Positions 1 to 64,000 are shown, counted from the stretch's first letter. The stretch is DNA of 64,000 bases from Ignavibacteriota bacterium (GCA_016218045.1 JACRFB010000046.1:1-64000); one strand, 5' to 3'. The notes: a model not told the origin generated them from the sequence alone. Numbers and translations: made by a program.

Positions 1-2
1 CC

Positions 3-65
3 GCCGTTCTGCCGAACGTCTCACCCGAGCCCGCCCTGCGCCGCCCCAGCCAGTCCGAGTTATGA
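3..65 (+). CDS. 3' end of an unidentified CDS (partial)
   Basis: A reading frame is open from the left edge of the window to a TGA at 63-65 and encodes about 20 residues ending in PSQSEL. Nothing in this short tail identifies the protein. A second frame is also open here (TGA at 67-69), so the choice of frame is uncertain. It is listed because an array that is G-rich on this strand begins about 55 bases downstream, as happens behind several confirmed genes. Confidence 0.3.
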   Translation, partial: AVLPNVSPEPALRRPSQSEL

Positions 66-120
66 GTGAAAAAGAAATAACAGAAAAAACTCTCGTGCTC
101 TTGTGTGTTAACATAAAAGC

Positions 121-200
121 GGGAGAGCGGGACAGCGGGACTGGGGAGTAGGGAGTAGGGAGTAGGGAGTAGGGAGTAGGGAGTAGGGAGTAGCGAGTAA
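121..200 (+). repeat. Heptanucleotide array (GGGAGTA)n
   Basis: Two GGGACAGC-like units lead into seven GGGAGTA units and one GCGAGTA variant. The G-rich strand is the top strand. Runs of three G separated by AGTA fit the simple G-quadruplex pattern. The rest of the space up to mazG holds a CCCGCC/GGCGGG inverted repeat (216-221 and 233-238) and a short TAGCTCC-type tract at about 290-315. Confidence 0.9.
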
Positions 201-355
201 CAAACGACGGGTCTGCCCGCCGAAGGCGCGTAGGCGGGGGCATTGTCACACCTGCTTCGTATCTTGGTGTTCGCAGCACACACTTCCCCGTTCCTAGCTC
301 CTACTTACTAGCTCCTCGTCCCCAGACCGCCGTTCACCGCCGAAAGAAAACAGAG

Positions 356-1117
356 ATGACCACATACACCTTTGACGATCTCCTTGCCATCATGACGCGG
401 CTGCGGAAGGAATGCCCGTGGGACAGGGAACAGACGCACGACTCGATCAAGGGTCATACCATCGAGGAGGCCTATGAGGTGGTCGAGGCCATCGACCATC
501 AGGACTATGAGGAGTTGCGCACGGAACTGGGGGATCTGCTGCTGCATGTCGTCTTCCATGCGGAGATCGCGGCGGGAGACGGACGCTTCACCATCGATGA
601 CGTGCTGCGCGCCATCATCGACAAACTCGTGCGGCGCCATCCTCATATCTTCGGTGATGTGGAGGTGCAGGACGCGCGGGAGGTGAAAAAAAATTGGGAG
701 CAGATAAAAATGGAGGAGGGCCGCGAGTCGGTCATCGACGGTGTGCCCGACGTGCTGCCCGCGCTTCTCAAGGCGCATCGGATACAGGACAAGGCCTCCA
801 AGGTCGGATTCGACTGGCCGCACCGCGATCAGGTCTGGGCCAAGGTCGAGGAGGAAACGCGTGAACTTCAGGAGGCCGTCGGCTCGATGCCCCAGGATCG
901 TATCGAGGAGGAATTCGGCGACCTGCTCTTTGCGCTCGTCAACTACGCGCGCTTCGTCAACGTCAATCCCGAGGACGCCCTGCGAAAAACCATCAACAAG
1001 TTTTCCTCGCGCTTCCGCTACATCGAGAAACGCCTCCGTGAGGACGGAAGCGATATTTATTCCTCCACACTTGAAGAGATGGACCGCCTGTGGGATGAGG
1101 CGAAGACTGCCTCCTGA
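356..1117 (+). CDS. mazG: Nucleoside triphosphate pyrophosphohydrolase MazG
   Basis: MazG hydrolyses nucleoside triphosphates to the monophosphate and pyrophosphate and is a cytosolic house-cleaning enzyme. The 253 residues match the usual tandem two-domain length of about 260. The first metal-binding set is at E37, E38 and E41 with E57 and D60 in the helix TELGDLL. The second is at E165-E167 with E184, E185 and D189 in EEEFGDLL. The N-terminal CPWDREQTH (residues 20-28) is typical of the family. The ATG at 356 begins at the first conserved segment. Four bases after the stop a GACAGCGG array begins and runs towards the convergent heparinase-like gene. No operon partner is visible. Confidence 0.95.
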   Translation: MTTYTFDDLLAIMTRLRKECPWDREQTHDSIKGHTIEEAYEVVEAIDHQDYEELRTELGDLLLHVVFHAEIAAGDGRFTIDDVLRAIIDKLVRRHPHIFGDVEVQDAREVKKNWEQIKMEEGRESVIDGVPDVLPALLKAHRIQDKASKVGFDWPHRDQVWAKVEEETRELQEAVGSMPQDRIEEEFGDLLFALVNYARFVNVNPEDALRKTINKFSSRFRYIEKRLREDGSDIYSSTLEEMDRLWDEAKTAS

Positions 1118-1120
1118 TAC

Positions 1121-1410
1121 AGGACAGCGGGACAGCGGGACAGCGGGAGAGCGGGACAGCGGGACAGCGGGACAGCGGGACAGCGGGAGCGGAACAACGA
1201 AATAGTGTCTCGCTGAGCGGAGTCGAAGCGCGACGGGACAGCGGGACAACGGGAGAGCGGGACAGCGGGACAGCGGGACAGCGGGAGAGCGGGACAGCGG
1301 GAGCGGAACAACGAAATAGTGTCTCGCTGAGCGGAGTCGAAGCGCGACGGGACAACGGGACAACGGGACAGCGCGACAGCGGGACAGCGGGAGCGAACTC
1401 GCTCCACCCC
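1121..1410 (+). repeat. GACAGCGG octanucleotide array with two interspersed 50-bp repeats
   Basis: The array starts 4 bases after the mazG stop and is G-rich on the mazG coding strand. Units are mostly GACAGCGG, with GAGAGCGG and GACAACGG variants. Two near-identical copies of a roughly 50-bp sequence containing CGCTGAGCGGAGTCGAAGCG interrupt it at about 1189-1240 and 1299-1350. Three-G runs with 5-base loops (ACAGC) fit the simple G-quadruplex pattern on the mRNA-sense strand. Confidence 0.9.
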
Positions 1411-1429
1411 CTTATAAAAAGATGTTGTT

Positions 1430-1675
1430 GTCCGATTATACCTCCGTGCAAGCGACTCCTGTCTCCTGCCTCCTGTCTCCTCACACGGCCCCGGTAGACC
1501 AACCTACCCATCTACCAACTACCATCTACCCGTTCCTTAAAAAGAGGGGGTTGTCCGATTATATCTCTGTGCAACAGACTCCTGTCTCCTCCCTCCTGTC
1601 TCCTCCCTCCTGTCTCCTCACACGGCCCCGGTAGACCAACCTACCATCTACCATCTACCGTCTACCCATCTACCC
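1430..1675 (-). repeat. GGTAGAT / GGAGACA heptanucleotide array
   Basis: Read on the minus strand, the TAG stop of the heparinase-like gene runs straight into GGTAGAT-type heptamers. A GGTTGGTCTACC hairpin follows, then GGAGACAGGAGG-type heptamers in two blocks separated by a repeated TATAATCGGACAAC-type segment. The array is G-rich on the minus strand, opposite in polarity to the neighbouring array behind mazG. Confidence 0.88.
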
Positions 1676-4258
1676 CTACTGCATCACTACCAACCGCACA
1701 AATTCGTTGTGCCCCCCGTTGTCGAGCCGGAGAAAATACACCCCCGCGGGAAGCGCGGGCAACTGCAGATGAACAACTCCGCCATCCTCGGCGGGAGCAC
1801 CATCAAATGAAGACTGATACAGCACGGTACCAAGCGACGAATACACATCGACACGACGGAGTGCCGCGGAGCCGCCCTCCGCGAGGACGGTAAGCAGCGC
1901 GGGCTGTCCCGCGTGCAGCCGCGTCGGATACACCGTGCGCGGTCGTGTCGCATCGCCGCGGATTTCGGAAATGCCGAGCGCCGGACCCGATGCTTCAATA
2001 CGTGCGCTGAGACGTCCCGTACCATCCGTCAACACAAACATCGCACCTTCCACACGTGTGCCCGTGTATCCCGCGCCTTCCACACGCCGCGCTTCCCGCC
2101 GCAGTCCAAGCGATACATCGGTCCGTGAAGGCGCGTCGGCCACAAGCTCGATCGTGTCTCCCTCCATCCGCAGCAGACCGCGCAACGGCTGTGCGGAGGA
2201 GAAAAGGATACGTCCATCTTTTTCAATGCTGCGGGCGCTGTCGAACACCAGCAGCAGGGTGCCGGGCGATCGTTCAACAAAGAGCGTGCGCGCGACGGCG
2301 CGAATCCGGTCCGGACCCGTGCCAAGCGCGAGCGCGCCCGTCTCCTGACCCGCGGCCGCCTCGCGGCGTACCGCTCCGCGGGCACACGTGAGCTTAGCCG
2401 CGGATCCGTCCCGCGCGCGCGACAGCGCGGCCGTATCGGCGCCGCAGCCCTCGGGCGCGAGTGTGGTGAAGATGGTGGCCGCGCGTCCGCGCACCGACAT
2501 GTAGTGGGCGCTGTGTGAGGCCAGTGTGCGGTACGCGGGAGAATGTCGCCGCTCCACGGCCTCGGCCGAGAGACTGCCCCCGGCGCTTTCGGTGATGGTG
2601 TGAAGCGCCGCGGGAGTTGCCGTCCAGCGCGCCTCCGCGCCGTCGCTGCTCCGCCGGAACGTGCCCGCGGAGGCGAGGCCGTTGCCGTGTATCTGCTGTG
2701 TGAACACGTGTTCGGTTTCGGACCGGGCGTCGTCGCGCAGATACACCGTCCCGTCTCCGAACATCCAATACGTGCGTTCGATGCGCGCGCCCTCATACGA
2801 AACACGCACGGTGGCGCTCTGCACGCCGGGTCCCGAGAGTGTGTCGCCGATGTGCGCGTCCGAACCGAACAGAGCCCGCGTGAGTGACACGTTGTCGGGA
2901 CCTCGCCCGTCCACCAGAAGCACGTTGTGACTGCGGCCGTACAACACGCTGTCGCGCTGTTCGAAGCTGGGGTAGCCGGGCTCCATGGCCAGCAACACGC
3001 CGCGCGCATGCAGGATGAACGCGCCTTCGTTCGCCTGTTTGTGTCCGCTTCCAAGCACCGAGCCGTGTGTGCGCGCGATGCCGTGTTTGCCTATCACCGC
3101 CAGCCATGAGCCGCCTCCGCGCAGCACGGTGTATCCCGCCGCGGGCGACGCCCACAGCGCCGTGCCATCGGCTGCGGGGAGCGGCCGCGCGCCCGCGCAG
3201 ATGTATTCGACGCGGAAATCCGCCGTGCCGTCGAGCGCCGCCGCAAGGCCCTCCGCGTCGAGCGCGCGCCCGTCGGGCCGGTAATGCACCCACGCATATT
3301 TCGGATCTCTGGGTCCGATAAATCCGAGCAGGGCAAGTTCGGGGAAACCCATGTCCATGTACGTGTCCTCGAAGGCCGGGAGCCGTCCGTCGGGCTGGCG
3401 CAGCGCGGTGATCCAGTCGCACAGGGCGAGGAAGCGCGGATCCGTGGCGGGATTTGCAGCGGGGGAGGGAGGACGCGCCTCGTTCTGCCGCGCGTCCATC
3501 GCGTCGAGGAAGGGCAGCACCTGCAGCATGGCGTAGCGGAAATAGTACGGTCCCTCGGCGTAGCCGGTCGTGCCGTTGTTGCTCTGTGTTTCGTACAGGA
3601 CGTCCTCGATGCGCCGCAACGCGGCTTCCCGCCACACGGCCGCCCGGGCGCGGATGAGTGAATCGGGCGCGCGTTCGAGTGCGAGCGCGGCCGTGCCCGC
3701 CGCCGCGGCAAGCTTAAGTGTGAGGTTGTTTTTCGGCGCGAGAAACGATGCGGCCGCGCTGTGCGCCTGCGCCGCGAAGGCGCTCAGCGCCTCGCCGGAG
3801 GCCGCCGTGGCCGCGCCCGCCGCGGCAAGAAACGCGTAGGCCTCCGAAAATTGTGTCAGTTCCACGGCGCGCCATTGAACGTCGGAGCTGCCCGCCACCA
3901 CTCCCGGCTGCAAGTGCGAAAGCAGCTCGTTGGCTTTGCGGTGCAGCAGCGACACGGCGCTGTCGTTTAGCGCCCGGCCCTCGCCGTCGCTCCCGATGAG
4001 TGCGCAAAATGCGGCGCTTTTTGCGATGCGCGCCAGTTCACGCTGTCCGCTGCCGTCGGCAGTTGCCCGGGAATACACCCCGCGGTACAGCACGCTGTGC
4101 AAGGGATCGCTGTGGACGCGTGTAGGGATGTCGGCCACGGCCCCGGAGCGCAGATACAGGACGTGCTCCGGCGGACCCGACCCGGATACGGGTTGGGAAT
4201 GGAGTCCGGCACTGATCAGGAATACAAGGAAAAATGTGCTTCGTGTGATTCTATTCAT
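1676..4258 (-). CDS. Heparinase II/III-like secreted protein with T9SS sorting domain
   Basis: This is an 860-residue protein, predicted exported to the surface by Sec and T9SS. An N-terminal signal peptide (residues 1-21, ending near LHSQ) is followed by an alpha-helical region rich in alanine (about 50-320), as in the alpha/alpha toroid of heparinase II/III and alginate lyases. A beta-rich region follows, with the segment HGSVLGSGHKQANEG and a later SHNVLLVDGRG, typical of the heparinase II/III-like C-terminal domain. The last ~80 residues form a T9SS sorting domain ending GVYFLRLDNG...VRLVVMQ. It probably cleaves an acidic polysaccharide; the substrate cannot be read from sequence. It is divergent from the Lon-like gene and convergent with mazG. 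The start is the ATG directly before the hydrophobic leader. Confidence 0.82.
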   Translation of the reverse strand: MNRITRSTFFLVFLISAGLHSQPVSGSGPPEHVLYLRSGAVADIPTRVHSDPLHSVLYRGVYSRATADGSGQRELARIAKSAAFCALIGSDGEGRALNDSAVSLLHRKANELLSHLQPGVVAGSSDVQWRAVELTQFSEAYAFLAAAGAATAASGEALSAFAAQAHSAAASFLAPKNNLTLKLAAAAGTAALALERAPDSLIRARAAVWREAALRRIEDVLYETQSNNGTTGYAEGPYYFRYAMLQVLPFLDAMDARQNEARPPSPAANPATDPRFLALCDWITALRQPDGRLPAFEDTYMDMGFPELALLGFIGPRDPKYAWVHYRPDGRALDAEGLAAALDGTADFRVEYICAGARPLPAADGTALWASPAAGYTVLRGGGSWLAVIGKHGIARTHGSVLGSGHKQANEGAFILHARGVLLAMEPGYPSFEQRDSVLYGRSHNVLLVDGRGPDNVSLTRALFGSDAHIGDTLSGPGVQSATVRVSYEGARIERTYWMFGDGTVYLRDDARSETEHVFTQQIHGNGLASAGTFRRSSDGAEARWTATPAALHTITESAGGSLSAEAVERRHSPAYRTLASHSAHYMSVRGRAATIFTTLAPEGCGADTAALSRARDGSAAKLTCARGAVRREAAAGQETGALALGTGPDRIRAVARTLFVERSPGTLLLVFDSARSIEKDGRILFSSAQPLRGLLRMEGDTIELVADAPSRTDVSLGLRREARRVEGAGYTGTRVEGAMFVLTDGTGRLSARIEASGPALGISEIRGDATRPRTVYPTRLHAGQPALLTVLAEGGSAALRRVDVYSSLGTVLYQSSFDGAPAEDGGVVHLQLPALPAGVYFLRLDNGGHNEFVRLVVMQ

Positions 4259-4595
4259 GCGCTTTCCGTATCATGCGAGGAAAAAATGCAAAAACTGCGC
4301 CAGTACGGTCGTACAATTGCAAATAATTCCATAGAAGCGAATGCCGTAACTCACTTTCAGGCAATATGTTCTCGAATCGATTCGGAAGAGCCATGATGTA
4401 TCTTCGGACATTTCCCACGAGTCACAGAACGAATCGGAAAATATTTCAATCATTACATATAATACGTGCAGAATATATCAAAGTGTATGTCAATGCGGGG
4501 AAATCCGGCGGAATACTGTCGATTTCCATTTTGTTTTTCGGAAAAAACAGATAGGTTTGTCGGACCCTATCCTTCCTCATTCAGGACGACTGTTC
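4259..4595. promoter_or_regulatory. Divergent intergenic region
   Basis: This 337-base, noticeably AT-richer spacer separates two divergent genes and must hold both promoters. I see no convincing repeat or RNA. An AGGA at 4583-4586 lies 9 bases before the ATG at 4596 and decides the start of the Lon-like gene over the in-frame TTG at 4557. Confidence 0.5.
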
Positions 4596-7025
4596 ATGGC
4601 CTACCCGCTGCGTCCAACCGATCTCCGTCCCGCTCCGCCTCACGTCGCTCTTCCGGCCGACACGCTGCGATGGACCTGTCCCCTCGAAACTATACCCGCG
4701 GAAACCACCGAAGGAGTGGAACCTGTGGAGGGTATTATCGGGCAGGAACGCGCGATCAAAGCCCTGCAAATGGGTGTGGAGCTTGTGGGCCCCGGCTACA
4801 ACGTGTTTGTGTGCGGACTCTCCGGCACCGGCAAGGCCACCACGATTCAAACCATACTCGAAAAAATCCAATTGCCGTGTACACCTCCCGAGGATTTGTG
4901 TTACGTGCACAATTTCCGTGACGAGGACAGGCCCACCCTTCTGCGTTTCCCCGCGGGCCAGGGTGCGCGTTTCCGTGATGAACTCGCCGAGGCGATAGGT
5001 GTCCTGCGTCAGCGTATTCCACGCGCTCTCGAGGAGGACGAGTATCTCAAGAAGCGGCAGTCCATCATCGACGAGTACGGGCGCCGTGAGGCCGAAACCT
5101 TCGAGGCATTTTCGCAGACCATCGCGCCCGACGGTTTTGTGCTCGGCCGTGTGCAGGAAGGACAGGTGGTGCATCCCGAGATCCTCGTCAAAATAGAGGA
5201 CAAGGCCGTCATGATCGGCGACCTCGGCGAGGCAGTGCAGGCGGGCACCATCACCGAGGAACAGGCCGAGGCGCTGGTGGAAAAGTACCGCGCGCATCGC
5301 GAGGTGCTGCAGGGACTGTTCCGCGCCGGCCTCCAACTCTCGCGCGAATACCAGAAACTGGTCGCGGATCACGAGAAGATGTTTGTGTCGGTCATGGTGC
5401 AACTCGTCTTTACCGAGATGTTCGAGCTGTTCCCCGATGCGAAAGTGGCCGAGTATCTCGCACTGCTCATCGATCATGTGCTCGCGAATCTCGATCTGTT
5501 CCGCGAACGGGGGCAGGGCGAGGACGAGCCCGATCTCACGATGTACGAGGTGAACCTCGTCATCGACAACGAGGGAGTCGACGGGTGTCCGGTGATCATC
5601 GAGACGGCGCCCTCGTACACGAATCTGTTCGGCACCATCGAGCGGCAGCAGGATACGCAGGGATTCTGGTTCACCGACTTCACGCGTATCAAGGCCGGAT
5701 CCATCCTTCGCGCGCAAGGTGGCTTCCTTGTGCTCAACGCGGCCGACGTGCTCAGTGAACCGGGCGTGTGGCGCGCCCTGCAGCGTGTGCTTATCTACCG
5801 CAAGCTCGACATACAGGCCCTCGATCTTATCACACAACAGACCGCCTCCGCCATCAAGCCCGAGTCCATCGACCTGAATCTCAAGGTCATCCTCATCGGC
5901 AATAACGAGATCTACGGACTGTTGATGGCCTATGAGCGCGACTTCAAAAAAATCTTCAAGGTGAAGGCCGACTTCGACTACGAAATGCCGAACACCGAAC
6001 TCGCCGTGCACCAGTACGCCGCGCTGATCCGCAAGCTGGTGAGCGACGAGGGACTGAAACATTTCGACAACACGGCCATCGCCGCGGTGGTCGAGTACGG
6101 CGCGCGCCGTTCCGACAGCAAGGACAAACTGACGACGCAATTCAGCGTCATCGCCGACATCGTGCGCGAGGCGCATTACTGGTGCCGCAAAAACAGCAAC
6201 CGCTACGTCATGGCCGAGCACGTGCACAAGGCCATCGACGAGATGCGCGAGCGCCACGGACTGTTCGAGGACAAGATGCAGGAGATGATCGATCGCGAGG
6301 TGATGCTGATCGACGTCGAGGGGGAACGTGTCGGACAGATCAACGGCCTCGCGGTGTATGGCGGCGACCGTTTCGATTTCGGCAAACCCTCGCGTATCAC
6401 CGCGGCCGTGGGCGCGGGCGAGGCGGGCATCATCAACATCGAGCGCGAGGCGCACATGTCGGGCTCCACGCACGACAAGGGCGTGCTTATCCTCACCGGG
6501 TACATGCGCGAAACCTTCGCACAGCGGCAGCCGCTCGCGCTCAGCGCCAGTCTCTCCTTCGAACAGTCCTACTCGGGCATCGACGGCGACAGCGCCTCGT
6601 CCACCGAAATCTATGCGCTGCTCTCGGCGCTCTCCGGCATCCCCATCCGCCAGCAGTACGCGGTGACGGGCTCGGTAAATCAGAAGGGCGACATTCAGCC
6701 CATCGGCGGCGTGAATGAAAAGATCGAGGGTTTCTTCGACGTGTGCCGCAAGCGCGGACTCACGGGCATGCAGGGTGTGTTGATCCCCGTGCAAAATGTC
6801 GCCGACCTGATGCTGCGCACCGATGTTGTGGATGCAGTCCGCGCGGGCCGCTTCCGCATCTACGCAGTGCGCCGCATCGAGGAGGGGATCGAAATTCTCA
6901 CCGGCGTCGAAGCCGGCTCGCGCGACGAGGAAGGAAACTTCGAAGCTGGAACGGTGTTCGGACTCGCCGCCGCACGTTTGAAAGAACTGCTTGCCGTGTC
7001 GCGGAAAAGGCGCGCGAAGAAGTAA
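4596..7025 (+). CDS. Lon-like ATP-dependent protease (AAA_32 / LonB-type)
   Basis: This 809-residue cytosolic ATP-dependent serine protease belongs to the Lon-like family that has a divergent AAA module and a C-terminal Lon protease domain (related to E. coli YcbZ). Walker A GLSGTGKATT lies at about residues 74-83 and a long helical insertion follows (about 150-300). The Lon domain carries the Ser-Lys dyad: Ser in GDSASSTEIY (about 665-668) and Lys in GGVNEKIEG (about 709). The length is normal. I chose ATG 4596, which has an AGGA Shine-Dalgarno, over TTG 4557, which lacks one. The gene is followed by a GAAGAGG array and, 0.7 kb on, by ssrA; both would serve protein quality control. Confidence 0.92.
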   Translation: MAYPLRPTDLRPAPPHVALPADTLRWTCPLETIPAETTEGVEPVEGIIGQERAIKALQMGVELVGPGYNVFVCGLSGTGKATTIQTILEKIQLPCTPPEDLCYVHNFRDEDRPTLLRFPAGQGARFRDELAEAIGVLRQRIPRALEEDEYLKKRQSIIDEYGRREAETFEAFSQTIAPDGFVLGRVQEGQVVHPEILVKIEDKAVMIGDLGEAVQAGTITEEQAEALVEKYRAHREVLQGLFRAGLQLSREYQKLVADHEKMFVSVMVQLVFTEMFELFPDAKVAEYLALLIDHVLANLDLFRERGQGEDEPDLTMYEVNLVIDNEGVDGCPVIIETAPSYTNLFGTIERQQDTQGFWFTDFTRIKAGSILRAQGGFLVLNAADVLSEPGVWRALQRVLIYRKLDIQALDLITQQTASAIKPESIDLNLKVILIGNNEIYGLLMAYERDFKKIFKVKADFDYEMPNTELAVHQYAALIRKLVSDEGLKHFDNTAIAAVVEYGARRSDSKDKLTTQFSVIADIVREAHYWCRKNSNRYVMAEHVHKAIDEMRERHGLFEDKMQEMIDREVMLIDVEGERVGQINGLAVYGGDRFDFGKPSRITAAVGAGEAGIINIEREAHMSGSTHDKGVLILTGYMRETFAQRQPLALSASLSFEQSYSGIDGDSASSTEIYALLSALSGIPIRQQYAVTGSVNQKGDIQPIGGVNEKIEGFFDVCRKRGLTGMQGVLIPVQNVADLMLRTDVVDAVRAGRFRIYAVRRIEEGIEILTGVEAGSRDEEGNFEAGTVFGLAAARLKELLAVSRKRRAKK

Positions 7026-7105
7026 AGAAGGAAGAGGGAAGAGGGAAGGGGGAAGAGGGAAGGGGAAAGAGGGAACAGGGAAGGGGGAAGAGGGAAGAGG
7101 GAAGA
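7026..7105 (+). repeat. GAAGAGG heptanucleotide array
   Basis: About eleven purine-only heptamers (GAAGAGG, GAAGGGG, AAAGAGG, GAACAGG) begin immediately after the TAA stop of the Lon-like gene. The purine-rich strand is that gene's coding strand. It fits the simple G-quadruplex pattern. Confidence 0.9.
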
Positions 7106-7109
7106 AAAA

Positions 7110-7133
7110 AACCCCCTCCCGAGGGAGGGGGTT
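7110..7133. terminator. Hairpin with flanking A/T run
   Basis: An 11-bp perfect inverted repeat (AACCCCCTCCC / GGGAGGGGGTT) with a 2-base loop is preceded on the top strand by seven A. Seen from the minus strand it is a hairpin followed by a T run, a classical intrinsic terminator shape, but no minus-strand gene ends here. It may still slow transcription leaving the Lon-like gene. Confidence 0.5.
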
Positions 7134-7510
7134 GCCGGAACGGATGTGCGGGAGAGCAGTCGTTCGGTACTGCGGAAAGCACGCGCACCCTCAAAGAGCT
7201 GGGGAAAGCAGCGCGACCGCAATGCCGGACGCCAACCGCGTCCTGTTCCCTATTCGATGTGTGTGATCAACCGCGTTGGAGGATTCACCGCAGTGACCAG
7301 CGATGGGCTCACATCGCAAACACGTTTCATATCGCTCAAGACGAGTCATCGAAACAACCTTTTAGGGAAAACTCGACAGATCCAGAAAATCTGGATGCTC
7401 GTTCACGAGAGTCAACCAGGAATGACAAGCGTGTCACGAACAAAGTTACACCGCGCGATCCGCGGGACAGAAGGAACTGTGTTCTGCCGAGCTTGTCGAG
7501 GTGCGGCGGA
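7134..7510. other. Intergenic stretch with no recognisable feature
   Basis: This sequence lies between the hairpin and the next heptamer array. Short open frames exist but none has a family-like sequence or a good ribosome binding site. I see nothing else in it. Confidence 0.5.
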
Positions 7511-7567
7511 GTGGGGAGTAGGGAGTAGGGAGTGGGGAGTAGGGAGTGGGGAGTAGGGAGTGGGGAA
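7511..7567 (+). repeat. GGGGAGT/AGGGAGT array embedded in an interspersed repeat
   Basis: About eight GGGAGTA/GGGAGTG heptamers sit between GCGGAG and TCGAAGCGCGACG. In the two copies of the interspersed repeat at about 1217-1236 and 1327-1346 these two halves are directly adjacent. The array therefore looks like an expansion or insertion inside a copy of that repeat. Confidence 0.85.
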
Positions 7568-7661
7568 TCGAAGCGCGACGTACGCCGGCTCGCCATTCTA
7601 CTTTGCTACTTTGCTACCTTGCTACCTTCACCGTGTACCGTGTCAACGTGTAACGTTCAAT

Positions 7662-7691
7662 TTGGTTTTGTCTGCCTCAAAGCGGTATGTT
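7662..7691 (+). promoter_or_regulatory. Candidate promoter of ssrA
   Basis: TTGGTT (7662-7667) and TATGTT (7686-7691) are 18 bases apart, and the second ends 9 bases before the first base of the tmRNA. This fits a sigma-70-like layout but the boxes are imperfect, and the group often uses a different consensus. Confidence 0.3.
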
Positions 7692-7700
7692 CCGTGAAGC

Positions 7701-8051
7701 GGGGATGCTCCGGTTTCGACGGGGGGCAGGATGTCCGCGACTGCGTGCCGTGCCTGTCGCAAGCACGTTAATCTTACGGCAAGGCATTAACTGCCAACTA
7801 TAACTACGCACTGGCCGCCTAAACGGTGACCACGTCCCCCCGAGGCCTGACTGTCGGCTGAAGGATGGGGCGACGCCAAAGACAGGATAGGATTCCAGCG
7901 TCCGGGGAAGAATCCGAAACCCATCTCCGGAATAGCCGACTGATGTATCCTGTGTGCCGGAGGCACAGTCAGCGAATGTAAAAGACACACTACGCATGTA
8001 GACGTCTCGGAGTCTTCTCTTCGGACGGGGGTTCGACTCCCCCCATCTCCA
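7701..8051 (+). ncRNA. ssrA: tmRNA (transfer-messenger RNA)
   Basis: tmRNA rescues stalled ribosomes by trans-translation. The 5' end GGGGATG (7701-7707) pairs with CATCTCC (8044-8050) as a 7-bp acceptor stem. The third pair is G-U, the alanyl-tRNA synthetase identity element. TTTCGAC near the 5' end and the GGGTTCGACTCCC T arm near the 3' end are diagnostic. The tag frame most likely resumes at GCC after TTAACT and reads ANYNYALAA followed by TAA. A longer in-frame upstream reading is possible but less like known resume sites. The discriminator A is at 8051. The genome continues ACAG there, so CCA is not encoded and must be added. The product is about 350 nt and is followed by a strong terminator. 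Confidence 0.97.
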
Positions 8052-8065
8052 CAGCTTAGTACGAC

Positions 8066-8107
8066 CAGGGCAGGTCTAATACGATCTGCCCTGTTATTAT
8101 TGTATTT
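8066..8107 (+). terminator. Intrinsic terminator of ssrA
   Basis: CAGGGCAGGTC and GATCTGCCCTG form an 11-bp stem with one G-T pair and a 6-base loop. TTATTATTGTATTT follows directly. Confidence 0.88.
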
Positions 8108-8168
8108 GCCAGTCCTCACGATCCGGACGCGTAGGGCGTGTTGGACTCAAGGTCGGACACTTTTTAGA

Positions 8169-8203
8169 CAGCCGGTGATCGTAGAAATGCAGAACACCGG
8201 CTG
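8169..8203. terminator. Inverted repeat between ssrA and the convergent propeller gene
   Basis: Perfect 9-bp arms CAGCCGGTG / CACCGGCTG enclose 17 bases. There is no clear T run on either strand. It sits about 50 bases beyond the stop of the minus-strand gene and may act as its terminator or as an mRNA 3' end. Confidence 0.35.
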
Positions 8204-8251
8204 TTGGAGAGTGTCATGCGGGTGAAAATGGGATGTGCTGCAATGTTCGCG

Positions 8252-10522
8252 CTATTGAACGATCATTTTCCGTACCGTCTTTTCGCCATTCACGAGAAGT
8301 TCATAGGCGTACACTCCCGGTCGGAGGATTCCGGCTGTCCGGGCTGAAAGGGCGCTTTGATGATACCCTGCATGCACATACCCATCAACAAGGATCGCGA
8401 CGGTTCGACCGAGAGCGTCATAAACGCGAAGGTTCACGTGCGCATTCGTTGCAAGATAAAACGGAATCACCGTTCCATCGCCGCGTGCTCTCCCGTATGG
8501 ATTCGGGTAATTCTGTCCGAGTGTAAAAAGTACGGCTTCAGACGGCGGTCGCGGCTGTACTGGGGAAATATCGGGAAGTACGAACTCGTAGGCCCCGCAC
8601 TGTGTGCCGACCACAAGGCGGCGTGGCTTGTGTAACAACTCGATATCCAGAATGTTCCAATTGAACAGTCCCGAATCGATCATCGGATGCCAGGTGCGTC
8701 CATAATCTGTTGTCACGTTTATGCCGCCCCGGCAATCGACATCCTCGCCGGGTCCGAATCCGCAGTTGTTCCACATGCCTGCGTATACGACACCGGGGTG
8801 GTCGGGGTCGGCGAGTAATGCGTGCACAAAGGTGCTTCCCATTCCTTCCGTACGAAGAGTCCATGTGCGGCCCGTGTCTGAACTGACGAAACATCCCATG
8901 GTGGAACCGACATAGACGTGCGCTGAATCCCCCTTGCTCAGAGCGACCGAGGTGAGATACGGAACATCCGAAGGAAGGGAGTCGAACAACACCTCCGATG
9001 TTCGTCCGCGGTCCCGGTACCGGACAATCGTGTTGTCGTGGGTGATGGCATACAGGATACCGTCGTTGTTCGGATCGAACTCGAACCGATGAATGAAATG
9101 ATCGCTGTTCACTTTTTCGGGGGAGATCTCCCAATTCGGGTTCCCGAGCAGAAGACTGTCGTTCAGACGAAGCAGTGTACCCGCGCCGCCGAGGTACAGA
9201 TCGTGCCCGTTGAACGGGTCGAAGCGCGCCTGCCCCCAGATCGGTTCCTTGACAAAGATGCCGTGAACCGAATCGCCTGAATCGAGCATGAAGCCCAGAT
9301 ACGCTCCACCTTCGGCGCCCATGACGGCCAGACCCGGCACGCTCGGAGAGTATTGAACGAAATGTCCGTTAGCCGAACCCCAGCCGTCCGCCAGCTCCTT
9401 CCAGGTTTTTCCTCCGTTGCTGCTTTTCAAGAAATAATAGTTGTTGCCTGCCAACATGAAATTGTCATCGCGCGGATTCGCCCGGATGGACGGAACCGGG
9501 ACGGTGAACAAACCGTTCGATACACATTCGTACACGTTGGAGTTGTATTTGTAAAGAGAATCCATAATCGCCGCGAACAGGGTGCCCGAGCCCGGATCGA
9601 CGGCAAGTTCAGAACCAACCCGGTCATAAGCATACGCGCATGAAAGTGGAGTGGAGGTAAAGAGTGTATCCCCATCCCGAGCGCGAAAGACGCCGCTTCG
9701 GTCGCATTCGGAGATGTACACCATGCTGTCATGCGGATTGTAGACACAGTCTGATACACATGTAACCAAGTCATCTTCATTGATATCTGTGACAAGCGTA
9801 GTAATCCGGCGCCAGGATAATCCGGAATCCGCGCTCATCCATACCCCGGCGTAAATGTTTCCCTTGGGCGTTATGACAATTTTAAACACTTCGCCTCCAA
9901 ACGGGGCCAATATCCGACTCCTGGGCCAGGACTTTCCGCCGTCGAAGGATATGCATGGTTCCGTTTGAAAATCATTTACGACACACATATAATTCGAATG
10001 TACTGGTGATATCCCCAGCCGGAAAAACGCCTTACCAATCGCGATGCCGGCCGTCTGGAGGGACCACGAATCGCCGAAATCGGTTGTGCGATATACGTCT
10101 CCACTGCACAGGTAAACCTCGGATGCGTTCCGGGGATTTCCCGTTAGAGACTGTAGCCGAGACTCGCGCTGTGGCAAGCCGTCGCACTTCGCGCGAAACG
10201 TTCTTCCGCCGTCCGTGGTCGCAAGTACACCGTACCAGTACGAAGTGACGAGAAACGAATCCGTCGACACAAGATGAATAGTAGGGTACCACGGATTGAA
10301 GCTGTACGGTTGATGCTTCCATGTTTTGCCGCCATCCGAACATGTGGCAACGGTGCCGAAACTCGTCACGACGATGGTATTTGTCTTCACATCAAAAGCA
10401 AGGGCCGCGTTCGATATCCCGTAAATGCCCAGAGGCGTCCAGCGTGTTTGCGCCCGCACCGGGAAAGCGGAAGACAAGCACAACAAGAGTGTCAAAACCG
10501 AGATAATCGTAGATCTGATCAT
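8252..10522 (-). CDS. Secreted Asp-box beta-propeller protein with T9SS sorting domain
   Basis: This 756-residue predicted surface or secreted protein has a signal peptide (about residues 1-24, ending VRAQ). Repeated Asp-box motifs of the S/T-x-D-x-G-x-T-W type recur through the body, for example SSNGGKTW, SSDTGRTW and TTDYGRTW, as in BNR, sortilin-like or Ycf48-like propellers. The C terminus has NYPNPYG, then DALGR, then GVYAYELLVNG, a clear type-A sorting domain. No catalytic residues can be named; a binding or adhesion role is the likeliest inference. Two further propellers of this style occur in the window (at 17.6 and 38 kb). Confidence 0.85.
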   Translation of the reverse strand: MIRSTIISVLTLLLCLSSAFPVRAQTRWTPLGIYGISNAALAFDVKTNTIVVTSFGTVATCSDGGKTWKHQPYSFNPWYPTIHLVSTDSFLVTSYWYGVLATTDGGRTFRAKCDGLPQRESRLQSLTGNPRNASEVYLCSGDVYRTTDFGDSWSLQTAGIAIGKAFFRLGISPVHSNYMCVVNDFQTEPCISFDGGKSWPRSRILAPFGGEVFKIVITPKGNIYAGVWMSADSGLSWRRITTLVTDINEDDLVTCVSDCVYNPHDSMVYISECDRSGVFRARDGDTLFTSTPLSCAYAYDRVGSELAVDPGSGTLFAAIMDSLYKYNSNVYECVSNGLFTVPVPSIRANPRDDNFMLAGNNYYFLKSSNGGKTWKELADGWGSANGHFVQYSPSVPGLAVMGAEGGAYLGFMLDSGDSVHGIFVKEPIWGQARFDPFNGHDLYLGGAGTLLRLNDSLLLGNPNWEISPEKVNSDHFIHRFEFDPNNDGILYAITHDNTIVRYRDRGRTSEVLFDSLPSDVPYLTSVALSKGDSAHVYVGSTMGCFVSSDTGRTWTLRTEGMGSTFVHALLADPDHPGVVYAGMWNNCGFGPGEDVDCRGGINVTTDYGRTWHPMIDSGLFNWNILDIELLHKPRRLVVGTQCGAYEFVLPDISPVQPRPPSEAVLFTLGQNYPNPYGRARGDGTVIPFYLATNAHVNLRVYDALGRTVAILVDGYVHAGYHQSALSARTAGILRPGVYAYELLVNGEKTVRKMIVQ

Positions 10523-10582
10523 ACTTCTAATCCGAGTGAACGGAACTGCGGGAGTGGAAAATCCCCGCGTGGAATGGGGGAT

Positions 10583-10990
10583 TCACTTCGTCAGAATGAC
10601 CCTTCGTGCTGCGCTGCCGCTTGGAGTGAGAAGCCGGACAAAGTACACACCGGAGGGGTGATCCCCTGCGGTGATCCGAAGAGTGTGCGTGCCTGCATCG
10701 AAGAGCCAATGATCGAGTGTCTCCATCGTCCGACCGACTGCGTTGGATAATTATAACGATATTTCGAATCTATCAGCAAGACTGAACGTTATCAAAACAC
10801 TGTTCCGAAACGGGTTGGGCGTAGTTGCAGCGAGAGCTATCCCATTCGAATATCGTGGCTCCCGGCCTGGGCCTTTCTTCTCGAATTCCTCCGTTGGCAG
10901 AACCGACATGACGCTGACGTACGCGCCAATCGCCTGTGAATCCCGCTTCATACACAGATTTTCCAACGGACCAGAATGGGAGTAGCCGAC
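10583..10990 (-). pseudogene. Relic of a T9SS sorting domain with an in-frame stop
   Basis: In one minus-strand frame the sequence reads ATTPNPFRNSVLITFSLADR, then a TAA, then SNAVGRTMETLDHW and on to SGVYFVRLLTPSG and a final VILTK stop. This is a nearly complete sorting domain whose reading is broken by one TAA. The body of the parent gene is missing: upstream sequence is unrelated primase-like debris. It is one of two orphan sorting domains in the window. Confidence 0.7.
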
Positions 10991-10999
10991 GCTCGAGAA

Positions 11000-11535
11000 C
11001 GGCATCATCTTCTGTATGCCAAAAGGTTTTCGAACATGAACTACAGTATATGAAGTGATTTCCGCTGTGCTCGGAAAAATGTACAAATGCTGAGGCCGTG
11101 ATATCGTTGTGAAACGGGCAGAGGATTGGCGTTTCGCTGGATAGTTTCACGGCGCGAACCTTCCGTCCATCGGAAAGGGTGACAATGAGGTTATTATCCC
11201 ATGCACCGGATACGCGCGTAATCAGGGTGTTCTCAGGGCGTGATAAAGCTGTTTCGTCAGATTCTGGCATTGAACCCATATCCACAGCCAGATCGGTATG
11301 CGTGAAATCTGCGCGGTACTCGGCATCTCCCAGTGATGGAAAAAAGAAACGCGCCGCATCAACCGCCGCGGGGTCGTGTTCGGGAAAATGTTCTGTACCA
11401 CGAGATGTGCATCCTGAACCACACACGCCGATTCCCGTGCCAGCCGGGACAGCGCGTCTCGATACGTCCTCTTCCTTCGGGGAACCAAGCTTTCACAGCA
11501 GGGTGTTGAAGTGTCAGTGCACACTGGTGAATTCC
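11000..11535 (-). pseudogene. Relic of a primase-like gene (CHC2-type zinc finger)
   Basis: The minus strand carries LCPFHND, then about 17 residues on YCSSCSKTFWH, a C-x2-H...C-x2-C zinc finger like those of bacterial and phage primases. Just upstream is EHFPEHDPAAVDAARFFFPS, resembling the DPA...DAARFF segment of plasmid and phage primase-polymerases. Upstream of about 11.39 kb the likely continuation (RDALSRLARESACVVQDAH) lies in another frame, so at least one frameshift is present. This suggests a decayed mobile element. Family assignment is from motif resemblance only. Confidence 0.5.
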
Positions 11536-11610
11536 AGATCCAAACGCGGATCAAAGCACGTCATCGGCGGTGCACTTCGATTGATACCTAAGATCATACA
11601 AAGGATAAAA

Positions 11611-12561
11611 ATGTCTGATAAAAAAATCATTGCAGTCGTTGGTGCCACGGGAGCGCAGGGCGGCGGGCTGGTCCGGGCGATTCTCAACAATCCTGACGGG
11701 CCCTTCCGAGCACGCGCCATCACGCGGGATATCAACTCCGAGAAGGCAAAGGCGCTCGCAGCCGCCGGCGCCGAGGTGGTCGAGGCGAATGTGGCCGATC
11801 TCGCGAGTCTCGAGCGCGCATTTGCAGGTGCCTATGGCGCGTATTGTGTCACATTTTTCTGGGATCACTTCTCGCCCGAAAAGGAGAAGGCCGACGCGAT
11901 GAATATGGCGGAAGCGGCAAAAAATGCGGGCATCGCCCATGCAATCTGGTCCACCTTCGAGGATGTGCGCCTGCATGTGCCTCTGAGCGATACTCGCATG
12001 CCCACGCTCAACGGCAGCTACAAGGTTCCGCATTTCGACTCGAAGGCCGAGGCGAATCAATTCTTTATTGAACGCGCCATCCCGACGACTTTCCTCCTGA
12101 CCTCGTTTTACTGGGAGAACCTGATTTATTTCGGTATGGGTCCGAAGCCGGGGCAGGACGGCACGCTCGGCATTACGTACCCGCTGGGAGACAAGAAGAT
12201 GCCGTCGGTGGCCTCCGACGATATCGGGAAATTTGCATATGGTATTTTCGAGCACGGTCAGGAATTCGTCGGTAAAACCGTCGGCGTGGCAGGTGAGCAT
12301 CTTACAGGCGCGCAGATGGCGGCGTCGTTATCGCGCGCTCTCGGCAAGGAAGTCCGTTACAACAGCGTTTCGCCCGACATGTTCCGCAGTTTCGGCTTTC
12401 CCGGTGCAGACGACATGGGAAACATGTTCCAGTTCAAGGCGGATTTCGAAGAACTCTACTGTAGCGCGCGCGATCTGGCACTCGTGCGTGAATTGAATCC
12501 CACTGTGTTGACGTTCGATCAGTGGCTCGAGAAAAACGTGTCGAGAATCCCGATGGACTGA
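11611..12561 (+). CDS. NmrA-like NAD(P)-binding reductase
   Basis: This is a 316-residue cytosolic Rossmann-fold protein of the atypical short-chain dehydrogenase NmrA/HSCARG type. The dinucleotide motif GATGAQGG is at residues 11-18. The segment ARAITRDINSEKAKALAAAG and the FFWDHF region are family-like. Such proteins act as NAD(P)H sensors or quinone-type reductases; the substrate is unknown. A frame is open upstream to 11179, but AAGGA at 11601-11605 with 5-base spacing fixes ATG 11611 as the start. A strong terminator follows 23 bases after the stop, so the gene is probably monocistronic. Confidence 0.9.
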   Translation: MSDKKIIAVVGATGAQGGGLVRAILNNPDGPFRARAITRDINSEKAKALAAAGAEVVEANVADLASLERAFAGAYGAYCVTFFWDHFSPEKEKADAMNMAEAAKNAGIAHAIWSTFEDVRLHVPLSDTRMPTLNGSYKVPHFDSKAEANQFFIERAIPTTFLLTSFYWENLIYFGMGPKPGQDGTLGITYPLGDKKMPSVASDDIGKFAYGIFEHGQEFVGKTVGVAGEHLTGAQMAASLSRALGKEVRYNSVSPDMFRSFGFPGADDMGNMFQFKADFEELYCSARDLALVRELNPTVLTFDQWLEKNVSRIPMD

Positions 12562-12584
12562 TGGAGCATAGAACTACACGACGA

Positions 12585-12618
12585 AAGACCCGCCGGCGGC
12601 ACGCTTCCGGCGGGTCTT
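12585..12618 (+). terminator. Intrinsic-type hairpin after the NmrA-like gene
   Basis: Perfect 12-bp arms AAGACCCGCCGG / CCGGCGGGTCTT enclose a 10-base loop. The T run is weak (TTCCCGTTT). Confidence 0.75.
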
Positions 12619-12891
12619 CCCGTTTGTGGAAGCGGGCCGTCCTGACATTCGAAGGGCGGCGCAAAATCGGCATCATACGCTGGCGGACTGCTGTTTAGTG
12701 AGCCGTGCCGTATGGAAGACCGGTCCTGGGTGTGTGTCTTATTGTGGGTCTGTGCCGGGCTCTCACGCAACTGTGAATACGGCGCACGCGGGGCGAGAAA
12801 TAGCGGAGCATTAAGTCTTGTATTATTATGCGGCGGCACACTGGCGCGGTGTTTGTACTTCCTGACGTGACACATACTCGGGAGGTACCCC
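12619..12891. other. Intergenic stretch
   Basis: No gene-like frame is seen. The only clear site is GGGAGG just upstream of the next ATG. The promoter for the HtrA-like gene must lie here. Confidence 0.4.
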
Positions 12892-14322
12892 ATGCGACAC
12901 ACGCTGTGTTTGCTGCTCGCACTCTGCATCGGCGCGCCGCACATGTTGCCCGCACAGGACGTCGACAACGCCGTCGTGAAAATCTTTGTGACGTCGGCAC
13001 CGGTGCCGGTGTGGCAGCCGTGGATTCCGAACCAGCCCGAGGAATCGTCCGGTACGGGATTCATCATCGCCGGAAAGCGCATCCTCACAAATGCCCACGT
13101 CGTGAATTTTGCCACACTCATCCAAGTGAAACGGGCGGGTGAAACGAAACGTGTGACCGCGCGTCTGGAACATGTGTCTCATCAGGCGGATCTCGCCGTG
13201 TTGGCCGTGGACGACACCACGTTCTTCAGCGGCACCGCGGCTCTCGAAATAGGAGAGCTGCCCGCCGTGCAACAGCAGGTGACGATCATCGGTTTCCCGA
13301 GCGGCGGTGACGAGATCAGCTATTCGTCGGGTATTGTCTCACGCATCGAGGTGCAAACCTATTCACACAGTGGTGAATCACTGCTGGCCGTTCAAGTGGA
13401 TGCACCGGTGAATCCCGGCAACAGCGGCGGCCCTGCCGTATCGGAAGGGAAGGTTGTGGGTATGGCCATGATGAGTTCGCAGAGCCTTCAGAACACGAAC
13501 TACCTCATCCCGTCCTTGCTCATCCGGCATTTTCTTGTGGACATGCGTGATGGCCGTGTTGATGGTTTTCCGAATCTTCCTATCGGCGCGCAGTATCTGG
13601 AAAATCCCATGCAGAGGGAATATCTCGGACTCCCGCCCGACGGAGATCTCGGTATCCTCGTAGCCGACATCCCCTTCCTCGAAAATCATTCATCACAGCT
13701 CCAGCGAGGCGACATCATACTCGCGATAGACGGCCATGCGGTACATTCAAACGGCAAGGTGGAACTGCGTCCCAAAACCCTCGTGTCGTCGTCGCATCTG
13801 TTGAACATGTTTCAAGCAGGTGATCTCGCGCAGCTTACCGTGTTGCGCAATGGGCGCGAGGTGAAGCTTCGTGAAACGTTGCCCGTGCCGGTGCCGTTGG
13901 TCCCTGCGAGGAGTTTTTCCCGCACACCGCCGTACATCATCGTTGCAGGGCTTGTGTTCATCCAGCACAACCGCGCGCTGTACGAGGGGTGGCAGAACTA
14001 CGACGCACCCGCATACCACCAGCGTCACGATTGGAAGCACCGGACAGAACAGGTGCGCGACATTGTCGTACTCAGCAGAGTCCTTGCCCATGAGCGGAAC
14101 GCGGGGTATGCGAATACTTGGCTTTCGGTGACACACGTGAATGGCACCGCCGTGAAATCGTTTATACACTTTGTGGAGCTTGTGGACGCCTCCAGCCGCT
14201 GGCTTCGAATCACCTTCGATGATAACTCGCAGTATGTCATCGACAAGAACATCGCCGGGAAAGTGAATCAGAAAGTACTGGAGATGTACGGCATCCCGGG
14301 GGATCGGTCGAAAAGTCTCTGA
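12892..14322 (+). CDS. HtrA/Deg-like trypsin-fold serine protease
   Basis: This 476-residue protein is predicted exported (signal peptide about 1-21, ending LPAQ) and acts in the periplasm or outside. The catalytic triad is visible: H69 in TNAHVV, D100 in HQADLAVL and S178 in NPGNSGGP. After the protease domain come a PDZ-like region (GILVADIPFLENHSSQLQRGDIILAIDG) and a long C-terminal part. This order resembles plant-type Deg9/Deg10 more than DegP, which has two canonical PDZ domains. No T9SS sorting domain is present. The start is supported by GGGAGG 7-12 bases upstream. It is probably a quality-control or processing protease. Confidence 0.9.
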   Translation: MRHTLCLLLALCIGAPHMLPAQDVDNAVVKIFVTSAPVPVWQPWIPNQPEESSGTGFIIAGKRILTNAHVVNFATLIQVKRAGETKRVTARLEHVSHQADLAVLAVDDTTFFSGTAALEIGELPAVQQQVTIIGFPSGGDEISYSSGIVSRIEVQTYSHSGESLLAVQVDAPVNPGNSGGPAVSEGKVVGMAMMSSQSLQNTNYLIPSLLIRHFLVDMRDGRVDGFPNLPIGAQYLENPMQREYLGLPPDGDLGILVADIPFLENHSSQLQRGDIILAIDGHAVHSNGKVELRPKTLVSSSHLLNMFQAGDLAQLTVLRNGREVKLRETLPVPVPLVPARSFSRTPPYIIVAGLVFIQHNRALYEGWQNYDAPAYHQRHDWKHRTEQVRDIVVLSRVLAHERNAGYANTWLSVTHVNGTAVKSFIHFVELVDASSRWLRITFDDNSQYVIDKNIAGKVNQKVLEMYGIPGDRSKSL

Positions 14323-14521
14323 GCTGTGCCTGCACCATCGAGAGTGAAACGTGAAATTCGAGATGGAATGAACCCTGTGTATGGACAGGGACTTCGATCG
14401 GTAGGTGCACGGTAAATGACACGATGGGTTTTCGCTCAACGGAGTCCTGTGTTTGAGCCGGCAACGGGAATGTGTACCTTGTGTGCAATGCGCAGGACGG
14501 ACATCACGGAGTGATTCACCT

Positions 14522-16798
14522 ATGGAGTATGCGAGGAAACCCGTCTGCCGGCTCTGGCTTGCCGCCGGGCTGTTGCTTGTATCTCGTGCGTTACCTGCAC
14601 AGCCGATCGATCATGGTTTGGAGCTTCCTGCGAACGCTGGGTTGACGGTCACGGAAGCGACGAGCACGCGTTTGGAAGTGTTCACGTTGGAGTGCTGGGT
14701 ACGGGACAGCAGCGGGGGTGTCATCGCCTCACGATCTGCCCACACGCATCCGCCTTGGGACGACTGGGAACTTCGTTACGAATCAGCCGACCAGCGGCTT
14801 GTACTTGTATTTGAGGCGCGGATCGCATTCCAGTCTGTCCTCACGATCTCATCAGCAGCTGTCAAGCTGAAGCCCCACGCCTGGCAGCATATCGCCATCG
14901 TCGTGAATGGCGACAAGGCCAGTCTGCGCGGATACATCGATGGCGTCGAGGTGATCGATTGTGTGTGGGGCTGGCCACAGTCGTTCGACGCGGATGTTCC
15001 TCTCACGTGGGGAGGCTACCGCTATGACGGCGGAGCGCTCCCCGGCTACTTGGATGAGTGCCGGTACTGGAACGTTGAGCGAACACAGCAGCAGATTATC
15101 GCAGCGAAAGACAGCATGCTCGCCTCGACAGACATGGTTGGACTCATCGGCTACTGGCCGTATTGCGGGAATTATGAGGATCGTTCTGGAAACGGGAACC
15201 ACGGCGTGCCTCTTGGTGTACGTCTCGTCGAGGTGCCGGAACTGCCCTTTCTCAGCTGCTGCGCGAATGGCGCGTCTCTTTCGGTCAAGATGAACGCACG
15301 TGGTCGGAGTGTGCTCTGTCCGAACGATACCGTCACTCTGACAACGGATGCCGCGTACGTCGCATACGCCTGGTCCACGGGAGACACGACGAGCACCATC
15401 AGAGTCACGTCTTCCGGACTCTACAGCGTCACTGTCACGGATTCAAATGGATGCCGCGGATCAGCAGAGCTGGTCGTGCGCGGATGGACATCGTCCCTGC
15501 GCGTTGATGGCAACCGTCCGCTGTGCGAGGGTGATACGGTCGTCCTGGTCGCCAGTGATGGATTTCTGTCCTATACATGGTCGACGGGAGATACCGGCCG
15601 CGTGCTGCGGGTGAGTAGTGCGGGCTCGTATAGAATCACAGTACGAGACACGACAGGCTGTATCGACGTCTTGCACGTCGACGTCCGCCCAGACTCATTG
15701 CAGGCCGTCGCTGCGTCTCTCGCCGTCGTCCCGGTCGTTTCATCCGGAAGCGTATTTGAGACACCCGTCCTCGTATCCCATCCCCTGTCTCCCGCGAGGA
15801 CGCTTGATGCTGATCTGGTGATCGAGTACGACACCTCTGCCGTTCGTTTCGCGGGGCTCGACACGCAGCAGGGCGTGTTCCATGGTATACATCTGCCGGT
15901 CACCGATGCCGGCGGTCTGCTGCGCGTGACGATTCCGAAGATCCAACCGCTTGACTCCTCGGGTCCACTGGTCGTGCCCACGTGGATCGCGCGTGAAACG
16001 CCGCGCGACCGTACCGTGCACCTGCGCTTCCTCGAGGCGCGTCTTGCCCAGCTGTGCTACGTCGGACGTAGCGCGAGTGGTGTGGACTTCACGCTGCTCG
16101 CGTGCGCGCGCGAGCACTATGTCGGTCCGGCGACTTTGTCGCCACACACGGGTGGAACGTTGCGGCTGCCTGTGGTGATTGATCCACCGATCGATGCCGG
16201 GACGCCGTATGCGCTCTCTTTTGAGTTTGGCTACGACTCCGCTTCGCTGCTGTTCCGGGGCATCGACGGGGAACGAATGCTCGCCGGCGACGGCCGTCTC
16301 GAGATCTCGCACGCACCGGACCGACTCACCGTGGACTGCAGCGGCCGTGCGGCAGAGGCGCGTTCGCGCCTCGCGGAGCTGCTCTTCGACGTGCGCGATG
16401 CGCATGCGAGCAGACGTGACTCTGTACGGATCAGCCGCGTATTTCTTGAAACGTCCTGCCGGGTGAATCTTGCGACGGCAAACCTGCCAATACTCATCGA
16501 CGGTACCTGCAGCCCGCTGCTGCGCCGTCGTGATAGCGGGATATCGTTGACCATCACTCCGCAGCCTGTGCTGGGCAGAGCGGAATTCGCTTTCCGGCTC
16601 TCGCAACCGGGAGCAGTCCGTCTCAGCATCCTCGATGATCAGGGGCGGGAAGTCACGACGCGGGATCTTGGCATCCGTACGGCGGGTGAGCATCACATCG
16701 TCTACGATACTGCCACGCTGCCTTCTGGCAGGTATTTTGTCCAGTGCATCGTTGACCGTGCGTTGTCGGAAACGGCATTGATGCTCAAGCTGCGTTGA
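14522..16798 (+). CDS. LamG-like secreted protein with T9SS sorting domain
   Basis: This 758-residue predicted surface protein has a leader (about 1-26, ending LPAQ) and then a concanavalin/LamG-like fold (about 30-230). The latter has FTLECWVRD, the W-x-H-I-A-IVVNG strand and YLDECRYWN, the usual LamG/pentraxin signature. Two or three Ig-like or PKD-like repeats follow (FLSYTWSTGDTGR-type motifs). The C terminus ITPQPVLGRAEFAF...LPSGRYFVQC is a sorting domain. ATG 14522 has GGAG 10 bases upstream and starts the leader; an upstream TTG frame (14453) lacks both. Its stop overlaps the edge of the decayed duplication that follows. Confidence 0.83.
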   Translation: MEYARKPVCRLWLAAGLLLVSRALPAQPIDHGLELPANAGLTVTEATSTRLEVFTLECWVRDSSGGVIASRSAHTHPPWDDWELRYESADQRLVLVFEARIAFQSVLTISSAAVKLKPHAWQHIAIVVNGDKASLRGYIDGVEVIDCVWGWPQSFDADVPLTWGGYRYDGGALPGYLDECRYWNVERTQQQIIAAKDSMLASTDMVGLIGYWPYCGNYEDRSGNGNHGVPLGVRLVEVPELPFLSCCANGASLSVKMNARGRSVLCPNDTVTLTTDAAYVAYAWSTGDTTSTIRVTSSGLYSVTVTDSNGCRGSAELVVRGWTSSLRVDGNRPLCEGDTVVLVASDGFLSYTWSTGDTGRVLRVSSAGSYRITVRDTTGCIDVLHVDVRPDSLQAVAASLAVVPVVSSGSVFETPVLVSHPLSPARTLDADLVIEYDTSAVRFAGLDTQQGVFHGIHLPVTDAGGLLRVTIPKIQPLDSSGPLVVPTWIARETPRDRTVHLRFLEARLAQLCYVGRSASGVDFTLLACAREHYVGPATLSPHTGGTLRLPVVIDPPIDAGTPYALSFEFGYDSASLLFRGIDGERMLAGDGRLEISHAPDRLTVDCSGRAAEARSRLAELLFDVRDAHASRRDSVRISRVFLETSCRVNLATANLPILIDGTCSPLLRRRDSGISLTITPQPVLGRAEFAFRLSQPGAVRLSILDDQGREVTTRDLGIRTAGEHHIVYDTATLPSGRYFVQCIVDRALSETALMLKLR

Positions 16799-16808
16799 CG
16801 CAAGACCT

Positions 16809-17145
16809 TATCGGTACGCGCGGCGACACGCTGGCGGGTAAGGTTGTGTATCAGAACTCACGTGGCGCCGACGGAGGTCGGCTGCCTCTGACGGCAAGCG
16901 AGGCAGGCGCGATGGGTCTGGACATGTCCGAGGCCATACACATCGTCTTGCACGACGAGTCGCAGGTGTTTCGTCGGGGCGACACATTGCTGATTCCCAT
17001 GCAGGCGATTGATCTCGTCCGCACCCAGGAGGTAAATCCAGGTTTTGTCGCGGGCGTTGTGGTCGGAAGTGCTGTGGGTTTTGGAGCCGTCGTTCTTGCT
17101 GTCCTCGCATTATCGGCATTTGCTGCGCTCATCGCGCTGCTGTGA
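16809..17145 (+). pseudogene. Truncated duplicate of the lipoprotein gene at 21077
   Basis: The sequence is nearly identical, base for base, to 21244-21580 and reaches the same C terminus (ALSAFAALIALL against ALSAIAELIALL). The first ~55 residues of the intact copy, including the lipobox, are missing. The only possible start is a TTG overlapping the preceding TGA. It is therefore a 5'-truncated copy and unlikely to be exported. Confidence 0.85.
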
Positions 17146-17149
17146 TTGT

Positions 17150-17390
17150 CCTCAACTGGTTCTCCGCGCGGAGCTGAGCTCTCGTAATCATTACGCCGAA
17201 GCCGGAAGCCATGCTTTCTCCTCGCGGGAGAAAAGTACGATCCATATCTATCTCGGCGTCGGGATCCGGCTGTAGAGATCGGCGGGAGTTGCTTTCGCGG
17301 GAAGGCTTTGATACGTTGCTGAGGCAGACGTGTTGATCGAGCGATGGAGACGAGAGTTTAATGAAGTGTGTCCACACTGCAATCTGGGAT
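17150..17390 (+). pseudogene. 3' fragment of a duplicated beta-barrel gene
   Basis: The sequence matches 22292-22520: it encodes the last ~40 residues of the outer-membrane protein (QLVLRAELSSRNHYAEAGSH onwards to LGVGIRL stop) and the bases after it. Relative to the intact locus, 707 bases between the lipoprotein stop and this point are missing. Similarity fades beyond about 17390, and up to 17567 I see no further feature. Confidence 0.82.
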
Positions 17391-17567
17391 ACTGGTCACC
17401 CACAACGGAATCGATCGGCTTGTTCGAGGACGTGGCAGGGAGTCCAGTGCAGTCAAAGACTTTTTCCAAAGTGGAATCATGCCGGTGTGATGAACACTAC
17501 GACTGGGCCCAAGAGTGGGGTCCGGTCACGGACGTTGCTTTAGATTGTTCGTAATGTGGAGATAAAT

Positions 17568-19790
17568 ATGCGATATATTTTTATACTGGTGATAATAGGA
17601 TTAGGTGTGCCTAACGCAGTCTACTCGCAATGGATAAACGCCGATGTACCCTCCGCCAATGGCAAAATAATCAAAAAATGTGATAGTGTTATATATTTTA
17701 TAACAAATGGCACTGTATGCTCTCATAATGTCATTACCGGGCACAACATTTATTACCGATATAATGCAAATGTTGGCAATATTGCAAGCGTAGTGTTATA
17801 CAACAATGACACCTTGCTCATTATCAACGATAATAAATATATATACGCGTTGTCGCTTATTAGTTGGAACGTACGGAGATTGATGACCGGGCTGCCGAGT
17901 CCGAGTTCGGTAAATACTGCTAAATTTGAGGAAAACCCCGGTAAAAACGGTGAAATATACCTGTGCTACGGAAGGATATACGTATTAAAAGATATGCAAA
18001 CGTGCTGGGTATTGGCTGATGCAGTTCCAGAGCCCTTTTCGGAATATTCGGCAATTATTTTTACTGAAGCAACTAGGGATACGATCATTATCGCAGAGGG
18101 CGGCCGGCCTGCAACTATTAGAAGATCCACAAATTCAGGTTTATCATGGACGACTTTATATCAGTCCTCGTCCGTAATAGTAATTAATACTGCCCTAGTA
18201 CATGATGAATATTATGTTGTAGGTCCGTACGAATCTACTGATTATGGTTTAACGTGGCACGTTATTAAAACTGCGGATGCATTGCCGCATTTTGGGTCAT
18301 TTAACCGGCAATATGTTATGTCGCATAAAAACAATGCTATATATGCAGTGAACTCGGCGGCTGGTATTATGTGTAGATATTCGGGAACGCGGCAATACGC
18401 CTTTACTCTGTTAAGCACAACGTCACATGACTCCTACCCTCGATATGGGGTACATGCAGAATGGTATACACCAGACAGCCTCCTCCTATGTCAGATCGGT
18501 GATAGTCTTTACTTGTATAATATAGTCGATTCTAGTGCACAAGTATTGGATGTTAATACGCTACGAGTCCGCGATGCGGTATCTGATCTACGAGGTGAAG
18601 AAGTGTTTATCGCTACGGATTACAGCATCAGATCATCCGCTGATCCGAATGGGACGTGGAAGAGGAGGATTGATAGACTTCTCAATGCATACGGCGCAGT
18701 GAGATACACACCGGCTCGTCCGAATGGCGAGGTCTCTTACATCGCTAATATTCTTTATCAAACTGTTACAATCCTGGAGCACGACGTTCGTACGGAAAAG
18801 ACTACATTTTCAATACCTGGCTGCCGTCTAAGCTATCATCCATTAGATGCTGGTATGTGTTACGGAGGTGATCGTTCATTATGGAGGATACACGACAGCG
18901 ATATAGTGAAGTCGACACAGGACCAAGTATTTTATCCTCCGAATCTTTCGCGAGAGCTTAATTTGTATGTTGCTGGAATATCATTTGACCCGGGCGTCAA
19001 GGAAAGACTGTATATACTGGGTCGTGCTTGGGCTATTGGGCCTACAGTACTATACCGCACAGATGATGATTGCCGCACATGGAAGCAGGTTCCCACAAAT
19101 GGTGTTCACGGACTTCCAATATCCTTCATCGTTCAGACCGCAGATACGGTTAGAATATCGCTTCTCCTGACCGATAACGGCCTCTTCGTTTCGTCTGACA
19201 ATGGTATCACATGGCAGGACCGCTCACTCCCGCATTGTCTTGGCAGAGTGACGAGTATCGCGGTTGATACGGCAGTAGGAGCGATCTATCTTTCTACTGT
19301 TGCGGAACGGCCAGAATCGGAGAAGTGGATGTATTTGGAAAAGGGCGGCGTCTATAGGACTATTGATGGTGGACGCTCATGGAGCGAAATCAATACGGAT
19401 GGCGTGGTATCTCCAAACATATCATATATAACATGGCACAAGAAGTCGAGGAAACTGCTGATTGGTACCGAGTGCGGCGTTTACACAACTGACGCAGTGC
19501 AGACCTTTGCATCTGAACCAGAAAATGGATCTTTTGATTCCCACCAGATCCTTTATCCGAATCCGTGCTCAAACCAACTTACTCTGGATCTCACTTGGGC
19601 AAAGGAACGGACTATTGCCGTTCGAGTAGTGGGTGTTGATGGGCGAATTATGGAAACGCGAACCTATGAAAATGATGCATTTACAGGGACGCGAGTCATA
19701 GATGTTACGAAGTATCACTCTGGAGTCTATAGCATAATAATATCATCTGGCATGGACCATCGTGTTGCCGTGTTCACGGTGATCCGTTAA
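17568..19790 (+). CDS. AT-rich T9SS-sorted beta-propeller protein
   Basis: This 740-residue predicted secreted protein has a leader MRYIFILVIIGLGVPNAVYSQ and Asp-box-like repeats (RRSTNSGLSWTTL, STDYGLTWHVI, SSDNGITWQDR, TIDGGRSWSE). The C-terminal sorting domain has LYPNPCSNQLTLDL and ends YHSGVYSIIIS...VFTVIR. Architecture matches the propeller at 8.25 kb, but base composition and codon use are clearly more AT-rich than all neighbours outside this island, a sign of recent transfer. GGAG at 17558-17561 supports ATG 17568 over the upstream in-frame GTG 17556. Confidence 0.83.
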   Translation: MRYIFILVIIGLGVPNAVYSQWINADVPSANGKIIKKCDSVIYFITNGTVCSHNVITGHNIYYRYNANVGNIASVVLYNNDTLLIINDNKYIYALSLISWNVRRLMTGLPSPSSVNTAKFEENPGKNGEIYLCYGRIYVLKDMQTCWVLADAVPEPFSEYSAIIFTEATRDTIIIAEGGRPATIRRSTNSGLSWTTLYQSSSVIVINTALVHDEYYVVGPYESTDYGLTWHVIKTADALPHFGSFNRQYVMSHKNNAIYAVNSAAGIMCRYSGTRQYAFTLLSTTSHDSYPRYGVHAEWYTPDSLLLCQIGDSLYLYNIVDSSAQVLDVNTLRVRDAVSDLRGEEVFIATDYSIRSSADPNGTWKRRIDRLLNAYGAVRYTPARPNGEVSYIANILYQTVTILEHDVRTEKTTFSIPGCRLSYHPLDAGMCYGGDRSLWRIHDSDIVKSTQDQVFYPPNLSRELNLYVAGISFDPGVKERLYILGRAWAIGPTVLYRTDDDCRTWKQVPTNGVHGLPISFIVQTADTVRISLLLTDNGLFVSSDNGITWQDRSLPHCLGRVTSIAVDTAVGAIYLSTVAERPESEKWMYLEKGGVYRTIDGGRSWSEINTDGVVSPNISYITWHKKSRKLLIGTECGVYTTDAVQTFASEPENGSFDSHQILYPNPCSNQLTLDLTWAKERTIAVRVVGVDGRIMETRTYENDAFTGTRVIDVTKYHSGVYSIIISSGMDHRVAVFTVIR

Positions 19791-19850
19791 TACTGTTGAG
19801 CGTTGATTTTCTGAGATGTTGGATTCTCGTCAGTTACTAAGGTGAATAAC

Positions 19851-20780
19851 GTGAAGGTAATGCTAGTGATTCTTATAACTACTCTTGCTTTTCCCTCCAT
19901 TGTGACGTATGCACAGACAAGTCGGTATTCAAGAAATCAACAGGATTGCTCAATGCTCGACGTCGGCAACCTCGGAGCTTTACCGCCTATCACGTCAAAT
20001 ATGCCATATGACGTAATGATGTCTTGGATCGCATCCGATAGTGTATGCAGGACGATGAATATTGATGCTGTAGAGTCGTTTCTAAGACATACATCGGACG
20101 ACACTGTGAAGATGGCTATGAAATACTATTATAGACTGCACTCTTACAATCCGTTAGCTTTAGAAAAGCACAGATTTGAAGCAGCGGCAAATCCACTTTA
20201 TAAAATCGGAATATTGCAGCTCGGTATGGCAGTCATAGAGGAGTATGCACGACGATTTACATTAACATTTATAGATTTGCTCATGCTGAATTGCAGTAGA
20301 GTGTACACTGCATCTGTTCAATCGATATATACCCAAGAAAGGATCATTGGTCCGGATACAGGAATTGAGTATTGCGCCTTTGGGATCATTGACAGTGTGC
20401 TAAAGGGCGATGTGCAATACGATGAATGCGGGGAACCCGGATCGAATGAAAGATGTATTGGTTTTTCTTGGTTCTACTCAGATAGGCGACCACTTCAAGA
20501 CCGTTGGTGGCATATGTTTCCACCATCAATTGTAGAACCTATGAAAAGCTATTTGGTATTCATTCATGACTTCCCGAATGATGAAAAATCATTTAACACA
20601 AGATTGAGTGGTATAACTAAACGAACAGGAAGGTTCAAAATAGAAACGGCAGGGGTTTTCGAAATTGTTGGAGGCCAGATACTGGACCCAAAGGAATTCT
20701 TCGGGTTTGGAGGGAGCACTCCTCTATCAAAGGTACTATCCTTGATATCGTCGTCCCGCTCAAAATTCATGAATGAGTAA
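19851..20780 (+). CDS. Unknown secreted protein in the AT-rich island
   Basis: This is a 309-residue protein with a leader of about 22 residues (KVMLVILITTLAFPSIVTYAQ). I do not recognise the family. It has six or so cysteines spread over the chain, an aromatic-rich stretch (GFSWFYSDRRPLQDRWWHMF) and no T9SS sorting domain. It shares the AT-rich composition of the preceding gene, 60 bases upstream, and probably its transcript. GTG 19851 is favoured by AAGG at 19839-19842; GTG 19842 and ATG 19860 are alternatives. It might be a partner of the preceding propeller protein, which is inference from linkage only. Confidence 0.65.
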   Translation: MKVMLVILITTLAFPSIVTYAQTSRYSRNQQDCSMLDVGNLGALPPITSNMPYDVMMSWIASDSVCRTMNIDAVESFLRHTSDDTVKMAMKYYYRLHSYNPLALEKHRFEAAANPLYKIGILQLGMAVIEEYARRFTLTFIDLLMLNCSRVYTASVQSIYTQERIIGPDTGIEYCAFGIIDSVLKGDVQYDECGEPGSNERCIGFSWFYSDRRPLQDRWWHMFPPSIVEPMKSYLVFIHDFPNDEKSFNTRLSGITKRTGRFKIETAGVFEIVGGQILDPKEFFGFGGSTPLSKVLSLISSSRSKFMNE

Positions 20781-21076
20781 GGCCTGATAGACGGAACCAA
20801 ATACATCAACGGCAAACATATTGAAAATCTTTTATAACATAATTGTCGTGCTATGCATGCTTGTGAAACCTCTGAAAACCGTTTTTGCGTGACGAATGTA
20901 CGCTGCGAATGATAATACGGCCACGAAAGATCATCAACACGGCGTCTCGACGTAAGACCTGCACTCCGGCGTGCGCCGTTTACGCATCATCGCCCCCGAA
21001 CGGGTCGGACGAAAACGCACGGGAAGAACCTCAAGGGTAAAGAGATGTCGCAAAATCGTCTATCTGGGTATCAGTC

Positions 21077-21580
21077 ATGAATTCCAATCGGTTCAAGAAC
21101 ACCGTTTACTCTATCGGACTGCTTCTTTCTGTCGGGTCCCTTATCGTCGCCTGCTCACCGACACGAGAGGTACAACATCTGCCAGGTTCGGGAGTTTTTG
21201 CAGGAAGGAACTACGTACTTCTTAGGAATGAGGTTTTTCGAAATATCGGTACGCGCGGTGACACGCTGGCGGGTAAGGTTGTGTATCAGAACTCACGTGA
21301 CGCTGACGGAGGTCGGCTACCTCTCACGGCAAGCGAGGCAGGCGCGATGGGTCTGGACATGTCCGAGGCCATACACATCGTCTTGCACGACGAGTCGCAG
21401 GTGTTTCGTCGGGGCGACACTTTGCTGATTCCCATGCAGGCGATTGATCTCGTCCGCACCCAGGAGGTAAATCCAGGTTTTGTCGCCGGCGTTGTGGTCG
21501 CAAGTGCTGTGGGTGTTGGTGTCGTCGTTCTTGCTGTCCTCGCATTATCGGCAATTGCTGAGCTCATCGCGCTTCTTTGA
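21077..21580 (+). CDS. Small lipoprotein with C-terminal hydrophobic segment
   Basis: The 167-residue chain begins with a lipoprotein signal: hydrophobic stretch LLLSVGSLIVAC with Cys at about residue 27. A polar domain follows that contains RRGDTLLIPMQAIDLV (possibly a small beta-barrel). A hydrophobic C-terminal segment of about 30 residues (VAGVVVASAVGVGVVVLAVLALSA) would span a membrane. The family is not recognised. A truncated copy lies 4.4 kb upstream, on the other side of the AT-rich island. The beta-barrel gene follows after 147 bases, and the pair were duplicated together. Confidence 0.7.
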   Translation: MNSNRFKNTVYSIGLLLSVGSLIVACSPTREVQHLPGSGVFAGRNYVLLRNEVFRNIGTRGDTLAGKVVYQNSRDADGGRLPLTASEAGAMGLDMSEAIHIVLHDESQVFRRGDTLLIPMQAIDLVRTQEVNPGFVAGVVVASAVGVGVVVLAVLALSAIAELIALL

Positions 21581-21727
21581 TTGACCGCAATTGTTTTCGT
21601 TCGAGGTGTGTGATACGTTGCTGATTGTCGCCTGCGAATTCGGGTGCTGCCTTGTGGCTACATCGTGCCACGCTCGTAAATAGGAGCATCTCCGCTGAAT
21701 TCACTATTGCAATCTCAGAGGTGTCTC

Positions 21728-22417
21728 ATGGTTGACAGACGTACAAGGGTGGGTGCATGGAGACGGATGTTTGTTTTCGTGCTCGCGAGCGGAGCACTTG
21801 TGTGGTCGCTCTGCCCCTCCACGGTTTTTGCGCAGTTCGAGGCTGGAACCGTGTGTTTGATGGCACAGGGCACAGCCGGCACAGGTGAGGTGTCGGGCTA
21901 CTACCATTCTGTGGACGGGACGGGCTCCTCGACTGATAAAATTGTGGAGGTGTCGGCATCCGTCATTCCGATGATCTGGGTGAGCAGGAATGTCGCCTTT
22001 GAGGTGGAGTGCGGGGTCCTCTACAATAAGACAACGCCGATCTCCCGAGTCCCTACGCCCACGCCTCAGTATAGAGAATTCGAAACGACCGAACTCGCGT
22101 TTCTTTTTATCCCGCATCTGATGCTCGCGGCGCCCGTCATCGACTCTACCCTCGCGGTGTATGTGCGTGGCGGAGTCGGTTTATCGACGCACTACTCCGC
22201 ACCGCTTGTCACGGTCATAGGCGAGGAACTTGGGGCGGATCTGTTCGGGAGCGTTGTCAGTTTAGGTACAGGTTTTCTCTACGTCGCCGGGCCGCAACTG
22301 GTTCTCCGCGCGGAGCTGAGCTCTCGTAATCATTACGCCGAAGCAGGAAGCCATGCTTTCTCCTCGCGGGAGAAAAGTACGATCCATCTCTATCTCGGCG
22401 TCGGGATCCGGCTGTAG
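21728..22417 (+). CDS. Predicted outer-membrane beta-barrel protein
   Basis: The 229-residue protein has a leader (about 1-30, ending TVFAQ) and alternating amphipathic strands throughout, with a closing strand KSTIHLYLGVGIRL typical of small OmpA/OprF-like barrels. The function is not recognised. AGAGGTG at about 21717-21722 supports ATG 21728; an upstream TTG frame has no such site. Its last ~40 codons are duplicated at 17150. Confidence 0.7.
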   Translation: MVDRRTRVGAWRRMFVFVLASGALVWSLCPSTVFAQFEAGTVCLMAQGTAGTGEVSGYYHSVDGTGSSTDKIVEVSASVIPMIWVSRNVAFEVECGVLYNKTTPISRVPTPTPQYREFETTELAFLFIPHLMLAAPVIDSTLAVYVRGGVGLSTHYSAPLVTVIGEELGADLFGSVVSLGTGFLYVAGPQLVLRAELSSRNHYAEAGSHAFSSREKSTIHLYLGVGIRL

Positions 22418-22602
22418 AGATCGGCGGGAGTTGCTTTCGCGGGATGTCTTTGATACGTTGCTGAGGCAGACGTGTTGATCGAGCGATGGAGACGAGATTC
22501 AAGGAAGTTCGTCTACACTGCAGTCCTGGAGCCGAGTTGCCGCGTCGGAATCCATCGTCCGGCGCGAAGAGGTGGAAGGCCGTTCAAACCTGAGGTGAAG
22601 GC

Positions 22603-25600
22603 ATGAAACGTATCGTGATATTTCTCTGCGTCGTTTCCACACTCGGTCTGGCGCAATCGCACGAACCGGCCCAATCGGTCCCGGCACGCACCACCACCAA
22701 CGATGTGTACGACACGCTCACATCGAACACAGTGACGTACTGGGTATCCAACAATGGCGCGTTCGCGTCCAACCCGGTCACCCCGTACAACGGCTTCGGG
22801 TGGCCGCGGGGATCGGGGAAACGCCTGATGTTCTGGGAAACCGTCATCATCGGCGGAAAGGTGGAGGGTGAAACACGGGTCAGCGGTTCGCCCTTCAGGA
22901 TCGGTTTTCAGGCGGGACCCATACTCGCCAACGGCCGTCCCGCGGATCCGACGGATCCCACCCATCGCATCTACCGGGCGCGGCGAATGAACAGCAGCGT
23001 CTTCCACCGGCTCCCGCAGGATGAGCAGTCGCGGCTTCGCACAGACTTCATGGTCTGGCCGGCGCTTCTCGGGGCACCCTGGGTGGACAGGAATGCCAAC
23101 GGCGTGTACGATCCGAATTTCGACGCCTGGCTCGCCGACACTGCTGCATCCGATTCACCGTTTTTTGTCGGCGAACACCTCGCCTGGACCGTGTCGAACG
23201 ACATGGATTCCGTACGCACATACAGCGTCTACGGATCGAAACCGCTCGGTATCGAAGTACAGACACTGCTGTGGACCTCCGATTCCACGGAGATTCTTCC
23301 GCAGACCATCTTCGTCCGACACCGAATCGTAAACAAATCCTCAAAGCTCATCACGGGTATGTACCTCGGTCGCTGGGCCGACACCGACATCGGCGACGCC
23401 AGCGACGACCTGATCGGGTGCGACACAGTGCGAGACATGATGTACAGCTATAACGGGTATTTGAGTGATGCGATCTATGGACACGCACCCGCATTTGGCA
23501 CCGTGATGGTGCAAGGCCCCGTCGTTCCGCAGGCCGGATCACGCGCCGTGTGGGATTTTAGCTTCCGTGAGGGATTCCGGAATCTGCCGCTCACCGGATT
23601 CACCTTCTACTACAACGCCGATGGCGTCTACCGCGATCCCATGCTTGGGCACCCGGCCGGTGCGCAGCAGATGTATAACAATCTGCGCGGTCTGGTCGCA
23701 ACTGGACTTCCGCAGGTTGACGCCTGGACCGGACGCGTAACCTCCTTCACGTTCGCCGGCGATCCCGTCACGGAGCGCGGGTGGTATGGAGGGCGCGCGT
23801 ATGGGCCGGGCGATTACCGCAGTCTCATGAGTTCCGGACCGTTCGACATGGCGCCCGGTGCCGTGCAGGAGGTTGTGTTCGCGAATCTCTTCACACATGG
23901 CTGGCATGGCCGGCACGAGATCACCTGGCTGCGGCACAATGCCGACATCCTGCGCGCGCAGCACCGGATCGCGCGCTACGGCATTCTCATCCCTGAACTG
24001 AATGCGACGGTCGAATATCCTACTCCGGCCACCGCGCGTGTCGCCGTATCGGGCCATATTCCGCGGGCCGACAGCGCCACGGTGCTGCTCACACGAAAGG
24101 ACGGCAACATCAACGCACAGTTCACCCTGCATGACGACGGGGCACACGGCGACGGGAATGCCGGGGACGGCAGATTTGCAGGCAGCATGGATCTTCCACG
24201 CGAAGCGTACGGAGTTGACTGTCTCGTGCGCGCGCAGTATGCCGGGACCGAGAGCACCGACTGGCCGGTGACAAGCTGCTTGCCGCTCACCGGACCGCTG
24301 CGTGTGGCGGGAATGACAGTGCAGTCGGATCACAGGAATTTCGACGGACATGTCAATCCGGGCGAAAACGTCCGCTTCGGTGTCAGCCTCGAGAACGCGG
24401 GGACTTCGGCCGTGGGCCCACTCCGCATTGTATACAATCAGGATCTTGATCTGCGGTACCCGCCGCTGAGGGTGAAGGATACGATCGGTGCGGGAGAATT
24501 GTACACAATCCCGTATCTGAAGGACATTGCGTCGAGTTATCTGAGTCTGGATGTGCCGGAGAAAACACGAGGGGGTGATATGTTTGATGTAACGTTCGGC
24601 ATGTCGGACACATCGAACCAGTGCTGGTGCGATACCTTCCGTGTCGCAATAGAGGATTATACCGAAGCGCCCGTGGATTCGCTTGCCGTACACGTGTCGG
24701 GACACGCCTTCGGGACACTGGGATGGCGTGTTACCGACAGGGGACTATTACGCAAACACACGTATCTCGTCACCGTGCAACGCAAGGACACCATGTTCGC
24801 GCAGGCGACGGTGAGCATCACCGATCTCGACACAGGAGATACACTCATCACTCACGAAGCGTTGCCTGACTGGCAGGCACACACGTTTCCTGCAACACAC
24901 GGTTGGAAGCTCACAGCAGGAAGCACGCGCGGGTTTCCGATCCGATGGGATCAGAATGACCAGTCGTATATAGACGTCGTGACACTGTACACACCTGCAA
25001 ATCTGTGGCTCAACAGCACTGTGCAAATGGAAACGGGCTTGCGGTGGGGCTGGGGTACAACGGTGCGATGGTGGGATCAACTGCCGATGCGTATCGTTTT
25101 CGATACGTCGCGTTCGCAGCGCGCGTACATGTATCTTCGTGGCGGCTCGCCGAATTACGGGTATGCGGGCTACCACCCTGTACCCTTTACCGCCTGGGAT
25201 ATGAGCGACAGCACACACCCACGCCAGGTGAACATCGGTTTTGTTGAACAGAAGGGCAGTCCGCGGCAGAACAACACCTGGGATCCGATTGCCGAGAGCG
25301 ATCGCGAATACCTGTTTGTTTTCGCTTCGACGTATGAGGAAACGCCGCACACAAAGTATACAACGCAGCCGCTCTTTTCCGGCGCGGCATCGTTCGACAT
25401 TCAGTATGCGGGTTGGTACTATCGTGATACGACGGCCGGTCCGATCCCCGCAGGTTTCACCATCGACATCACTCCGCTGATCCCCGTCTCCTCCCGCGAC
25501 ACCTTCCTCATTAATCCGAAGGGGTTGGTCGGCGTGCCGCGGCTTCAACAGCACGTACGATCATTCGAAATTCTGAGCATACACCCGAATCCCCTGACCG

Positions 25601-25830
25601 CGGGCACGACGCTGCGTGTCGAACTGCACATCGGCCAGGCAGGGCGCCACACCGTGCGTTGTGCCGATGCACTTGGCCGCATCCTCTACACGCTCGCAGA
25701 AACGGACCTCCAAGCCGGCGTATATGGGGTCGACATCCCGTGGACCCGCGAACTGCGCAGCGGATTGTATCATATCGTGGTCAGTTCTGGCGGTGAAGTG
25801 CACAGCAGGCCGGTGACGGTGGTCCGCTGA
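22603..25830 (+). CDS. Large T9SS-sorted protein of unknown function
   Basis: A 1,075-residue protein starts with a leader (about 1-18, ending LAQS). The N-terminal ~500 residues contain VDRNANGVYDPNFD (calcium-loop-like), RIVNKSSKLITGMYLGRWAD and DTDIGDASDD, a pattern I associate with long uncharacterised secreted proteins of T9SS bacteria. A region with Ig-like or choice-of-anchor-like strands follows. The C-terminal sorting domain has IHPNPLTAGTTLRV and RSGLYHIVVSSGG. GAGG is present upstream of ATG 22603. No catalytic motif is evident. Confidence 0.8.
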   Translation: MKRIVIFLCVVSTLGLAQSHEPAQSVPARTTTNDVYDTLTSNTVTYWVSNNGAFASNPVTPYNGFGWPRGSGKRLMFWETVIIGGKVEGETRVSGSPFRIGFQAGPILANGRPADPTDPTHRIYRARRMNSSVFHRLPQDEQSRLRTDFMVWPALLGAPWVDRNANGVYDPNFDAWLADTAASDSPFFVGEHLAWTVSNDMDSVRTYSVYGSKPLGIEVQTLLWTSDSTEILPQTIFVRHRIVNKSSKLITGMYLGRWADTDIGDASDDLIGCDTVRDMMYSYNGYLSDAIYGHAPAFGTVMVQGPVVPQAGSRAVWDFSFREGFRNLPLTGFTFYYNADGVYRDPMLGHPAGAQQMYNNLRGLVATGLPQVDAWTGRVTSFTFAGDPVTERGWYGGRAYGPGDYRSLMSSGPFDMAPGAVQEVVFANLFTHGWHGRHEITWLRHNADILRAQHRIARYGILIPELNATVEYPTPATARVAVSGHIPRADSATVLLTRKDGNINAQFTLHDDGAHGDGNAGDGRFAGSMDLPREAYGVDCLVRAQYAGTESTDWPVTSCLPLTGPLRVAGMTVQSDHRNFDGHVNPGENVRFGVSLENAGTSAVGPLRIVYNQDLDLRYPPLRVKDTIGAGELYTIPYLKDIASSYLSLDVPEKTRGGDMFDVTFGMSDTSNQCWCDTFRVAIEDYTEAPVDSLAVHVSGHAFGTLGWRVTDRGLLRKHTYLVTVQRKDTMFAQATVSITDLDTGDTLITHEALPDWQAHTFPATHGWKLTAGSTRGFPIRWDQNDQSYIDVVTLYTPANLWLNSTVQMETGLRWGWGTTVRWWDQLPMRIVFDTSRSQRAYMYLRGGSPNYGYAGYHPVPFTAWDMSDSTHPRQVNIGFVEQKGSPRQNNTWDPIAESDREYLFVFASTYEETPHTKYTTQPLFSGAASFDIQYAGWYYRDTTAGPIPAGFTIDITPLIPVSSRDTFLINPKGLVGVPRLQQHVRSFEILSIHPNPLTAGTTLRVELHIGQAGRHTVRCADALGRILYTLAETDLQAGVYGVDIPWTRELRSGLYHIVVSSGGEVHSRPVTVVR

Positions 25831-26038
25831 GAATCTCGCAGAGGGCATCAGAAGGTGTTCGCATTCTCGTACATCTCCTTGTGTATGGCAAACATCGCCC
25901 GTAGGTTTGTGTTGTTGCGCTTCCGTGAATCACCAGGAGGGAACATGTTTCCGAGATTCATCGTACTGCCGGCGCTGCTGACCCAGGAACGGTGTAGAGC
26001 CATACCACTAAATATTCCTGCACATGGGGGATGAGGCA

Positions 26039-26929
26039 ATGCATCGTCACATAATGCCGACACTCATCATCATTCTCGTGTATGCACTACCGACCGCGCA
26101 CACAGTGAGGGCGCAGAGTTGGAAGCATCCTCAAGTGGAACTTCGCGGCACCGAGGTCCGAACAATCCATTCGAAGGCCGTCGATGGCATGGAGTACAAG
26201 ATATTCATTGGCCTGCCCGATAATTATTCGTCGTCCTCCGATACATACCCTGCTCTGTATTTTCTTGATGGGTGGAACCAGTTTGGCATTCTGGTCGAGA
26301 CGTATCGTCTCCTTCGATTGTTCAATGACATTCCGCCACTGGTTCTGATAGGCATATCATGGGAAGGGGATGAGAAGGCGCACGTGTACAACAGAGCTAG
26401 AGATTACATCCCGACACATCTCTCACAACACGTGCTCGCCGAAAGATTTGGTCAGGATTATGCCGATCTGTTTCCCGCTTCCGGTGGAGCTCCGAAATTT
26501 CTCGCATTTATTCAGGATGAACTTATCCCTTTTGTTGAACGGGAATATCGGATCGACACCACAAGCAGAGGCATCTTTGGACATTCAGCAGGAGGTCTCT
26601 TTACAGCCTGGCTGCTTTTCACACGTCCGGAATTGTTTCAGAAGTACTTGATCGGGAGTGCGGCGCTTTGGTGGGATGATGACTATGTGTTCAAGCAGGA
26701 AGCGGAATACCGTGCGGCTCATGATTCTCTCACGGCCAGAATATTTGTAACTGTAGGAAGCGAGGAAGGCGAGTGGCTCGTAACGAGCTGGGCAAAGCTC
26801 AAGGACAGACTCCAGTACCGGCAGTATGCAGGACTCAACGTCACAACTATGATGTTTGAAGGCGAAACGCATTCATCCGTGATACCCGGAACATATTCGA
26901 GAGCGCTTCGTGTGCTGTATGGCTATTGA
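26039..26929 (+). CDS. Exported alpha/beta-hydrolase esterase (PF00756-like)
   Basis: This 296-residue predicted exported hydrolase resembles the ferric-enterobactin-esterase/antigen 85 type (PF00756). The leader (about 1-26) ends VRAQ. The nucleophile S183 lies in FGHSAGG and the catalytic His in FEGETHSS near the C terminus. LYFLDGWNQF is the usual oxyanion-strand region. Length is normal. ATG 26039 is preceded by GATGAGG; ATG 26024 is in frame but less well placed. The TGA stop overlaps a TTG that opens the heptapeptide-repeat frame in the minisatellite that follows. Confidence 0.85.
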   Translation: MHRHIMPTLIIILVYALPTAHTVRAQSWKHPQVELRGTEVRTIHSKAVDGMEYKIFIGLPDNYSSSSDTYPALYFLDGWNQFGILVETYRLLRLFNDIPPLVLIGISWEGDEKAHVYNRARDYIPTHLSQHVLAERFGQDYADLFPASGGAPKFLAFIQDELIPFVEREYRIDTTSRGIFGHSAGGLFTAWLLFTRPELFQKYLIGSAALWWDDDYVFKQEAEYRAAHDSLTARIFVTVGSEEGEWLVTSWAKLKDRLQYRQYAGLNVTTMMFEGETHSSVIPGTYSRALRVLYGY

Positions 26930-26945
26930 ACCGACGAGAACATCT

Positions 26946-27726
26946 GACAGCTAAGTCGGGACACCCACGCCACAACGTCGCCACATCTGGAACGCGAGTC
27001 GCCACGCCGTCAGCTCGAGAGGGGACGTCTACACTTCACGTCGTGACGTCTACACTTCGAGTCGCGACGTCTACACTTCGAGTCGCGACGTCTCGACCGC
27101 GAGACGTGCTGTCTCGAGTTCGCGTCGTGACGTTTCGAGTCCGAGTCCTCACGTCTGGAACGCGACACGGCACTCCTGCATTTCGAGACGGCACATCTAC
27201 ACTTCGAGACCGCACATCTACACGTCGAGACGGTACACCTACGGTGTCGCCTCGTGATATCTGGAGTTCACCACTGTACACCTGCGTGCGCACGTCGCGA
27301 CGCCAGCATTTTCCCAATGTACTCCACAGGTGTCACGTATCGACATCAGGGGCTCAGCACGGTACGTATTGCACCCGACACGGTACATCCTGGGGCGCGC
27401 TCGGGACATTGAGGACACTTCACCCTGGCATTTTCGGTATAGCGAGATACCATACCAGGGACAACGCGCATATATCATTGTCAGTGCGTCATATAGATTT
27501 GGACGGATGAAAAGTATCTCCCGAAACAGAAAGACGATCTTATGCCTGCGTGAGCCGATATTATGCGCGGGTCAGCCGATCTCTTGACGCGGTAAGACGA
27601 TATCTCCGATGCAGCGCCAGAGCATTGTGGACGGAGCGTCACAACATCCACGACGGAGCAAGACGACATTGTGGACGCAACGCACTACCATTTCTACCGC
27701 AGCGTATCGACATTTGGGACGCTGCG
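26946..27726 (+). repeat. Degenerate 21-bp minisatellite (about 35-37 units)
   Basis: Nearly 800 bases show a 21-base period with a core like GACGTCTACACTTCGAG; three central units (27028-27090) are almost identical and the flanking ones drift. Because 21 is divisible by three, the top strand reads as heptapeptide repeats (RVATSTL, RVATSTL, RVATSRP, then RDGTSTL, RHGTSWG, later SRYYARV, SRSLDAV). That frame runs from 26926 to 27729 with a single TGA at 27508-27510. Parts are also open on the minus strand. Coding status is undecided: no strong ribosome binding site is seen, only the overlap of a TTG with the esterase stop. Confidence 0.8.
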
Positions 27727-27734
27727 TGATGAGG

Positions 27735-27935
27735 GCGTAAAGGGGTAAAGGGGTGAAGGGGTAAAGGGGTGAAGGGGTAAAGGGGTGAAGGGGTGAAGGG
27801 GTGAAGGGGTAAAGGGGTGAAGGGGTAAAGGGGAAGGGGTAAAGGGGAAGGGGTAAAGGGGTGAAGGGGTAAAAGGGTAAAGGGGTAAAGGGGTGAAGAG
27901 GTAAAGAGGTAAAGGGATAAAGAGGTAAAGGGGGC
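27735..27935 (+). repeat. TAAAGGGG/TGAAGGGG octanucleotide array
   Basis: About 24 units of TAAAGGGG, TGAAGGGG and shortened AAGGGG follow the minisatellite. Four-G runs with 4-base loops fit the G-quadruplex pattern on the top strand. A related tract in the opposite orientation lies at 37133-37195. Confidence 0.92.
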
Positions 27936-28007
27936 CCGTATGTCAACGTCGTTGTCCCGCTATGATAGCCGGCTGTCAATAGCGAGTGAGGATCGCTGCA
28001 GCATTGG

Positions 28008-28238
28008 TCACGGATTATTAGTGGGCACGGGTACGATTCTTACGAGATTCGGATCTTCGCCTTGTTCTTCGCAAAATGCGAGGTAATCATCAATCGATTC
28101 ATGAAAAGCAACTTCCATCTCTTCTGCATTTGTGCACTGGAAAGTTACTACGTCGCTTATGCCGAGGATCACTCCGTGGTAGATATGAGCGTCGTCTAGG
28201 TACTCGACTTTTCCCCTGTATCCTTTATACTCCAGCAT
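28008..28238 (-). CDS. HicB-like antitoxin, C-terminally truncated
   Basis: The 76 residues begin MLEYKGYRGKVEYLDDAHIY and continue through HGVILGISDVVTFQ to AFHESIDDYLAFCEEQGEDP, the conserved N-terminal domain of HicB antitoxins. Family members usually run to about 110 residues, with a C-terminal ribbon-helix-helix or similar DNA-binding part. Here that part is replaced by LVRIVPVPTNNP and a stop. GGAG 9-12 bases upstream supports ATG 28238 over the longer frame from 28364. No HicA toxin is visible on either side, so it is probably an orphan or remnant. Confidence 0.65.
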   Translation of the reverse strand: MLEYKGYRGKVEYLDDAHIYHGVILGISDVVTFQCTNAEEMEVAFHESIDDYLAFCEEQGEDPNLVRIVPVPTNNP

Positions 28239-28513
28239 AGCGACTCCATGTGCGGTTGTTTTCAAACGATTTCCCCAGGCGCAGGCGGCCATCCAACGCA
28301 CTAGAAATATGAGCAAGAACAGATCACAGGTCAAGTCACTCCATTTTTCATCCGGTCGATACATGCTTTCGCGCTGGATTACATCTTACAGGCGAATCTG
28401 CTGCAGGTCGATCTTCACCACTAGAAGATTCTGACTTCGAGAATCCCGATATTCCCGGATAATGATCGTGCTGCCCCCAGGGGCGTGATGTTCACTTTGA
28501 GGAGTGTTTTGAT

Positions 28514-30043
28514 ATGAACAGACATGTACTCCGTTTTTGTGTGGCGCTTGTGCTGTGTGTCGCGGTACAGCGTGTGTCGGCGCAGAGCTGGACGGGGCCG
28601 ATACTGCTTCAGACGGGCGCCGAGGAAAAGGTGTTTACCTATACGACCGATCACTGCACGCAGCTCGATCTGCCGGATGTGTACGCGCATCCGATACGCA
28701 CCCCCGACGGACTGCTGCTGATATCGGGCAACGCGCCGAGCAACTACGCCATGTTCGGTCCGGACTTCCGCTCGTTGCGCAGGAACTGCACACCCGTGTT
28801 TGTTTCCGGTGACAAGTGGGACGTCACGGCGTTTGATCATCAGGAGTGGATCACCTCGGTGTACAGCGAGGATGGTGTTACGATTCACGCGCTGGTGCAC
28901 AACGAATATCACGATCCATATTCGGCACGATGCCGGCCGGGTGTGACCGATCCGTCGAATCCCTGCTGGTACAACTTCATCAGTTACGCCGTATCCACCG
29001 ACGCGGGGAGGACCTTCACGCAGCCCGCGAGTCCGGGACATCTGGTTGCGATGCTGCCCTTCAAATGGAATCCCGACGCGTCGCGACGGGGCGCTCCGCC
29101 GCCGCACGGATACATGGAACCGAGCAATATCGTACGGCATGACGGCTATTATTACTGCATGATGTTCGGGCTTCTGTCCAACACCGATCAGAGCAGACGC
29201 GGCACGTGTATCATGCGGACCGACGACATCACTCGTCCCGCATCATGGCGGTTGTGGGACGGCGCGGCATTCTCGATTCCGCTTGTCAATCCCTATACAC
29301 AACCGCCTGCGGATTCCAGCGCCTACCTTCCGGCGTTTGTGAGTCCGCAGACCTTACGCGACCTCCGGGGTAGTCTGACATGGAACTCATATCTGCAGCA
29401 GTTCGTGCTGGTGGGCGCGGGGGTGTTTCCCGTGTCCGGCGTGGAAACCTGTGGTGTATTCCTCTCGCGTTCGAGTGACCTTCTCCAGTGGTCGCCCCCG
29501 CAATTGATCCGGAAAACCGTGCTTGGATGGTCGCCCTGCAACACACAGACGCCCGATCAGGCGGCACGGAATATTACCCAGGAGGCATATCCCTCACTGA
29601 TCGATCACGACGCGCCGGACGTGAGTTTTACGAGCGCCGATTCCACCGCGTATATATACTTCATGCAGAACATGGACAATCACACGCCCGGCGGTTGGGG
29701 ATTCCGGCGTGATCTTGTGCGTATCCCTCTCACGATACAGAAAGTCGGAGCGACGTCCATCGCGACGGAAACACATGTTGCGCCGGCCGCACCCACACTC
29801 ACCGTGTTGCCGCAACCGGGTGGTGATAATATGACCGTGGTGCTGCGGCTCGAGCACGCGGGGCCGGTGCGTCTGGAAGTGTTTGACGTGTTTGGCACGT
29901 CCGTGATGCTTCTGTTCGATGAGTACTGCACCCCCGGAACGCGTCGGCTGGCGTTGAATTTTCCGCCGGGTGATACACGACGGATTCTCTTTCTCCGTGC
30001 CGTGACCGCGGAGGGAATTGTCGTGCGGAAGTTGGTGAGGTAG
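28514..30043 (+). CDS. Secreted five-blade-propeller-like protein with T9SS sorting domain
   Basis: A 509-residue protein has a leader (about 1-24, ending VSAQ). The body has GYMEPSNIVRHDGYYYCMM, SYAVSTDAGRTFTQPA and SSDLLQWSPPQLI, the style of GH43/sialidase-like propellers that describe carbohydrate-binding or hydrolysing domains. I cannot assign a catalytic triad. The C-terminal sorting domain reads TVLPQPGGDNMTVVLRLEHA and ends ILFLRAVTAEGIVVRKLVR. GAGGAG 9 bases upstream supports the start. The TAG stop runs directly into a GGTAGAT array. Confidence 0.75.
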   Translation: MNRHVLRFCVALVLCVAVQRVSAQSWTGPILLQTGAEEKVFTYTTDHCTQLDLPDVYAHPIRTPDGLLLISGNAPSNYAMFGPDFRSLRRNCTPVFVSGDKWDVTAFDHQEWITSVYSEDGVTIHALVHNEYHDPYSARCRPGVTDPSNPCWYNFISYAVSTDAGRTFTQPASPGHLVAMLPFKWNPDASRRGAPPPHGYMEPSNIVRHDGYYYCMMFGLLSNTDQSRRGTCIMRTDDITRPASWRLWDGAAFSIPLVNPYTQPPADSSAYLPAFVSPQTLRDLRGSLTWNSYLQQFVLVGAGVFPVSGVETCGVFLSRSSDLLQWSPPQLIRKTVLGWSPCNTQTPDQAARNITQEAYPSLIDHDAPDVSFTSADSTAYIYFMQNMDNHTPGGWGFRRDLVRIPLTIQKVGATSIATETHVAPAAPTLTVLPQPGGDNMTVVLRLEHAGPVRLEVFDVFGTSVMLLFDEYCTPGTRRLALNFPPGDTRRILFLRAVTAEGIVVRKLVR

Positions 30044-30079
30044 GAGGAGGTAGATGGTAGTTGGTAGATGGGTAGATTG
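30044..30079 (+). repeat. GGTAGAT heptanucleotide array
   Basis: GGAGGTAGATGG-type heptamers begin at the TAG stop of the preceding gene and are G-rich on its coding strand. They lead into the 110-bp units. Confidence 0.85.
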
Positions 30080-30440
30080 GTAGATTGGTCTACTAAATCC
30101 GCGTGAGGAGACAGGATACAGGAGACAGGAGTGTATCGAATCGCGGTCTGACTCCTGACTCCTTCATCCTGTGTCCTTTCACTCCTTGTGTAGATTGGTC
30201 TACTCAATCCGCGTGAGGAGGCGGGATACAGGAGACAGGAGTGTATCGATTCACGGTCTGTCTCCTGAGTCCTTCATCCTGTATCCTCACACTCCTTGTG
30301 TAGATTGGTCTACTCTATCCGCGTGAGGAGACAGGATACAGGAGACAGGAGGTGATCGAGTCGCGGTCTGTCTCCTGACTCCTTCATCCTGCATCCGCAC
30401 ACTCCTCGTGTAGATTGATGTACTCTGTTCGCGTGAGGAG
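30080..30440 (+). repeat. Three 110-bp palindromic tandem units plus a partial fourth
   Basis: Units start at 30080, 30190, 30300 and 30410, exactly 110 bases apart. Each has a GTAGATTGGTCTAC hairpin, then CCGCGTGAGGAG, then GGAGACAGGATACAGG-type heptamers, a ~20-base loop (ATCG..TCACGGTCTG), and the imperfect reverse complement CTCCTTCATCCTGTATCC. The arms are about 29 bases with four or five mismatches. Other copies lie near 33.3, 35.4, 36.8 and 53.2 kb. Confidence 0.88.
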
Positions 30441-30492
30441 ACACCGGGGAACTTGATCTACCTTCCCACTTTGCTACTTTCTGCATTCCACT

Positions 30493-31056
30493 GAGCCCCG
30501 GAGGGGCGACATTCACCAACCCACGCCGTGAGGCGTGGGAATGCGACGCGTGAGGAGAACCCAAGAGCCCCGGAGGGGCGACATTCAAAGGTCGAGTTCA
30601 CGGAGTTGACTCCCCAACGGAAGATTTGTTCATGTGACGCAGTGTCCCGGAATGCCGCCCGCTTCGCGGGCTCTCTGCGATTCGGTGCCGGGCCGTTCCC
30701 CACACCTGACGGTGTGGGTTGGTGAATGCCGCCCGCTTCGCGGGCTCTCTGCGATTCGATGCTGGGCGGTTCCCCACGCCTCATGGCGTGGGTTGGTGAA
30801 TGCCGCCCGCTTCGCGGGCTCTCTGTGATTCGATGCCGGGCCGTTCCCCACGCCTCACGGTGTGGGTTGGTGAATGCCGCCCGCTTCGCGGGCTCTCTGC
30901 GCTTCGATGCCGGGCCGTTCCCCACGCCTCACGGCGTGGGTTGGTGAATGCCGCCCGCTTCGCGGGCTCTCTGCGATTCGATGCCGGGCGGTTCCCCACG
31001 CCTCACGGCGTGGGTTGGTGAATGTCGCCCGCTTCGCGGGCTCCCCGGACACTTTC
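30493..31056. mobile_element. REP-like cluster lacking a transposase (deletion derivative)
   Basis: One and a half left-type 72-bp units (GAGCCCCGGAGGGGC hairpin) at 30493 and 30565 are followed by a short core. Six right-type 74-bp units starting at 30651, 30725, 30799, 30873, 30947 and 31021 come next (GCCCGCTTCGCGGGC hairpin plus CCACGCCTCACGGCGTGG hairpin). The core (30585-30650) matches both ends of the RAYT element at 35.7-36.8 kb. It still encodes, on the minus strand, the last residues LRELDL and stop of that transposase, with synonymous changes only. Confidence 0.85.
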
Positions 31057-31160
31057 GACGATCAGATGATCAGATGATCAGACGATCAGACGAATAGACG
31101 ATCAGACGAATAGACGATCAGACGATTAGACGATCAGACGATTAGACGATCAGACGATAA
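31057..31160. repeat. 8-bp array (GACGATCA)n
   Basis: Thirteen octamers (GACGATCA, GATGATCA, GACGAATA, GACGATTA) abut the last 74-bp unit. Eight of them contain GATC. Confidence 0.9.
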
Positions 31161-31230
31161 AACGACACAGCGGCCCGATTCTCTCCGCGATCCATGCGGC
31201 GTGTGCGTGAGTCATGAATGACATCCGACA

Positions 31231-31395
31231 GGGGCGACCGGCGGTCGCCCGACACCACCACGGAACACGAGTAAAACACTGCCCAGAATAGATCAGTCGC
31301 CCTCTCCCGGAACGGGAGAGGGCCGGGGTGAGGGTGAAAGTCCCGCCCGCTTCGCGGGCTCTCTGCGATTCGATGCCGGGCCACTCCAGACGCAG
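31231..31395. repeat. Cluster of short palindromes (REP-like)
   Basis: GGGCGACC/GGTCGCCC (31232-31250) and CCCTCTCCCG/CGGGAGAGGG (31300-31322), the latter followed by CCGGGGTGAGGG, are of kinds seen scattered in many bacterial genomes. A solitary right-type REP unit (GCCCGCTTCGCGGGC) follows at about 31346-31390. Confidence 0.7.
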
Positions 31396-31566
31396 CGAGA
31401 GTGTGTTAGAAAATCGTGAAATCGACAAGGGTGCGCCGAAGTGTATTGCCGCCTCGCGGGTGCGCGGTTATTTTTTCAATGTTGATCATCACAACGTCGG
31501 AGTCCGCTTAACGCGGAAACTCTCGACGGATACATTCGATTGCCTTCAAGCATCATTGGACTACTC

Positions 31567-31905
31567 ATGGAAATTCGTGTCGAAGAAACCCCGGCGTTCA
31601 CTCACATCACTTTAACCGGGCGGCTGGATATCGAAGGATCGGGTCAGATTGAGACGCGGTTGACCGCGTATACGAGCACCACGGATGAAGCGCGGATAGT
31701 GCTGGACCTCGGCGGTGTCGAGTACCTGGCCTCGATCGGACTCGGTCTTCTTGTCCGCGCAGCCCAGGGTGTGCAGCGCCGAAGGGGGAAGCTTGTGCTG
31801 CTCAATCCACAGCCGCTCGTACGAAAGGTGCTGTCGAGCAGCTCGATCGACACACTTGTGCCCGTTCTTGATGAAGGGACGGACCTCGCTGCGCAGTTTC
31901 AATAA
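31567..31905 (+). CDS. STAS-domain anti-sigma-factor antagonist
   Basis: This is a 112-residue single STAS domain of the SpoIIAA/RsbV type, a cytosolic partner-switching regulator that binds and sequesters an anti-sigma kinase when unphosphorylated. The phosphorylatable serine is S56 in YLASIGLGLLV. Length is normal for the family. ATG 31567 follows a short TTG-initiated extension that is not conserved. The HATPase gene follows after 31 bases, the arrangement expected for an antagonist/kinase pair. Confidence 0.9.
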   Translation: MEIRVEETPAFTHITLTGRLDIEGSGQIETRLTAYTSTTDEARIVLDLGGVEYLASIGLGLLVRAAQGVQRRRGKLVLLNPQPLVRKVLSSSSIDTLVPVLDEGTDLAAQFQ

Positions 31906-31936
31906 TTGATGCGCGGACGAAATTACTCATCGCGGA

Positions 31937-32392
31937 ATGGTTGAGACACACGTGTCACTGGACGTGACCACGGGAGTCGCACTGCTGTGTCGCCGCGGCG
32001 ACCATGCGGTGTTGCGCGAGGCCACGTTGTGGCTACATGAAACATGCAGGCGTTACGGTGTTCCGGCGGATGCGACAGGCCGGCTGGATTTCTGCCTCAA
32101 CGAACTCATGTCAAACATTATCGACCACGGGTACCTCGACGAAGATACACATACGGTATCGATCTCCTGTGATTTTACATCACACGCAACCGTGCTTCGG
32201 ATACGCGACGACGGTGTACAATTCGACGCGGCCGGAACGGATGGATACATACAGCCAACATCACTGCAGGAAGCAGGCAGCCGGGGCTACGGCCTGCATC
32301 TCGTACACAGTTTTGCGGATGGGATGAGGCATACGTACAATGAGGGATGGAACACGGTCGAGCTGCACATTGCCCACGCTACCAGCCATTAG
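31937..32392 (+). CDS. Anti-sigma-factor serine kinase (RsbW/SpoIIAB-like HATPase)
   Basis: This 151-residue GHKL ATPase phosphorylates its STAS antagonist and binds a sigma factor or other target. The N box NELMSNIIDHGY is at about 55-66, G1 DDGVQFD at 91-97 and G2 GSRGYGLHLV at 114-123. It forms an operon with the STAS gene upstream and probably the TPR gene downstream. No sigma factor or PP2C phosphatase is in the window. Confidence 0.9.
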   Translation: MVETHVSLDVTTGVALLCRRGDHAVLREATLWLHETCRRYGVPADATGRLDFCLNELMSNIIDHGYLDEDTHTVSISCDFTSHATVLRIRDDGVQFDAAGTDGYIQPTSLQEAGSRGYGLHLVHSFADGMRHTYNEGWNTVELHIAHATSH

Positions 32393-32405
32393 GCGCCCGA
32401 CGAGC

Positions 32406-33290
32406 ATGGTATCACGCATGAAAGGTCTCCGTTGCAATGACACGTCTGAACGAGGGCTGCTGGACGCGGCTTCCACAGCACAAAGCAGGTGTAAGCACAA
32501 TATTCAGAAAGCCGCCCTTGGATTCATCGTCCTGGGTTTGCTGAGTGTGTCACTGCGTGTCGACGCGTCCGCCGCGGGTCCCGACCGTTCGCTCGAGTCA
32601 TATCAGCAGCTTGCGGACTCGTTATTTCGCTCCTGCAACTGGAAGCAGACACGCGCGACGCTGATGGAAGCCCGGCGCGTGTACCCACGCAGCGCAGAGG
32701 TGTTGTGGCGGCTTTCCAATTCGTACATCAACGAAGGTGACGCGCTCGAGGGAGACAAGGCCGAGGCGGCCTTCCACCGGTCGATCGAGTATGCAGAAGA
32801 GGCAGTGCGGAGCGATCCGCGTAACGCGAATGCACATGCATTACACGCGGCTGCGCTCGGCAGCCTCGCGATGTTCGCGGGCGGAAAGCAGAAGGTGAAA
32901 ATGACGTATCAGATACGGGACGCCCTTGACCGTGCGCTCGCGATCGATCAGGCCAACGTCATTGCGCATACCATCTACGGAACCTGGCATCGCGAAGTGG
33001 CGGACGTGGGGTGGGTGGAAAGAAAACTGGCGGATGTGTTTCTGGGCGGTTTACCGAAAGGGAGTTTCGAACTCTCGGTGCGTCATTTGAAGTCTGCCAT
33101 CCGCAGCGATCCGGGCATGTTGCGGCATCATTACGAACTCGGGCTGACCTACGAAGCGATGGATCAGCCGCTGCGTGCCGCAGCCGCGTATCGAGCTGCG
33201 CTTCTCTGTTCTGATTCGTGGTCCATTGATTGGAAACGTCGCCAGCGGATGAAGGACTTTCTCGCGGAACATGCGGAGAGTGGAACGTAG
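32406..33290 (+). CDS. Exported TPR-repeat protein
   Basis: A 294-residue protein has a hydrophobic leader at about 36-56 (ALGFIVLGLLSVSLRVDASA), so it is probably exported or anchored. TPR-like helical repeats follow (YPRSAEVLWRLSNSYINEGD, DPRNANAHALHAAALGS, DPGMLRHHYELGLTYEAMDQ). It resembles bacterial relatives of the RMD1 microtubule-dynamics family, which are TPR proteins of unknown role. The long N terminus before the leader makes the start uncertain (ATG 32406 or 32418). Only 13 bases separate it from the kinase gene. The TAG stop runs into a G-rich array. Confidence 0.72.
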   Translation: MVSRMKGLRCNDTSERGLLDAASTAQSRCKHNIQKAALGFIVLGLLSVSLRVDASAAGPDRSLESYQQLADSLFRSCNWKQTRATLMEARRVYPRSAEVLWRLSNSYINEGDALEGDKAEAAFHRSIEYAEEAVRSDPRNANAHALHAAALGSLAMFAGGKQKVKMTYQIRDALDRALAIDQANVIAHTIYGTWHREVADVGWVERKLADVFLGGLPKGSFELSVRHLKSAIRSDPGMLRHHYELGLTYEAMDQPLRAAAAYRAALLCSDSWSIDWKRRQRMKDFLAEHAESGT

Positions 33291-33480
33291 CGGGGAGATT
33301 GGTAGAGGGTAGATGGGTAGAGGGTAGATGGGTCGACACTATCCGCGTGAGGAGACTGGATACAGGAGACAGGAGTGTATCGAATCACGGCCTGTCTCCT
33401 GACTCCTTCATCCTGTATCCTCACACTCCTTGCGTAGATTGGTTTACTCTGTTCGCGTGAGGAGACGGGATACAGTTGCT
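33291..33480 (+). repeat. GGTAGAT array with 1.3 copies of the 110-bp unit
   Basis: GGTAGAGG and GGTAGATGG heptamers begin within a few bases of the TPR stop. One complete 110-bp palindromic unit and the start of a second follow (about 33434). It is G-rich on the TPR coding strand. Confidence 0.85.
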
Positions 33481-33524
33481 ACGTCTACTATTGTGTGAGT
33501 GCCGTGAGGTGGTGCGAGGGTGGT

Positions 33525-33557
33525 GAAAAAAAAAGAGCGCACTGTTGTGCGCTCTTT
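33525..33557 (-). terminator. Intrinsic terminator of the dockerin-like gene
   Basis: AAAGAGCGCAC / GTGCGCTCTTT form an 11-bp perfect stem with a 4-base loop. On the minus strand a run of T follows, as expected for the gene ending at 33577. Confidence 0.88.
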
Positions 33558-33576
33558 GACTCAGGACGAATCGTGT

Positions 33577-35199
33577 TTACTTATCGAGTTGCAACTTGAT
33601 GGTGCGTGAGAATGTGGTGCCGCTTTCGCTGCCGACAATCATGATGCTTGCCAGGTAGCTGCCACTCTTCAACCCGCTGCCGTTAAACACCGCGGTGTGA
33701 ACACCACGATCGACATCGCCATCCACAAGCCGCGCAACTTCACGGCCCAGCATATCGTGCACCTGCAATGTCACAAATCCCTTCTCGGGAAGTGAATACC
33801 GTATGGTGGTGGAAGGATTGAAGGGATTCGGATAGTTCTGATCCATATCGAAGCTGCCGGGAAGGAAGGCCGTGGCTGCGTTTTTCAAAGAGCCATAGCG
33901 ACGCATCCAATTCAGCTTCATCGCGATATAATCAAAATTGTTCACCACACCATTGCCGTCACAGTCCATATGGCAACCATCAGGCGTCTGCCACGGCACC
34001 GCGGGTTGCGCCTCCCATGTATAATACGTCAGGGGATTCGCCGCGGCATCCGCGCGGTAGCGGCTCGGACCGTTCAGCCAGATGGGATTGAGATTGGCGT
34101 TGCTTATATACATGTTGAGCGCGCGACGGTCTCCGTAATTCACCACGCCGTCATGATTCGTTTCGCCAGGCCAGACGTAACAGGGTTCGGATCCCGCATT
34201 CAGGAGCATAAACGCCTTCTCGGGAAGTTCGGTGTCGCCATACTCCGCACAGGTGTTGATCGAGTTCACCGTGAATTTGACGCGGTAATATCCCGCCATC
34301 AGCGTGGGAGGGATCGACAGCGGAAGAAGCGCGTGAAGATCCACATTGTCGAGTTTCGCTGTGTTGACCGTGGTGGAATAATCCGGGAAGGCGGTCGAGT
34401 TGCCGATGCGGAAGAAATCCGCCTTCACAGACACATTTGATGCGCCTGTCGGATACCCGAGATACACGCTCGCGTACACTGTTCCCGGAATGTGTGCAAA
34501 CGCGACGGGGGAACCCACGCCATCCGTGAGATCCACCGTGAGCATTCCGGCGGGCACCTCACAGGCGGGCATCTCGTCCACTCCGAATGGATACAGATAG
34601 CGGTCGATGCCATAGCCGTTGGGCGAGGAACAGCCGCTTCCGAGCGGATTCGTGTTGTAGATCCTGTGATAGGGTCCGGAGGAATTCAGATACGTGCGTG
34701 CGGAAAAACCACCGGTGATCGACGTGTTGCAGATGCGGACGAGCAGCGGGAGCGCGGGATCGTAGAGCACGGGCGCAGGAAGTGTGATGCGGAACCACTG
34801 ATTGACCGCTCCCGCTGGGATGGTAGCCAGACCGCTGTAGACAGTTGGTCCGGTGGTGTAGGTGAGAAATGACGCGTTGAAATCGTAGGTCGCGGGTTGT
34901 GACATACGGATGTTCAAGGAAGGCAGCGTCGTGCCCGAACTGTTTGCAGAGCCGCGTTTCATGTAAATGGCGGTGATTTTTCCCTTGTACGCTCCGTTGA
35001 TCTGCCCGGGGCGGATCAATAACTGAATCGGTATGTTGGTTGACGACCAGGGAAAGGAATTGGTGCTGGCCGTACCGGTTTCCGAGATGGAGAACTGCGG
35101 TGTCTGTGCCGATAGCACCGGCCCAAAAAAGGAACACAGAATACTTGCCGCGCATACAACAAGCGCGGTGACCACACGTGAATTGTATCGATGTTTCAT
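33577..35199 (-). CDS. Secreted protein with dockerin-like repeats and T9SS sorting domain
   Basis: A 540-residue protein has a leader of about 31 residues (ending VLSAQ), a beta-rich N-terminal half with LPSLNIRMSQPATYDF, and a pair of dockerin-like calcium loops (NHDGVVNYGDRRALNMYI and DCDGNGVVNNFDYIAMKLNW). The C terminus is a textbook sorting domain with NYPNPFNPSTTIRYSLPEKG and DMLGREVARLVDG. In T9SS bacteria such loops are usually structural rather than cellulosomal. GGAGG 8 bases upstream fixes ATG 35199; an in-frame extension to 35280 lacks a site. A strong intrinsic terminator follows. Confidence 0.88.
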   Translation of the reverse strand: MKHRYNSRVVTALVVCAASILCSFFGPVLSAQTPQFSISETGTASTNSFPWSSTNIPIQLLIRPGQINGAYKGKITAIYMKRGSANSSGTTLPSLNIRMSQPATYDFNASFLTYTTGPTVYSGLATIPAGAVNQWFRITLPAPVLYDPALPLLVRICNTSITGGFSARTYLNSSGPYHRIYNTNPLGSGCSSPNGYGIDRYLYPFGVDEMPACEVPAGMLTVDLTDGVGSPVAFAHIPGTVYASVYLGYPTGASNVSVKADFFRIGNSTAFPDYSTTVNTAKLDNVDLHALLPLSIPPTLMAGYYRVKFTVNSINTCAEYGDTELPEKAFMLLNAGSEPCYVWPGETNHDGVVNYGDRRALNMYISNANLNPIWLNGPSRYRADAAANPLTYYTWEAQPAVPWQTPDGCHMDCDGNGVVNNFDYIAMKLNWMRRYGSLKNAATAFLPGSFDMDQNYPNPFNPSTTIRYSLPEKGFVTLQVHDMLGREVARLVDGDVDRGVHTAVFNGSGLKSGSYLASIMIVGSESGTTFSRTIKLQLDK

Positions 35200-35374
35200 A
35201 ACCCACCTCCTGTATGTGCAAAAAGTCCACGCGACACGACGGCTGCGAGTGCACAGGTGCTTCGGGAGGGGACACGCCACATTTCATGGCGGTCTGGGAA
35301 TCGTGTCTGATGGAAGGACACGATAATTTATCGCTGTCACGCAACTATTGCAAGGGAAAATGTGGGTACAACGG

Positions 35375-35720
35375 GATTGGGTAGATGGTATTTAGGTAGA
35401 TAGTAGTTGGTAGATGAGTAGAGGGTAGTTTGGTCTACTCTGTCCGCGTGAGGAGACAGGAGACAGGAGACAGGAGTTGATCCTGCCTGGTGTCTCCTGC
35501 CTCCTTCATCCTGTATCCTCACACTCCCTTTGTAGGTTGGTCTGCTCTGTCCGCGTGAGGAGACAGGAGACAGGAGGCAGGAGTGTATTGAATCACGGTC
35601 TGACTCCTGACTCCTTCATCCTGTGTCCTTTCACTCCTTGTATAGATTGGTCTACTCTATCCGCGTGAGGAGACACCGGGTAACTTGATCTACTTTCCCA
35701 CTTTGCTACTTTCTGCATTC
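35375..35720 (+). repeat. GGTAGAT array and 110-bp units beside the RAYT element
   Basis: GTAGAT heptamers are followed by palindromic units starting at 35425, 35532 and 35642 (107 and 110 bases apart). A linker (ACTTGATCTAC then CCCACTTTGCTACTTTCTGC) joins them to the REP-like units and is nearly the same at 30440-30492, so the two repeat clusters share their whole left flank. Confidence 0.85.
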
Positions 35721-35723
35721 CAC

Positions 35724-35965
35724 GAGCCCCGGAGGGGCGACATTCACCAACCCACGCCGTGAGGCGTGGGAGAGCGATGCGTGAGGAGAACCCACGAGCC
35801 CCGGAGGGGCGACATTCACCAACCCACGCCGTGAGGCGTGGGAGAGCGACGCGTGAGGAGAACCCAAAAGCCCCGGGGGGGCGACATTCACTAACCCACG
35901 CCGTGAGGCGTGGGAATGCGGCGCGTGAGGAGAACCCAAGAGCCCCGGAGGGGCGACATTCAGAG
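35724..35965. repeat. Left-type REP units (72 bp x 3 plus partial)
   Basis: Units begin at 35724, 35796, 35868 and 35940. Each has a GAGCCCCGGAGGGGC hairpin, GACATTCACC, an ACCCACGCCGTGAGGCGTGGG hairpin and GCGTGAGGAGAACCCA. They flank the 3' end of the transposase gene, whose stop codon lies in the last partial unit. Confidence 0.9.
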
Positions 35966-36415
35966 GTCCAATTCACGGAGTGTGAAAGCATCAAACGCGA
36001 GTTCATTCTGTCGGAGCAATTCGAGGTACTCCTCCTTGAATGTCATCGTCCGATGATGTTCACGTTGCCGGCGGATGTACTGGACAACTCTTTCGACGTG
36101 CGATTGTGATATGCTGAATATTCCGTACCCCGTACTCCAGCCAAAGCCACGAAGACCCTTGGCCTTCAACCACCGTGACGTATTCGCTTTCACTTTGCAG
36201 ATGAGATCGCCTGTCGAGATCGTTCTTCCGAGACGCAGACAGAGATGGAGGTGATCGTCGACACCGCCAATCTGGAGGGCTGGACAGTCCACATGCGTGA
36301 GGATACCGTGTGTATAGGCCCAGAGTTCCTCATGTAGGGCATCAGGAATCCGGGTGTGGCGATTCTTTGTTCTGTACGTCGCATGCAGAATGATCTTTGA
36401 ATGAGAATGAGACAT
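35960..36415 (-). CDS. REP-associated tyrosine transposase (RAYT, IS200-like Y1)
   Basis: This 151-residue single-strand DNA transposase is of the HUH/Y1 superfamily. The HUH motif is H55-L-H57 in GGVDDHLHLCL. The catalytic tyrosine is most likely Y113 in ERVVQYIRRQREHH. The segment FSISQSHVERVVQYI is typical of IS200-like proteins. Length is normal. GGGAGG upstream fixes ATG 36415; the frame open to 36478 is not needed. The gene is bracketed by left-type units in one orientation and right-type units in the other, as for RAYT genes that mobilise REP elements. No frameshift is seen, so it may be active. Confidence 0.92.
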   Translation of the reverse strand: MSHSHSKIILHATYRTKNRHTRIPDALHEELWAYTHGILTHVDCPALQIGGVDDHLHLCLRLGRTISTGDLICKVKANTSRWLKAKGLRGFGWSTGYGIFSISQSHVERVVQYIRRQREHHRTMTFKEEYLELLRQNELAFDAFTLRELDL

Positions 36416-36511
36416 GTTTTCCTCCCGTTGATGGACCGATTGATCCAACGATGTGGATCTATTCCTTGTACTCCCCAAGCGAAAATTTGTTCCCGTGGTT
36501 CAGTGTCCTGG

Positions 36512-36800
36512 AATGCCGCCCGCTTCGCGGGCTCTCTGCGATTCGATGCCAGGCCGTTTCCCACGCCTCACGGCGTGGGTTGGTGAATGTCGCCCGCTTC
36601 GCGGGCTCTCTGCGATTCGATGCCAGGCCGTTCCCCACGCCTCACGGCGTGGGTTGGTGAATGTCGCCCGCTTCGCGGGCTCTCTGCGATTCGATGCCGG
36701 GCCGTTCCCCACGCCTCACGGCGTGGGTTGGTGAATGCCGCCCGCTTCGCGGGCTCTCTGCGATTCGATGATGGGCCGTTCCCCACGCCTCACGGCGGAG
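36512..36800. repeat. Right-type REP units (74 bp x 4)
   Basis: Units begin at 36512, 36586, 36660 and 36734, 74 bases apart, with the GCCCGCTTCGCGGGC hairpin and the CCACGCCTCACGGCGTGG hairpin. The last unit breaks off after CACGGCG. They lie upstream of the transposase and match the six units at 30651-31056. Confidence 0.92.
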
Positions 36801-37070
36801 AGCTAGGTAGATGGTAGCAGGTAGTTGGTAGATGGTAGCTTGGTCTACTCTATCCGCGTGAGGAGACAGGATACAGGAGACAGGAGTGTATCGAATCACG
36901 GTCTGTCTCCTGACTCCTTCATCCTGTATCCTCACACTCCTTGTGTAGATTGGTCTACTCTGTCCGCGTGAGGAGACAGGAGACAGGAGGCAGGAGTGTA
37001 TTGAATCACGGTCTGTCTCCTGACTCCTTCATCCTGTATCCTCACACGAGTGTGACGGCGCAGCCGATGA
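36801..37070 (+). repeat. GGTAGAT array and two 110-bp palindromic units
   Basis: GGTAGATGGTAGC-type heptamers are followed by units starting at 36835 and 36945, exactly 110 bases apart. No gene on this strand ends just upstream, so this array is not stop-codon-linked. Confidence 0.85.
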
Positions 37071-37071
37071 T

Positions 37072-37198
37072 AGTCGGTAGATGGTGATGGTAGATGGTAG
37101 ATCGGTAGGGCGGTAGAAGTTGTGCAACTTTGCTACTTTACCCCTTTCCCCCTTCACCTCTTTCCCCCTTCACCTCTTTACCTCTTTACCCCTTTGCG
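37072..37198. repeat. GTAGATG tract and pyrimidine-rich CCCTTCACCTCTTT array
   Basis: A short GTAGATGG tract passes into ACTTTGCTACTTT. It is followed by C/T-rich units that are the reverse complement of the GTAAAGGGG family at 27735. It ends 10 bases before the ATG at 37209, so it would form the leader region of that gene. Confidence 0.8.
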
Positions 37199-37208
37199 AT
37201 ATTCTCCT

Positions 37209-37790
37209 ATGGAATCAGAAAGAGAGGGCCTGGAATACATCCTTACGCATGCGTACAAACGCGACATGATCGTGTATATGGAGACGCATCCGGGGGCGTT
37301 TCGTGAGGCAGTGGAACTGGCGCTGGGCGACACACAGCCGTTGTCGTGGCGCGCGGCGTGGCTGCTGGTGGACTGCATTCGCACTGACGACCCGCGTCTG
37401 CGCAAACATATCGGACGTATCATCGCCGCAGTGCCGGGCAAAAAGGACGGCCATCAACGCGAGCTGCTCAAGTTACTCCAGCGCGTGACTCTGAGAGGCC
37501 GACACGAGGGGGATGCGTTCGACCTCTGTGTCACCCTGTGGCAGAACATACAGGCGCAGCCCTCCGTGCGTATCAATGCGCTGATGCTGCTTGTGTCAGT
37601 CGCGCGGCGGCATCCCGCGCTGTCGCGCGAGATCGTTTTCCTGAGCCAGGACCGTTACCTCGACACACTTTCGGGACCGGTGCGGAAATCTGTTGCGCGC
37701 ATACTCACGGGGCTCAATAAGGAGTCTGGCGAGAGGCGAGCACGGCACGTTGGGAAGAACACAAACCCGGCCCGCCTGGACGATGAGTGA
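37209..37790 (+). CDS. Hypothetical HEAT-like helical protein
   Basis: A 193-residue cytosolic protein has no signal peptide. The sequence is almost wholly predicted helical (FREAVELALGDTQPLSWRAA, SVRINALMLLVSVARRHPAL), a spacing suggestive of HEAT/ARM-like repeats. I do not recognise a family or active site. The start is the first ATG after the pyrimidine-rich array; no good Shine-Dalgarno is seen. It is convergent with the propeller gene that ends at 37974. Confidence 0.72.
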   Translation: MESEREGLEYILTHAYKRDMIVYMETHPGAFREAVELALGDTQPLSWRAAWLLVDCIRTDDPRLRKHIGRIIAAVPGKKDGHQRELLKLLQRVTLRGRHEGDAFDLCVTLWQNIQAQPSVRINALMLLVSVARRHPALSREIVFLSQDRYLDTLSGPVRKSVARILTGLNKESGERRARHVGKNTNPARLDDE

Positions 37791-37973
37791 GACGTATGCG
37801 GGAGCTTGTGCATCGAATCGGCGCGCCGAAGCGGAGCGGCAATAACACATGTGCGATGCGGGTCGACTGCCTGTACATCGCTGCCGTTAGCGAGAGTGGT
37901 TTCATGTTTCCGCAGCGCAACGCGGCCGTGTATCCCACGTGTACTGGTCCGTGTGCTGGATGAGGCCGAAAAC

Positions 37974-40082
37974 TCAGCGAAGCACGAACAATCGAGTGAA
38001 CTGGTGCGTCGGGGTGGAGAGAATGCAGATGTACAAACCGCGCGCGAGGAACTCGGCGTCCAATGGTACCACATGCCGGCCACGGGGATACATGGAGGAC
38101 GATAGGAGCGATATGTGCCGTCCCGCCTGGTCGAGCAGGAATAGTTCGACAGGTGTATCGTGCTCAAGCTGGAACGCAACACTGGCGCGTTCGTGAACGG
38201 GATGGGGATACAATTCCAGTATCGTGGGAGTGTCAGAGACTGGATGAGGTTCTTCGACGCCGACGATCAGGCGGTCGAGGTTGCATCGAAGGATGCCGCC
38301 GTTCGTTCCGATCAGAAGCACGCTGTCGAGTGAAATAAATGCGCTCACTGTCGTCCGTGCAAATGGTAACACGATCGACCACTTGAGCCACGACGCCGCT
38401 GATGTGTCGTGGAAGGAACTGTACCAAAATCCGGCCACTCCCCCGTAGTACATTCCGATGGAGGAAAATCCGACGGCGCGGCCGGCAGACCATGGGACTT
38501 CTGCGCCACCTTCCCACCGCTGTCCGCGAAGAGTGAACTGGTTGAGTGCGTAGAATCCGCCATCGCCGCAGGACGCAATTGTATTCCTCGTTGCAGTGAT
38601 TGCGCGGATCTTATGCTCTGCAGTGCAAATCTGCGACCACGTGCTGCCTCTGTCAACGGATCGAAAAATCTTCCCCTCGTGTGCTCCGGCAAACAGTCCG
38701 AGCTGTGATCGGGCCGTTCCGGTGATGCGGTGAACGGGGAGGGAGGATTCGTACCATGTTGTTCCACCGTCGCTGCTCATGTACGATGCTTCCTCCGTTC
38801 CCGCAAACACTCTGGCCCCGGCCACGTCGCTGTCCACCGCCACCAGCGAGTGGATGCGCGATGACGAGAGTGCCGGATTCTGTACTGGCCAGGATCGCCC
38901 ACCGTCGGTAGACAGGTAGATGCCCTCGTCCCACACGCTGGCAAACAGATTCGGACCTTGTGCGGCGAGCGATGTGATACGACCGCTCCAAGGTGTGGGC
39001 GTTCGAAGCCAGTTGTTTCCACGATCAGTGGAGGTCAGGAGCGCGCCGTTCGACAGACCCGCATGCACGATGGAATCGATCAGACAGTACGTAAGCACCT
39101 GGATGTCGGCGAGTGACGAATCTGTGGCTTTCCACGTTCTTCTATCCGTACTGGTGTACAATCCTTCTTGTTCCAATCCGAGGAGGAGTCCGCGAGGTGT
39201 CTGCAGAAGTGCTCTCACATTGGGGAATGGCGGAAGGCCTGCATTAAACGTCGTCCATGTACGACCGATGTCCGTGCTGCGATACAACCCGTTGGATTCA
39301 CTGCCAACAATCAGAGTATCACCTGACGCGTGGATGAAATTCACAGTTGGAATGCTCATCGCATCCACGACTATATTCCATGATAAACCCGCATCAATTG
39401 ACCGAAATACTCCTCCAGCGGGATGGCCGGCAAATATTACTCCCCCAGTCGTCGCGAACGAAAACGATCTGTTATCCTCCTTCATCGAGACCATCTCGCT
39501 CCAAGTGGACCCCGCATCAGTACTTCGATACAGGTGTTTCGGTTGTCCGGCGACTATGACTGAATCGGATAGGAACAAAGCGTTTACGCCAAGCCCCACA
39601 AAGCCATATGAAATGCAATTCCAATGCAATCCGCCATCGCGCGACACAAACACACCGAGCGAGGTGGCCGAATACATGAGTGGACCTGAAACGAGGATTT
39701 TGTAGATCGAATTTTTCGGCATATCCGTGGGAACCGTATTCCATTGCCCGTCGTGCCGTGTCCTGAGAATGATTCCTCCTCCCGAAGGACTGTCTCTGAT
39801 ACCGATGACGAGATACGAATCCACAGCTACCACTGAAGCGAGTTGATATATGGAGTCCAGTACCATATTCCAGCTCGCGCCGAAATCCGAAGAATGGATA
39901 ACCTTTCGGCTTCCGGTCGCGACGTACATGTTCGAATCTTGCACCGCGATGCTGACGATTTCGATTGTTGGCGGCGGGACACCTGCGACAAGATTCGTCA
40001 CCACCTGGGCATTCGCGCTGAGGGAGAGAATAGCACAAATAACAGAAATCGGAGCGAGGTACCTCCCGTGAGAGGACGACAT
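37974..40082 (-). CDS. Secreted Asp-box (Ycf48-like) beta-propeller with T9SS sorting domain
   Basis: A 702-residue protein has a leader (about 1-25, ending SANAQ). At least nine Asp-box repeats follow (SSDFGASW, SRDGGLHW, STDAGSTW, STDIGRTW, STDRGNNW, STDGGRSW, SSDGGTTW, SVDRGSTW among them), enough for a long or double propeller. The C-terminal sorting domain carries LYPHPVHERASVAFQL and LARGLYICILS. AGGAGA about 6 bases upstream supports ATG 40082. The function is probably binding or adhesion; no enzyme site is visible. Confidence 0.87.
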   Translation of the reverse strand: MSSSHGRYLAPISVICAILSLSANAQVVTNLVAGVPPPTIEIVSIAVQDSNMYVATGSRKVIHSSDFGASWNMVLDSIYQLASVVAVDSYLVIGIRDSPSGGGIILRTRHDGQWNTVPTDMPKNSIYKILVSGPLMYSATSLGVFVSRDGGLHWNCISYGFVGLGVNALFLSDSVIVAGQPKHLYRSTDAGSTWSEMVSMKEDNRSFSFATTGGVIFAGHPAGGVFRSIDAGLSWNIVVDAMSIPTVNFIHASGDTLIVGSESNGLYRSTDIGRTWTTFNAGLPPFPNVRALLQTPRGLLLGLEQEGLYTSTDRRTWKATDSSLADIQVLTYCLIDSIVHAGLSNGALLTSTDRGNNWLRTPTPWSGRITSLAAQGPNLFASVWDEGIYLSTDGGRSWPVQNPALSSSRIHSLVAVDSDVAGARVFAGTEEASYMSSDGGTTWYESSLPVHRITGTARSQLGLFAGAHEGKIFRSVDRGSTWSQICTAEHKIRAITATRNTIASCGDGGFYALNQFTLRGQRWEGGAEVPWSAGRAVGFSSIGMYYGGVAGFWYSSFHDTSAASWLKWSIVLPFARTTVSAFISLDSVLLIGTNGGILRCNLDRLIVGVEEPHPVSDTPTILELYPHPVHERASVAFQLEHDTPVELFLLDQAGRHISLLSSSMYPRGRHVVPLDAEFLARGLYICILSTPTHQFTRLFVLR

Positions 40083-40296
40083 GGCATTCTCCTCAATGTG
40101 TGTCCGTACATGACAGTGTACCGAGAATACTCGTGGCGCACAAGTGTATTTTAAGTTTCCCGCGCACTCGTTTTCGCGAAAAAAATTTCAAATCCGTGAA
40201 TTTTCGTGATTGAAGCCGGGAAGGGATGGGACTACTTTGTGGCTAATCAGAGACTGCGATCTCGTGTCGCAGGGACAACACAGCAGAGAGACGTTC

Positions 40297-43200
40297 ATGA
40301 AGCAACAATGTGACGGAAAGTACTTTTTCCACCGAGCGGGATCACCGGTGCGAATCCTCATCACGCTTCTGCCCGTGTTGTACACGTGTGTCGTATCCGC
40401 TGCCCCGCTTCGGATCGATGGTGATGGCGGTGTGGTGGCGCCCGGGCTCTTCGTGCCGAGCGCCGCGCCTGCGGACGGATCGGGTCTTCAGACCAGCCGT
40501 TTCTTCCGCATCGATACAACAGCCTTCGACAGATGGAATCCCGAACCCGGCACACATCTAATCATTCCCGACGTTCCACTCGCCGACGGCCGCGTTGCAC
40601 GTGTCCACGCCGAGCGCTTCACCCTGCTTGCAGGAAACGCGGAATTACGGATCAATAATGCTGATTCTTTCACACCCGAACGACACATTCTCCTCACCGG
40701 AGAAATCGACGGTGAACCCGGTTCACACGTGTACCTCGCGGTTTTCCGCCACGCCGTGTTCGGGTATGTGCGGCGCGCCGATGGATCACGCGCCGTGTAC
40801 GCGCCTACCGGTCCGCGGAGCAGGCTCTGCGCGGTGACACCCGAACAGAATCTCCGGGCGCCCGGCCCCCCGCCGCAATGTCACGCGGAACAGTTGCCCG
40901 AGTATCGTGCGGAGGAACTGCGCCTGCTGCTTCCGCAGGAGCCCGCCTCGATGCGCAAGGGCGGCAACAGCACACAGGGTTCGGCGATCCGCCTCAATCT
41001 CGCGGTGGAGTGCGACTACAACTATTACCAGTTGAACGGTTCGAGCACAAGCGGCGCCAGCTCCTATGCCATCGCCATCTACGGCGCGGTAAGCGACATC
41101 TATCGACAGGACGCGGGCATTGTGTGGTATATCTCGTACATGAATGTGTGGACGTCGAACGGACCGTACCCCGGTCCCTCGGCCGACAGTCTTCTGACAC
41201 AGGTCCGCCGCTACTGGCTCGCGAATCATGCATCGCGGCCGCGCGCGGCAGTGCAGTTGCTGCACGGATCGGGCATAGGCGGACTGGCATGGGTCAACGT
41301 CCTCTGCAACAATCAAAACGGGTATTCCGTGGCAGGAGTCAACGGCGGCTTCTCGTATCCGTACTCCGGCTATATCTGGGATCTCGACGTCTGCGCCCAT
41401 GAACTCGGGCATGGAGTGGGGTCGCCGCACACACACAGTTGTTCGTGGAATCCGGCCGTCGACTCGTGTTACAACGCCGAGGGCACCTGCTATTCGGGCA
41501 CCAATCCCATACACGGCACCATCATGAGTTATTGCCATCTCACGAGTATGGGCACGGAGCTGCGTTTCCATACACGTGTGGCCACGCTGCTCACCTCGCG
41601 CGCGAACAGCGCCTCGTGCAAAATCACACAGTCCGTCCCCGACGTCAACGCGGGCGCCGACCGCTACACCTGCGCGGGCACGCCGGTCACCATCGGCAAC
41701 GCTGCTACAAGCGGCCTGCCACCGTATACGTACTACTGGTGGCCCTCGACCGGACTCTCCGGCACAAGCGTTGCGCAGCCGCAGGCCAATCCGTCGCTCG
41801 AGACGCTGTATCATGTGCAGGTGACCGATGCCAACGGCTTCCGGGCCTACGACAGCGTGCTTGTGAGTCCGTCGCTGCCGCCGCTGGCCGATGCGGGATT
41901 CGACGGCACCTACTGCCACGGTATCGCGCTGACCATCGGCGGCGCACCGAGCGCGAGCGCGGGCACACCACCGTACACGTATGTATGGACTCCATCCGCG
42001 GGGCTCAGCTCGGCCTCGGTTGCGAATCCCGCCGCGTCACCCTCTGTGTCGACCACCTACCGCCTCCTTGTTACCGACGCCCACGGCTGCAGCGCCGCTG
42101 ATTCGATACGTGTGAGCGTGGGCAGCGCATTGACCGTGGATGCGGGAATGGATCGCACGATCTGTTACAACACGACCACGGTGATCGGCGGACCCCCCGT
42201 GGGTGGAACACCGCCGTTTACGTATGTGTGGACACCGTCCGCCGGACTCAACGACGCGACGGCCGAGACGCCCGTCGCATCACCACTCACAAGCACCACC
42301 TATCACGTGGCGGTGACGGATGCCAACGGCTGCGGCGCAACGGACACGGTGCGCATCACCGTCGACAATCCATCGAATCAATCGCTGGTGTGGACCGGAG
42401 CGGTGAACAGCGACTGGGGCACACGAGGAAATTGGGACGTACCCTGCGCCGTGCCCGGCACAGGTACACATGTGACCATTCCTTCGGGAACAGTGTCACC
42501 GGAGAATATCCCGGCGGTGACACTCGGCAGTCTTTCCATCGCCAACAGTCAGCCGATGATACTCTCCCTGCCGATGACCGTCGCAGGGACGCTCGCGCTG
42601 CAATCCGGCAGCATCGTGCTGAATGGCGCGGACCTCACCATCGGTTCGAGCGGATCGATCACCGGCGCCAACTCGTCGAACCTCATCGTCACGAACGACA
42701 CGGGCAAACTGCGTCAGAACGCTGTGGGCGCGGGTGCGCGCACGGGCGGCATCCTGTTTCCCGTCGGTCCCGCGGCCATGAAGTACACCCCCGTGGTCAT
42801 CACAAACAGCGGCACGGCGGACGCACTCTCGGTGCGTGTCGAGGCCGCTGCGCGCGCGCGCGGTATGGCCGGCGCCGCACTCGCGGATCACGCGGTGAAC
42901 CTGAGCTGGCACATCGCCGAGGCGCATCTGGGCGGATCAAACATCACACTCGTCCTGCAGTGGAATGCGAACGACGAGCTGCCCTTGTTCGACCGCAGCC
43001 GCGCATATATCAGCAGGCATAACGGCAACTTCTGGACTCCCGCCTCGCAGCCCGGTTCCGCGGCCGGATCCGATCCCTACACAAGCACCGCAACCGGCGT
43101 GATGTACACGGGCACATTCAGCGTCGGCGATGCCTTGTCTCCGCTGCCCGTAGAATTCCTGAGTCTCTCCGCTCATCCCCGAGGCGGGATTGTCACACTG

Positions 43201-43698
43201 CGGTGGTCAACCGCCGGTGAACGTCATAGCGCGGGCTTCGCGATTGAGCGCCGCACCGATGCGGAGTGGCGTACGCTCGGATTTGTGCCGTCGTCCGCTG
43301 CCGGGCGCGGCGCCTACAGTTTCGACGACACGGCGCCCGTGTTGGGCCGAGCGGCGTACCGGTTGCGGCAGATCGACATCGACGGAGCGGAAGTGCTCTC
43401 GCCCGTTGTGGAAATCGACGACAACATGGCGCTGCCCGCACATCCTTCGTTGCAGGTGTACCCCCATCCCGTGTCGACACAGGCCACCGTGCGGCTCGTG
43501 ATGCCCGACGCCGGCCGCGCAACCGTCACACTGCATGAAACATTGGGCCGCGAGGTAGTACGCCTGTTCGATGCGGTGCAGCTCGAAGCGGGCGCACACA
43601 CGGCAACTCTCAAAGCCGAGCAGCTTCCGCGCGGCATCTACCACATGAGACTCGAGGCCGCCGGCACAACGCTCGTACGTCTGTTGATACTCGACTGA
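40297..43698 (+). CDS. Secreted metzincin metalloprotease with PKD-like repeats and T9SS sorting domain
   Basis: This 1,133-residue predicted extracellular zinc protease has a leader in the first ~40 residues (LITLLPVLYTCVVSAAP). A propeptide-like region with RRADGSRAVYAP is followed by a catalytic domain with HELGHGVGSPH at about 368-378, the metzincin HExxHxxGxxH motif, and a following SYCH turn near the Met-turn position. Three PKD/SprB-like repeats follow (GTPPYTYVWTPSAGLSSASV and relatives), then a beta-rich region and the sorting domain (YPHPVSTQATVRLV, RGIYHMRLEAAG). ATG 40297 precedes the leader; the frame extends upstream to 40210 without a ribosome site. Confidence 0.9.
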   Translation: MKQQCDGKYFFHRAGSPVRILITLLPVLYTCVVSAAPLRIDGDGGVVAPGLFVPSAAPADGSGLQTSRFFRIDTTAFDRWNPEPGTHLIIPDVPLADGRVARVHAERFTLLAGNAELRINNADSFTPERHILLTGEIDGEPGSHVYLAVFRHAVFGYVRRADGSRAVYAPTGPRSRLCAVTPEQNLRAPGPPPQCHAEQLPEYRAEELRLLLPQEPASMRKGGNSTQGSAIRLNLAVECDYNYYQLNGSSTSGASSYAIAIYGAVSDIYRQDAGIVWYISYMNVWTSNGPYPGPSADSLLTQVRRYWLANHASRPRAAVQLLHGSGIGGLAWVNVLCNNQNGYSVAGVNGGFSYPYSGYIWDLDVCAHELGHGVGSPHTHSCSWNPAVDSCYNAEGTCYSGTNPIHGTIMSYCHLTSMGTELRFHTRVATLLTSRANSASCKITQSVPDVNAGADRYTCAGTPVTIGNAATSGLPPYTYYWWPSTGLSGTSVAQPQANPSLETLYHVQVTDANGFRAYDSVLVSPSLPPLADAGFDGTYCHGIALTIGGAPSASAGTPPYTYVWTPSAGLSSASVANPAASPSVSTTYRLLVTDAHGCSAADSIRVSVGSALTVDAGMDRTICYNTTTVIGGPPVGGTPPFTYVWTPSAGLNDATAETPVASPLTSTTYHVAVTDANGCGATDTVRITVDNPSNQSLVWTGAVNSDWGTRGNWDVPCAVPGTGTHVTIPSGTVSPENIPAVTLGSLSIANSQPMILSLPMTVAGTLALQSGSIVLNGADLTIGSSGSITGANSSNLIVTNDTGKLRQNAVGAGARTGGILFPVGPAAMKYTPVVITNSGTADALSVRVEAAARARGMAGAALADHAVNLSWHIAEAHLGGSNITLVLQWNANDELPLFDRSRAYISRHNGNFWTPASQPGSAAGSDPYTSTATGVMYTGTFSVGDALSPLPVEFLSLSAHPRGGIVTLRWSTAGERHSAGFAIERRTDAEWRTLGFVPSSAAGRGAYSFDDTAPVLGRAAYRLRQIDIDGAEVLSPVVEIDDNMALPAHPSLQVYPHPVSTQATVRLVMPDAGRATVTLHETLGREVVRLFDAVQLEAGAHTATLKAEQLPRGIYHMRLEAAGTTLVRLLILD

Positions 43699-43878
43699 CC
43701 CGCGGGACACCGCAGCGAGGACTGCAACACGCCGCGCAGACTGCCGCGTATCGCGCGGACAGCCATCAGCCGCGATGTACCACACGACGTGTGATACGGC
43801 GCGTGACGTGTTGTTTTTCCCGATGCAGGGATTCAGGATATTTGTATCCGATCATACACAGACAGTAGAGGAGATCCC

Positions 43879-44904
43879 ATGAGTTCCTGCAGCATAGAGG
43901 TGCGTCCCGAGGGAGGGAAGTCGGTGTTTGTCGGCGGGGCAACGATGCGCGGAAGTTTGGTGCTGCGCGCGACAAGCGCCTGCACGGTGCGCGGCGTGGA
44001 TCTGCGGCTGCGTTGGGAGACGTCGGGCCGCGGCAACACGGTGCGGGGAAAAACCGATGAAGTGCGCGTCGGTGAACCCTTCGAGCTGCAGGAGGGCGAC
44101 GAGCGTGTATTTCGTTTCGAGCTGCCGCTGCCCGAGAGTCCGATCAGTTACTCCGGAAAGTTGTTCGCCGTGCAATGGGTGTTGTCGGCGGAGGTTGATG
44201 TCGCCATGGGGCTCAATCCCGACATCGATATGCCTTTCGAACTGATCGCGGCAGAGCGCGCAGGCGAGGGCGTGCTCGGCCCCTCGTTCAACCGCGAGGC
44301 GTTGCAGCGAGCCCAGCGTGTGAGCACAGGGTCGCGCATGATCTGGTCCATCGTCGCGGGAATCATTTTCGCCGCGGTGTTTATTCTCGTGGGCGCGCTC
44401 TCGCCGAATTGGGATCATCCCTCGAGTGAGGACATCCTCTACGGCGCCGGATTTTTCCTTCTCGCGCTTGTGGGATTCGTGCTCATCGCGGGCGGCGCCA
44501 TACAGAGCAGGATGCGCGGCCAGATGCAGGCATCCCTGCGCAATCCCTTGTTGCGCCGCGGTGAGACGCTGCAGGCCGCAGTCACATTTACGCCGCGCCG
44601 CACCGTGCGCGTCGAGTATGCAACGGTGCGCCTCGAACTTCGGGAACACACGCGGCGCCAGGCGGGCAAGTCGACACATGTACATAAACATCCCGTGTAC
44701 GCCGACGAGCACCGCATCCGCGTGGGCGAGGAATTGCCCGCCGGTGTGCCGCGCGAGTTGTTCGCGCAGATGACAGTACCCCCCGACCAGCCACAATCGA
44801 TTTGTGTTCGCGACAACGAGCTGGAATGGCGCGCGACGGTGCGGCTCGAATTTTCATCCGGCCGACCGATCGAGATGGAGTATCCGATTGCGGTGTTGCC
44901 GTAG
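43879..44904 (+). CDS. Arrestin-like membrane protein (split by two TM helices)
   Basis: A 341-residue protein with no signal peptide. Residues 1-130 resemble an arrestin or Spo0M-like beta sandwich (VFVGGATMRGSLVLRATSAC, RFELPLPESPISYSGKLFAV). Two hydrophobic helices follow (IWSIVAGIIFAAVFILVGAL and GAGFFLLALVGFVLIAGGAI), then a second beta domain with RRGETLQAAVTFTPRRT and QMTVPPDQPQS. Both beta domains would face the same side of the membrane. The function is unknown. AGGAG 7 bases upstream supports the start. The TAG stop runs into a G-rich array. Confidence 0.7.
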   Translation: MSSCSIEVRPEGGKSVFVGGATMRGSLVLRATSACTVRGVDLRLRWETSGRGNTVRGKTDEVRVGEPFELQEGDERVFRFELPLPESPISYSGKLFAVQWVLSAEVDVAMGLNPDIDMPFELIAAERAGEGVLGPSFNREALQRAQRVSTGSRMIWSIVAGIIFAAVFILVGALSPNWDHPSSEDILYGAGFFLLALVGFVLIAGGAIQSRMRGQMQASLRNPLLRRGETLQAAVTFTPRRTVRVEYATVRLELREHTRRQAGKSTHVHKHPVYADEHRIRVGEELPAGVPRELFAQMTVPPDQPQSICVRDNELEWRATVRLEFSSGRPIEMEYPIAVLP

Positions 44905-45020
44905 GAGCTAGGATCTAGGAGATAGGATCTAGGAGTGGGGGTGGGGAGTAGGGAGTAGGGAGTGGGGAGTTGGAGTGGGGAGTGGGGAGTGGGGAGTAGG
45001 GAGTAGGGAGTAGGGAGTAA
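44905..45020 (+). repeat. CTAGGAT and GGGAGTA heptanucleotide array
   Basis: TAGGATCTAGGAG-type heptamers begin at the TAG stop and pass into GGGGAGT/AGGGAGT units. It is G-rich on the arrestin-like gene's coding strand and fits the simple G-quadruplex pattern. Confidence 0.9.
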
Positions 45021-45129
45021 AATAGCAGTCTCCTGTCTCCTGTATCCTGTCTCCTCACACACGCCGAGTAGATCAACCTACCTATCTACCATCTACCAAC
45101 TACCCATCTACCAACTACCCATCTACAAA
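45021..45129 (-). repeat. GGTAGAT / GGAGACA array behind the Rieske gene
   Basis: On the minus strand the TAG stop of the Rieske gene is followed by GTAGATGGGTAGTTGG heptamers, a short hairpin (GGTTGATCTACTC) and GGAGACAGGATACAGG units. It is G-rich on the minus strand and meets the opposite-polarity array at about 45.02 kb. Confidence 0.88.
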
Positions 45130-45876
45130 CTATTCAACGATCATCCGCTTTGTCTCGACAAAACTGCCGGCGGTGAGTGTGTAGAAATAGACGCCGGGAA
45201 CGAGAGCGCCTGCGCGGTAGTCGATGGCGTGTGTGCCCTGTGTATAGCGGCCGTCGGCGAGGGTGGTGATGCGGCGGCCCGTCGCATCGTGCACCACGAG
45301 AGTGACCGCGGCGGCTTCGGCAAGGGAGAACCGGATGCGTGTGTTTGTGCTGAAGGGATTCGGTTCGTTCTGCTCGAGCGTGAAACTGCTGGCCACCTGC
45401 GGATCCGATGCATTGGTGAGGTTCCATGTGAGAGAGCCGGGAATGCCGGTGATGATGGCGGTGGATCCCACTATGGCGACGGGATAGGTGGTGAGTCCGC
45501 GGGGTGTGGGTCCTGACACGCGCGCACCCGCGCCGGTGAAGCGCGACGCGTGACACGGGCACACGAACTGCGTGCCGTTGTACGTGCCGACCTTGCACTG
45601 ATTGTGCGGACACTCCATCGACGACGCGACGATGGTGGTGGCGTCGACGCGGACGAGTGCCAGCGGAAAGCCGCTCGGCAGCACGGCCTCGATGCCCGGT
45701 GCGATGCTGTTGCCGATTTCCACGGTGCCGTTCACCTGCGCAAGCGCGGCGAAACGCGGATCGGACAGCGAGATGCGCAGCTCCGACATCGGCGATGCGT
45801 GCAGAAGGGTTCTGTCGAGAAGGAGAATTGATGCGCCTCCTGCAAGGATGCGCGCGAGGGCGTTGCGTCTGTTCAT
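45130..45876 (-). CDS. Rieske [2Fe-2S] protein with Tat-like leader and T9SS sorting domain
   Basis: A 248-residue protein. The leader MNRRNALARILAGGASILLL has a twin-arginine pair and a weakly hydrophobic core, typical of Tat export of folded cofactor proteins. The Rieske ligands are C89 and H91 (CPHNQC) and C106 and H109 (CPCH). The final ~85 residues are a sorting domain (NEPNPFSTNTRIRFSL, DATGRRITTLADG, PGVYFYTLTAG). It is thus a predicted surface-exposed iron-sulphur protein that would cross by Tat and then T9SS. ATG 45876 begins the leader; the longer frame to 46104 has no family sequence. The redox partner is unknown. Confidence 0.88.
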   Translation of the reverse strand: MNRRNALARILAGGASILLLDRTLLHASPMSELRISLSDPRFAALAQVNGTVEIGNSIAPGIEAVLPSGFPLALVRVDATTIVASSMECPHNQCKVGTYNGTQFVCPCHASRFTGAGARVSGPTPRGLTTYPVAIVGSTAIITGIPGSLTWNLTNASDPQVASSFTLEQNEPNPFSTNTRIRFSLAEAAAVTLVVHDATGRRITTLADGRYTQGTHAIDYRAGALVPGVYFYTLTAGSFVETKRMIVE

Positions 45877-46204
45877 ATCGGCGTGTGAATGAGTGTGTGA
45901 TGGATGTGTACAAGACACCATGAACGGCGTACAGCGGTGCCTATACGAGGACAACTGGTATCCCGAAGAGGTTGCGGTCAGGGGCGGATCGTGTGATCCG
46001 GTGCTGCCGCGGAAGTCCGCACGGCCTGTGTCGTGCCGTGCAATTTCCCAGGAACCCGGAGATGTGTGAAGAACAAAGATACGTCGTCGCCGGTTCAGCT
46101 CCATCCCGTGCGGAATTGCGCGGCATTATTTTTTCGCCTCGTTGATTGCGAGGGCCGCGGCGAGTAGATTCCGCGCACGTTTCTTCTTCAGCACGGAGCA
46201 ATTG

Positions 46205-47740
46205 ATGCGACAATGTCTCTCCCGTGGTTGGTGTGTGTGGATCGCTTCCAGGGCGCGCTCCGCGTCGACACGACGTGTGTGCAGACTTCGTTCATCGACG
46301 GTGTCGCGGCGCCTGTTCTCGAGAATGATTCTGACGCTATGCTTTGGGGCTCTCTCCGCCTCATCGATGTTCAGTACGGAATGGCCTGTGGGTCCCGGCC
46401 GCGCGCTCACGGTTCCAAGCCAGGCCGCGGCCGTCGCGAAGGATGGCGACACGGTGAGCATCGATGCAGGCAGGTACACGGATTGCGCCACATGGCGGCA
46501 GAACAACCTTCTGCTGCGCAGCGTTGGCGGCATGGCGCATGTGTCTGATAAAAGCTGCGGCGGCAAGGCGATCTGGGTGATACAGGGACGAAACACCACC
46601 GTGCGCGACATCGAGTTTTCCGGCGCCACCGTACCAGATAAAAACGGCGCGGGCATTCGACAGGAGGGGGCGGATCTGCTGGTGGAACGCTGTTATTTCC
46701 ACGGCAACGAAAACGGCATCCTCACGGGTGCGAATCCGGCCAGCAGCATACGCGTTGTACACAGCGTGTTCGAAGGCAACGGCTTCGGCGACGGCTATTC
46801 ACACAACATGTACATCGGCCATGTGGGACGTTTCGAGATCACGGGATCGTGGACGCATCACGCGAAAGTGGGACACAACATCAAGAGCCGCGCCGACACA
46901 AACATCATCCGCTGCAACCGCATATCGAACGGCAGCGACGGCACGGCGAGCCGCGATATCGATCTGCCCAACGGCGGTTGGTCGCTGATCGAGGGAAACG
47001 AGATTCAGCATGGTCCGCAGAATCAAAACTCCAACACCTGCGGGTACGGACTCGAGGGCCTGAGCAATCCCGCGAAGGTGCTCGTCGTGCGGCACAACAC
47101 GTTTGTGAATCAACGCAGTGCGGGCACCTTTGTGATGGTCCCCGCTTCGGGCATGGACTCGGTGCGTGTGATAAACAATCTGATGGCAGGGGCGGGATCG
47201 ATGTTCTCGGGCGGAGCTGCGGTGCTCGACACGCAGGCGAACGCCGTGCTGCGCAGCATCGCCGACGCGCACTTCACCGATGCCGCCGCGTATAATTACC
47301 ATCTCACCGCGCAGTCGCCTGCGGTGGATGCGGGCATCAGCCACGCGCAGAATCCCGCGCCGCTGTTCGAGTATGTTCATCCTGCGGGACTGCGTGCACG
47401 TCCGCTGCGTGCCGCACCGGATCTTGGCGCCTACGAATTCGAGCCAAGCACAGGATCCGAGGACATCCCGAACACGGACGCGCTCCCCGAACTTCACGCC
47501 ATTTTCCCGAATCCCGCCGGCGCGCACTTGTCGGTGTCCATCCGTCTCGCGAGGCCGTCCACTGTGCGGCTGCGCCTGCTGACGGTGTTGGGGGAGGAGG
47601 TGATGAACCTCGACGCTGGTGCCTGTGCAGCAGGCGAGCATGTTGTGGCGCTGGATATTTCGACGCTGCGCCGTGGTCTGTACTGGCTGCTGGCCGGGGA
47701 TACTCACACGTGGGGCCTGCGCGGCGTGCTTCTTCGCTAG
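46205..47740 (+). CDS. Right-handed beta-helix secreted protein with T9SS sorting domain
   Basis: A 511-residue protein. A hydrophobic leader (MILTLCFGALSASSMFS, about 41-57) follows an arginine-rich stretch. GGAG upstream favours ATG 46205, but ATG 46325 at the leader itself is possible. The body shows pectate-lyase-like parallel beta-helix repeats (TTVRDIEFSGATVPDKNG, DLLVERCYFHGNENGIL, RFEITGSWTHHAKVGHNIKS). The sorting domain has IFPNPAGAHLSVSIRL and RRGLYWLLAGD. Many such proteins bind or cleave polysaccharide; catalytic residues are not evident. It is followed after 21 bases by the hydrolase remnant. Confidence 0.8.
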   Translation: MRQCLSRGWCVWIASRARSASTRRVCRLRSSTVSRRLFSRMILTLCFGALSASSMFSTEWPVGPGRALTVPSQAAAVAKDGDTVSIDAGRYTDCATWRQNNLLLRSVGGMAHVSDKSCGGKAIWVIQGRNTTVRDIEFSGATVPDKNGAGIRQEGADLLVERCYFHGNENGILTGANPASSIRVVHSVFEGNGFGDGYSHNMYIGHVGRFEITGSWTHHAKVGHNIKSRADTNIIRCNRISNGSDGTASRDIDLPNGGWSLIEGNEIQHGPQNQNSNTCGYGLEGLSNPAKVLVVRHNTFVNQRSAGTFVMVPASGMDSVRVINNLMAGAGSMFSGGAAVLDTQANAVLRSIADAHFTDAAAYNYHLTAQSPAVDAGISHAQNPAPLFEYVHPAGLRARPLRAAPDLGAYEFEPSTGSEDIPNTDALPELHAIFPNPAGAHLSVSIRLARPSTVRLRLLTVLGEEVMNLDAGACAAGEHVVALDISTLRRGLYWLLAGDTHTWGLRGVLLR

Positions 47741-47761
47741 ACAAAGAGAACTCCGACGATC

Positions 47762-48925
47762 ATGAAAACTCACCTGCGCCGTTCCTTCTTCAGGAGATTT
47801 GCTGTGACAGTGCTTGCCGTCGTACTAGTCCTCGTGGTGGGACTCTTCCTCGTCCTGTGGTATTGCAGCCCGGGCACGATGGAAAAACCTCTCGACAGTG
47901 CGGGCACTCTGTGTACACGCGGCCTCGCGGAAAAAATTGCCGTCCCGATCAACGGCATGCAGCAGGGAATGATCATTCGCAGTTGTGACACCACGCATCC
48001 TGTGCTTCTGTTCCTGCATGGCGGACCGGGCATGCCCGAGTATTTCCTCGAGAGGAAATATCCCACGGGACTCGAGGCCCTCTTCACCGTGTGTTGGTGG
48101 GAACAGCCGGGCGCGGGACTCTCGTTCGACAGCGACATGCCTCCCGGTTCATTGACCGTCGAACGGCTGCTCAGGGACGCGACGGACGTCACCGAGTACC
48201 TGCGGCGCCGCTTTCACACGGATCGGATCTACCTCATGGGACATTCCAACGGCACCATACTCGGCGCCCTGCTTGCCGCGCGTGCACCCCACCTGTTCCA
48301 TGCGTACATCGGCATCGCGCAGGTGTCGCGTCAGATGCGTTAAGAGCGCCTCGCCTACGAGTACGCCCTGCAGGAATACACCCGCCGAGGCGACGCGGGC
48401 ACGGTGAAGAAGTTGCTTGGCACGAAGGTCACAGGCGACGCGCCGCTGCCCGAGGCATGGCTGTCGATGCGCGACGAGGTGATGCACGAACTTGGCATTG
48501 GGACAATGCGTTCGATGCGTTCGGTGATCACGGGAATATTCCTTCCGTCCCTGCTCTGCACGGAGTACACGATGGGCGAGAAGGTACGGCTCTGGCGTGG
48601 GAAGCTTTTCTCGCAGAAACATCTGCGGGATGTGATGTGGTCCATCGAATTGCCCGACGTGGTGCCGGCGCTCGAGATTCCCGTGTATATGCTGCACGGA
48701 CGTCACGACATGACGTGCGCGTACGCAGAAACCCGCGCGTACGCCGCCGCGCTCCGCGCGCCTGTGAAGGGATTCTACACGTTTGAGGAATCCGCGCACA
48801 GTCCGCTCTTTGAAGAACCCGCACGCTTCCGGATGGTATTGGAACAGGATGTTCTGCAGGGACGGACCGGCCACGCTGATTCGCTGAACGAGTCGGCGGT
48901 CGAGGCGCCGGATCTCACTCGATGA
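47762..48925 (+). pseudogene. Alpha/beta hydrolase (S33-like) interrupted by an in-frame TAA
   Basis: One frame is open across the whole interval except for TAA at 48341-48343 (codon 194). Before it lie a TM leader (FAVTVLAVVLVLVVGLFLVL), the HGGPG oxyanion motif and the nucleophile S162 in MGHSNG. After it come the acid in LHGRHDMTCAY and the His in ESAHSPLF. All triad parts are therefore present but split, giving about 387 residues with the stop read through. It resembles prolyl-aminopeptidase-type hydrolases. Recent nonsense mutation, sequencing error or readthrough cannot be told apart here. The end overlaps the convergent gene by 11 bases. Confidence 0.8.
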
Positions 48926-50396
48926 TCAGCGTGCGGGACAGGGTGACCGTCGAGGTGCTGAGACGGTAAAAGTACACGCCCGGCCGGAGTGACGTTGCAT
49001 CCAGCACGACCGTGTGTGCGCCCGCGGGGAGGTGTGTGTCGGTGAGCGTACGGACGGCTCTGCCCACCGCATCGTGCAGGGTGAGAGACACTGCATCGGG
49101 CGAGGGCAGTGTGAAACGGATGCGTGTTGTGGCGCCTGCCGGATTCGGTTCGTTCTGCGCCAGAGTCGGGGCCGCCGCAACAGGGAGTGCTCCGACGGAC
49201 GAGGGTGCGCCCGCTGTACGCACACAGCGCGCGTGATTGAACACAAGACGCACGTCGCCCTGCGGTCCCATATACGAGGGATAGTTCGCCGGATTTCCCG
49301 ACTTCGGATCGCTGCGTTGTGCACCGGCTCCGTGCACATCCATCAACACATTGTTGACCTTGCCCTGCGCTTCGCCGAAGGCCACATACACGGCCGCGCC
49401 GCCGGGATTCTGGCCGTCGAGATGTGTGGTGCCGGACCAGAAATACGGGAACTGTCCCGGGCGGCCATCGGGATCGGTGATGCCCGTGGTGCGGAAGATC
49501 GGATCGATGGCGGCACTCTGCGTGGACTGCGGACCACGTGTATAGTCGACAATACTCTGCAGTTCCTTTGCATTCGGCAGCCGCCAGTCGTTGTAGCCCG
49601 CGAGTGACAATCCCTCGGCGTAGGTGAGGGTTTGTTCCCAGTCGCGCGCGACACCGTCATCGGCCCGCTGCCACATGAGACCCGTGGCGCGGTCGGTCAC
49701 CGTCCCGTCGCCATTATCGACGTAGTCGTTTTTGCCGTAGGCGGGATTGCCGCGGACCATGCGGAAGTACATCACGCTTGGCGTGCGGTTGCCGCTGCCC
49801 GGCTTGTACTTCGGATATCCCTTGATGCGTCCGTCGATGAAGTTTACGCCGAACACGGTCGAGTCGCGGAGGAAGGTGAGTCCGATGTATTGTGTGGACG
49901 TCCAGGTCTGCGCATCGATCTCGCGTTCACCCGCCGCGACATTTCCCAGCGGCTGCAGAAACACGCTGGTATCGATGAACAACACCCCCGCGCGTTCACC
50001 GCCCGCGCGCCCGGTGAAGAGTATGAGCGAGTACAATTCCTTGATGCTCGGGATGCGCCAGTCGCTGTGGCCGCCCAGTGTCAACGTATCCGCCTTGATG
50101 GCCGCGTCCGCGCAACTGATTTTTACGCCCATGTCCCTCTGCCACATAAGCCCTGTCACATTGTCGGTGACCGTACCATCGCCGTTGTTGGTGTACGAGG
50201 GCTGATTCCCGGAGTAGGTCGCATCCTGACCATAGAACATCGCACCCTGCACCGGCGCGGGTACCTGCGTCGTGTTGTTGTAGAACGTGCGCACGCCCGT
50301 ATCGACGATGCGATACGTCTGCCCATACATGACGGGGAGGGCGCAGAGCACCATCATGAGCACGAAGAAACAACGGGAGGGTGTGTGTGAGGACAT
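48915..50396 (-). CDS. DUF1566-domain secreted protein with T9SS sorting domain
   Basis: A 493-residue protein has a leader (about 1-26, ending VMYGQ). Two copies of the DUF1566/Lcl-C-type module are seen: NNGDGTVTDNVTGLMWQRD then SDWRIPSIKELYSLI, and DNGDGTVTDRATGLMWQRA then NDWRLPNAKELQSIV. The sorting domain has NEPNPAGATTRIRFTL and PGVYFYRLSTS. The function is unknown; DUF1566 modules occur in surface proteins of many bacteria. GGAG 6 bases upstream supports ATG 50396, and the frame continues to 50465 without support. Confidence 0.87.
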   Translation of the reverse strand: MSSHTPSRCFFVLMMVLCALPVMYGQTYRIVDTGVRTFYNNTTQVPAPVQGAMFYGQDATYSGNQPSYTNNGDGTVTDNVTGLMWQRDMGVKISCADAAIKADTLTLGGHSDWRIPSIKELYSLILFTGRAGGERAGVLFIDTSVFLQPLGNVAAGEREIDAQTWTSTQYIGLTFLRDSTVFGVNFIDGRIKGYPKYKPGSGNRTPSVMYFRMVRGNPAYGKNDYVDNGDGTVTDRATGLMWQRADDGVARDWEQTLTYAEGLSLAGYNDWRLPNAKELQSIVDYTRGPQSTQSAAIDPIFRTTGITDPDGRPGQFPYFWSGTTHLDGQNPGGAAVYVAFGEAQGKVNNVLMDVHGAGAQRSDPKSGNPANYPSYMGPQGDVRLVFNHARCVRTAGAPSSVGALPVAAAPTLAQNEPNPAGATTRIRFTLPSPDAVSLTLHDAVGRAVRTLTDTHLPAGAHTVVLDATSLRPGVYFYRLSTSTVTLSRTLIIE

Positions 50397-50629
50397 GGCG
50401 GCTCCGGCGGAATACACGACCTGTGGGGATGACATGCAAAATGCTGTTCCCGTATGACACATCACAGGTCCGTCGGATTAAAAAGTTTCCCGGGCTGGAC
50501 GTGCGCCCGGGCATGACAATTCCGTGACACTTTTGAGCCGCGGGACTGCGAGATTATGGTTGTCACTCTGCGGCCGGGACGCACCCCGGTCCCTGCTTCG
50601 CGAACAATTCACCCCGCCCGGAGGAGGCC

Positions 50630-51979
50630 ATGTCTACGATTCGATTCCTGATGATCAATCCCACATCCCCGCTGTGGCGCGTGGAAGCCGGGGAGAAACC
50701 CAGGCAGTCGCGTTACTTCCGTTTCTCCCTCCTCCCGAGCCTGTACGTCGCGGGTTCGATGCCGCCGCAGGTGCAGACGCGTGTCCTCGACGAGGATGTC
50801 ACGCCGGTGGATTTCGACAGCGACGCGGACATTGTCGGCATCACGTTCATGACACACAATGCGCCGCGCGCATACGAGATCGCCGACGCCTTCCGTGCCA
50901 GAGGATTGACGGTGATCGTCGGGGGATACCATCCGACCTTCATGCCGGAGGAGGCGAAACAACACGCCGATGCGGTGTGCATCGGGGATGCGGAGGACGT
51001 GGTGCCGCGGATGATCCGCGACTACGAACAGGGCGCGCTGCAGCCGTTCTACCGCAGCGAGATGCGCTGCCTCGACGGACTGCCCCAGCCCGACCGCCGG
51101 CACATGAGGCGGAAGGACTATGTGCCCGCCGATGCGGTGCAGGCCACACGCGGGTGCATGTACCAGTGTGAATTCTGTTCCGTCGCCGCCTTCCACACGT
51201 CGCGCTTCCGCACACGTCCGGTTGCGGAGGTGATCGACGAACTGCGCGCCCTGAGGCGGCACGTCATTTTTATGGACGACAACATCATCGGCGACCGCGC
51301 GTATGCGATGGAGCTTTTCACCGCGATGATCCCGCTGCGCAAGCGTTGGTTCAGCCAATGCGACATCGGGCTGGCGCACGACGAAGAACTGCTCGAGCTG
51401 GCCGCGCGCAGCGGGTGCGGCGGCCTCTTCATCGGATTCGAAACACTGTCGCAGCAGGGACTCGCGGGCTGGAAAAAGGAGAGCAACGGACGGGGTCAGT
51501 ACAACGCGGACGTCGAGGCGTTACACCGCGCGGGCATCGCGATCTGCGCGGGCTTCGTGTTCGGGGGCGATCACGATACGGAGGACGTGTTCGGGGACAC
51601 GCTCGCGTTCCTCCTCGATACAAACATCGAGGCGCTGCAGACGACACGCATGACGCCGTTTCCGGGCACGCCGCTCTTCGACGACCTCGATGCGCAGGGA
51701 CGGATCTTCGACCGCGACTGGAGTCATTACGATTTTAATCACGTCGTCTTCGAACCACGGCACATGAGCCCAGAACGCCTGGACAGGGGTGTGGGCTGGG
51801 TCGGGCACCAATTCTACCAGCGCAGCGCGATTGCCCGACGCGTGTGGAAGAGTCTGCAATACTTGCGGCCGGGCGTGGCGCTGGGCGGCGTGCTGGCACT
51901 CAACCTCGGCTATCGCGGACGCAAATCCATCGACGGAGAATTCGCGAGGGGCATGCTGTCGCTCGCACAGCAGGCATAG
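50630..51979 (+). CDS. B12-binding-type radical SAM protein
   Basis: A 449-residue cytosolic enzyme has an N-terminal cobalamin-binding-like Rossmann domain (about 1-145, with DIVGITFMTHNAPRAYEIAD and VIVGGYHPTFMPEEA). The classical cobalamin His motif DxHxxG is not seen. The radical SAM cluster ligands are C176, C180 and C183 in GCMYQCEFC. FMDDNIIGD and FIGFETLSQQGL are typical of the BchE/HpnJ/HpnH-like group. The product is unknown; methylation or C-C bond chemistry is typical. GGAGGA immediately upstream supports the start. It lies alone between repeat-free spacers. Confidence 0.9.
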   Translation: MSTIRFLMINPTSPLWRVEAGEKPRQSRYFRFSLLPSLYVAGSMPPQVQTRVLDEDVTPVDFDSDADIVGITFMTHNAPRAYEIADAFRARGLTVIVGGYHPTFMPEEAKQHADAVCIGDAEDVVPRMIRDYEQGALQPFYRSEMRCLDGLPQPDRRHMRRKDYVPADAVQATRGCMYQCEFCSVAAFHTSRFRTRPVAEVIDELRALRRHVIFMDDNIIGDRAYAMELFTAMIPLRKRWFSQCDIGLAHDEELLELAARSGCGGLFIGFETLSQQGLAGWKKESNGRGQYNADVEALHRAGIAICAGFVFGGDHDTEDVFGDTLAFLLDTNIEALQTTRMTPFPGTPLFDDLDAQGRIFDRDWSHYDFNHVVFEPRHMSPERLDRGVGWVGHQFYQRSAIARRVWKSLQYLRPGVALGGVLALNLGYRGRKSIDGEFARGMLSLAQQA

Positions 51980-52028
51980 AGCAGCACGATGGGGATCGCG
52001 GGCCGCGCTCTTGAGGACGGTCGGCGAT

Positions 52029-52375
52029 TCAGCGCTGCAACAGCAGCGGCCTGACCGAGTGGTGCAGAAGACGCGCGGAAAAATCTGTCACGCGCAAGTC
52101 GAGGAAGTATACACCTGCTGCAAGGCGCCGGTCGTTTTCATCGACACCGGACCAGACCGTCCGATGAACACCGGCTTCACCGTCTCCGCTGACGAGAGTG
52201 CGGACTTCCCGACCTAGCGCGTCCACGACCCTGAGATGAACATGCCCGGCCTCGGCAAGTGTAGGATATTGTACCGCTCTGCCGCATGGGATGCGGATAC
52301 GTTTTGAGCAGCGCGGTTGATGGAAAGAGACACACGATTGCGAAGGGGCGCATACGGGATTCCATCAATCAGGAG
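52029..52375 (-). pseudogene. Frameshifted relic of a T9SS sorting domain
   Basis: The minus strand encodes LAEAGHVHLRVVDALGREVR and continues to AAGVYFLDLRVTDF before its TGA. The expected preceding turn (LKTYPHPMRQSGTISY) is present, but in another frame, so about one base is lost or gained near 52255. Further upstream LLIDGIPYAPLRNRVSLS, in a third frame, resembles the segment before the sorting domain in the gene at 14522. No parent body remains. Confidence 0.75.
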
Positions 52376-52414
52376 AAGCGTTTCGCAGCAATACCCGGAA
52401 AATCCTGTACAAAG

Positions 52415-53113
52415 TTAGTATAAAAACGGGACAAGTACTTTTCTGTCCGCGGGATACAACTCGCGTCCCTCGCGGCCGTCGAAGGTCCGGTGATATGCGC
52501 GATGCCGTTGTGTTGCCCACACAGTCAGGATGCATGTAGTCGCTGCGGCGAAGGCCAGCGACGAGAGTGTTGCAGTGACGAAGCAGAATCCGATCCAGCT
52601 CACGATTTCGAAGAAATAATGTGGGCACGAGACATATTCAAAGAGAAAGCCGCGCGGCAGTCCCTGACGCGTACCGTCGGCGTGGCGAAGCCGCGCGAGC
52701 ATGACATGCGCTATGGCATTTCCAATTTCACCACAAAGGAAGAGCAGCGTTCCCGCAACGCGAAATTCCCAGGCAGGTGGTTGAGGCCCGGCGCCTGTCA
52801 CCTCGTACGCGATCCACAGCGCAAATCCCCAGTAGTACATCCAAGGCACCGGTGCCTTTACCCAGGCCAGAGTGCCCGCACCGAAACGATGCACACGCAT
52901 CGACTCGTACGTGCGTCGAAGGAAGTGCAGGGTCCACATCAGCGCCGGCACCATCCATGGCATGATCCACGTGTCGTGTCCCGCGATGTGGAGTCGTTCG
53001 GAATCGATGTGGTAATGCAGCATCACATAAAAAAAGATCAACGCACCCGAATAACTCACGGCAAGGTGCGTGCGGCGGTGTATGCCGTGTGATGCCTGGT
53101 TCTGCATATCCAT
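52415..53113 (-). CDS. Steroid 5-alpha-reductase-like membrane protein
   Basis: A 232-residue inner-membrane protein has about six hydrophobic segments. The C-terminal signature FEYVSCPHYFFEIVSWIGF, then ATQRHRAYHRTF and YPADRKVLVPFLY, matches the 5-alpha-reductase/enoyl reductase/ICMT-like fold (PF02544), where this part binds NADPH. It probably reduces an enone or enoyl double bond of a lipid; the substrate is not known. Length is near the family's usual ~250. ATG 53113 is the first methionine before the conserved start; the frame extending to 53227 runs into repeat DNA. Confidence 0.83.
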   Translation of the reverse strand: MDMQNQASHGIHRRTHLAVSYSGALIFFYVMLHYHIDSERLHIAGHDTWIMPWMVPALMWTLHFLRRTYESMRVHRFGAGTLAWVKAPVPWMYYWGFALWIAYEVTGAGPQPPAWEFRVAGTLLFLCGEIGNAIAHVMLARLRHADGTRQGLPRGFLFEYVSCPHYFFEIVSWIGFCFVTATLSSLAFAAATTCILTVWATQRHRAYHRTFDGREGRELYPADRKVLVPFLY

Positions 53114-53134
53114 TGCGCAACTTACACAATCCTC

Positions 53135-53426
53135 ACTCTCCACACTCGTGTGAGGAGACAGGATACAGGAGGCAGGAGGCCTTCGAGTAAGGTTCTGTCT
53201 CCTGTCTCCTTTCTCCTGTGTTCTCACGGGAGTGTGAGGACGGAGCAGATAATAGGTGGTAGACGGTAGATGGTAGGTGGTAGATGGTAGTTCGGTCTAC
53301 TCTGTTCGAGTGAGGAGACAGGATACAGGAGGCAGGAGGGGGAGTTCTCGTCTAAGAGTTCCTAGTTCCTAGTTCCTAGTTCCTAGTTCCTAGTTCCTAG
53401 TTCCTAGCTCCTAGCTCTCCGTCCCC
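53135..53426. repeat. Palindromic GGAGACA unit plus CTAGTTC heptanucleotide array
   Basis: A GGAGACAGGATACAGGAGG tract with its reverse complement CTCCTGTCTCCTTTCTCC forms an imperfect palindrome near 53155-53225. GGTAGATGG heptamers and a second GGAGACAGG tract follow. At 53358-53418 about eight TAGTTCC units abut the TAG stop of the outer-membrane gene. On that gene's coding (minus) strand they read CTAGGAA, so this end too is G-rich in the coding sense. Confidence 0.82.
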
Positions 53427-54200
53427 CTACCGAGGCAACCTCCACGACACACCGACCCCGGCAAAATAATCCAGAGCAATGTCAACCAGTCCGACGCCGC
53501 CGGAGACGTCGAGTTGCAGGTTGGGTGAGACGAGCAATGTCAGACCGCCGTCGAAGGAATGGGAGGCCGGATGGCCGCCTTCGGGATCATCGCCGTAGAT
53601 TTCGACGTAGGCGCCGAAGTGTTCGTCGAGATCGACACTGAAGGCGAGGGTGTAGAGAAAGATCATGGTCGCGTTGCGCCCATCCATTTCGGATCCGAGA
53701 TTGATACCGAGGCCGGTGCCCGCACCGAGGTCGTACGCGAGCGCGAAACGGAAGGCAGGTGAGGTAAAGGGCACCTGTTCATCCTTGGTCGCGAGACGTC
53801 CGAGATTCAGGTGGCCGATAAATGCCGTCTGCGGCACCCAACCGTGTTCGTCGAACAGCGCGACCTTGAACCCGAGTTCGACCGGCGCGAGCGAGGTATG
53901 GACGACGGCGCCGTGCCCGCCGCTGAAGGGTTCCGCGGCAAGCCGCAGCTCGACGCGGTCGCTTACACCGAATCGGAAAAGTGACGAAGGGTGGCGGTAA
54001 TGCCGCTCGAGCTTCTCCACCTCGATGCTGAAGCCGTGCTCGCCCTGCACATGGAGGGCGGGAACAGTGCTCGCACATTCGGTCTGGTCCGGCCGGTCCG
54101 TCTCCATGGGAACTCGTCGCGACTGAGCGTCGAGCCGCGCGGAGGGGAACAGGAACGAGAAAAATACAAGCAGGGTCAGAAGATATGGTGTGTATTGCAT
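53427..54200 (-). CDS. Outer-membrane transporter-like beta-barrel (PF13557-like)
   Basis: A 257-residue protein has a leader (about 1-26, ending RLDAQ). The hallmark METDRPDQTECASTVPA follows, as in the 'MetA pathway of phenol degradation' outer-membrane family. Alternating strands (VELRLAAEPF, VELGFKVALFDEHGWVPQTA) run to a closing strand FAGVGVSWRLPR. A general outer-membrane channel is the family expectation. ATG 54200 directly precedes the leader; the frame open to 54248 is not needed. The TAG stop runs into a heptamer array. Confidence 0.82.
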   Translation of the reverse strand: MQYTPYLLTLLVFFSFLFPSARLDAQSRRVPMETDRPDQTECASTVPALHVQGEHGFSIEVEKLERHYRHPSSLFRFGVSDRVELRLAAEPFSGGHGAVVHTSLAPVELGFKVALFDEHGWVPQTAFIGHLNLGRLATKDEQVPFTSPAFRFALAYDLGAGTGLGINLGSEMDGRNATMIFLYTLAFSVDLDEHFGAYVEIYGDDPEGGHPASHSFDGGLTLLVSPNLQLDVSGGVGLVDIALDYFAGVGVSWRLPR

Positions 54201-54613
54201 GGTGCTCTGTTTATGTGAATTCCTGGCCGAGGCACGAATATTTCGCAACGTCGTGTGCGGACCGCGCGCGGAGTTTTCCGTGCAGGCGGGGCGGAGAATT
54301 GTCGGGGAATTGTTGCGCGACGATACACATTACGCGAGGGAAAACCAAGCCGCGCGGCTCCAGCCTGCCGGCACATCCGCGCACGCGCCCGCGCTGAATG
54401 AAAGAGTCATACGTATTTGCCTGTGTAAAATCTCTGCTTTGATGTCTGAATTGTTCCGAAGTGTGTATATTGTGGCATCGTATCCACTCGGTCAATCGAA
54501 CGAACATGTCTCGACGCACCTGGTTGATTTAAGAAGTCCGTTTCCCCCATAGTGGCGGCACGGCTCCGGCGGATGCGGCATCAGTTTCGCCCACAATCAG
54601 GACAGCGCCGCGC
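54201..54613. other. Divergent intergenic region
   Basis: This 413-base spacer separates divergent genes. Short open frames are present but none looks coding. It must contain two promoters; I cannot point to convincing boxes. AGGA at about 54599-54602 precedes the ATG at 54614. Confidence 0.45.
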
Positions 54614-56452
54614 ATGTCGTCGCCCCATCTGTTTCACATACCCGTTCTCGGCATCGGTTTTTCGGTCACGACACCTCTCGCGGTCGCGAAGTACGGCATT
54701 TCGTCGGTCATGTCCATCATCGACGACAAACTTCTCGAGGTTCTGCGCGAACAGCGTCTTGCCGCTGCAGGCAGACCGTATGTGCCCATCGAAGAGGACG
54801 AGGACGACGCGCGCGCACGCCGCATCACCGCCTGGTGCGACATGGTGCATCAGCACGTGCACGAACAGTTCACTGCCCTGCGCGCGTCGGAGTTCACAGA
54901 GGGCGGGGAACTTGCGCGCTATTTCGAAATGCTTCCCGAGGGATCACCGCTGCGCGAGTCATATCTCGCCATGCGCCGCGCAACGGGGCGCGATCGCGTC
55001 GCGCGTCTGCAGCAGCAGCTTCGCGACGCCATGCGGCCCGGATCGATCGACGTCAACATCATGGCGAAAGTCGACAAAAACAATTTCCATCGCGACGGCA
55101 CACCCATGGGTCCGCACGACAGCGACGCGCAGGCCGCGCTGCGCGGCTTCGCGAACAGCCGTCTGCGCAGCGGCGTGGTCTTTTCCGCGGGCATGAATCC
55201 GCGGCTGTACTCCTACGCCGCGTCCTTTGCCGATTTTTATCCCGACAGCGGCGGGGCGATGAAGAAACGCATCATCGTGAAGGTGAGCGATTTCCGCTCG
55301 GCGTTGATCCAGGGCCAGTACTTCGCGAAGAAGGGTCTGTGGGTTTCGGAATACCGCATCGAGTCGGGCCTCAACTGCGGCGGCCACGCGTTCGCGACCG
55401 ACGGCCTGCTCCTCGGCCCCATCCTCGAGGAATTCCGCACACGGCGTGTCGAATTGTTCCGCGAAGCCTACACCAAATACACGCAGGCCCTCACCCGCAT
55501 CGGCCACTACGTGCCGCGGGTGATGCCGCCGCCCATCGTCACCGTACAGGGCGGCGTCGGCACCGCGCAGGAACAGTCGGCGCTGCTCCGGCATTACCGT
55601 GTCAGCTCCGTGGGCTGGGGAACGCCGTTCCTTCTCGTGCCCGAGGCAACCAACGTGGATCCCGCGACACGCGAGCTTCTGCGCGCAGCGGGTGAGGACG
55701 ACCTGTATCTCAGCGGCATCTCGCCTCTGGGTGTGCCCTTCAACAGCCTGCGTGGCAATTCCAAGGACGAGGAAAAAATGCAGCGCGCCGATGCGGGGAA
55801 GCCCGGCAGTCCCTGCATCCGCAAGTACCTCGAATTGAACACGGAACTCACCGAGAAACCGATCTGCAGCGCGTCGATCACCTTCATGCGCAAAAAGCTT
55901 CAGACGCTGAAGGACGCGCTGCCCGGATCCGATTCCTTCAAGGCCGCCTACGACAAGGCCGTCGAGAAAGTCTGCCTCTGCGAAGGTCTCATCACGTCGG
56001 CGCTGCACGCGCACGACATCCGCCTCCCGAAAATCAGCGAGGCCGCCTCCGTCTGTCCCGGCCCGAATCTCGCCTACTTCTCGCGCATCTCGACGCTGCG
56101 CGAGATGGTGGATCACATTTACGGCCGCGCCAATGTGATGACAGATCCCGAGCGTCCGCACATGTTCCTGAAGGAACTGCGCCTGTACATCGACTACTGG
56201 CTCAACAAGGTGCAGGAGAGCGTGAGCGCGGGTGTGCACACACCGGAATTCCTCGCGACGTTCCGCGAAAATCTGCTCGAGGGCATCGAGTACTACCGGT
56301 CCTTCCTGCCCTCCTTCGCCGAGGCGGGCGCGCGTCTGCACCGCCGTATCACCGCGGAACTCGCGGCCGCGGAGGAGACGCTGCGCGGCATCGTCATACC
56401 GGGACTGAGTACGGACGAGGCGGAAGCCCGTCTCGCCCTCGTCACCGTGTAA
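54614..56452 (+). CDS. Large conserved-looking cytosolic protein, possible TIM-barrel flavoprotein
   Basis: A 612-residue protein without signal peptide. I cannot name the family. The opening VLGIGFSVTTPLAVAKYGIS and the internal VTVQGGVGTAQEQSALL and VGWGTPFLLVPEATN recall the (beta/alpha)8 flavin enzymes of the nitronate monooxygenase/FabK type, where GGVGT binds the FMN phosphate. Several cysteines cluster in the last third (GSPCIRKY, KPICSAS, EKVCLCEGL, SVCPGPN), possibly metal ligands. It is convergent with the GH26-like gene, with only 15 bases between the stops. Confidence 0.7.
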   Translation: MSSPHLFHIPVLGIGFSVTTPLAVAKYGISSVMSIIDDKLLEVLREQRLAAAGRPYVPIEEDEDDARARRITAWCDMVHQHVHEQFTALRASEFTEGGELARYFEMLPEGSPLRESYLAMRRATGRDRVARLQQQLRDAMRPGSIDVNIMAKVDKNNFHRDGTPMGPHDSDAQAALRGFANSRLRSGVVFSAGMNPRLYSYAASFADFYPDSGGAMKKRIIVKVSDFRSALIQGQYFAKKGLWVSEYRIESGLNCGGHAFATDGLLLGPILEEFRTRRVELFREAYTKYTQALTRIGHYVPRVMPPPIVTVQGGVGTAQEQSALLRHYRVSSVGWGTPFLLVPEATNVDPATRELLRAAGEDDLYLSGISPLGVPFNSLRGNSKDEEKMQRADAGKPGSPCIRKYLELNTELTEKPICSASITFMRKKLQTLKDALPGSDSFKAAYDKAVEKVCLCEGLITSALHAHDIRLPKISEAASVCPGPNLAYFSRISTLREMVDHIYGRANVMTDPERPHMFLKELRLYIDYWLNKVQESVSAGVHTPEFLATFRENLLEGIEYYRSFLPSFAEAGARLHRRITAELAAAEETLRGIVIPGLSTDEAEARLALVTV

Positions 56453-56467
56453 ACCGCTGCGTCGCCG

Positions 56468-57832
56468 TCAGCGGCTGAGCAGCATGGTGCGCTGAACCGA
56501 CGCGACGTCGGAGCGCAGACTGACCACGTACAGACCGCTGGGAAGATCCGCAGCGTGCAGGCGCACACTGTGCGCGCCTTCCTCGAAGTACTTTTGCACT
56601 GGGAGCACGAGCCGGCGGCCCAGCATGTCGTGCACCGCGAATTCCGCCCGCGTTCCGGCCGCGATGCTGAAGCGCACCGTGGTGACATCGCGGAATGGAT
56701 TCGGCGTGTTCTGTTCGAGCACGAGTGTGTGAGCGGGAACAACGGGTGTGTCGTCGGAGCCCGTGGTGCCGCTCGGCAGATGGATGTACCGTGGCTTGTG
56801 CATCTCCTCGCGATACAGCGCGCTGAGCACCGGACTATTCTCGATACGCGCGTCACCCCAACCGGGATATGCGCGGTCGGGCCAGAGCGCGTCGATATAA
56901 CTGAATCCTTTTATCTCCCGATGATCCGTCATGAATTGCCAGAACTTCACGAACCATCCGTTCCAGTCGTTCTGGCTGTCGGTGGGATCGGCGCTGATGT
57001 TGATGCCCTTCGCGGACGTTTCGCTCATGTACACAGGCCGGCCTTTCGAGCGCGCCATGGCGAGGAAACGTTCCGATTTGCCCTTGCGGGTGATGACACC
57101 ACGCTGATACTCGGGCGCGGCCGGATCGAAGTCCTGCACGTCGAAGAGATCCAGGCCAAACCAGTCCACATACTCGTCGCCCGGATACCAGCGCGCGCCG
57201 CGTGTGTCGACCGAATCGAAGTCGTTCGCCGCGGAAGGGTAGTAGCACCAGATCGTCGCGATCGAATCGCGGAGCCCGCGCGCGGCAAAGCGGTCCACGA
57301 TTTTCCGGAACATCGTCACGTACAAATAGGGATGGTACCCGCCGCCGTTCCATCCCGGCCCCGCGCCGTTGAATTCTCCTCCGATGCGCAGCAGCATGGC
57401 GCGGCCGTAGGCCTTCGACAGCGTGATCACACTGTCGATGATCCAGTCGTACTGATCCGACACCGCTATGACACTGTCGACGGCCACATCACTGACAAAA
57501 AAGAGACTTATTTCCGGAATAAACCCGATGGAATCGGCGCTCTTGAAAAAAGTGGCCATCTGACGGAGCCCGAGCGCCGGGCCGCGCGTGCCGGGTATGC
57601 TGAAGAAAAATCCCTGCACGGCGGGTTGAATGGTGTTGTCGTTGAGCGCGGAGAGATAGCCCGCGATGGGATCGGGTCCCGTCGCGAACGTCATATGCTG
57701 CACGCCATGATAGATGCGCCCGTCCGCGGGTTCGAGCAACGCACCGCGTGTGTTCTGTGCAGCGGCGTGCTGCGCGAGAAACAGGATGGGAAGAAGGAAG
57801 AGGAGTGTGGCGGCGGTGCGGGTCTTGGTCAT
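56468..57832 (-). CDS. GH26-like secreted glycoside hydrolase with T9SS sorting domain
   Basis: A 454-residue protein has a leader (about 1-26, ending HAAAQ) and a TIM-barrel with the two acidic residues expected of clan GH-A enzymes: E153 in LLRIGGEFNGAG (acid/base) and E271 in PVYMSETSAKG (nucleophile). WYPGDEYVDWFGLDLFD between them is typical of beta-mannanase-like GH26 proteins. The sorting domain has NTPNPFRDVTTVRFSI and PSGLYVVSLRSD. It probably attacks a beta-mannan or related glucan outside the cell. GGAG 5 bases upstream supports ATG 57832. Confidence 0.85.
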   Translation of the reverse strand: MTKTRTAATLLFLLPILFLAQHAAAQNTRGALLEPADGRIYHGVQHMTFATGPDPIAGYLSALNDNTIQPAVQGFFFSIPGTRGPALGLRQMATFFKSADSIGFIPEISLFFVSDVAVDSVIAVSDQYDWIIDSVITLSKAYGRAMLLRIGGEFNGAGPGWNGGGYHPYLYVTMFRKIVDRFAARGLRDSIATIWCYYPSAANDFDSVDTRGARWYPGDEYVDWFGLDLFDVQDFDPAAPEYQRGVITRKGKSERFLAMARSKGRPVYMSETSAKGINISADPTDSQNDWNGWFVKFWQFMTDHREIKGFSYIDALWPDRAYPGWGDARIENSPVLSALYREEMHKPRYIHLPSGTTGSDDTPVVPAHTLVLEQNTPNPFRDVTTVRFSIAAGTRAEFAVHDMLGRRLVLPVQKYFEEGAHSVRLHAADLPSGLYVVSLRSDVASVQRTMLLSR

Positions 57833-58293
57833 GGGAACTCCGGTCGTGCGGGAGATGGGGCAGCGTGTACTAATCTAATCGAATCCGGCATTGATCCATA
57901 CCGTTGCTCGCCCGAATGTTTGTGCGGCGAAACCAAATGCCAATTCCGACATAATGAATCCGTTATATGATGTATTGTGCCTGCGGCAGACTACAACAAC
58001 AGCAGCATATTTTGACAGCGGCAGGTGTATGACACACACTCGCACCTTTCAGTGCGCCCTTGCTCCTGTGGCCGGGTGTATCATCGGTGACAGTTTCCCG
58101 ACACAGGGCGAGCGTGCTGTTCGCGCCCTTTTGCCCGATGAGCCGGGTGAGGCGTTTCGACGGTATGTCGATCGGCATGCTGGAAGGGAGGGTGGATCGG
58201 CATTCGTCCGCGCCTGCCCGTATCCGTCGCGGATTTCTTCCTTGAATCTCGGGCGGAATTGCATGAAATTCCGGCGACAGATTCGAGGCAACG
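57833..58293. other. Divergent intergenic region
   Basis: A 461-base spacer between divergent T9SS-cargo genes. Open frames here overlap the next gene out of frame and are not gene-like. I see no repeat array; promoters for both genes are expected here. Confidence 0.45.
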
Positions 58294-60534
58294 ATGTCGG
58301 GGGTTCAACGCACTCTGTGGGTGATGCTGGCATGGTGTATCGCGGCTGGTATGGCGCAGTCGCAGACCGTGCTTCATCTCAAAAGAGCGGACCTGCAGTG
58401 GCCCGTGATCTCGCTGAGATTCGCGGTGGACTGCGGCGGGCTGCCCTCGTTCGACGTTGTGAAGCGCGACCTGCTCCTCCGTGAAAATGGAAGGGAGGTG
58501 CACAACTTCGACGTTGTATGCCGCGACACAACACCGCGCTGCCCCATGTCGGTGGCGCTGACCTTCGACGTCAGCGGAAGCATGATGGGCGTCGGCATCG
58601 ACGAGGCGCGCGTGGCGGGCAAGGCCTTTGTCGAAGCGATGGACGGCGTCAAGGACGAGGCCACGGTTGTGGCGTTCAGCAATATCGTCCGTGTCGTGCA
58701 GACGATGACCACCTCGAAAGGGCGGCTGCGTGTCGCGATCGAAGGACTTGTCGCCACGGGTGGTACGACCATGATCAACGGATGCTACACGGCCCTCGAG
58801 GAATTGGCCGCCAAGGGACGCAACCGTTGCAAGGCGGTGGTATTACTTTCCGACGGAGCCGACAACGGCAGTTGGCGCACGGTGCAGGAGACCATAGCGC
58901 TGGCGAACGCGAACGCGGTGAAGATTTATTGCGTGGGACTCGGCACGCGTCTCGACACCCTGCAACTCAAGCAGCTCGCCAATGGAACCGGCGGCCGCTA
59001 CTTCGAAGTGTACGACCCGCAGCAGCTCAGCGAGGTGTATCGTGTCATCGCCGAACTCGCGACACGCGACGATCCGGACTGCATACTTCGGTACACGGCC
59101 TCGTGCACCGACGACACGACGCGGTCCATCGAACTCGTCCTGCGCGACTATTGCGGCGGAAGCGACAGCGCGACTGTCACCGTGACAGTGCCCGGCGCGG
59201 CGGGCCGCAATCGACCGCTTGCTTTTCGCATGCAGGATGCGGCCGTGTGGGAGGGGAGTGTCCTGTCAGTCCCTATATCGGTGTCGGATACGCTCGCAGC
59301 GGAAATGCTGCCGCGCGGCGATCTCTACATTCGTTACGATCCGTTTCTCCTTGGCGCGCCCGCGGCGCGCGATTCGGGCACGCTGCTCGCGCAGGGCACC
59401 GCCCTGGTACTTGACGCAAGTAACGGACGCGCGCATGTCCGCCTCCTCCGCGACAACATCTGCAGCGGATCAGGAGTGCTCTTCGCGCTCGACTTTCCGA
59501 CACGCGACGTATCCGACACGGTCTGCGCTCCGGTGTTCCTTGAACGTGTGAGTTTCGACGAGGGGTGCATCGTGCCCGCGGCGCTGCCGGGACGTGTCTG
59601 TGTGTATCCCTGCACGATGCACGTACGGCTCGATCCGGAAGGGGAGCGTGAGATCTGCGAGAGCGACAGTCTGCTGCTGCGGGCGGATCCCGGCTTCGCG
59701 CGCTACGAGTGGTTCCGCGACGGCGTGTTGCTCGGCGACACCTCCGCGTCGATCCACGCCCGCGGCGCAGGTGAATATCGCGCCCGCGTGAGCGACATCC
59801 ACCAATGCACAGCGGAGACAGGCACGCTGCTCTTACGCACAGTCTCATCGGCCCCCCGCACAGCGGGGAACGGCGATCGCCAGTTTCTTCCCGACGCCAT
59901 GCCGCGTGTGCTGCCTTTCCGTCTCGAACCGGCGTATGAAGCCGGGAGGCACTTCACTGCGCGGCTGCGGCTGTTGTACGATCCGCGCCTGCTGCGCGCC
60001 CCGCGCATCGACTCGAGCGTAGAACGGTGCTGGTCCGGGAGTATGCGCGTATCGGGAAGCCCGGGTCTGGCGGATGTAACACTGAGCGGAATGATGGATG
60101 GATCGGATCACCCGTTTCTCCGTTTCGTGTTGGAAGCCGTGCCGCAGAAACGCGTCGATTCAACATCGCTCACCTACACGATGGATCTGTCGACGGGGTG
60201 TGATGCCGCGTTGACGCTGCATCATACGCCTGTCCTGCTTGACGGCTACTGCGAAAGCATCCTGCAGCGCGCAGCGCCTCTTTCGCTCAGGGTGTTCCCG
60301 AATCCCGCCACGTCCATGGCTGAGCTTGAACTCTCCGCGCGCGACGAAGGCAGCGTCACCGTGCAGATATCCGACAGTTACGGACGTGTATGTCTTATGT
60401 TGTACGACGGACCGCTCGCCGCGGGTGGCACGACACTTCGTGCCGATCTCGGGGCGCTACCCGCAGGCGTGTATCTCGTCACCGCATCATCGTCGTACCA
60501 CACCGCCGTCACGCCACTCGTCCTTATCCGTTAA
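58294..60534 (+). CDS. VWA-domain secreted protein with T9SS sorting domain
   Basis: A 746-residue protein has a leader (about 1-23, ending AQSQ). The von Willebrand A domain (about 85-265) has an intact MIDAS: D92-x-S94-x-S96 in FDVSGSMM, Thr in GGTTMING and Asp in LLSDGADNG, so it should bind a metal and a ligand. A cohesin-like/Ig-like region follows (LFALDFPTRDVSDTVCAPVF), then FARYEWFRDGVLLGDT (PKD-like). The sorting domain has VFPNPATSMAELEL and PAGVYLVTASS. The likely role is adhesion or substrate binding at the surface. GAGG just upstream supports the start. Confidence 0.87.
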   Translation: MSGVQRTLWVMLAWCIAAGMAQSQTVLHLKRADLQWPVISLRFAVDCGGLPSFDVVKRDLLLRENGREVHNFDVVCRDTTPRCPMSVALTFDVSGSMMGVGIDEARVAGKAFVEAMDGVKDEATVVAFSNIVRVVQTMTTSKGRLRVAIEGLVATGGTTMINGCYTALEELAAKGRNRCKAVVLLSDGADNGSWRTVQETIALANANAVKIYCVGLGTRLDTLQLKQLANGTGGRYFEVYDPQQLSEVYRVIAELATRDDPDCILRYTASCTDDTTRSIELVLRDYCGGSDSATVTVTVPGAAGRNRPLAFRMQDAAVWEGSVLSVPISVSDTLAAEMLPRGDLYIRYDPFLLGAPAARDSGTLLAQGTALVLDASNGRAHVRLLRDNICSGSGVLFALDFPTRDVSDTVCAPVFLERVSFDEGCIVPAALPGRVCVYPCTMHVRLDPEGEREICESDSLLLRADPGFARYEWFRDGVLLGDTSASIHARGAGEYRARVSDIHQCTAETGTLLLRTVSSAPRTAGNGDRQFLPDAMPRVLPFRLEPAYEAGRHFTARLRLLYDPRLLRAPRIDSSVERCWSGSMRVSGSPGLADVTLSGMMDGSDHPFLRFVLEAVPQKRVDSTSLTYTMDLSTGCDAALTLHHTPVLLDGYCESILQRAAPLSLRVFPNPATSMAELELSARDEGSVTVQISDSYGRVCLMLYDGPLAAGGTTLRADLGALPAGVYLVTASSSYHTAVTPLVLIR

Positions 60535-60536
60535 TC

Positions 60537-60591
60537 ACCACTCCACCCTTCTCCCTTCACTCTTCCCCCTTCACCCTTCCCCCTTCACGAA
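60537..60591 (-). repeat. GAAGGGG heptanucleotide array
   Basis: On the minus strand GAAGGGGGAAGGGTGAAGG-type heptamers follow the TGA stop of the gene ending at 60592 and fill the whole gap to the convergent gene. The array is G-rich on that gene's coding strand. Confidence 0.88.
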
Positions 60592-62862
60592 TCATTCGAC
60601 GACGATCTCGTCCACAAACACCCACGCCTTTCCGCCCGCGCCGATATGCCAGTCCGGGCAACGGAGAATATTCTCCGCGCGGATGCGCACATATCGCGCC
60701 GTGACGCCGGGCGTTTCGATCGTGAACGGTGTTGCGAACATGCCATCCATTTCGTCCGACACAGTATTCTCGACTGTGCGGAGCGGAGTGTACTCGACGC
60801 CGTCGGACGAGACAAGAAATTCGACGCGGCGCGGGAGCCATATCCACGAATACCACTGCTGCAGAAACGAGGCGCTGATGCGGCGCACGGGCTGTGTGCT
60901 GCCGAGATCCACCACGGCGTCCATGTGTTCGCCTTCGAAACCGAGCCAGTTGATGTGGAAGTCGTTCGGGCCGTGCCGGCCGTCGGTGAGCGCGCGTCCG
61001 CCGCCGACGGGATACTTCTCACTATGCGGTGTCAGGAGGGAAACCGGTCTGCCGAAGGCGCGATTACCCTCGATGCTCAGGCGCAGTTGCTGTTCGATGG
61101 AGACGAGGTACTCATCGGGACTGGTGCCGCGCTCCTCGAGCCGCTCGATGCCCGCCCGTTTTGCGACGGTGACAAAGGAGCGGAGGCGGTCGCGCATGGA
61201 AGCGGATACGCGCCAGGTGCCGCCGCTTGTGTCGAAGTATGAGAGCGACGGATCGATGCCACGCAGGGAAATTTCGAGTATGGCGTATTCGAGCGGGAGC
61301 CGCGCTATGCGCACACGCTCGAGCAGGACGGCGGAATCGCGCACGGCCGATTCGGCCTCGTCGAAAATGCGCCCGTAGTCCGCGATCAGTCCGGGCGTGA
61401 GATAACTTCGCACGGCGTCGTACGGATTGCCGAAGATGTAGAGCGCGCCCTTCGACTGTTCGAGCGCGTCGTGCATGCGGTCGATGTACCGGCGAATAAT
61501 CGGACCAGCGGATCCGTAATATCCCGTAAGGAAATCGTTCATGACCGAATCGATGTTCACGCCGGGATTCCAGAGCAGTTTCGCGATCAGGTATGTGCGC
61601 AGCTCGCCGAACTCGCCCACGTTGCGGCCGGCGCCCTGTTGGAACATCATGCGTATGCCGTGCCGCGCGAAAAAGCGGATGTTGGGCTGCAGCACGCGCA
61701 GGTTGGGGAAAGGACTCACGAGATTGCGGAACTGCACGACATAGTCCCACATGATGATGTTCCCCGTCAGCCGCGCCCAGTCCTCGACGTCGCGACGGAA
61801 GGAGGCGCTCGCCGGATCCGTGTCGAGCGGCGCACTGCGGTTGCACTCGATCGAACAGAGCATGATGTTCACATTCGGTGCGGGCTGAATGTACGTGGGA
61901 GCGGAGCGTGTGTACTGATACGCGAGTGTCGAGATGTCGCGCCCCGGGAATTGCGCGGCGACACGGTTCACAAAATCCACCAGCGTGCCCGCGCTGCCGC
62001 CGAAGCGCGCATTGGCCTCAGCGCAGCGTTCGCAGCGGCACTCGTTGTAATTGTCGTTGGTCGACACCGACCAGTAGCGCGCTTCCGGTTTGCGGGCAAT
62101 CTGCGCGCGTAACGAATCCACCAAGACCTGGAACACGTCGGGATGCGTGAGGCAGAGCTGTCCGCTCGGAATGCGACGGCCGCCTTGCAGCGTGAACCAG
62201 TCGGAATGTGCGGCGAAATGTTTTTCCGCCGGCACAAGATGCTGGAAGGTGTGCACCCACATACCCCACGACTCGTTGCGGTCGTCGGTTGAATGCAGCT
62301 TGTGCCATTCACTGTACCCGCGGTCCATCGCGTTCAGATAGTGCACTTCGCGATGCGAGAAACGCGGCACCTGGCGCACGTCGACGCGACCGATCCGAAT
62401 CGTGTGCCGTTCGGGAAGGACACGCACTGTCGCGCTGTACACGCGGCAGCCGAGTTGTTCCTCGAGGAACGAATACACGCCATACAATGTGCCCTTGCGC
62501 GGACCACCGACGATGGCGAGCCGACTGCCCGTGCAGCGGATGATGAACCCATCGTCTCCGAGCGCCTGTAATTCAGGCGGGGTCACAAGGGATGCGCTGC
62601 GTGCGGAGGGACCCACCAGTATCTCCCGTGGTCCAGGTTTTTCGTCGGCTGTCCTCAACGGCAGTGTCGCGCCGGATATCTGTGCGATATGGTCGCGCAG
62701 TTCATGGGCGGCGCGCAGCACGATGCTGTCGGCATCCTCCGCCACCACGATGGCGCAGGTGCCGCGCATGTTTTCGACAAGCGTGAATTGTGCCTGCGCG
62801 GGCGAGGCGCAGGCGAGGAGTGTGCACAGGATCGCGAGGCGGGCGGCGGCTGAAGGGTTCAT
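60592..62862 (-). CDS. DUF4838-type (alpha-glucuronidase-like) secreted protein
   Basis: A 756-residue protein has a leader (about 1-24, ending PAQAQ). An N-terminal GH67-like domain (AAHELRDHIAQISGATLPL, GTLYGVYSFLEEQLGCRVYS) is followed by the DUF4838 region with VSTNDNYNECRCERCAEANA and MMFQQGAGRNVGEFGELRTYL. A discoidin-like carbohydrate-binding domain closes the chain (VVDLGSTQPVRRISASFL). I see no T9SS sorting domain. The family is associated with glycan breakdown but its reaction is not established. It is divergent from the GH38-like gene. Confidence 0.83.
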   Translation of the reverse strand: MNPSAAARLAILCTLLACASPAQAQFTLVENMRGTCAIVVAEDADSIVLRAAHELRDHIAQISGATLPLRTADEKPGPREILVGPSARSASLVTPPELQALGDDGFIIRCTGSRLAIVGGPRKGTLYGVYSFLEEQLGCRVYSATVRVLPERHTIRIGRVDVRQVPRFSHREVHYLNAMDRGYSEWHKLHSTDDRNESWGMWVHTFQHLVPAEKHFAAHSDWFTLQGGRRIPSGQLCLTHPDVFQVLVDSLRAQIARKPEARYWSVSTNDNYNECRCERCAEANARFGGSAGTLVDFVNRVAAQFPGRDISTLAYQYTRSAPTYIQPAPNVNIMLCSIECNRSAPLDTDPASASFRRDVEDWARLTGNIIMWDYVVQFRNLVSPFPNLRVLQPNIRFFARHGIRMMFQQGAGRNVGEFGELRTYLIAKLLWNPGVNIDSVMNDFLTGYYGSAGPIIRRYIDRMHDALEQSKGALYIFGNPYDAVRSYLTPGLIADYGRIFDEAESAVRDSAVLLERVRIARLPLEYAILEISLRGIDPSLSYFDTSGGTWRVSASMRDRLRSFVTVAKRAGIERLEERGTSPDEYLVSIEQQLRLSIEGNRAFGRPVSLLTPHSEKYPVGGGRALTDGRHGPNDFHINWLGFEGEHMDAVVDLGSTQPVRRISASFLQQWYSWIWLPRRVEFLVSSDGVEYTPLRTVENTVSDEMDGMFATPFTIETPGVTARYVRIRAENILRCPDWHIGAGGKAWVFVDEIVVE

Positions 62863-62962
62863 GTTTCAAAAATACGGAACACGGCACTTCCGCGTGTGCC
62901 GCATGGGATCGCTGCGTATTTTCGTCACACGTACGAGTATTTCTATCACAACGGTCAGCCGC

Positions 62963-64000
62963 ATGTATATGGTCCGCATCAGCCGTTTACTGCCACTCCT
63001 TTCGGCAGTGGTCGCCGTGCAGGTATCCACCGCGCAGCAGCCGCGTGTGTACATCGCGCCCGACGATCACACGGACTATTTCTGGACGGCCGACGATACA
63101 CAATACCGCGACGGGTTCATCCGCACACTGGATTATTATCTGCGCCTGGCAGATTCCACGGAGAGTTCGGAGGCCGCGCTGCACAGCCGGTGGAACTGCG
63201 ACGGGTGGATGTGGCTGTGGGAGTACAAGGAGAACAAGAGCACGGCCGAGTATGCGCGGCTGCTTGGGCGTATACGCTCGGGACACATCTCGGTGCCGCT
63301 CAACGCGCTCGTCTCGTGTTACGGAGGCATGCCCGCCGAGGCCGTGCTGCGCGGCATGTACTGGCCGGGCACGGTCGAGCGCGAACACGGGCTGCGCTTC
63401 CGTCTGGCTGTCGCAATGGAAAATCAGACGCTGCCGCTGGGCCTCGCGTCGCTGTGGGCGGGAGCGGGCGCCGAGTTCAGTTGGCGCGGCATCTGCGGCT
63501 GCGCGACGCGTGTGCCTGAAGCCGGCGACCGCGAGCACGAGATCTATTGGTACACCGGTCTCGACGGCAGGCGTATTCTCATGAAGTGGCAGTCGATGCC
63601 GTTCGGCAACGCAAACGTCGGTGGCTACGCCGAGGCGCGCGATCCGGCCGCTGCTGTCGATGTCGGAATGGCGATGTGCAACACGCCGCAGTATCCGTAC
63701 AGTGTCGCCGGCTTGTTCGGCGCTGGGTGGGACGACTATACCACGATGACAAACAGCTTCATCCGTGCGGCGCATACGGCGCGGTCATCGGGACGCGATG
63801 TCGTTGTGTCGAACGAGGAGGATTTTTTCGAGAACTTTCGCGCGGTCTACGGTCCGTCGTTGCCCGAGGTGCGGCGCAGTTACGGCAATGAGTGGGAATT
63901 GCTCAGCGCCTCGATGCCCGAGACCAGCGCACGCGTCCGCCGCGCGGCCGAAAAACTGCGCGCGGCCGAATCGATGGCCGTGATGGTCCTGCCGCACGCT
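62963..64000 (+). CDS. GH38-like alpha-mannosidase (partial, runs off window)
   Basis: The frame is open from ATG 62963 to the end of the window (at least 346 residues). A leader (about 1-25, ending VSTAQQ) is followed by PDDHTDYFWTADD, which fits the metal-binding start of the GH38 N-terminal domain. SRWNCDGWMWLWEYKENKS and NALVSCYGGMPAEAVLRGMY are also GH38-like. The substrate would be alpha-mannosides. ATG 62969 is an alternative start. It shares a 100-base divergent spacer with the DUF4838-type gene, so the two may be co-regulated. Confidence 0.78.
   Translation, partial: MYMVRISRLLPLLSAVVAVQVSTAQQPRVYIAPDDHTDYFWTADDTQYRDGFIRTLDYYLRLADSTESSEAALHSRWNCDGWMWLWEYKENKSTAEYARLLGRIRSGHISVPLNALVSCYGGMPAEAVLRGMYWPGTVEREHGLRFRLAVAMENQTLPLGLASLWAGAGAEFSWRGICGCATRVPEAGDREHEIYWYTGLDGRRILMKWQSMPFGNANVGGYAEARDPAAAVDVGMAMCNTPQYPYSVAGLFGAGWDDYTTMTNSFIRAAHTARSSGRDVVVSNEEDFFENFRAVYGPSLPEVRRSYGNEWELLSASMPETSARVRRAAEKLRAAESMAVMVLPHA

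Follow-up and report, generated by a model that had tools for sequence, protein, structure and literature searches.

G-rich 7- and 8-bp tandem arrays head away from open reading frames and lie at stop codons in an Ignavibacteriota genome

Introduction

Nine genes in a 64-kb stretch of DNA from an Ignavibacteriota bacterium (GCA_016218045.1 JACRFB010000046.1:1-64000, hereafter called the window) end beside a tandem array of 7- or 8-bp units. The question raised by this locus, which spans positions 1118-60591, is why simple repeats should be anchored on stop codons with a fixed strand polarity. The original prediction was that the arrays nucleate at, or are selected in, mRNA 3′ ends, and that the coupling to gene 3′ ends and the sense strand is new. 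Tandem heptamers, known as STRR repeats, are found between genes in filamentous cyanobacteria, and by description they resemble the present arrays in being intergenic heptamer tandems.

Strand-specific placement has been reported for the GGGNATC and GGGGA(C/T)T heptamers of two Xanthomonas genomes and one Nostoc genome, so that the claim of novelty has to be withdrawn (Rehm et al., 2015; PMC4692102). These repeats lie in sense within 50 bp of stop codons and in antisense within 50 bp upstream of starts; they form convergent pairs, overlap stop codons and are scarce between divergent genes, the modal array has four units, and their function was left open (PMC4692102). Another heptamer, TAACTGA, occurs as direct repeats in Beggiatoaceae, Cyanobacteria and Bacteroidetes; a stop-codon constraint was stated for it, and in BOGUAY the repeats, which are not G-rich, lie mostly just upstream of starts (MacGregor, 2015; PMC4679880).

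Results

Arrays at stop codons in the window

The window is part of a 4.77-Mb genome in 72 contigs. Tandem Repeats Finder (TRF) found a 7- or 8-bp array adjoining the stop codon of all nine genes, in agreement with our reading of the sequence, and the spacing between stop and array ranged from an overlap of a few bases to +12 bp. As predicted, the G-rich strand was the coding strand of the gene ending there in 9/9 cases (such an array is called G-sense here), and codon reading bore out TAG at six of the nine stops. TAG was likewise a minority at the remaining stops: among the other complete gene calls in the window (n=22), 4 end with it. The nine arrays, and a tenth found by TRF near a start, are as follows.

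1122-1302, plus strand: GGACAGCG 8-mer array, G-sense to the mazG-like gene (MazG, PF03819 match) ending at 1117 with TGA
1641-1674, minus strand: GGTAGAT-type array, G-sense to the heparinase-like gene (PF07940 match) with its TAG stop at 1676-1678
7025-7105, plus strand: AAGAGGG array (unit without a stop codon), starting on the final base, 7025, of the TAA of the Lon-like protease gene
30049-30089, plus strand: GGTAGAT array, 5 bp past the TAG stop at 30043
33292-33333, plus strand: GGGTAGAT array, after the TAG stop at 33290
44902-45019, plus strand: TAGGAGC array that opens with the TAG stop of gene 43879-44904 as its first unit and continues into a GGAGTAG array
45078-45126, minus strand: GGTAGAT/GGTAGTT array, G-sense to the minus-strand gene ending at 45130 with TAG
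53357-53414, minus strand: TAGGAAC/TAGGAGC array, G-sense to the minus-strand gene ending at 53427 with TAG
60535-60588, minus strand: AGGGTGA-type array that fills the 57 bp between convergent genes and is G-sense to the one with its TGA stop at 60592
37136-37195, minus strand: GGGTAAAG array, with its G-rich strand antisense, upstream (13 bp) of the plus-strand start called at 37209

Several arrays in the window share a gap with a G-rich array, to which they form the C-rich counterpart: the array at 1641-1674 is the C-rich right arm of gap 1118-1675, and that at 45078-45126 is the right arm of the gap that also holds 44902-45019. A counter-case was uncounted in the original prediction; the array at 60535-60588 directly abuts the TAA of the plus-strand gene 58294-60534, to which it is C-sense. 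Further arrays lie away from stops at 118-199, 7508-7566, 27732-27933, 31057-31158, 35380-37195 and 53195-53290. The Lon-like protein has its nearest match in a Bacteroidetes genome (65% identity), and no relative of the 43879-44904 protein was found outside its own genome in one ortholog search.

Following the array at 30049-30089 are ~110-bp units with AGGAGAC arms and C-rich partners; the related AGGAGAC units in the window gave no Rfam match. Elsewhere in the same genome, on contigs C40, C59 and C63 (e.g., C40:122019 and C63:25238-25495), AGGAGAC forms alternating G and C arms with a CCTCACACGAGCGTGAGG centre, arranged in tandem units of about 85-110 bp as an RNA-like repeat.

A gene for a Y1 (IS200-like) transposase was also observed at 35960-36478 (minus strand), flanked by inverted blocks of 72-74-bp units. 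Together they look like a REP/RAYT-type system (30494-31043 and 35725-36797). The units on one flank match Rfam Acido-Lenti-1 (RF01687), so that this family may represent a palindrome linked to a transposon and not an independent RNA. An Rfam scan of the window returned this family and tmRNA only, with no match at the 7/8-bp arrays.

Census of arrays in 35% of the genome

TRF and gene calling were applied to stretches totalling 1.65 Mb, or 35% of the genome, on contigs picked by size and known repeat content and not randomly. The 1146 genes were called with our own simple ORF and codon-context caller instead of standard annotation, and their starts are less certain than their stops. In total, 258 arrays of period 7 or 8 were found by TRF, which misses degenerate arrays and whose score cut-off biases copy number, and 250 of them were intergenic (165 of 7-mers and 85 of 8-mers). 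Array density was 15.7 per 100 kb, with counts that are non-independent where one gap holds several arrays. Repeats of period 9 and 12 fell almost exclusively in coding sequence.

At least 14 unit families of G-rich 7/8-mers coexist in the genome, the main units being ACAGGAG, ACAGCGGG, AGATGGT, AACGGGG, AAAGTAGC and AGCTAGG, among others. Arrays were densest in convergent gaps (2.73 per kb), followed by tandem (1.06) and divergent gaps (0.52). On the G strand, a G3 quadruplex pattern was present in 55/250 arrays and a G2 pattern in 179/250; the C strand had none.

The G-rich strand heads away from the nearest ORF

In the 1.65 Mb, 56 of the arrays within 10 bp of a stop were G-sense and 10 were G-antisense. 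Uniform placement with random strand gave a mean of 8.4 per orientation, and at most 16 and 19 in 500 simulations, so that the predicted enrichment at 3′ ends in one polarity was upheld. In this comparison with random positions, which covered 35% of the genome, arrays were not equally frequent in the two orientations, nor were they equally frequent at starts: only four lay within 10 bp of a start, all G-antisense.

Over longer distances, 83 of the 94 clearly skewed arrays within 60 bp of stops were G-sense. Of the 27 within 60 bp of starts, 24 were G-antisense and 3 were G-sense, the array at 37136-37195 being an instance of this mirrored polarity. Since starts mirror stops, the polarity is not stop-specific, and the claimed tie of the arrays to stops and the sense strand gives way to a wider rule: at either end of a gene, the G-rich strand, read 5′ to 3′, heads away from the ORF closest to it. 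Of the proposal that the arrays are selected in mRNA 3′ ends, the one-polarity enrichment there thus stands, but its restriction to 3′ ends does not. The tmRNA gene of the window (7701-8054) has C-rich CTACTTTG arrays upstream, as the polarity rule would have it for the start of an RNA gene.

Between tandem and convergent genes, gaps holding just one array also followed the rule. Single-array tandem gaps had 18 G-sense versus 2 C-sense arrays near the stop and 2 versus 14 near the start; in single-array divergent gaps (n=11), the rule was absent (6 versus 5). Where a gap held several arrays, the order on the plus strand was G-then-C in 40/58 gaps and C-then-G in 3. Irrespective of gene orientation, array gaps change from G-rich at their left side to C-rich at their right side. 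GC skew went from about +0.35 to about −0.25 across convergent and tandem array gaps, and in the same direction, less regularly, across divergent ones. Array-free convergent and tandem gaps showed no comparable gradient. That C-sense arrays had escaped notice inside lengthened ORFs, as an artefact of gene calling, was rejected; only 8 arrays were coding, and none was a C-sense tail.

The placement was then compared with uniform expectation separately for units with and without stop codons. Within 10 bp of stops, G-sense arrays were in excess in both classes (38 observed versus 4.7 expected for stop-bearing units, 12 versus 2.8 for stop-less ones), while C-sense arrays numbered 2 versus 4.5 and 2 versus 2.8, respectively. 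Within 60 bp, C-sense arrays were depleted at stops (3 versus 20 expected; 7 versus 15) and G-sense arrays were depleted at starts (2 versus 9.5; 1 versus 10.1). An excess at stops is therefore accompanied by avoidance near starts. Polarity was stronger in arrays with G-runs: at stops, G-sense versus C-sense counts were 63 versus 6 for G4-capable arrays and 26 versus 11 for others, and at starts, G-antisense versus G-sense counts were 22 versus 2 and 4 versus 4.

A small replicate was provided by G068, a genome of the same phylum with other heptamers (TGGGTAA and AGGACTG), in which five arrays within 20 bp of stops were G-sense and none was the reverse; one TAA stop lies inside a TGGGTAA array. 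The arrays of G068 (loci L275-L288) are dense but uneven, with 33 intergenic arrays on about 112 kb (four contigs) and 0 on 139 kb (three contigs).

Repeat units supply stop codons

In the background set of 1062 complete genes, 157 ended with TAG. Among G-sense arrays beside stops, those with TAG-bearing units were at TAG stops in 28/31 cases, and those with other units in 8/32. The TAG excess at array stops therefore arises because the units themselves contain TAG, and the reading of TAG as an anchor or targeting signal was rejected. The TAG recurs downstream in array register in 17 of 18 cases (first 863 kb).

A frame test on consensus units showed that for GGTAGAT, GGGAGTA, GTAAAGGC and GGTGAAG, the G-rich strand closes all frames within 7 codons, and the C-rich strand never does. 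In TAGGAGC, both strands are closed by stops, and GGACAGCG, AGGAGAC, AAGAGGG and GGGGAAC carry stops on neither. At 3′ ends, arrays often start on the stop codon itself. Across the 1.65 Mb, 35 arrays overran the 3′ end of an ORF (median 5 bp, maximum 23), so that its stop falls within the repeat, and no array overran a 5′ end. All strongly skewed overrunning arrays (32/32) were G-sense. Six genes share the C-terminus GRW*; in five, the array spells it with GGTAGATGGTAG, i.e., the codons GGT AGA TGG TAG, and a near match, GGA CGG TGG TAG, is present in the sixth (C26 31019-31843).

Comparison with relatives

A GGAGTRG triplet array was found in 0/60 relatives, of which 11 belong to the same family, and five same-family genomes had 2 arrays in 246 kb. 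Orthologs were sought with concatenated C-termini in G003, the closest of the same-family genomes, which is array-poor. The orthologs of 23 array genes differed at the C-terminus by −10 to +4 residues (median 0; 15/23 within 2 residues), and in six array-free control genes, the differences were comparable (−3 to +4). Eleven TAG stops at arrays corresponded to 10 TGA and 1 TAA in G003. The gap of one syntenic convergent pair measures 245 bp in the present genome and roughly 95-100 bp in G003.

The same end residue with another stop codon in G003 suggests that a pre-existing repeat probably overran the old stop and supplied the new one; we infer the ancestral stop indirectly, because the G003 proteins are no more than about 50-87% identical. 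Nucleation of arrays at stops is not borne out, as the units are genome-wide families and the orthologs stop at the same residue with a different codon.

Discussion

The arrays described here are an unusually rich case of an already described repeat type. We consider, at a probability of roughly 55% for the explanation as a whole, that they represent a lineage-specific expansion of G-rich 7/8-bp simple repeats occupying non-coding gaps, and that stop capture, avoidance at starts and a weaker force at stops together make the pattern. These pressures are what we infer behind the observed placement and overrun.

Under stop capture, a G-sense array alone may touch or overrun an ORF end without a long repetitive tail being added. 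Only this orientation would be tolerated because the G-rich strand of GGTAGAT, GGGAGTA, GTAAAGGC and GGTGAAG stops all frames and the C-rich strand never does, and the TAG bias and the strongest enrichment would follow from it. However, stop capture does not cover the polarity of the stop-less AAGAGGG, GGACAGCG and GGGGAAC, nor that of the Xanthomonas GGGAATC repeat. Moreover, the count of 38 stop-bearing G-sense arrays versus 4.7 means that purging bad orientations is insufficient and implies some attraction or benefit. A further pressure would be avoidance of G-rich sense RNA within about 60 bp of starts, plausibly through G-quadruplex or Shine-Dalgarno-like interference with initiation. The weaker pressure, which would strengthen with G-runs, would favor G-sense over C-sense just past stops for stop-less units. 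Avoiding Rho-loading C-rich RNA beside the stop is proposed as its cause, and this is the least certain step. Rho is encoded in the genome, and C-rich RNA is a Rho target (PMC13323073). With no comparable gradient in array-free convergent and tandem gaps, a general Rho rule for all gaps is not apparent. The coding purine fraction is 0.498, i.e., without purine bias; Rho avoidance through purine loading is therefore not obviously strong here, and purine loading of coding strands was rejected as a cause.

Alternatively, slippage on purine-rich sequence around a pre-existing TAG stop might seed the arrays, as was originally envisaged, and the stop in register with the array in 17/18 TAG cases would fit such an origin. 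We regard it as improbable, given that the units are families common across the genome and not copies of their own gene's 3′ end, that G003 has TGA or TAA at all 11 compared TAG sites, and that stop-less units are also anchored. A role at transcription boundaries might be considered instead: G-rich RNA would pause the polymerase (via a G-quadruplex or R-loop) and C-rich RNA would load Rho, the paired arrays being putative bidirectional Rho-dependent terminators that replace intrinsic ones. The Rho gene is present, array density is top in convergent and bottom in divergent gaps (2.73 and 0.52 per kb), and the G-then-C order (40/58 versus 3) is as expected for this arrangement. Intrinsic terminators were rarer in tandem gaps with arrays than in array-free ones (4/71 versus 53/287, p=0.006, at the strictest of three cut-offs), and tandem array gaps, measured in 78-nt windows, had a median C/G excess of 2.8 versus 1.7 in shuffled sequence, although this excess is itself a consequence of polarity. 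Against replacement, convergent gaps showed no clear difference in terminators (9/38 with arrays, 11/33 without), and the scan of G003 orthologs found 0 intrinsic terminators at such sites to be replaced. Nor are the arrays intrinsic terminators themselves, as hairpin-plus-T sites were no more frequent in array gaps than in array-free ones and were fewer in tandem array gaps. Overall, the boundary role appears unlikely as the explanation. Its broader form, in which 7/8-bp repeats would be polar gene-boundary elements that halt polymerases leaving genes and not those entering, and unrelated families in several phyla would have converged on the boundary orientation because it is selected, seems rather doubtful when both claims are taken together.

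The polarity might also reflect the geometry of palindromic elements, as neighbouring genes would meet the G arm first if a hairpin had a G-rich 5′ arm. AGGAGAC units do form clear inverted pairs inside the units of about 85-110 bp, and same-family complementary arms occurred in 14/47 two-strand gaps versus 5.8 by random pairing. In the other 33/47, however, the arms belong to differing families; polarity persists in single-array gaps (18:2 and 14:2), and array gaps fold no better than array-free ones (median z −1.69 versus −1.59). Hairpins were therefore rejected as a general cause, a reading to which we give very little credence, and hold only for the AGGAGAC family. The folding, terminator and C/G tests left a general hairpin unsupported and supported a Rho-type boundary role weakly. 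Insertion beside stops in one orientation by a mobile element, such as the IS200-like/REP system of the window, is most implausible: the Y1 transposase gene and REP-like units do lie amid arrays (30494-37108), but the window's other stop-anchored arrays have no REP unit or transposase nearby, and at least 14 unit families occur, most following one polarity. REP/BIME elements with RAYT are intergenic palindromes near gene 3′ ends, and a Y1 transposase with such units is present in the window, whereas the 7/8-bp arrays belong to many simple-repeat families and for the most part lack both palindrome and transposase.

The arrays share with the repeats of Rehm et al. an intergenic, G-rich and lineage-specific character, G-sense orientation near stops and antisense orientation near starts, convergent pairs, stop overlap and under-representation in divergent gaps. 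They differ in that at least 14 families, including 8-mers, coexist in one Bacteroidota genome, none of the main units being GGGNATC or GGGGAYT; many units bring stop codons that become the gene's own stop, and a G3 quadruplex pattern is present in only 55/250 arrays. Like the TAACTGA repeats, they are intergenic heptamers whose forward orientation carries stops and whose reverse is open, and the overrun of ORF ends is slight in both (up to 18 nt for TAACTGA, PMC4679880; up to 23 here). In contrast to TAACTGA, which is absent among the units, the present arrays are G-rich and have the stop codon as their anchor.

The polarity of G-rich heptamers was reported in 2015 without a cause. Many families in one background, together with array-poor relatives, split it into two components: a stop-codon effect, which is largely explained, and an effect growing with G-runs, which is not. 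The simple repeats point to replacement of stop codons and to short C-terminal tags, with protein length little changed. In array-rich genomes, therefore, TAG usage and C-termini can be products of the repeats.
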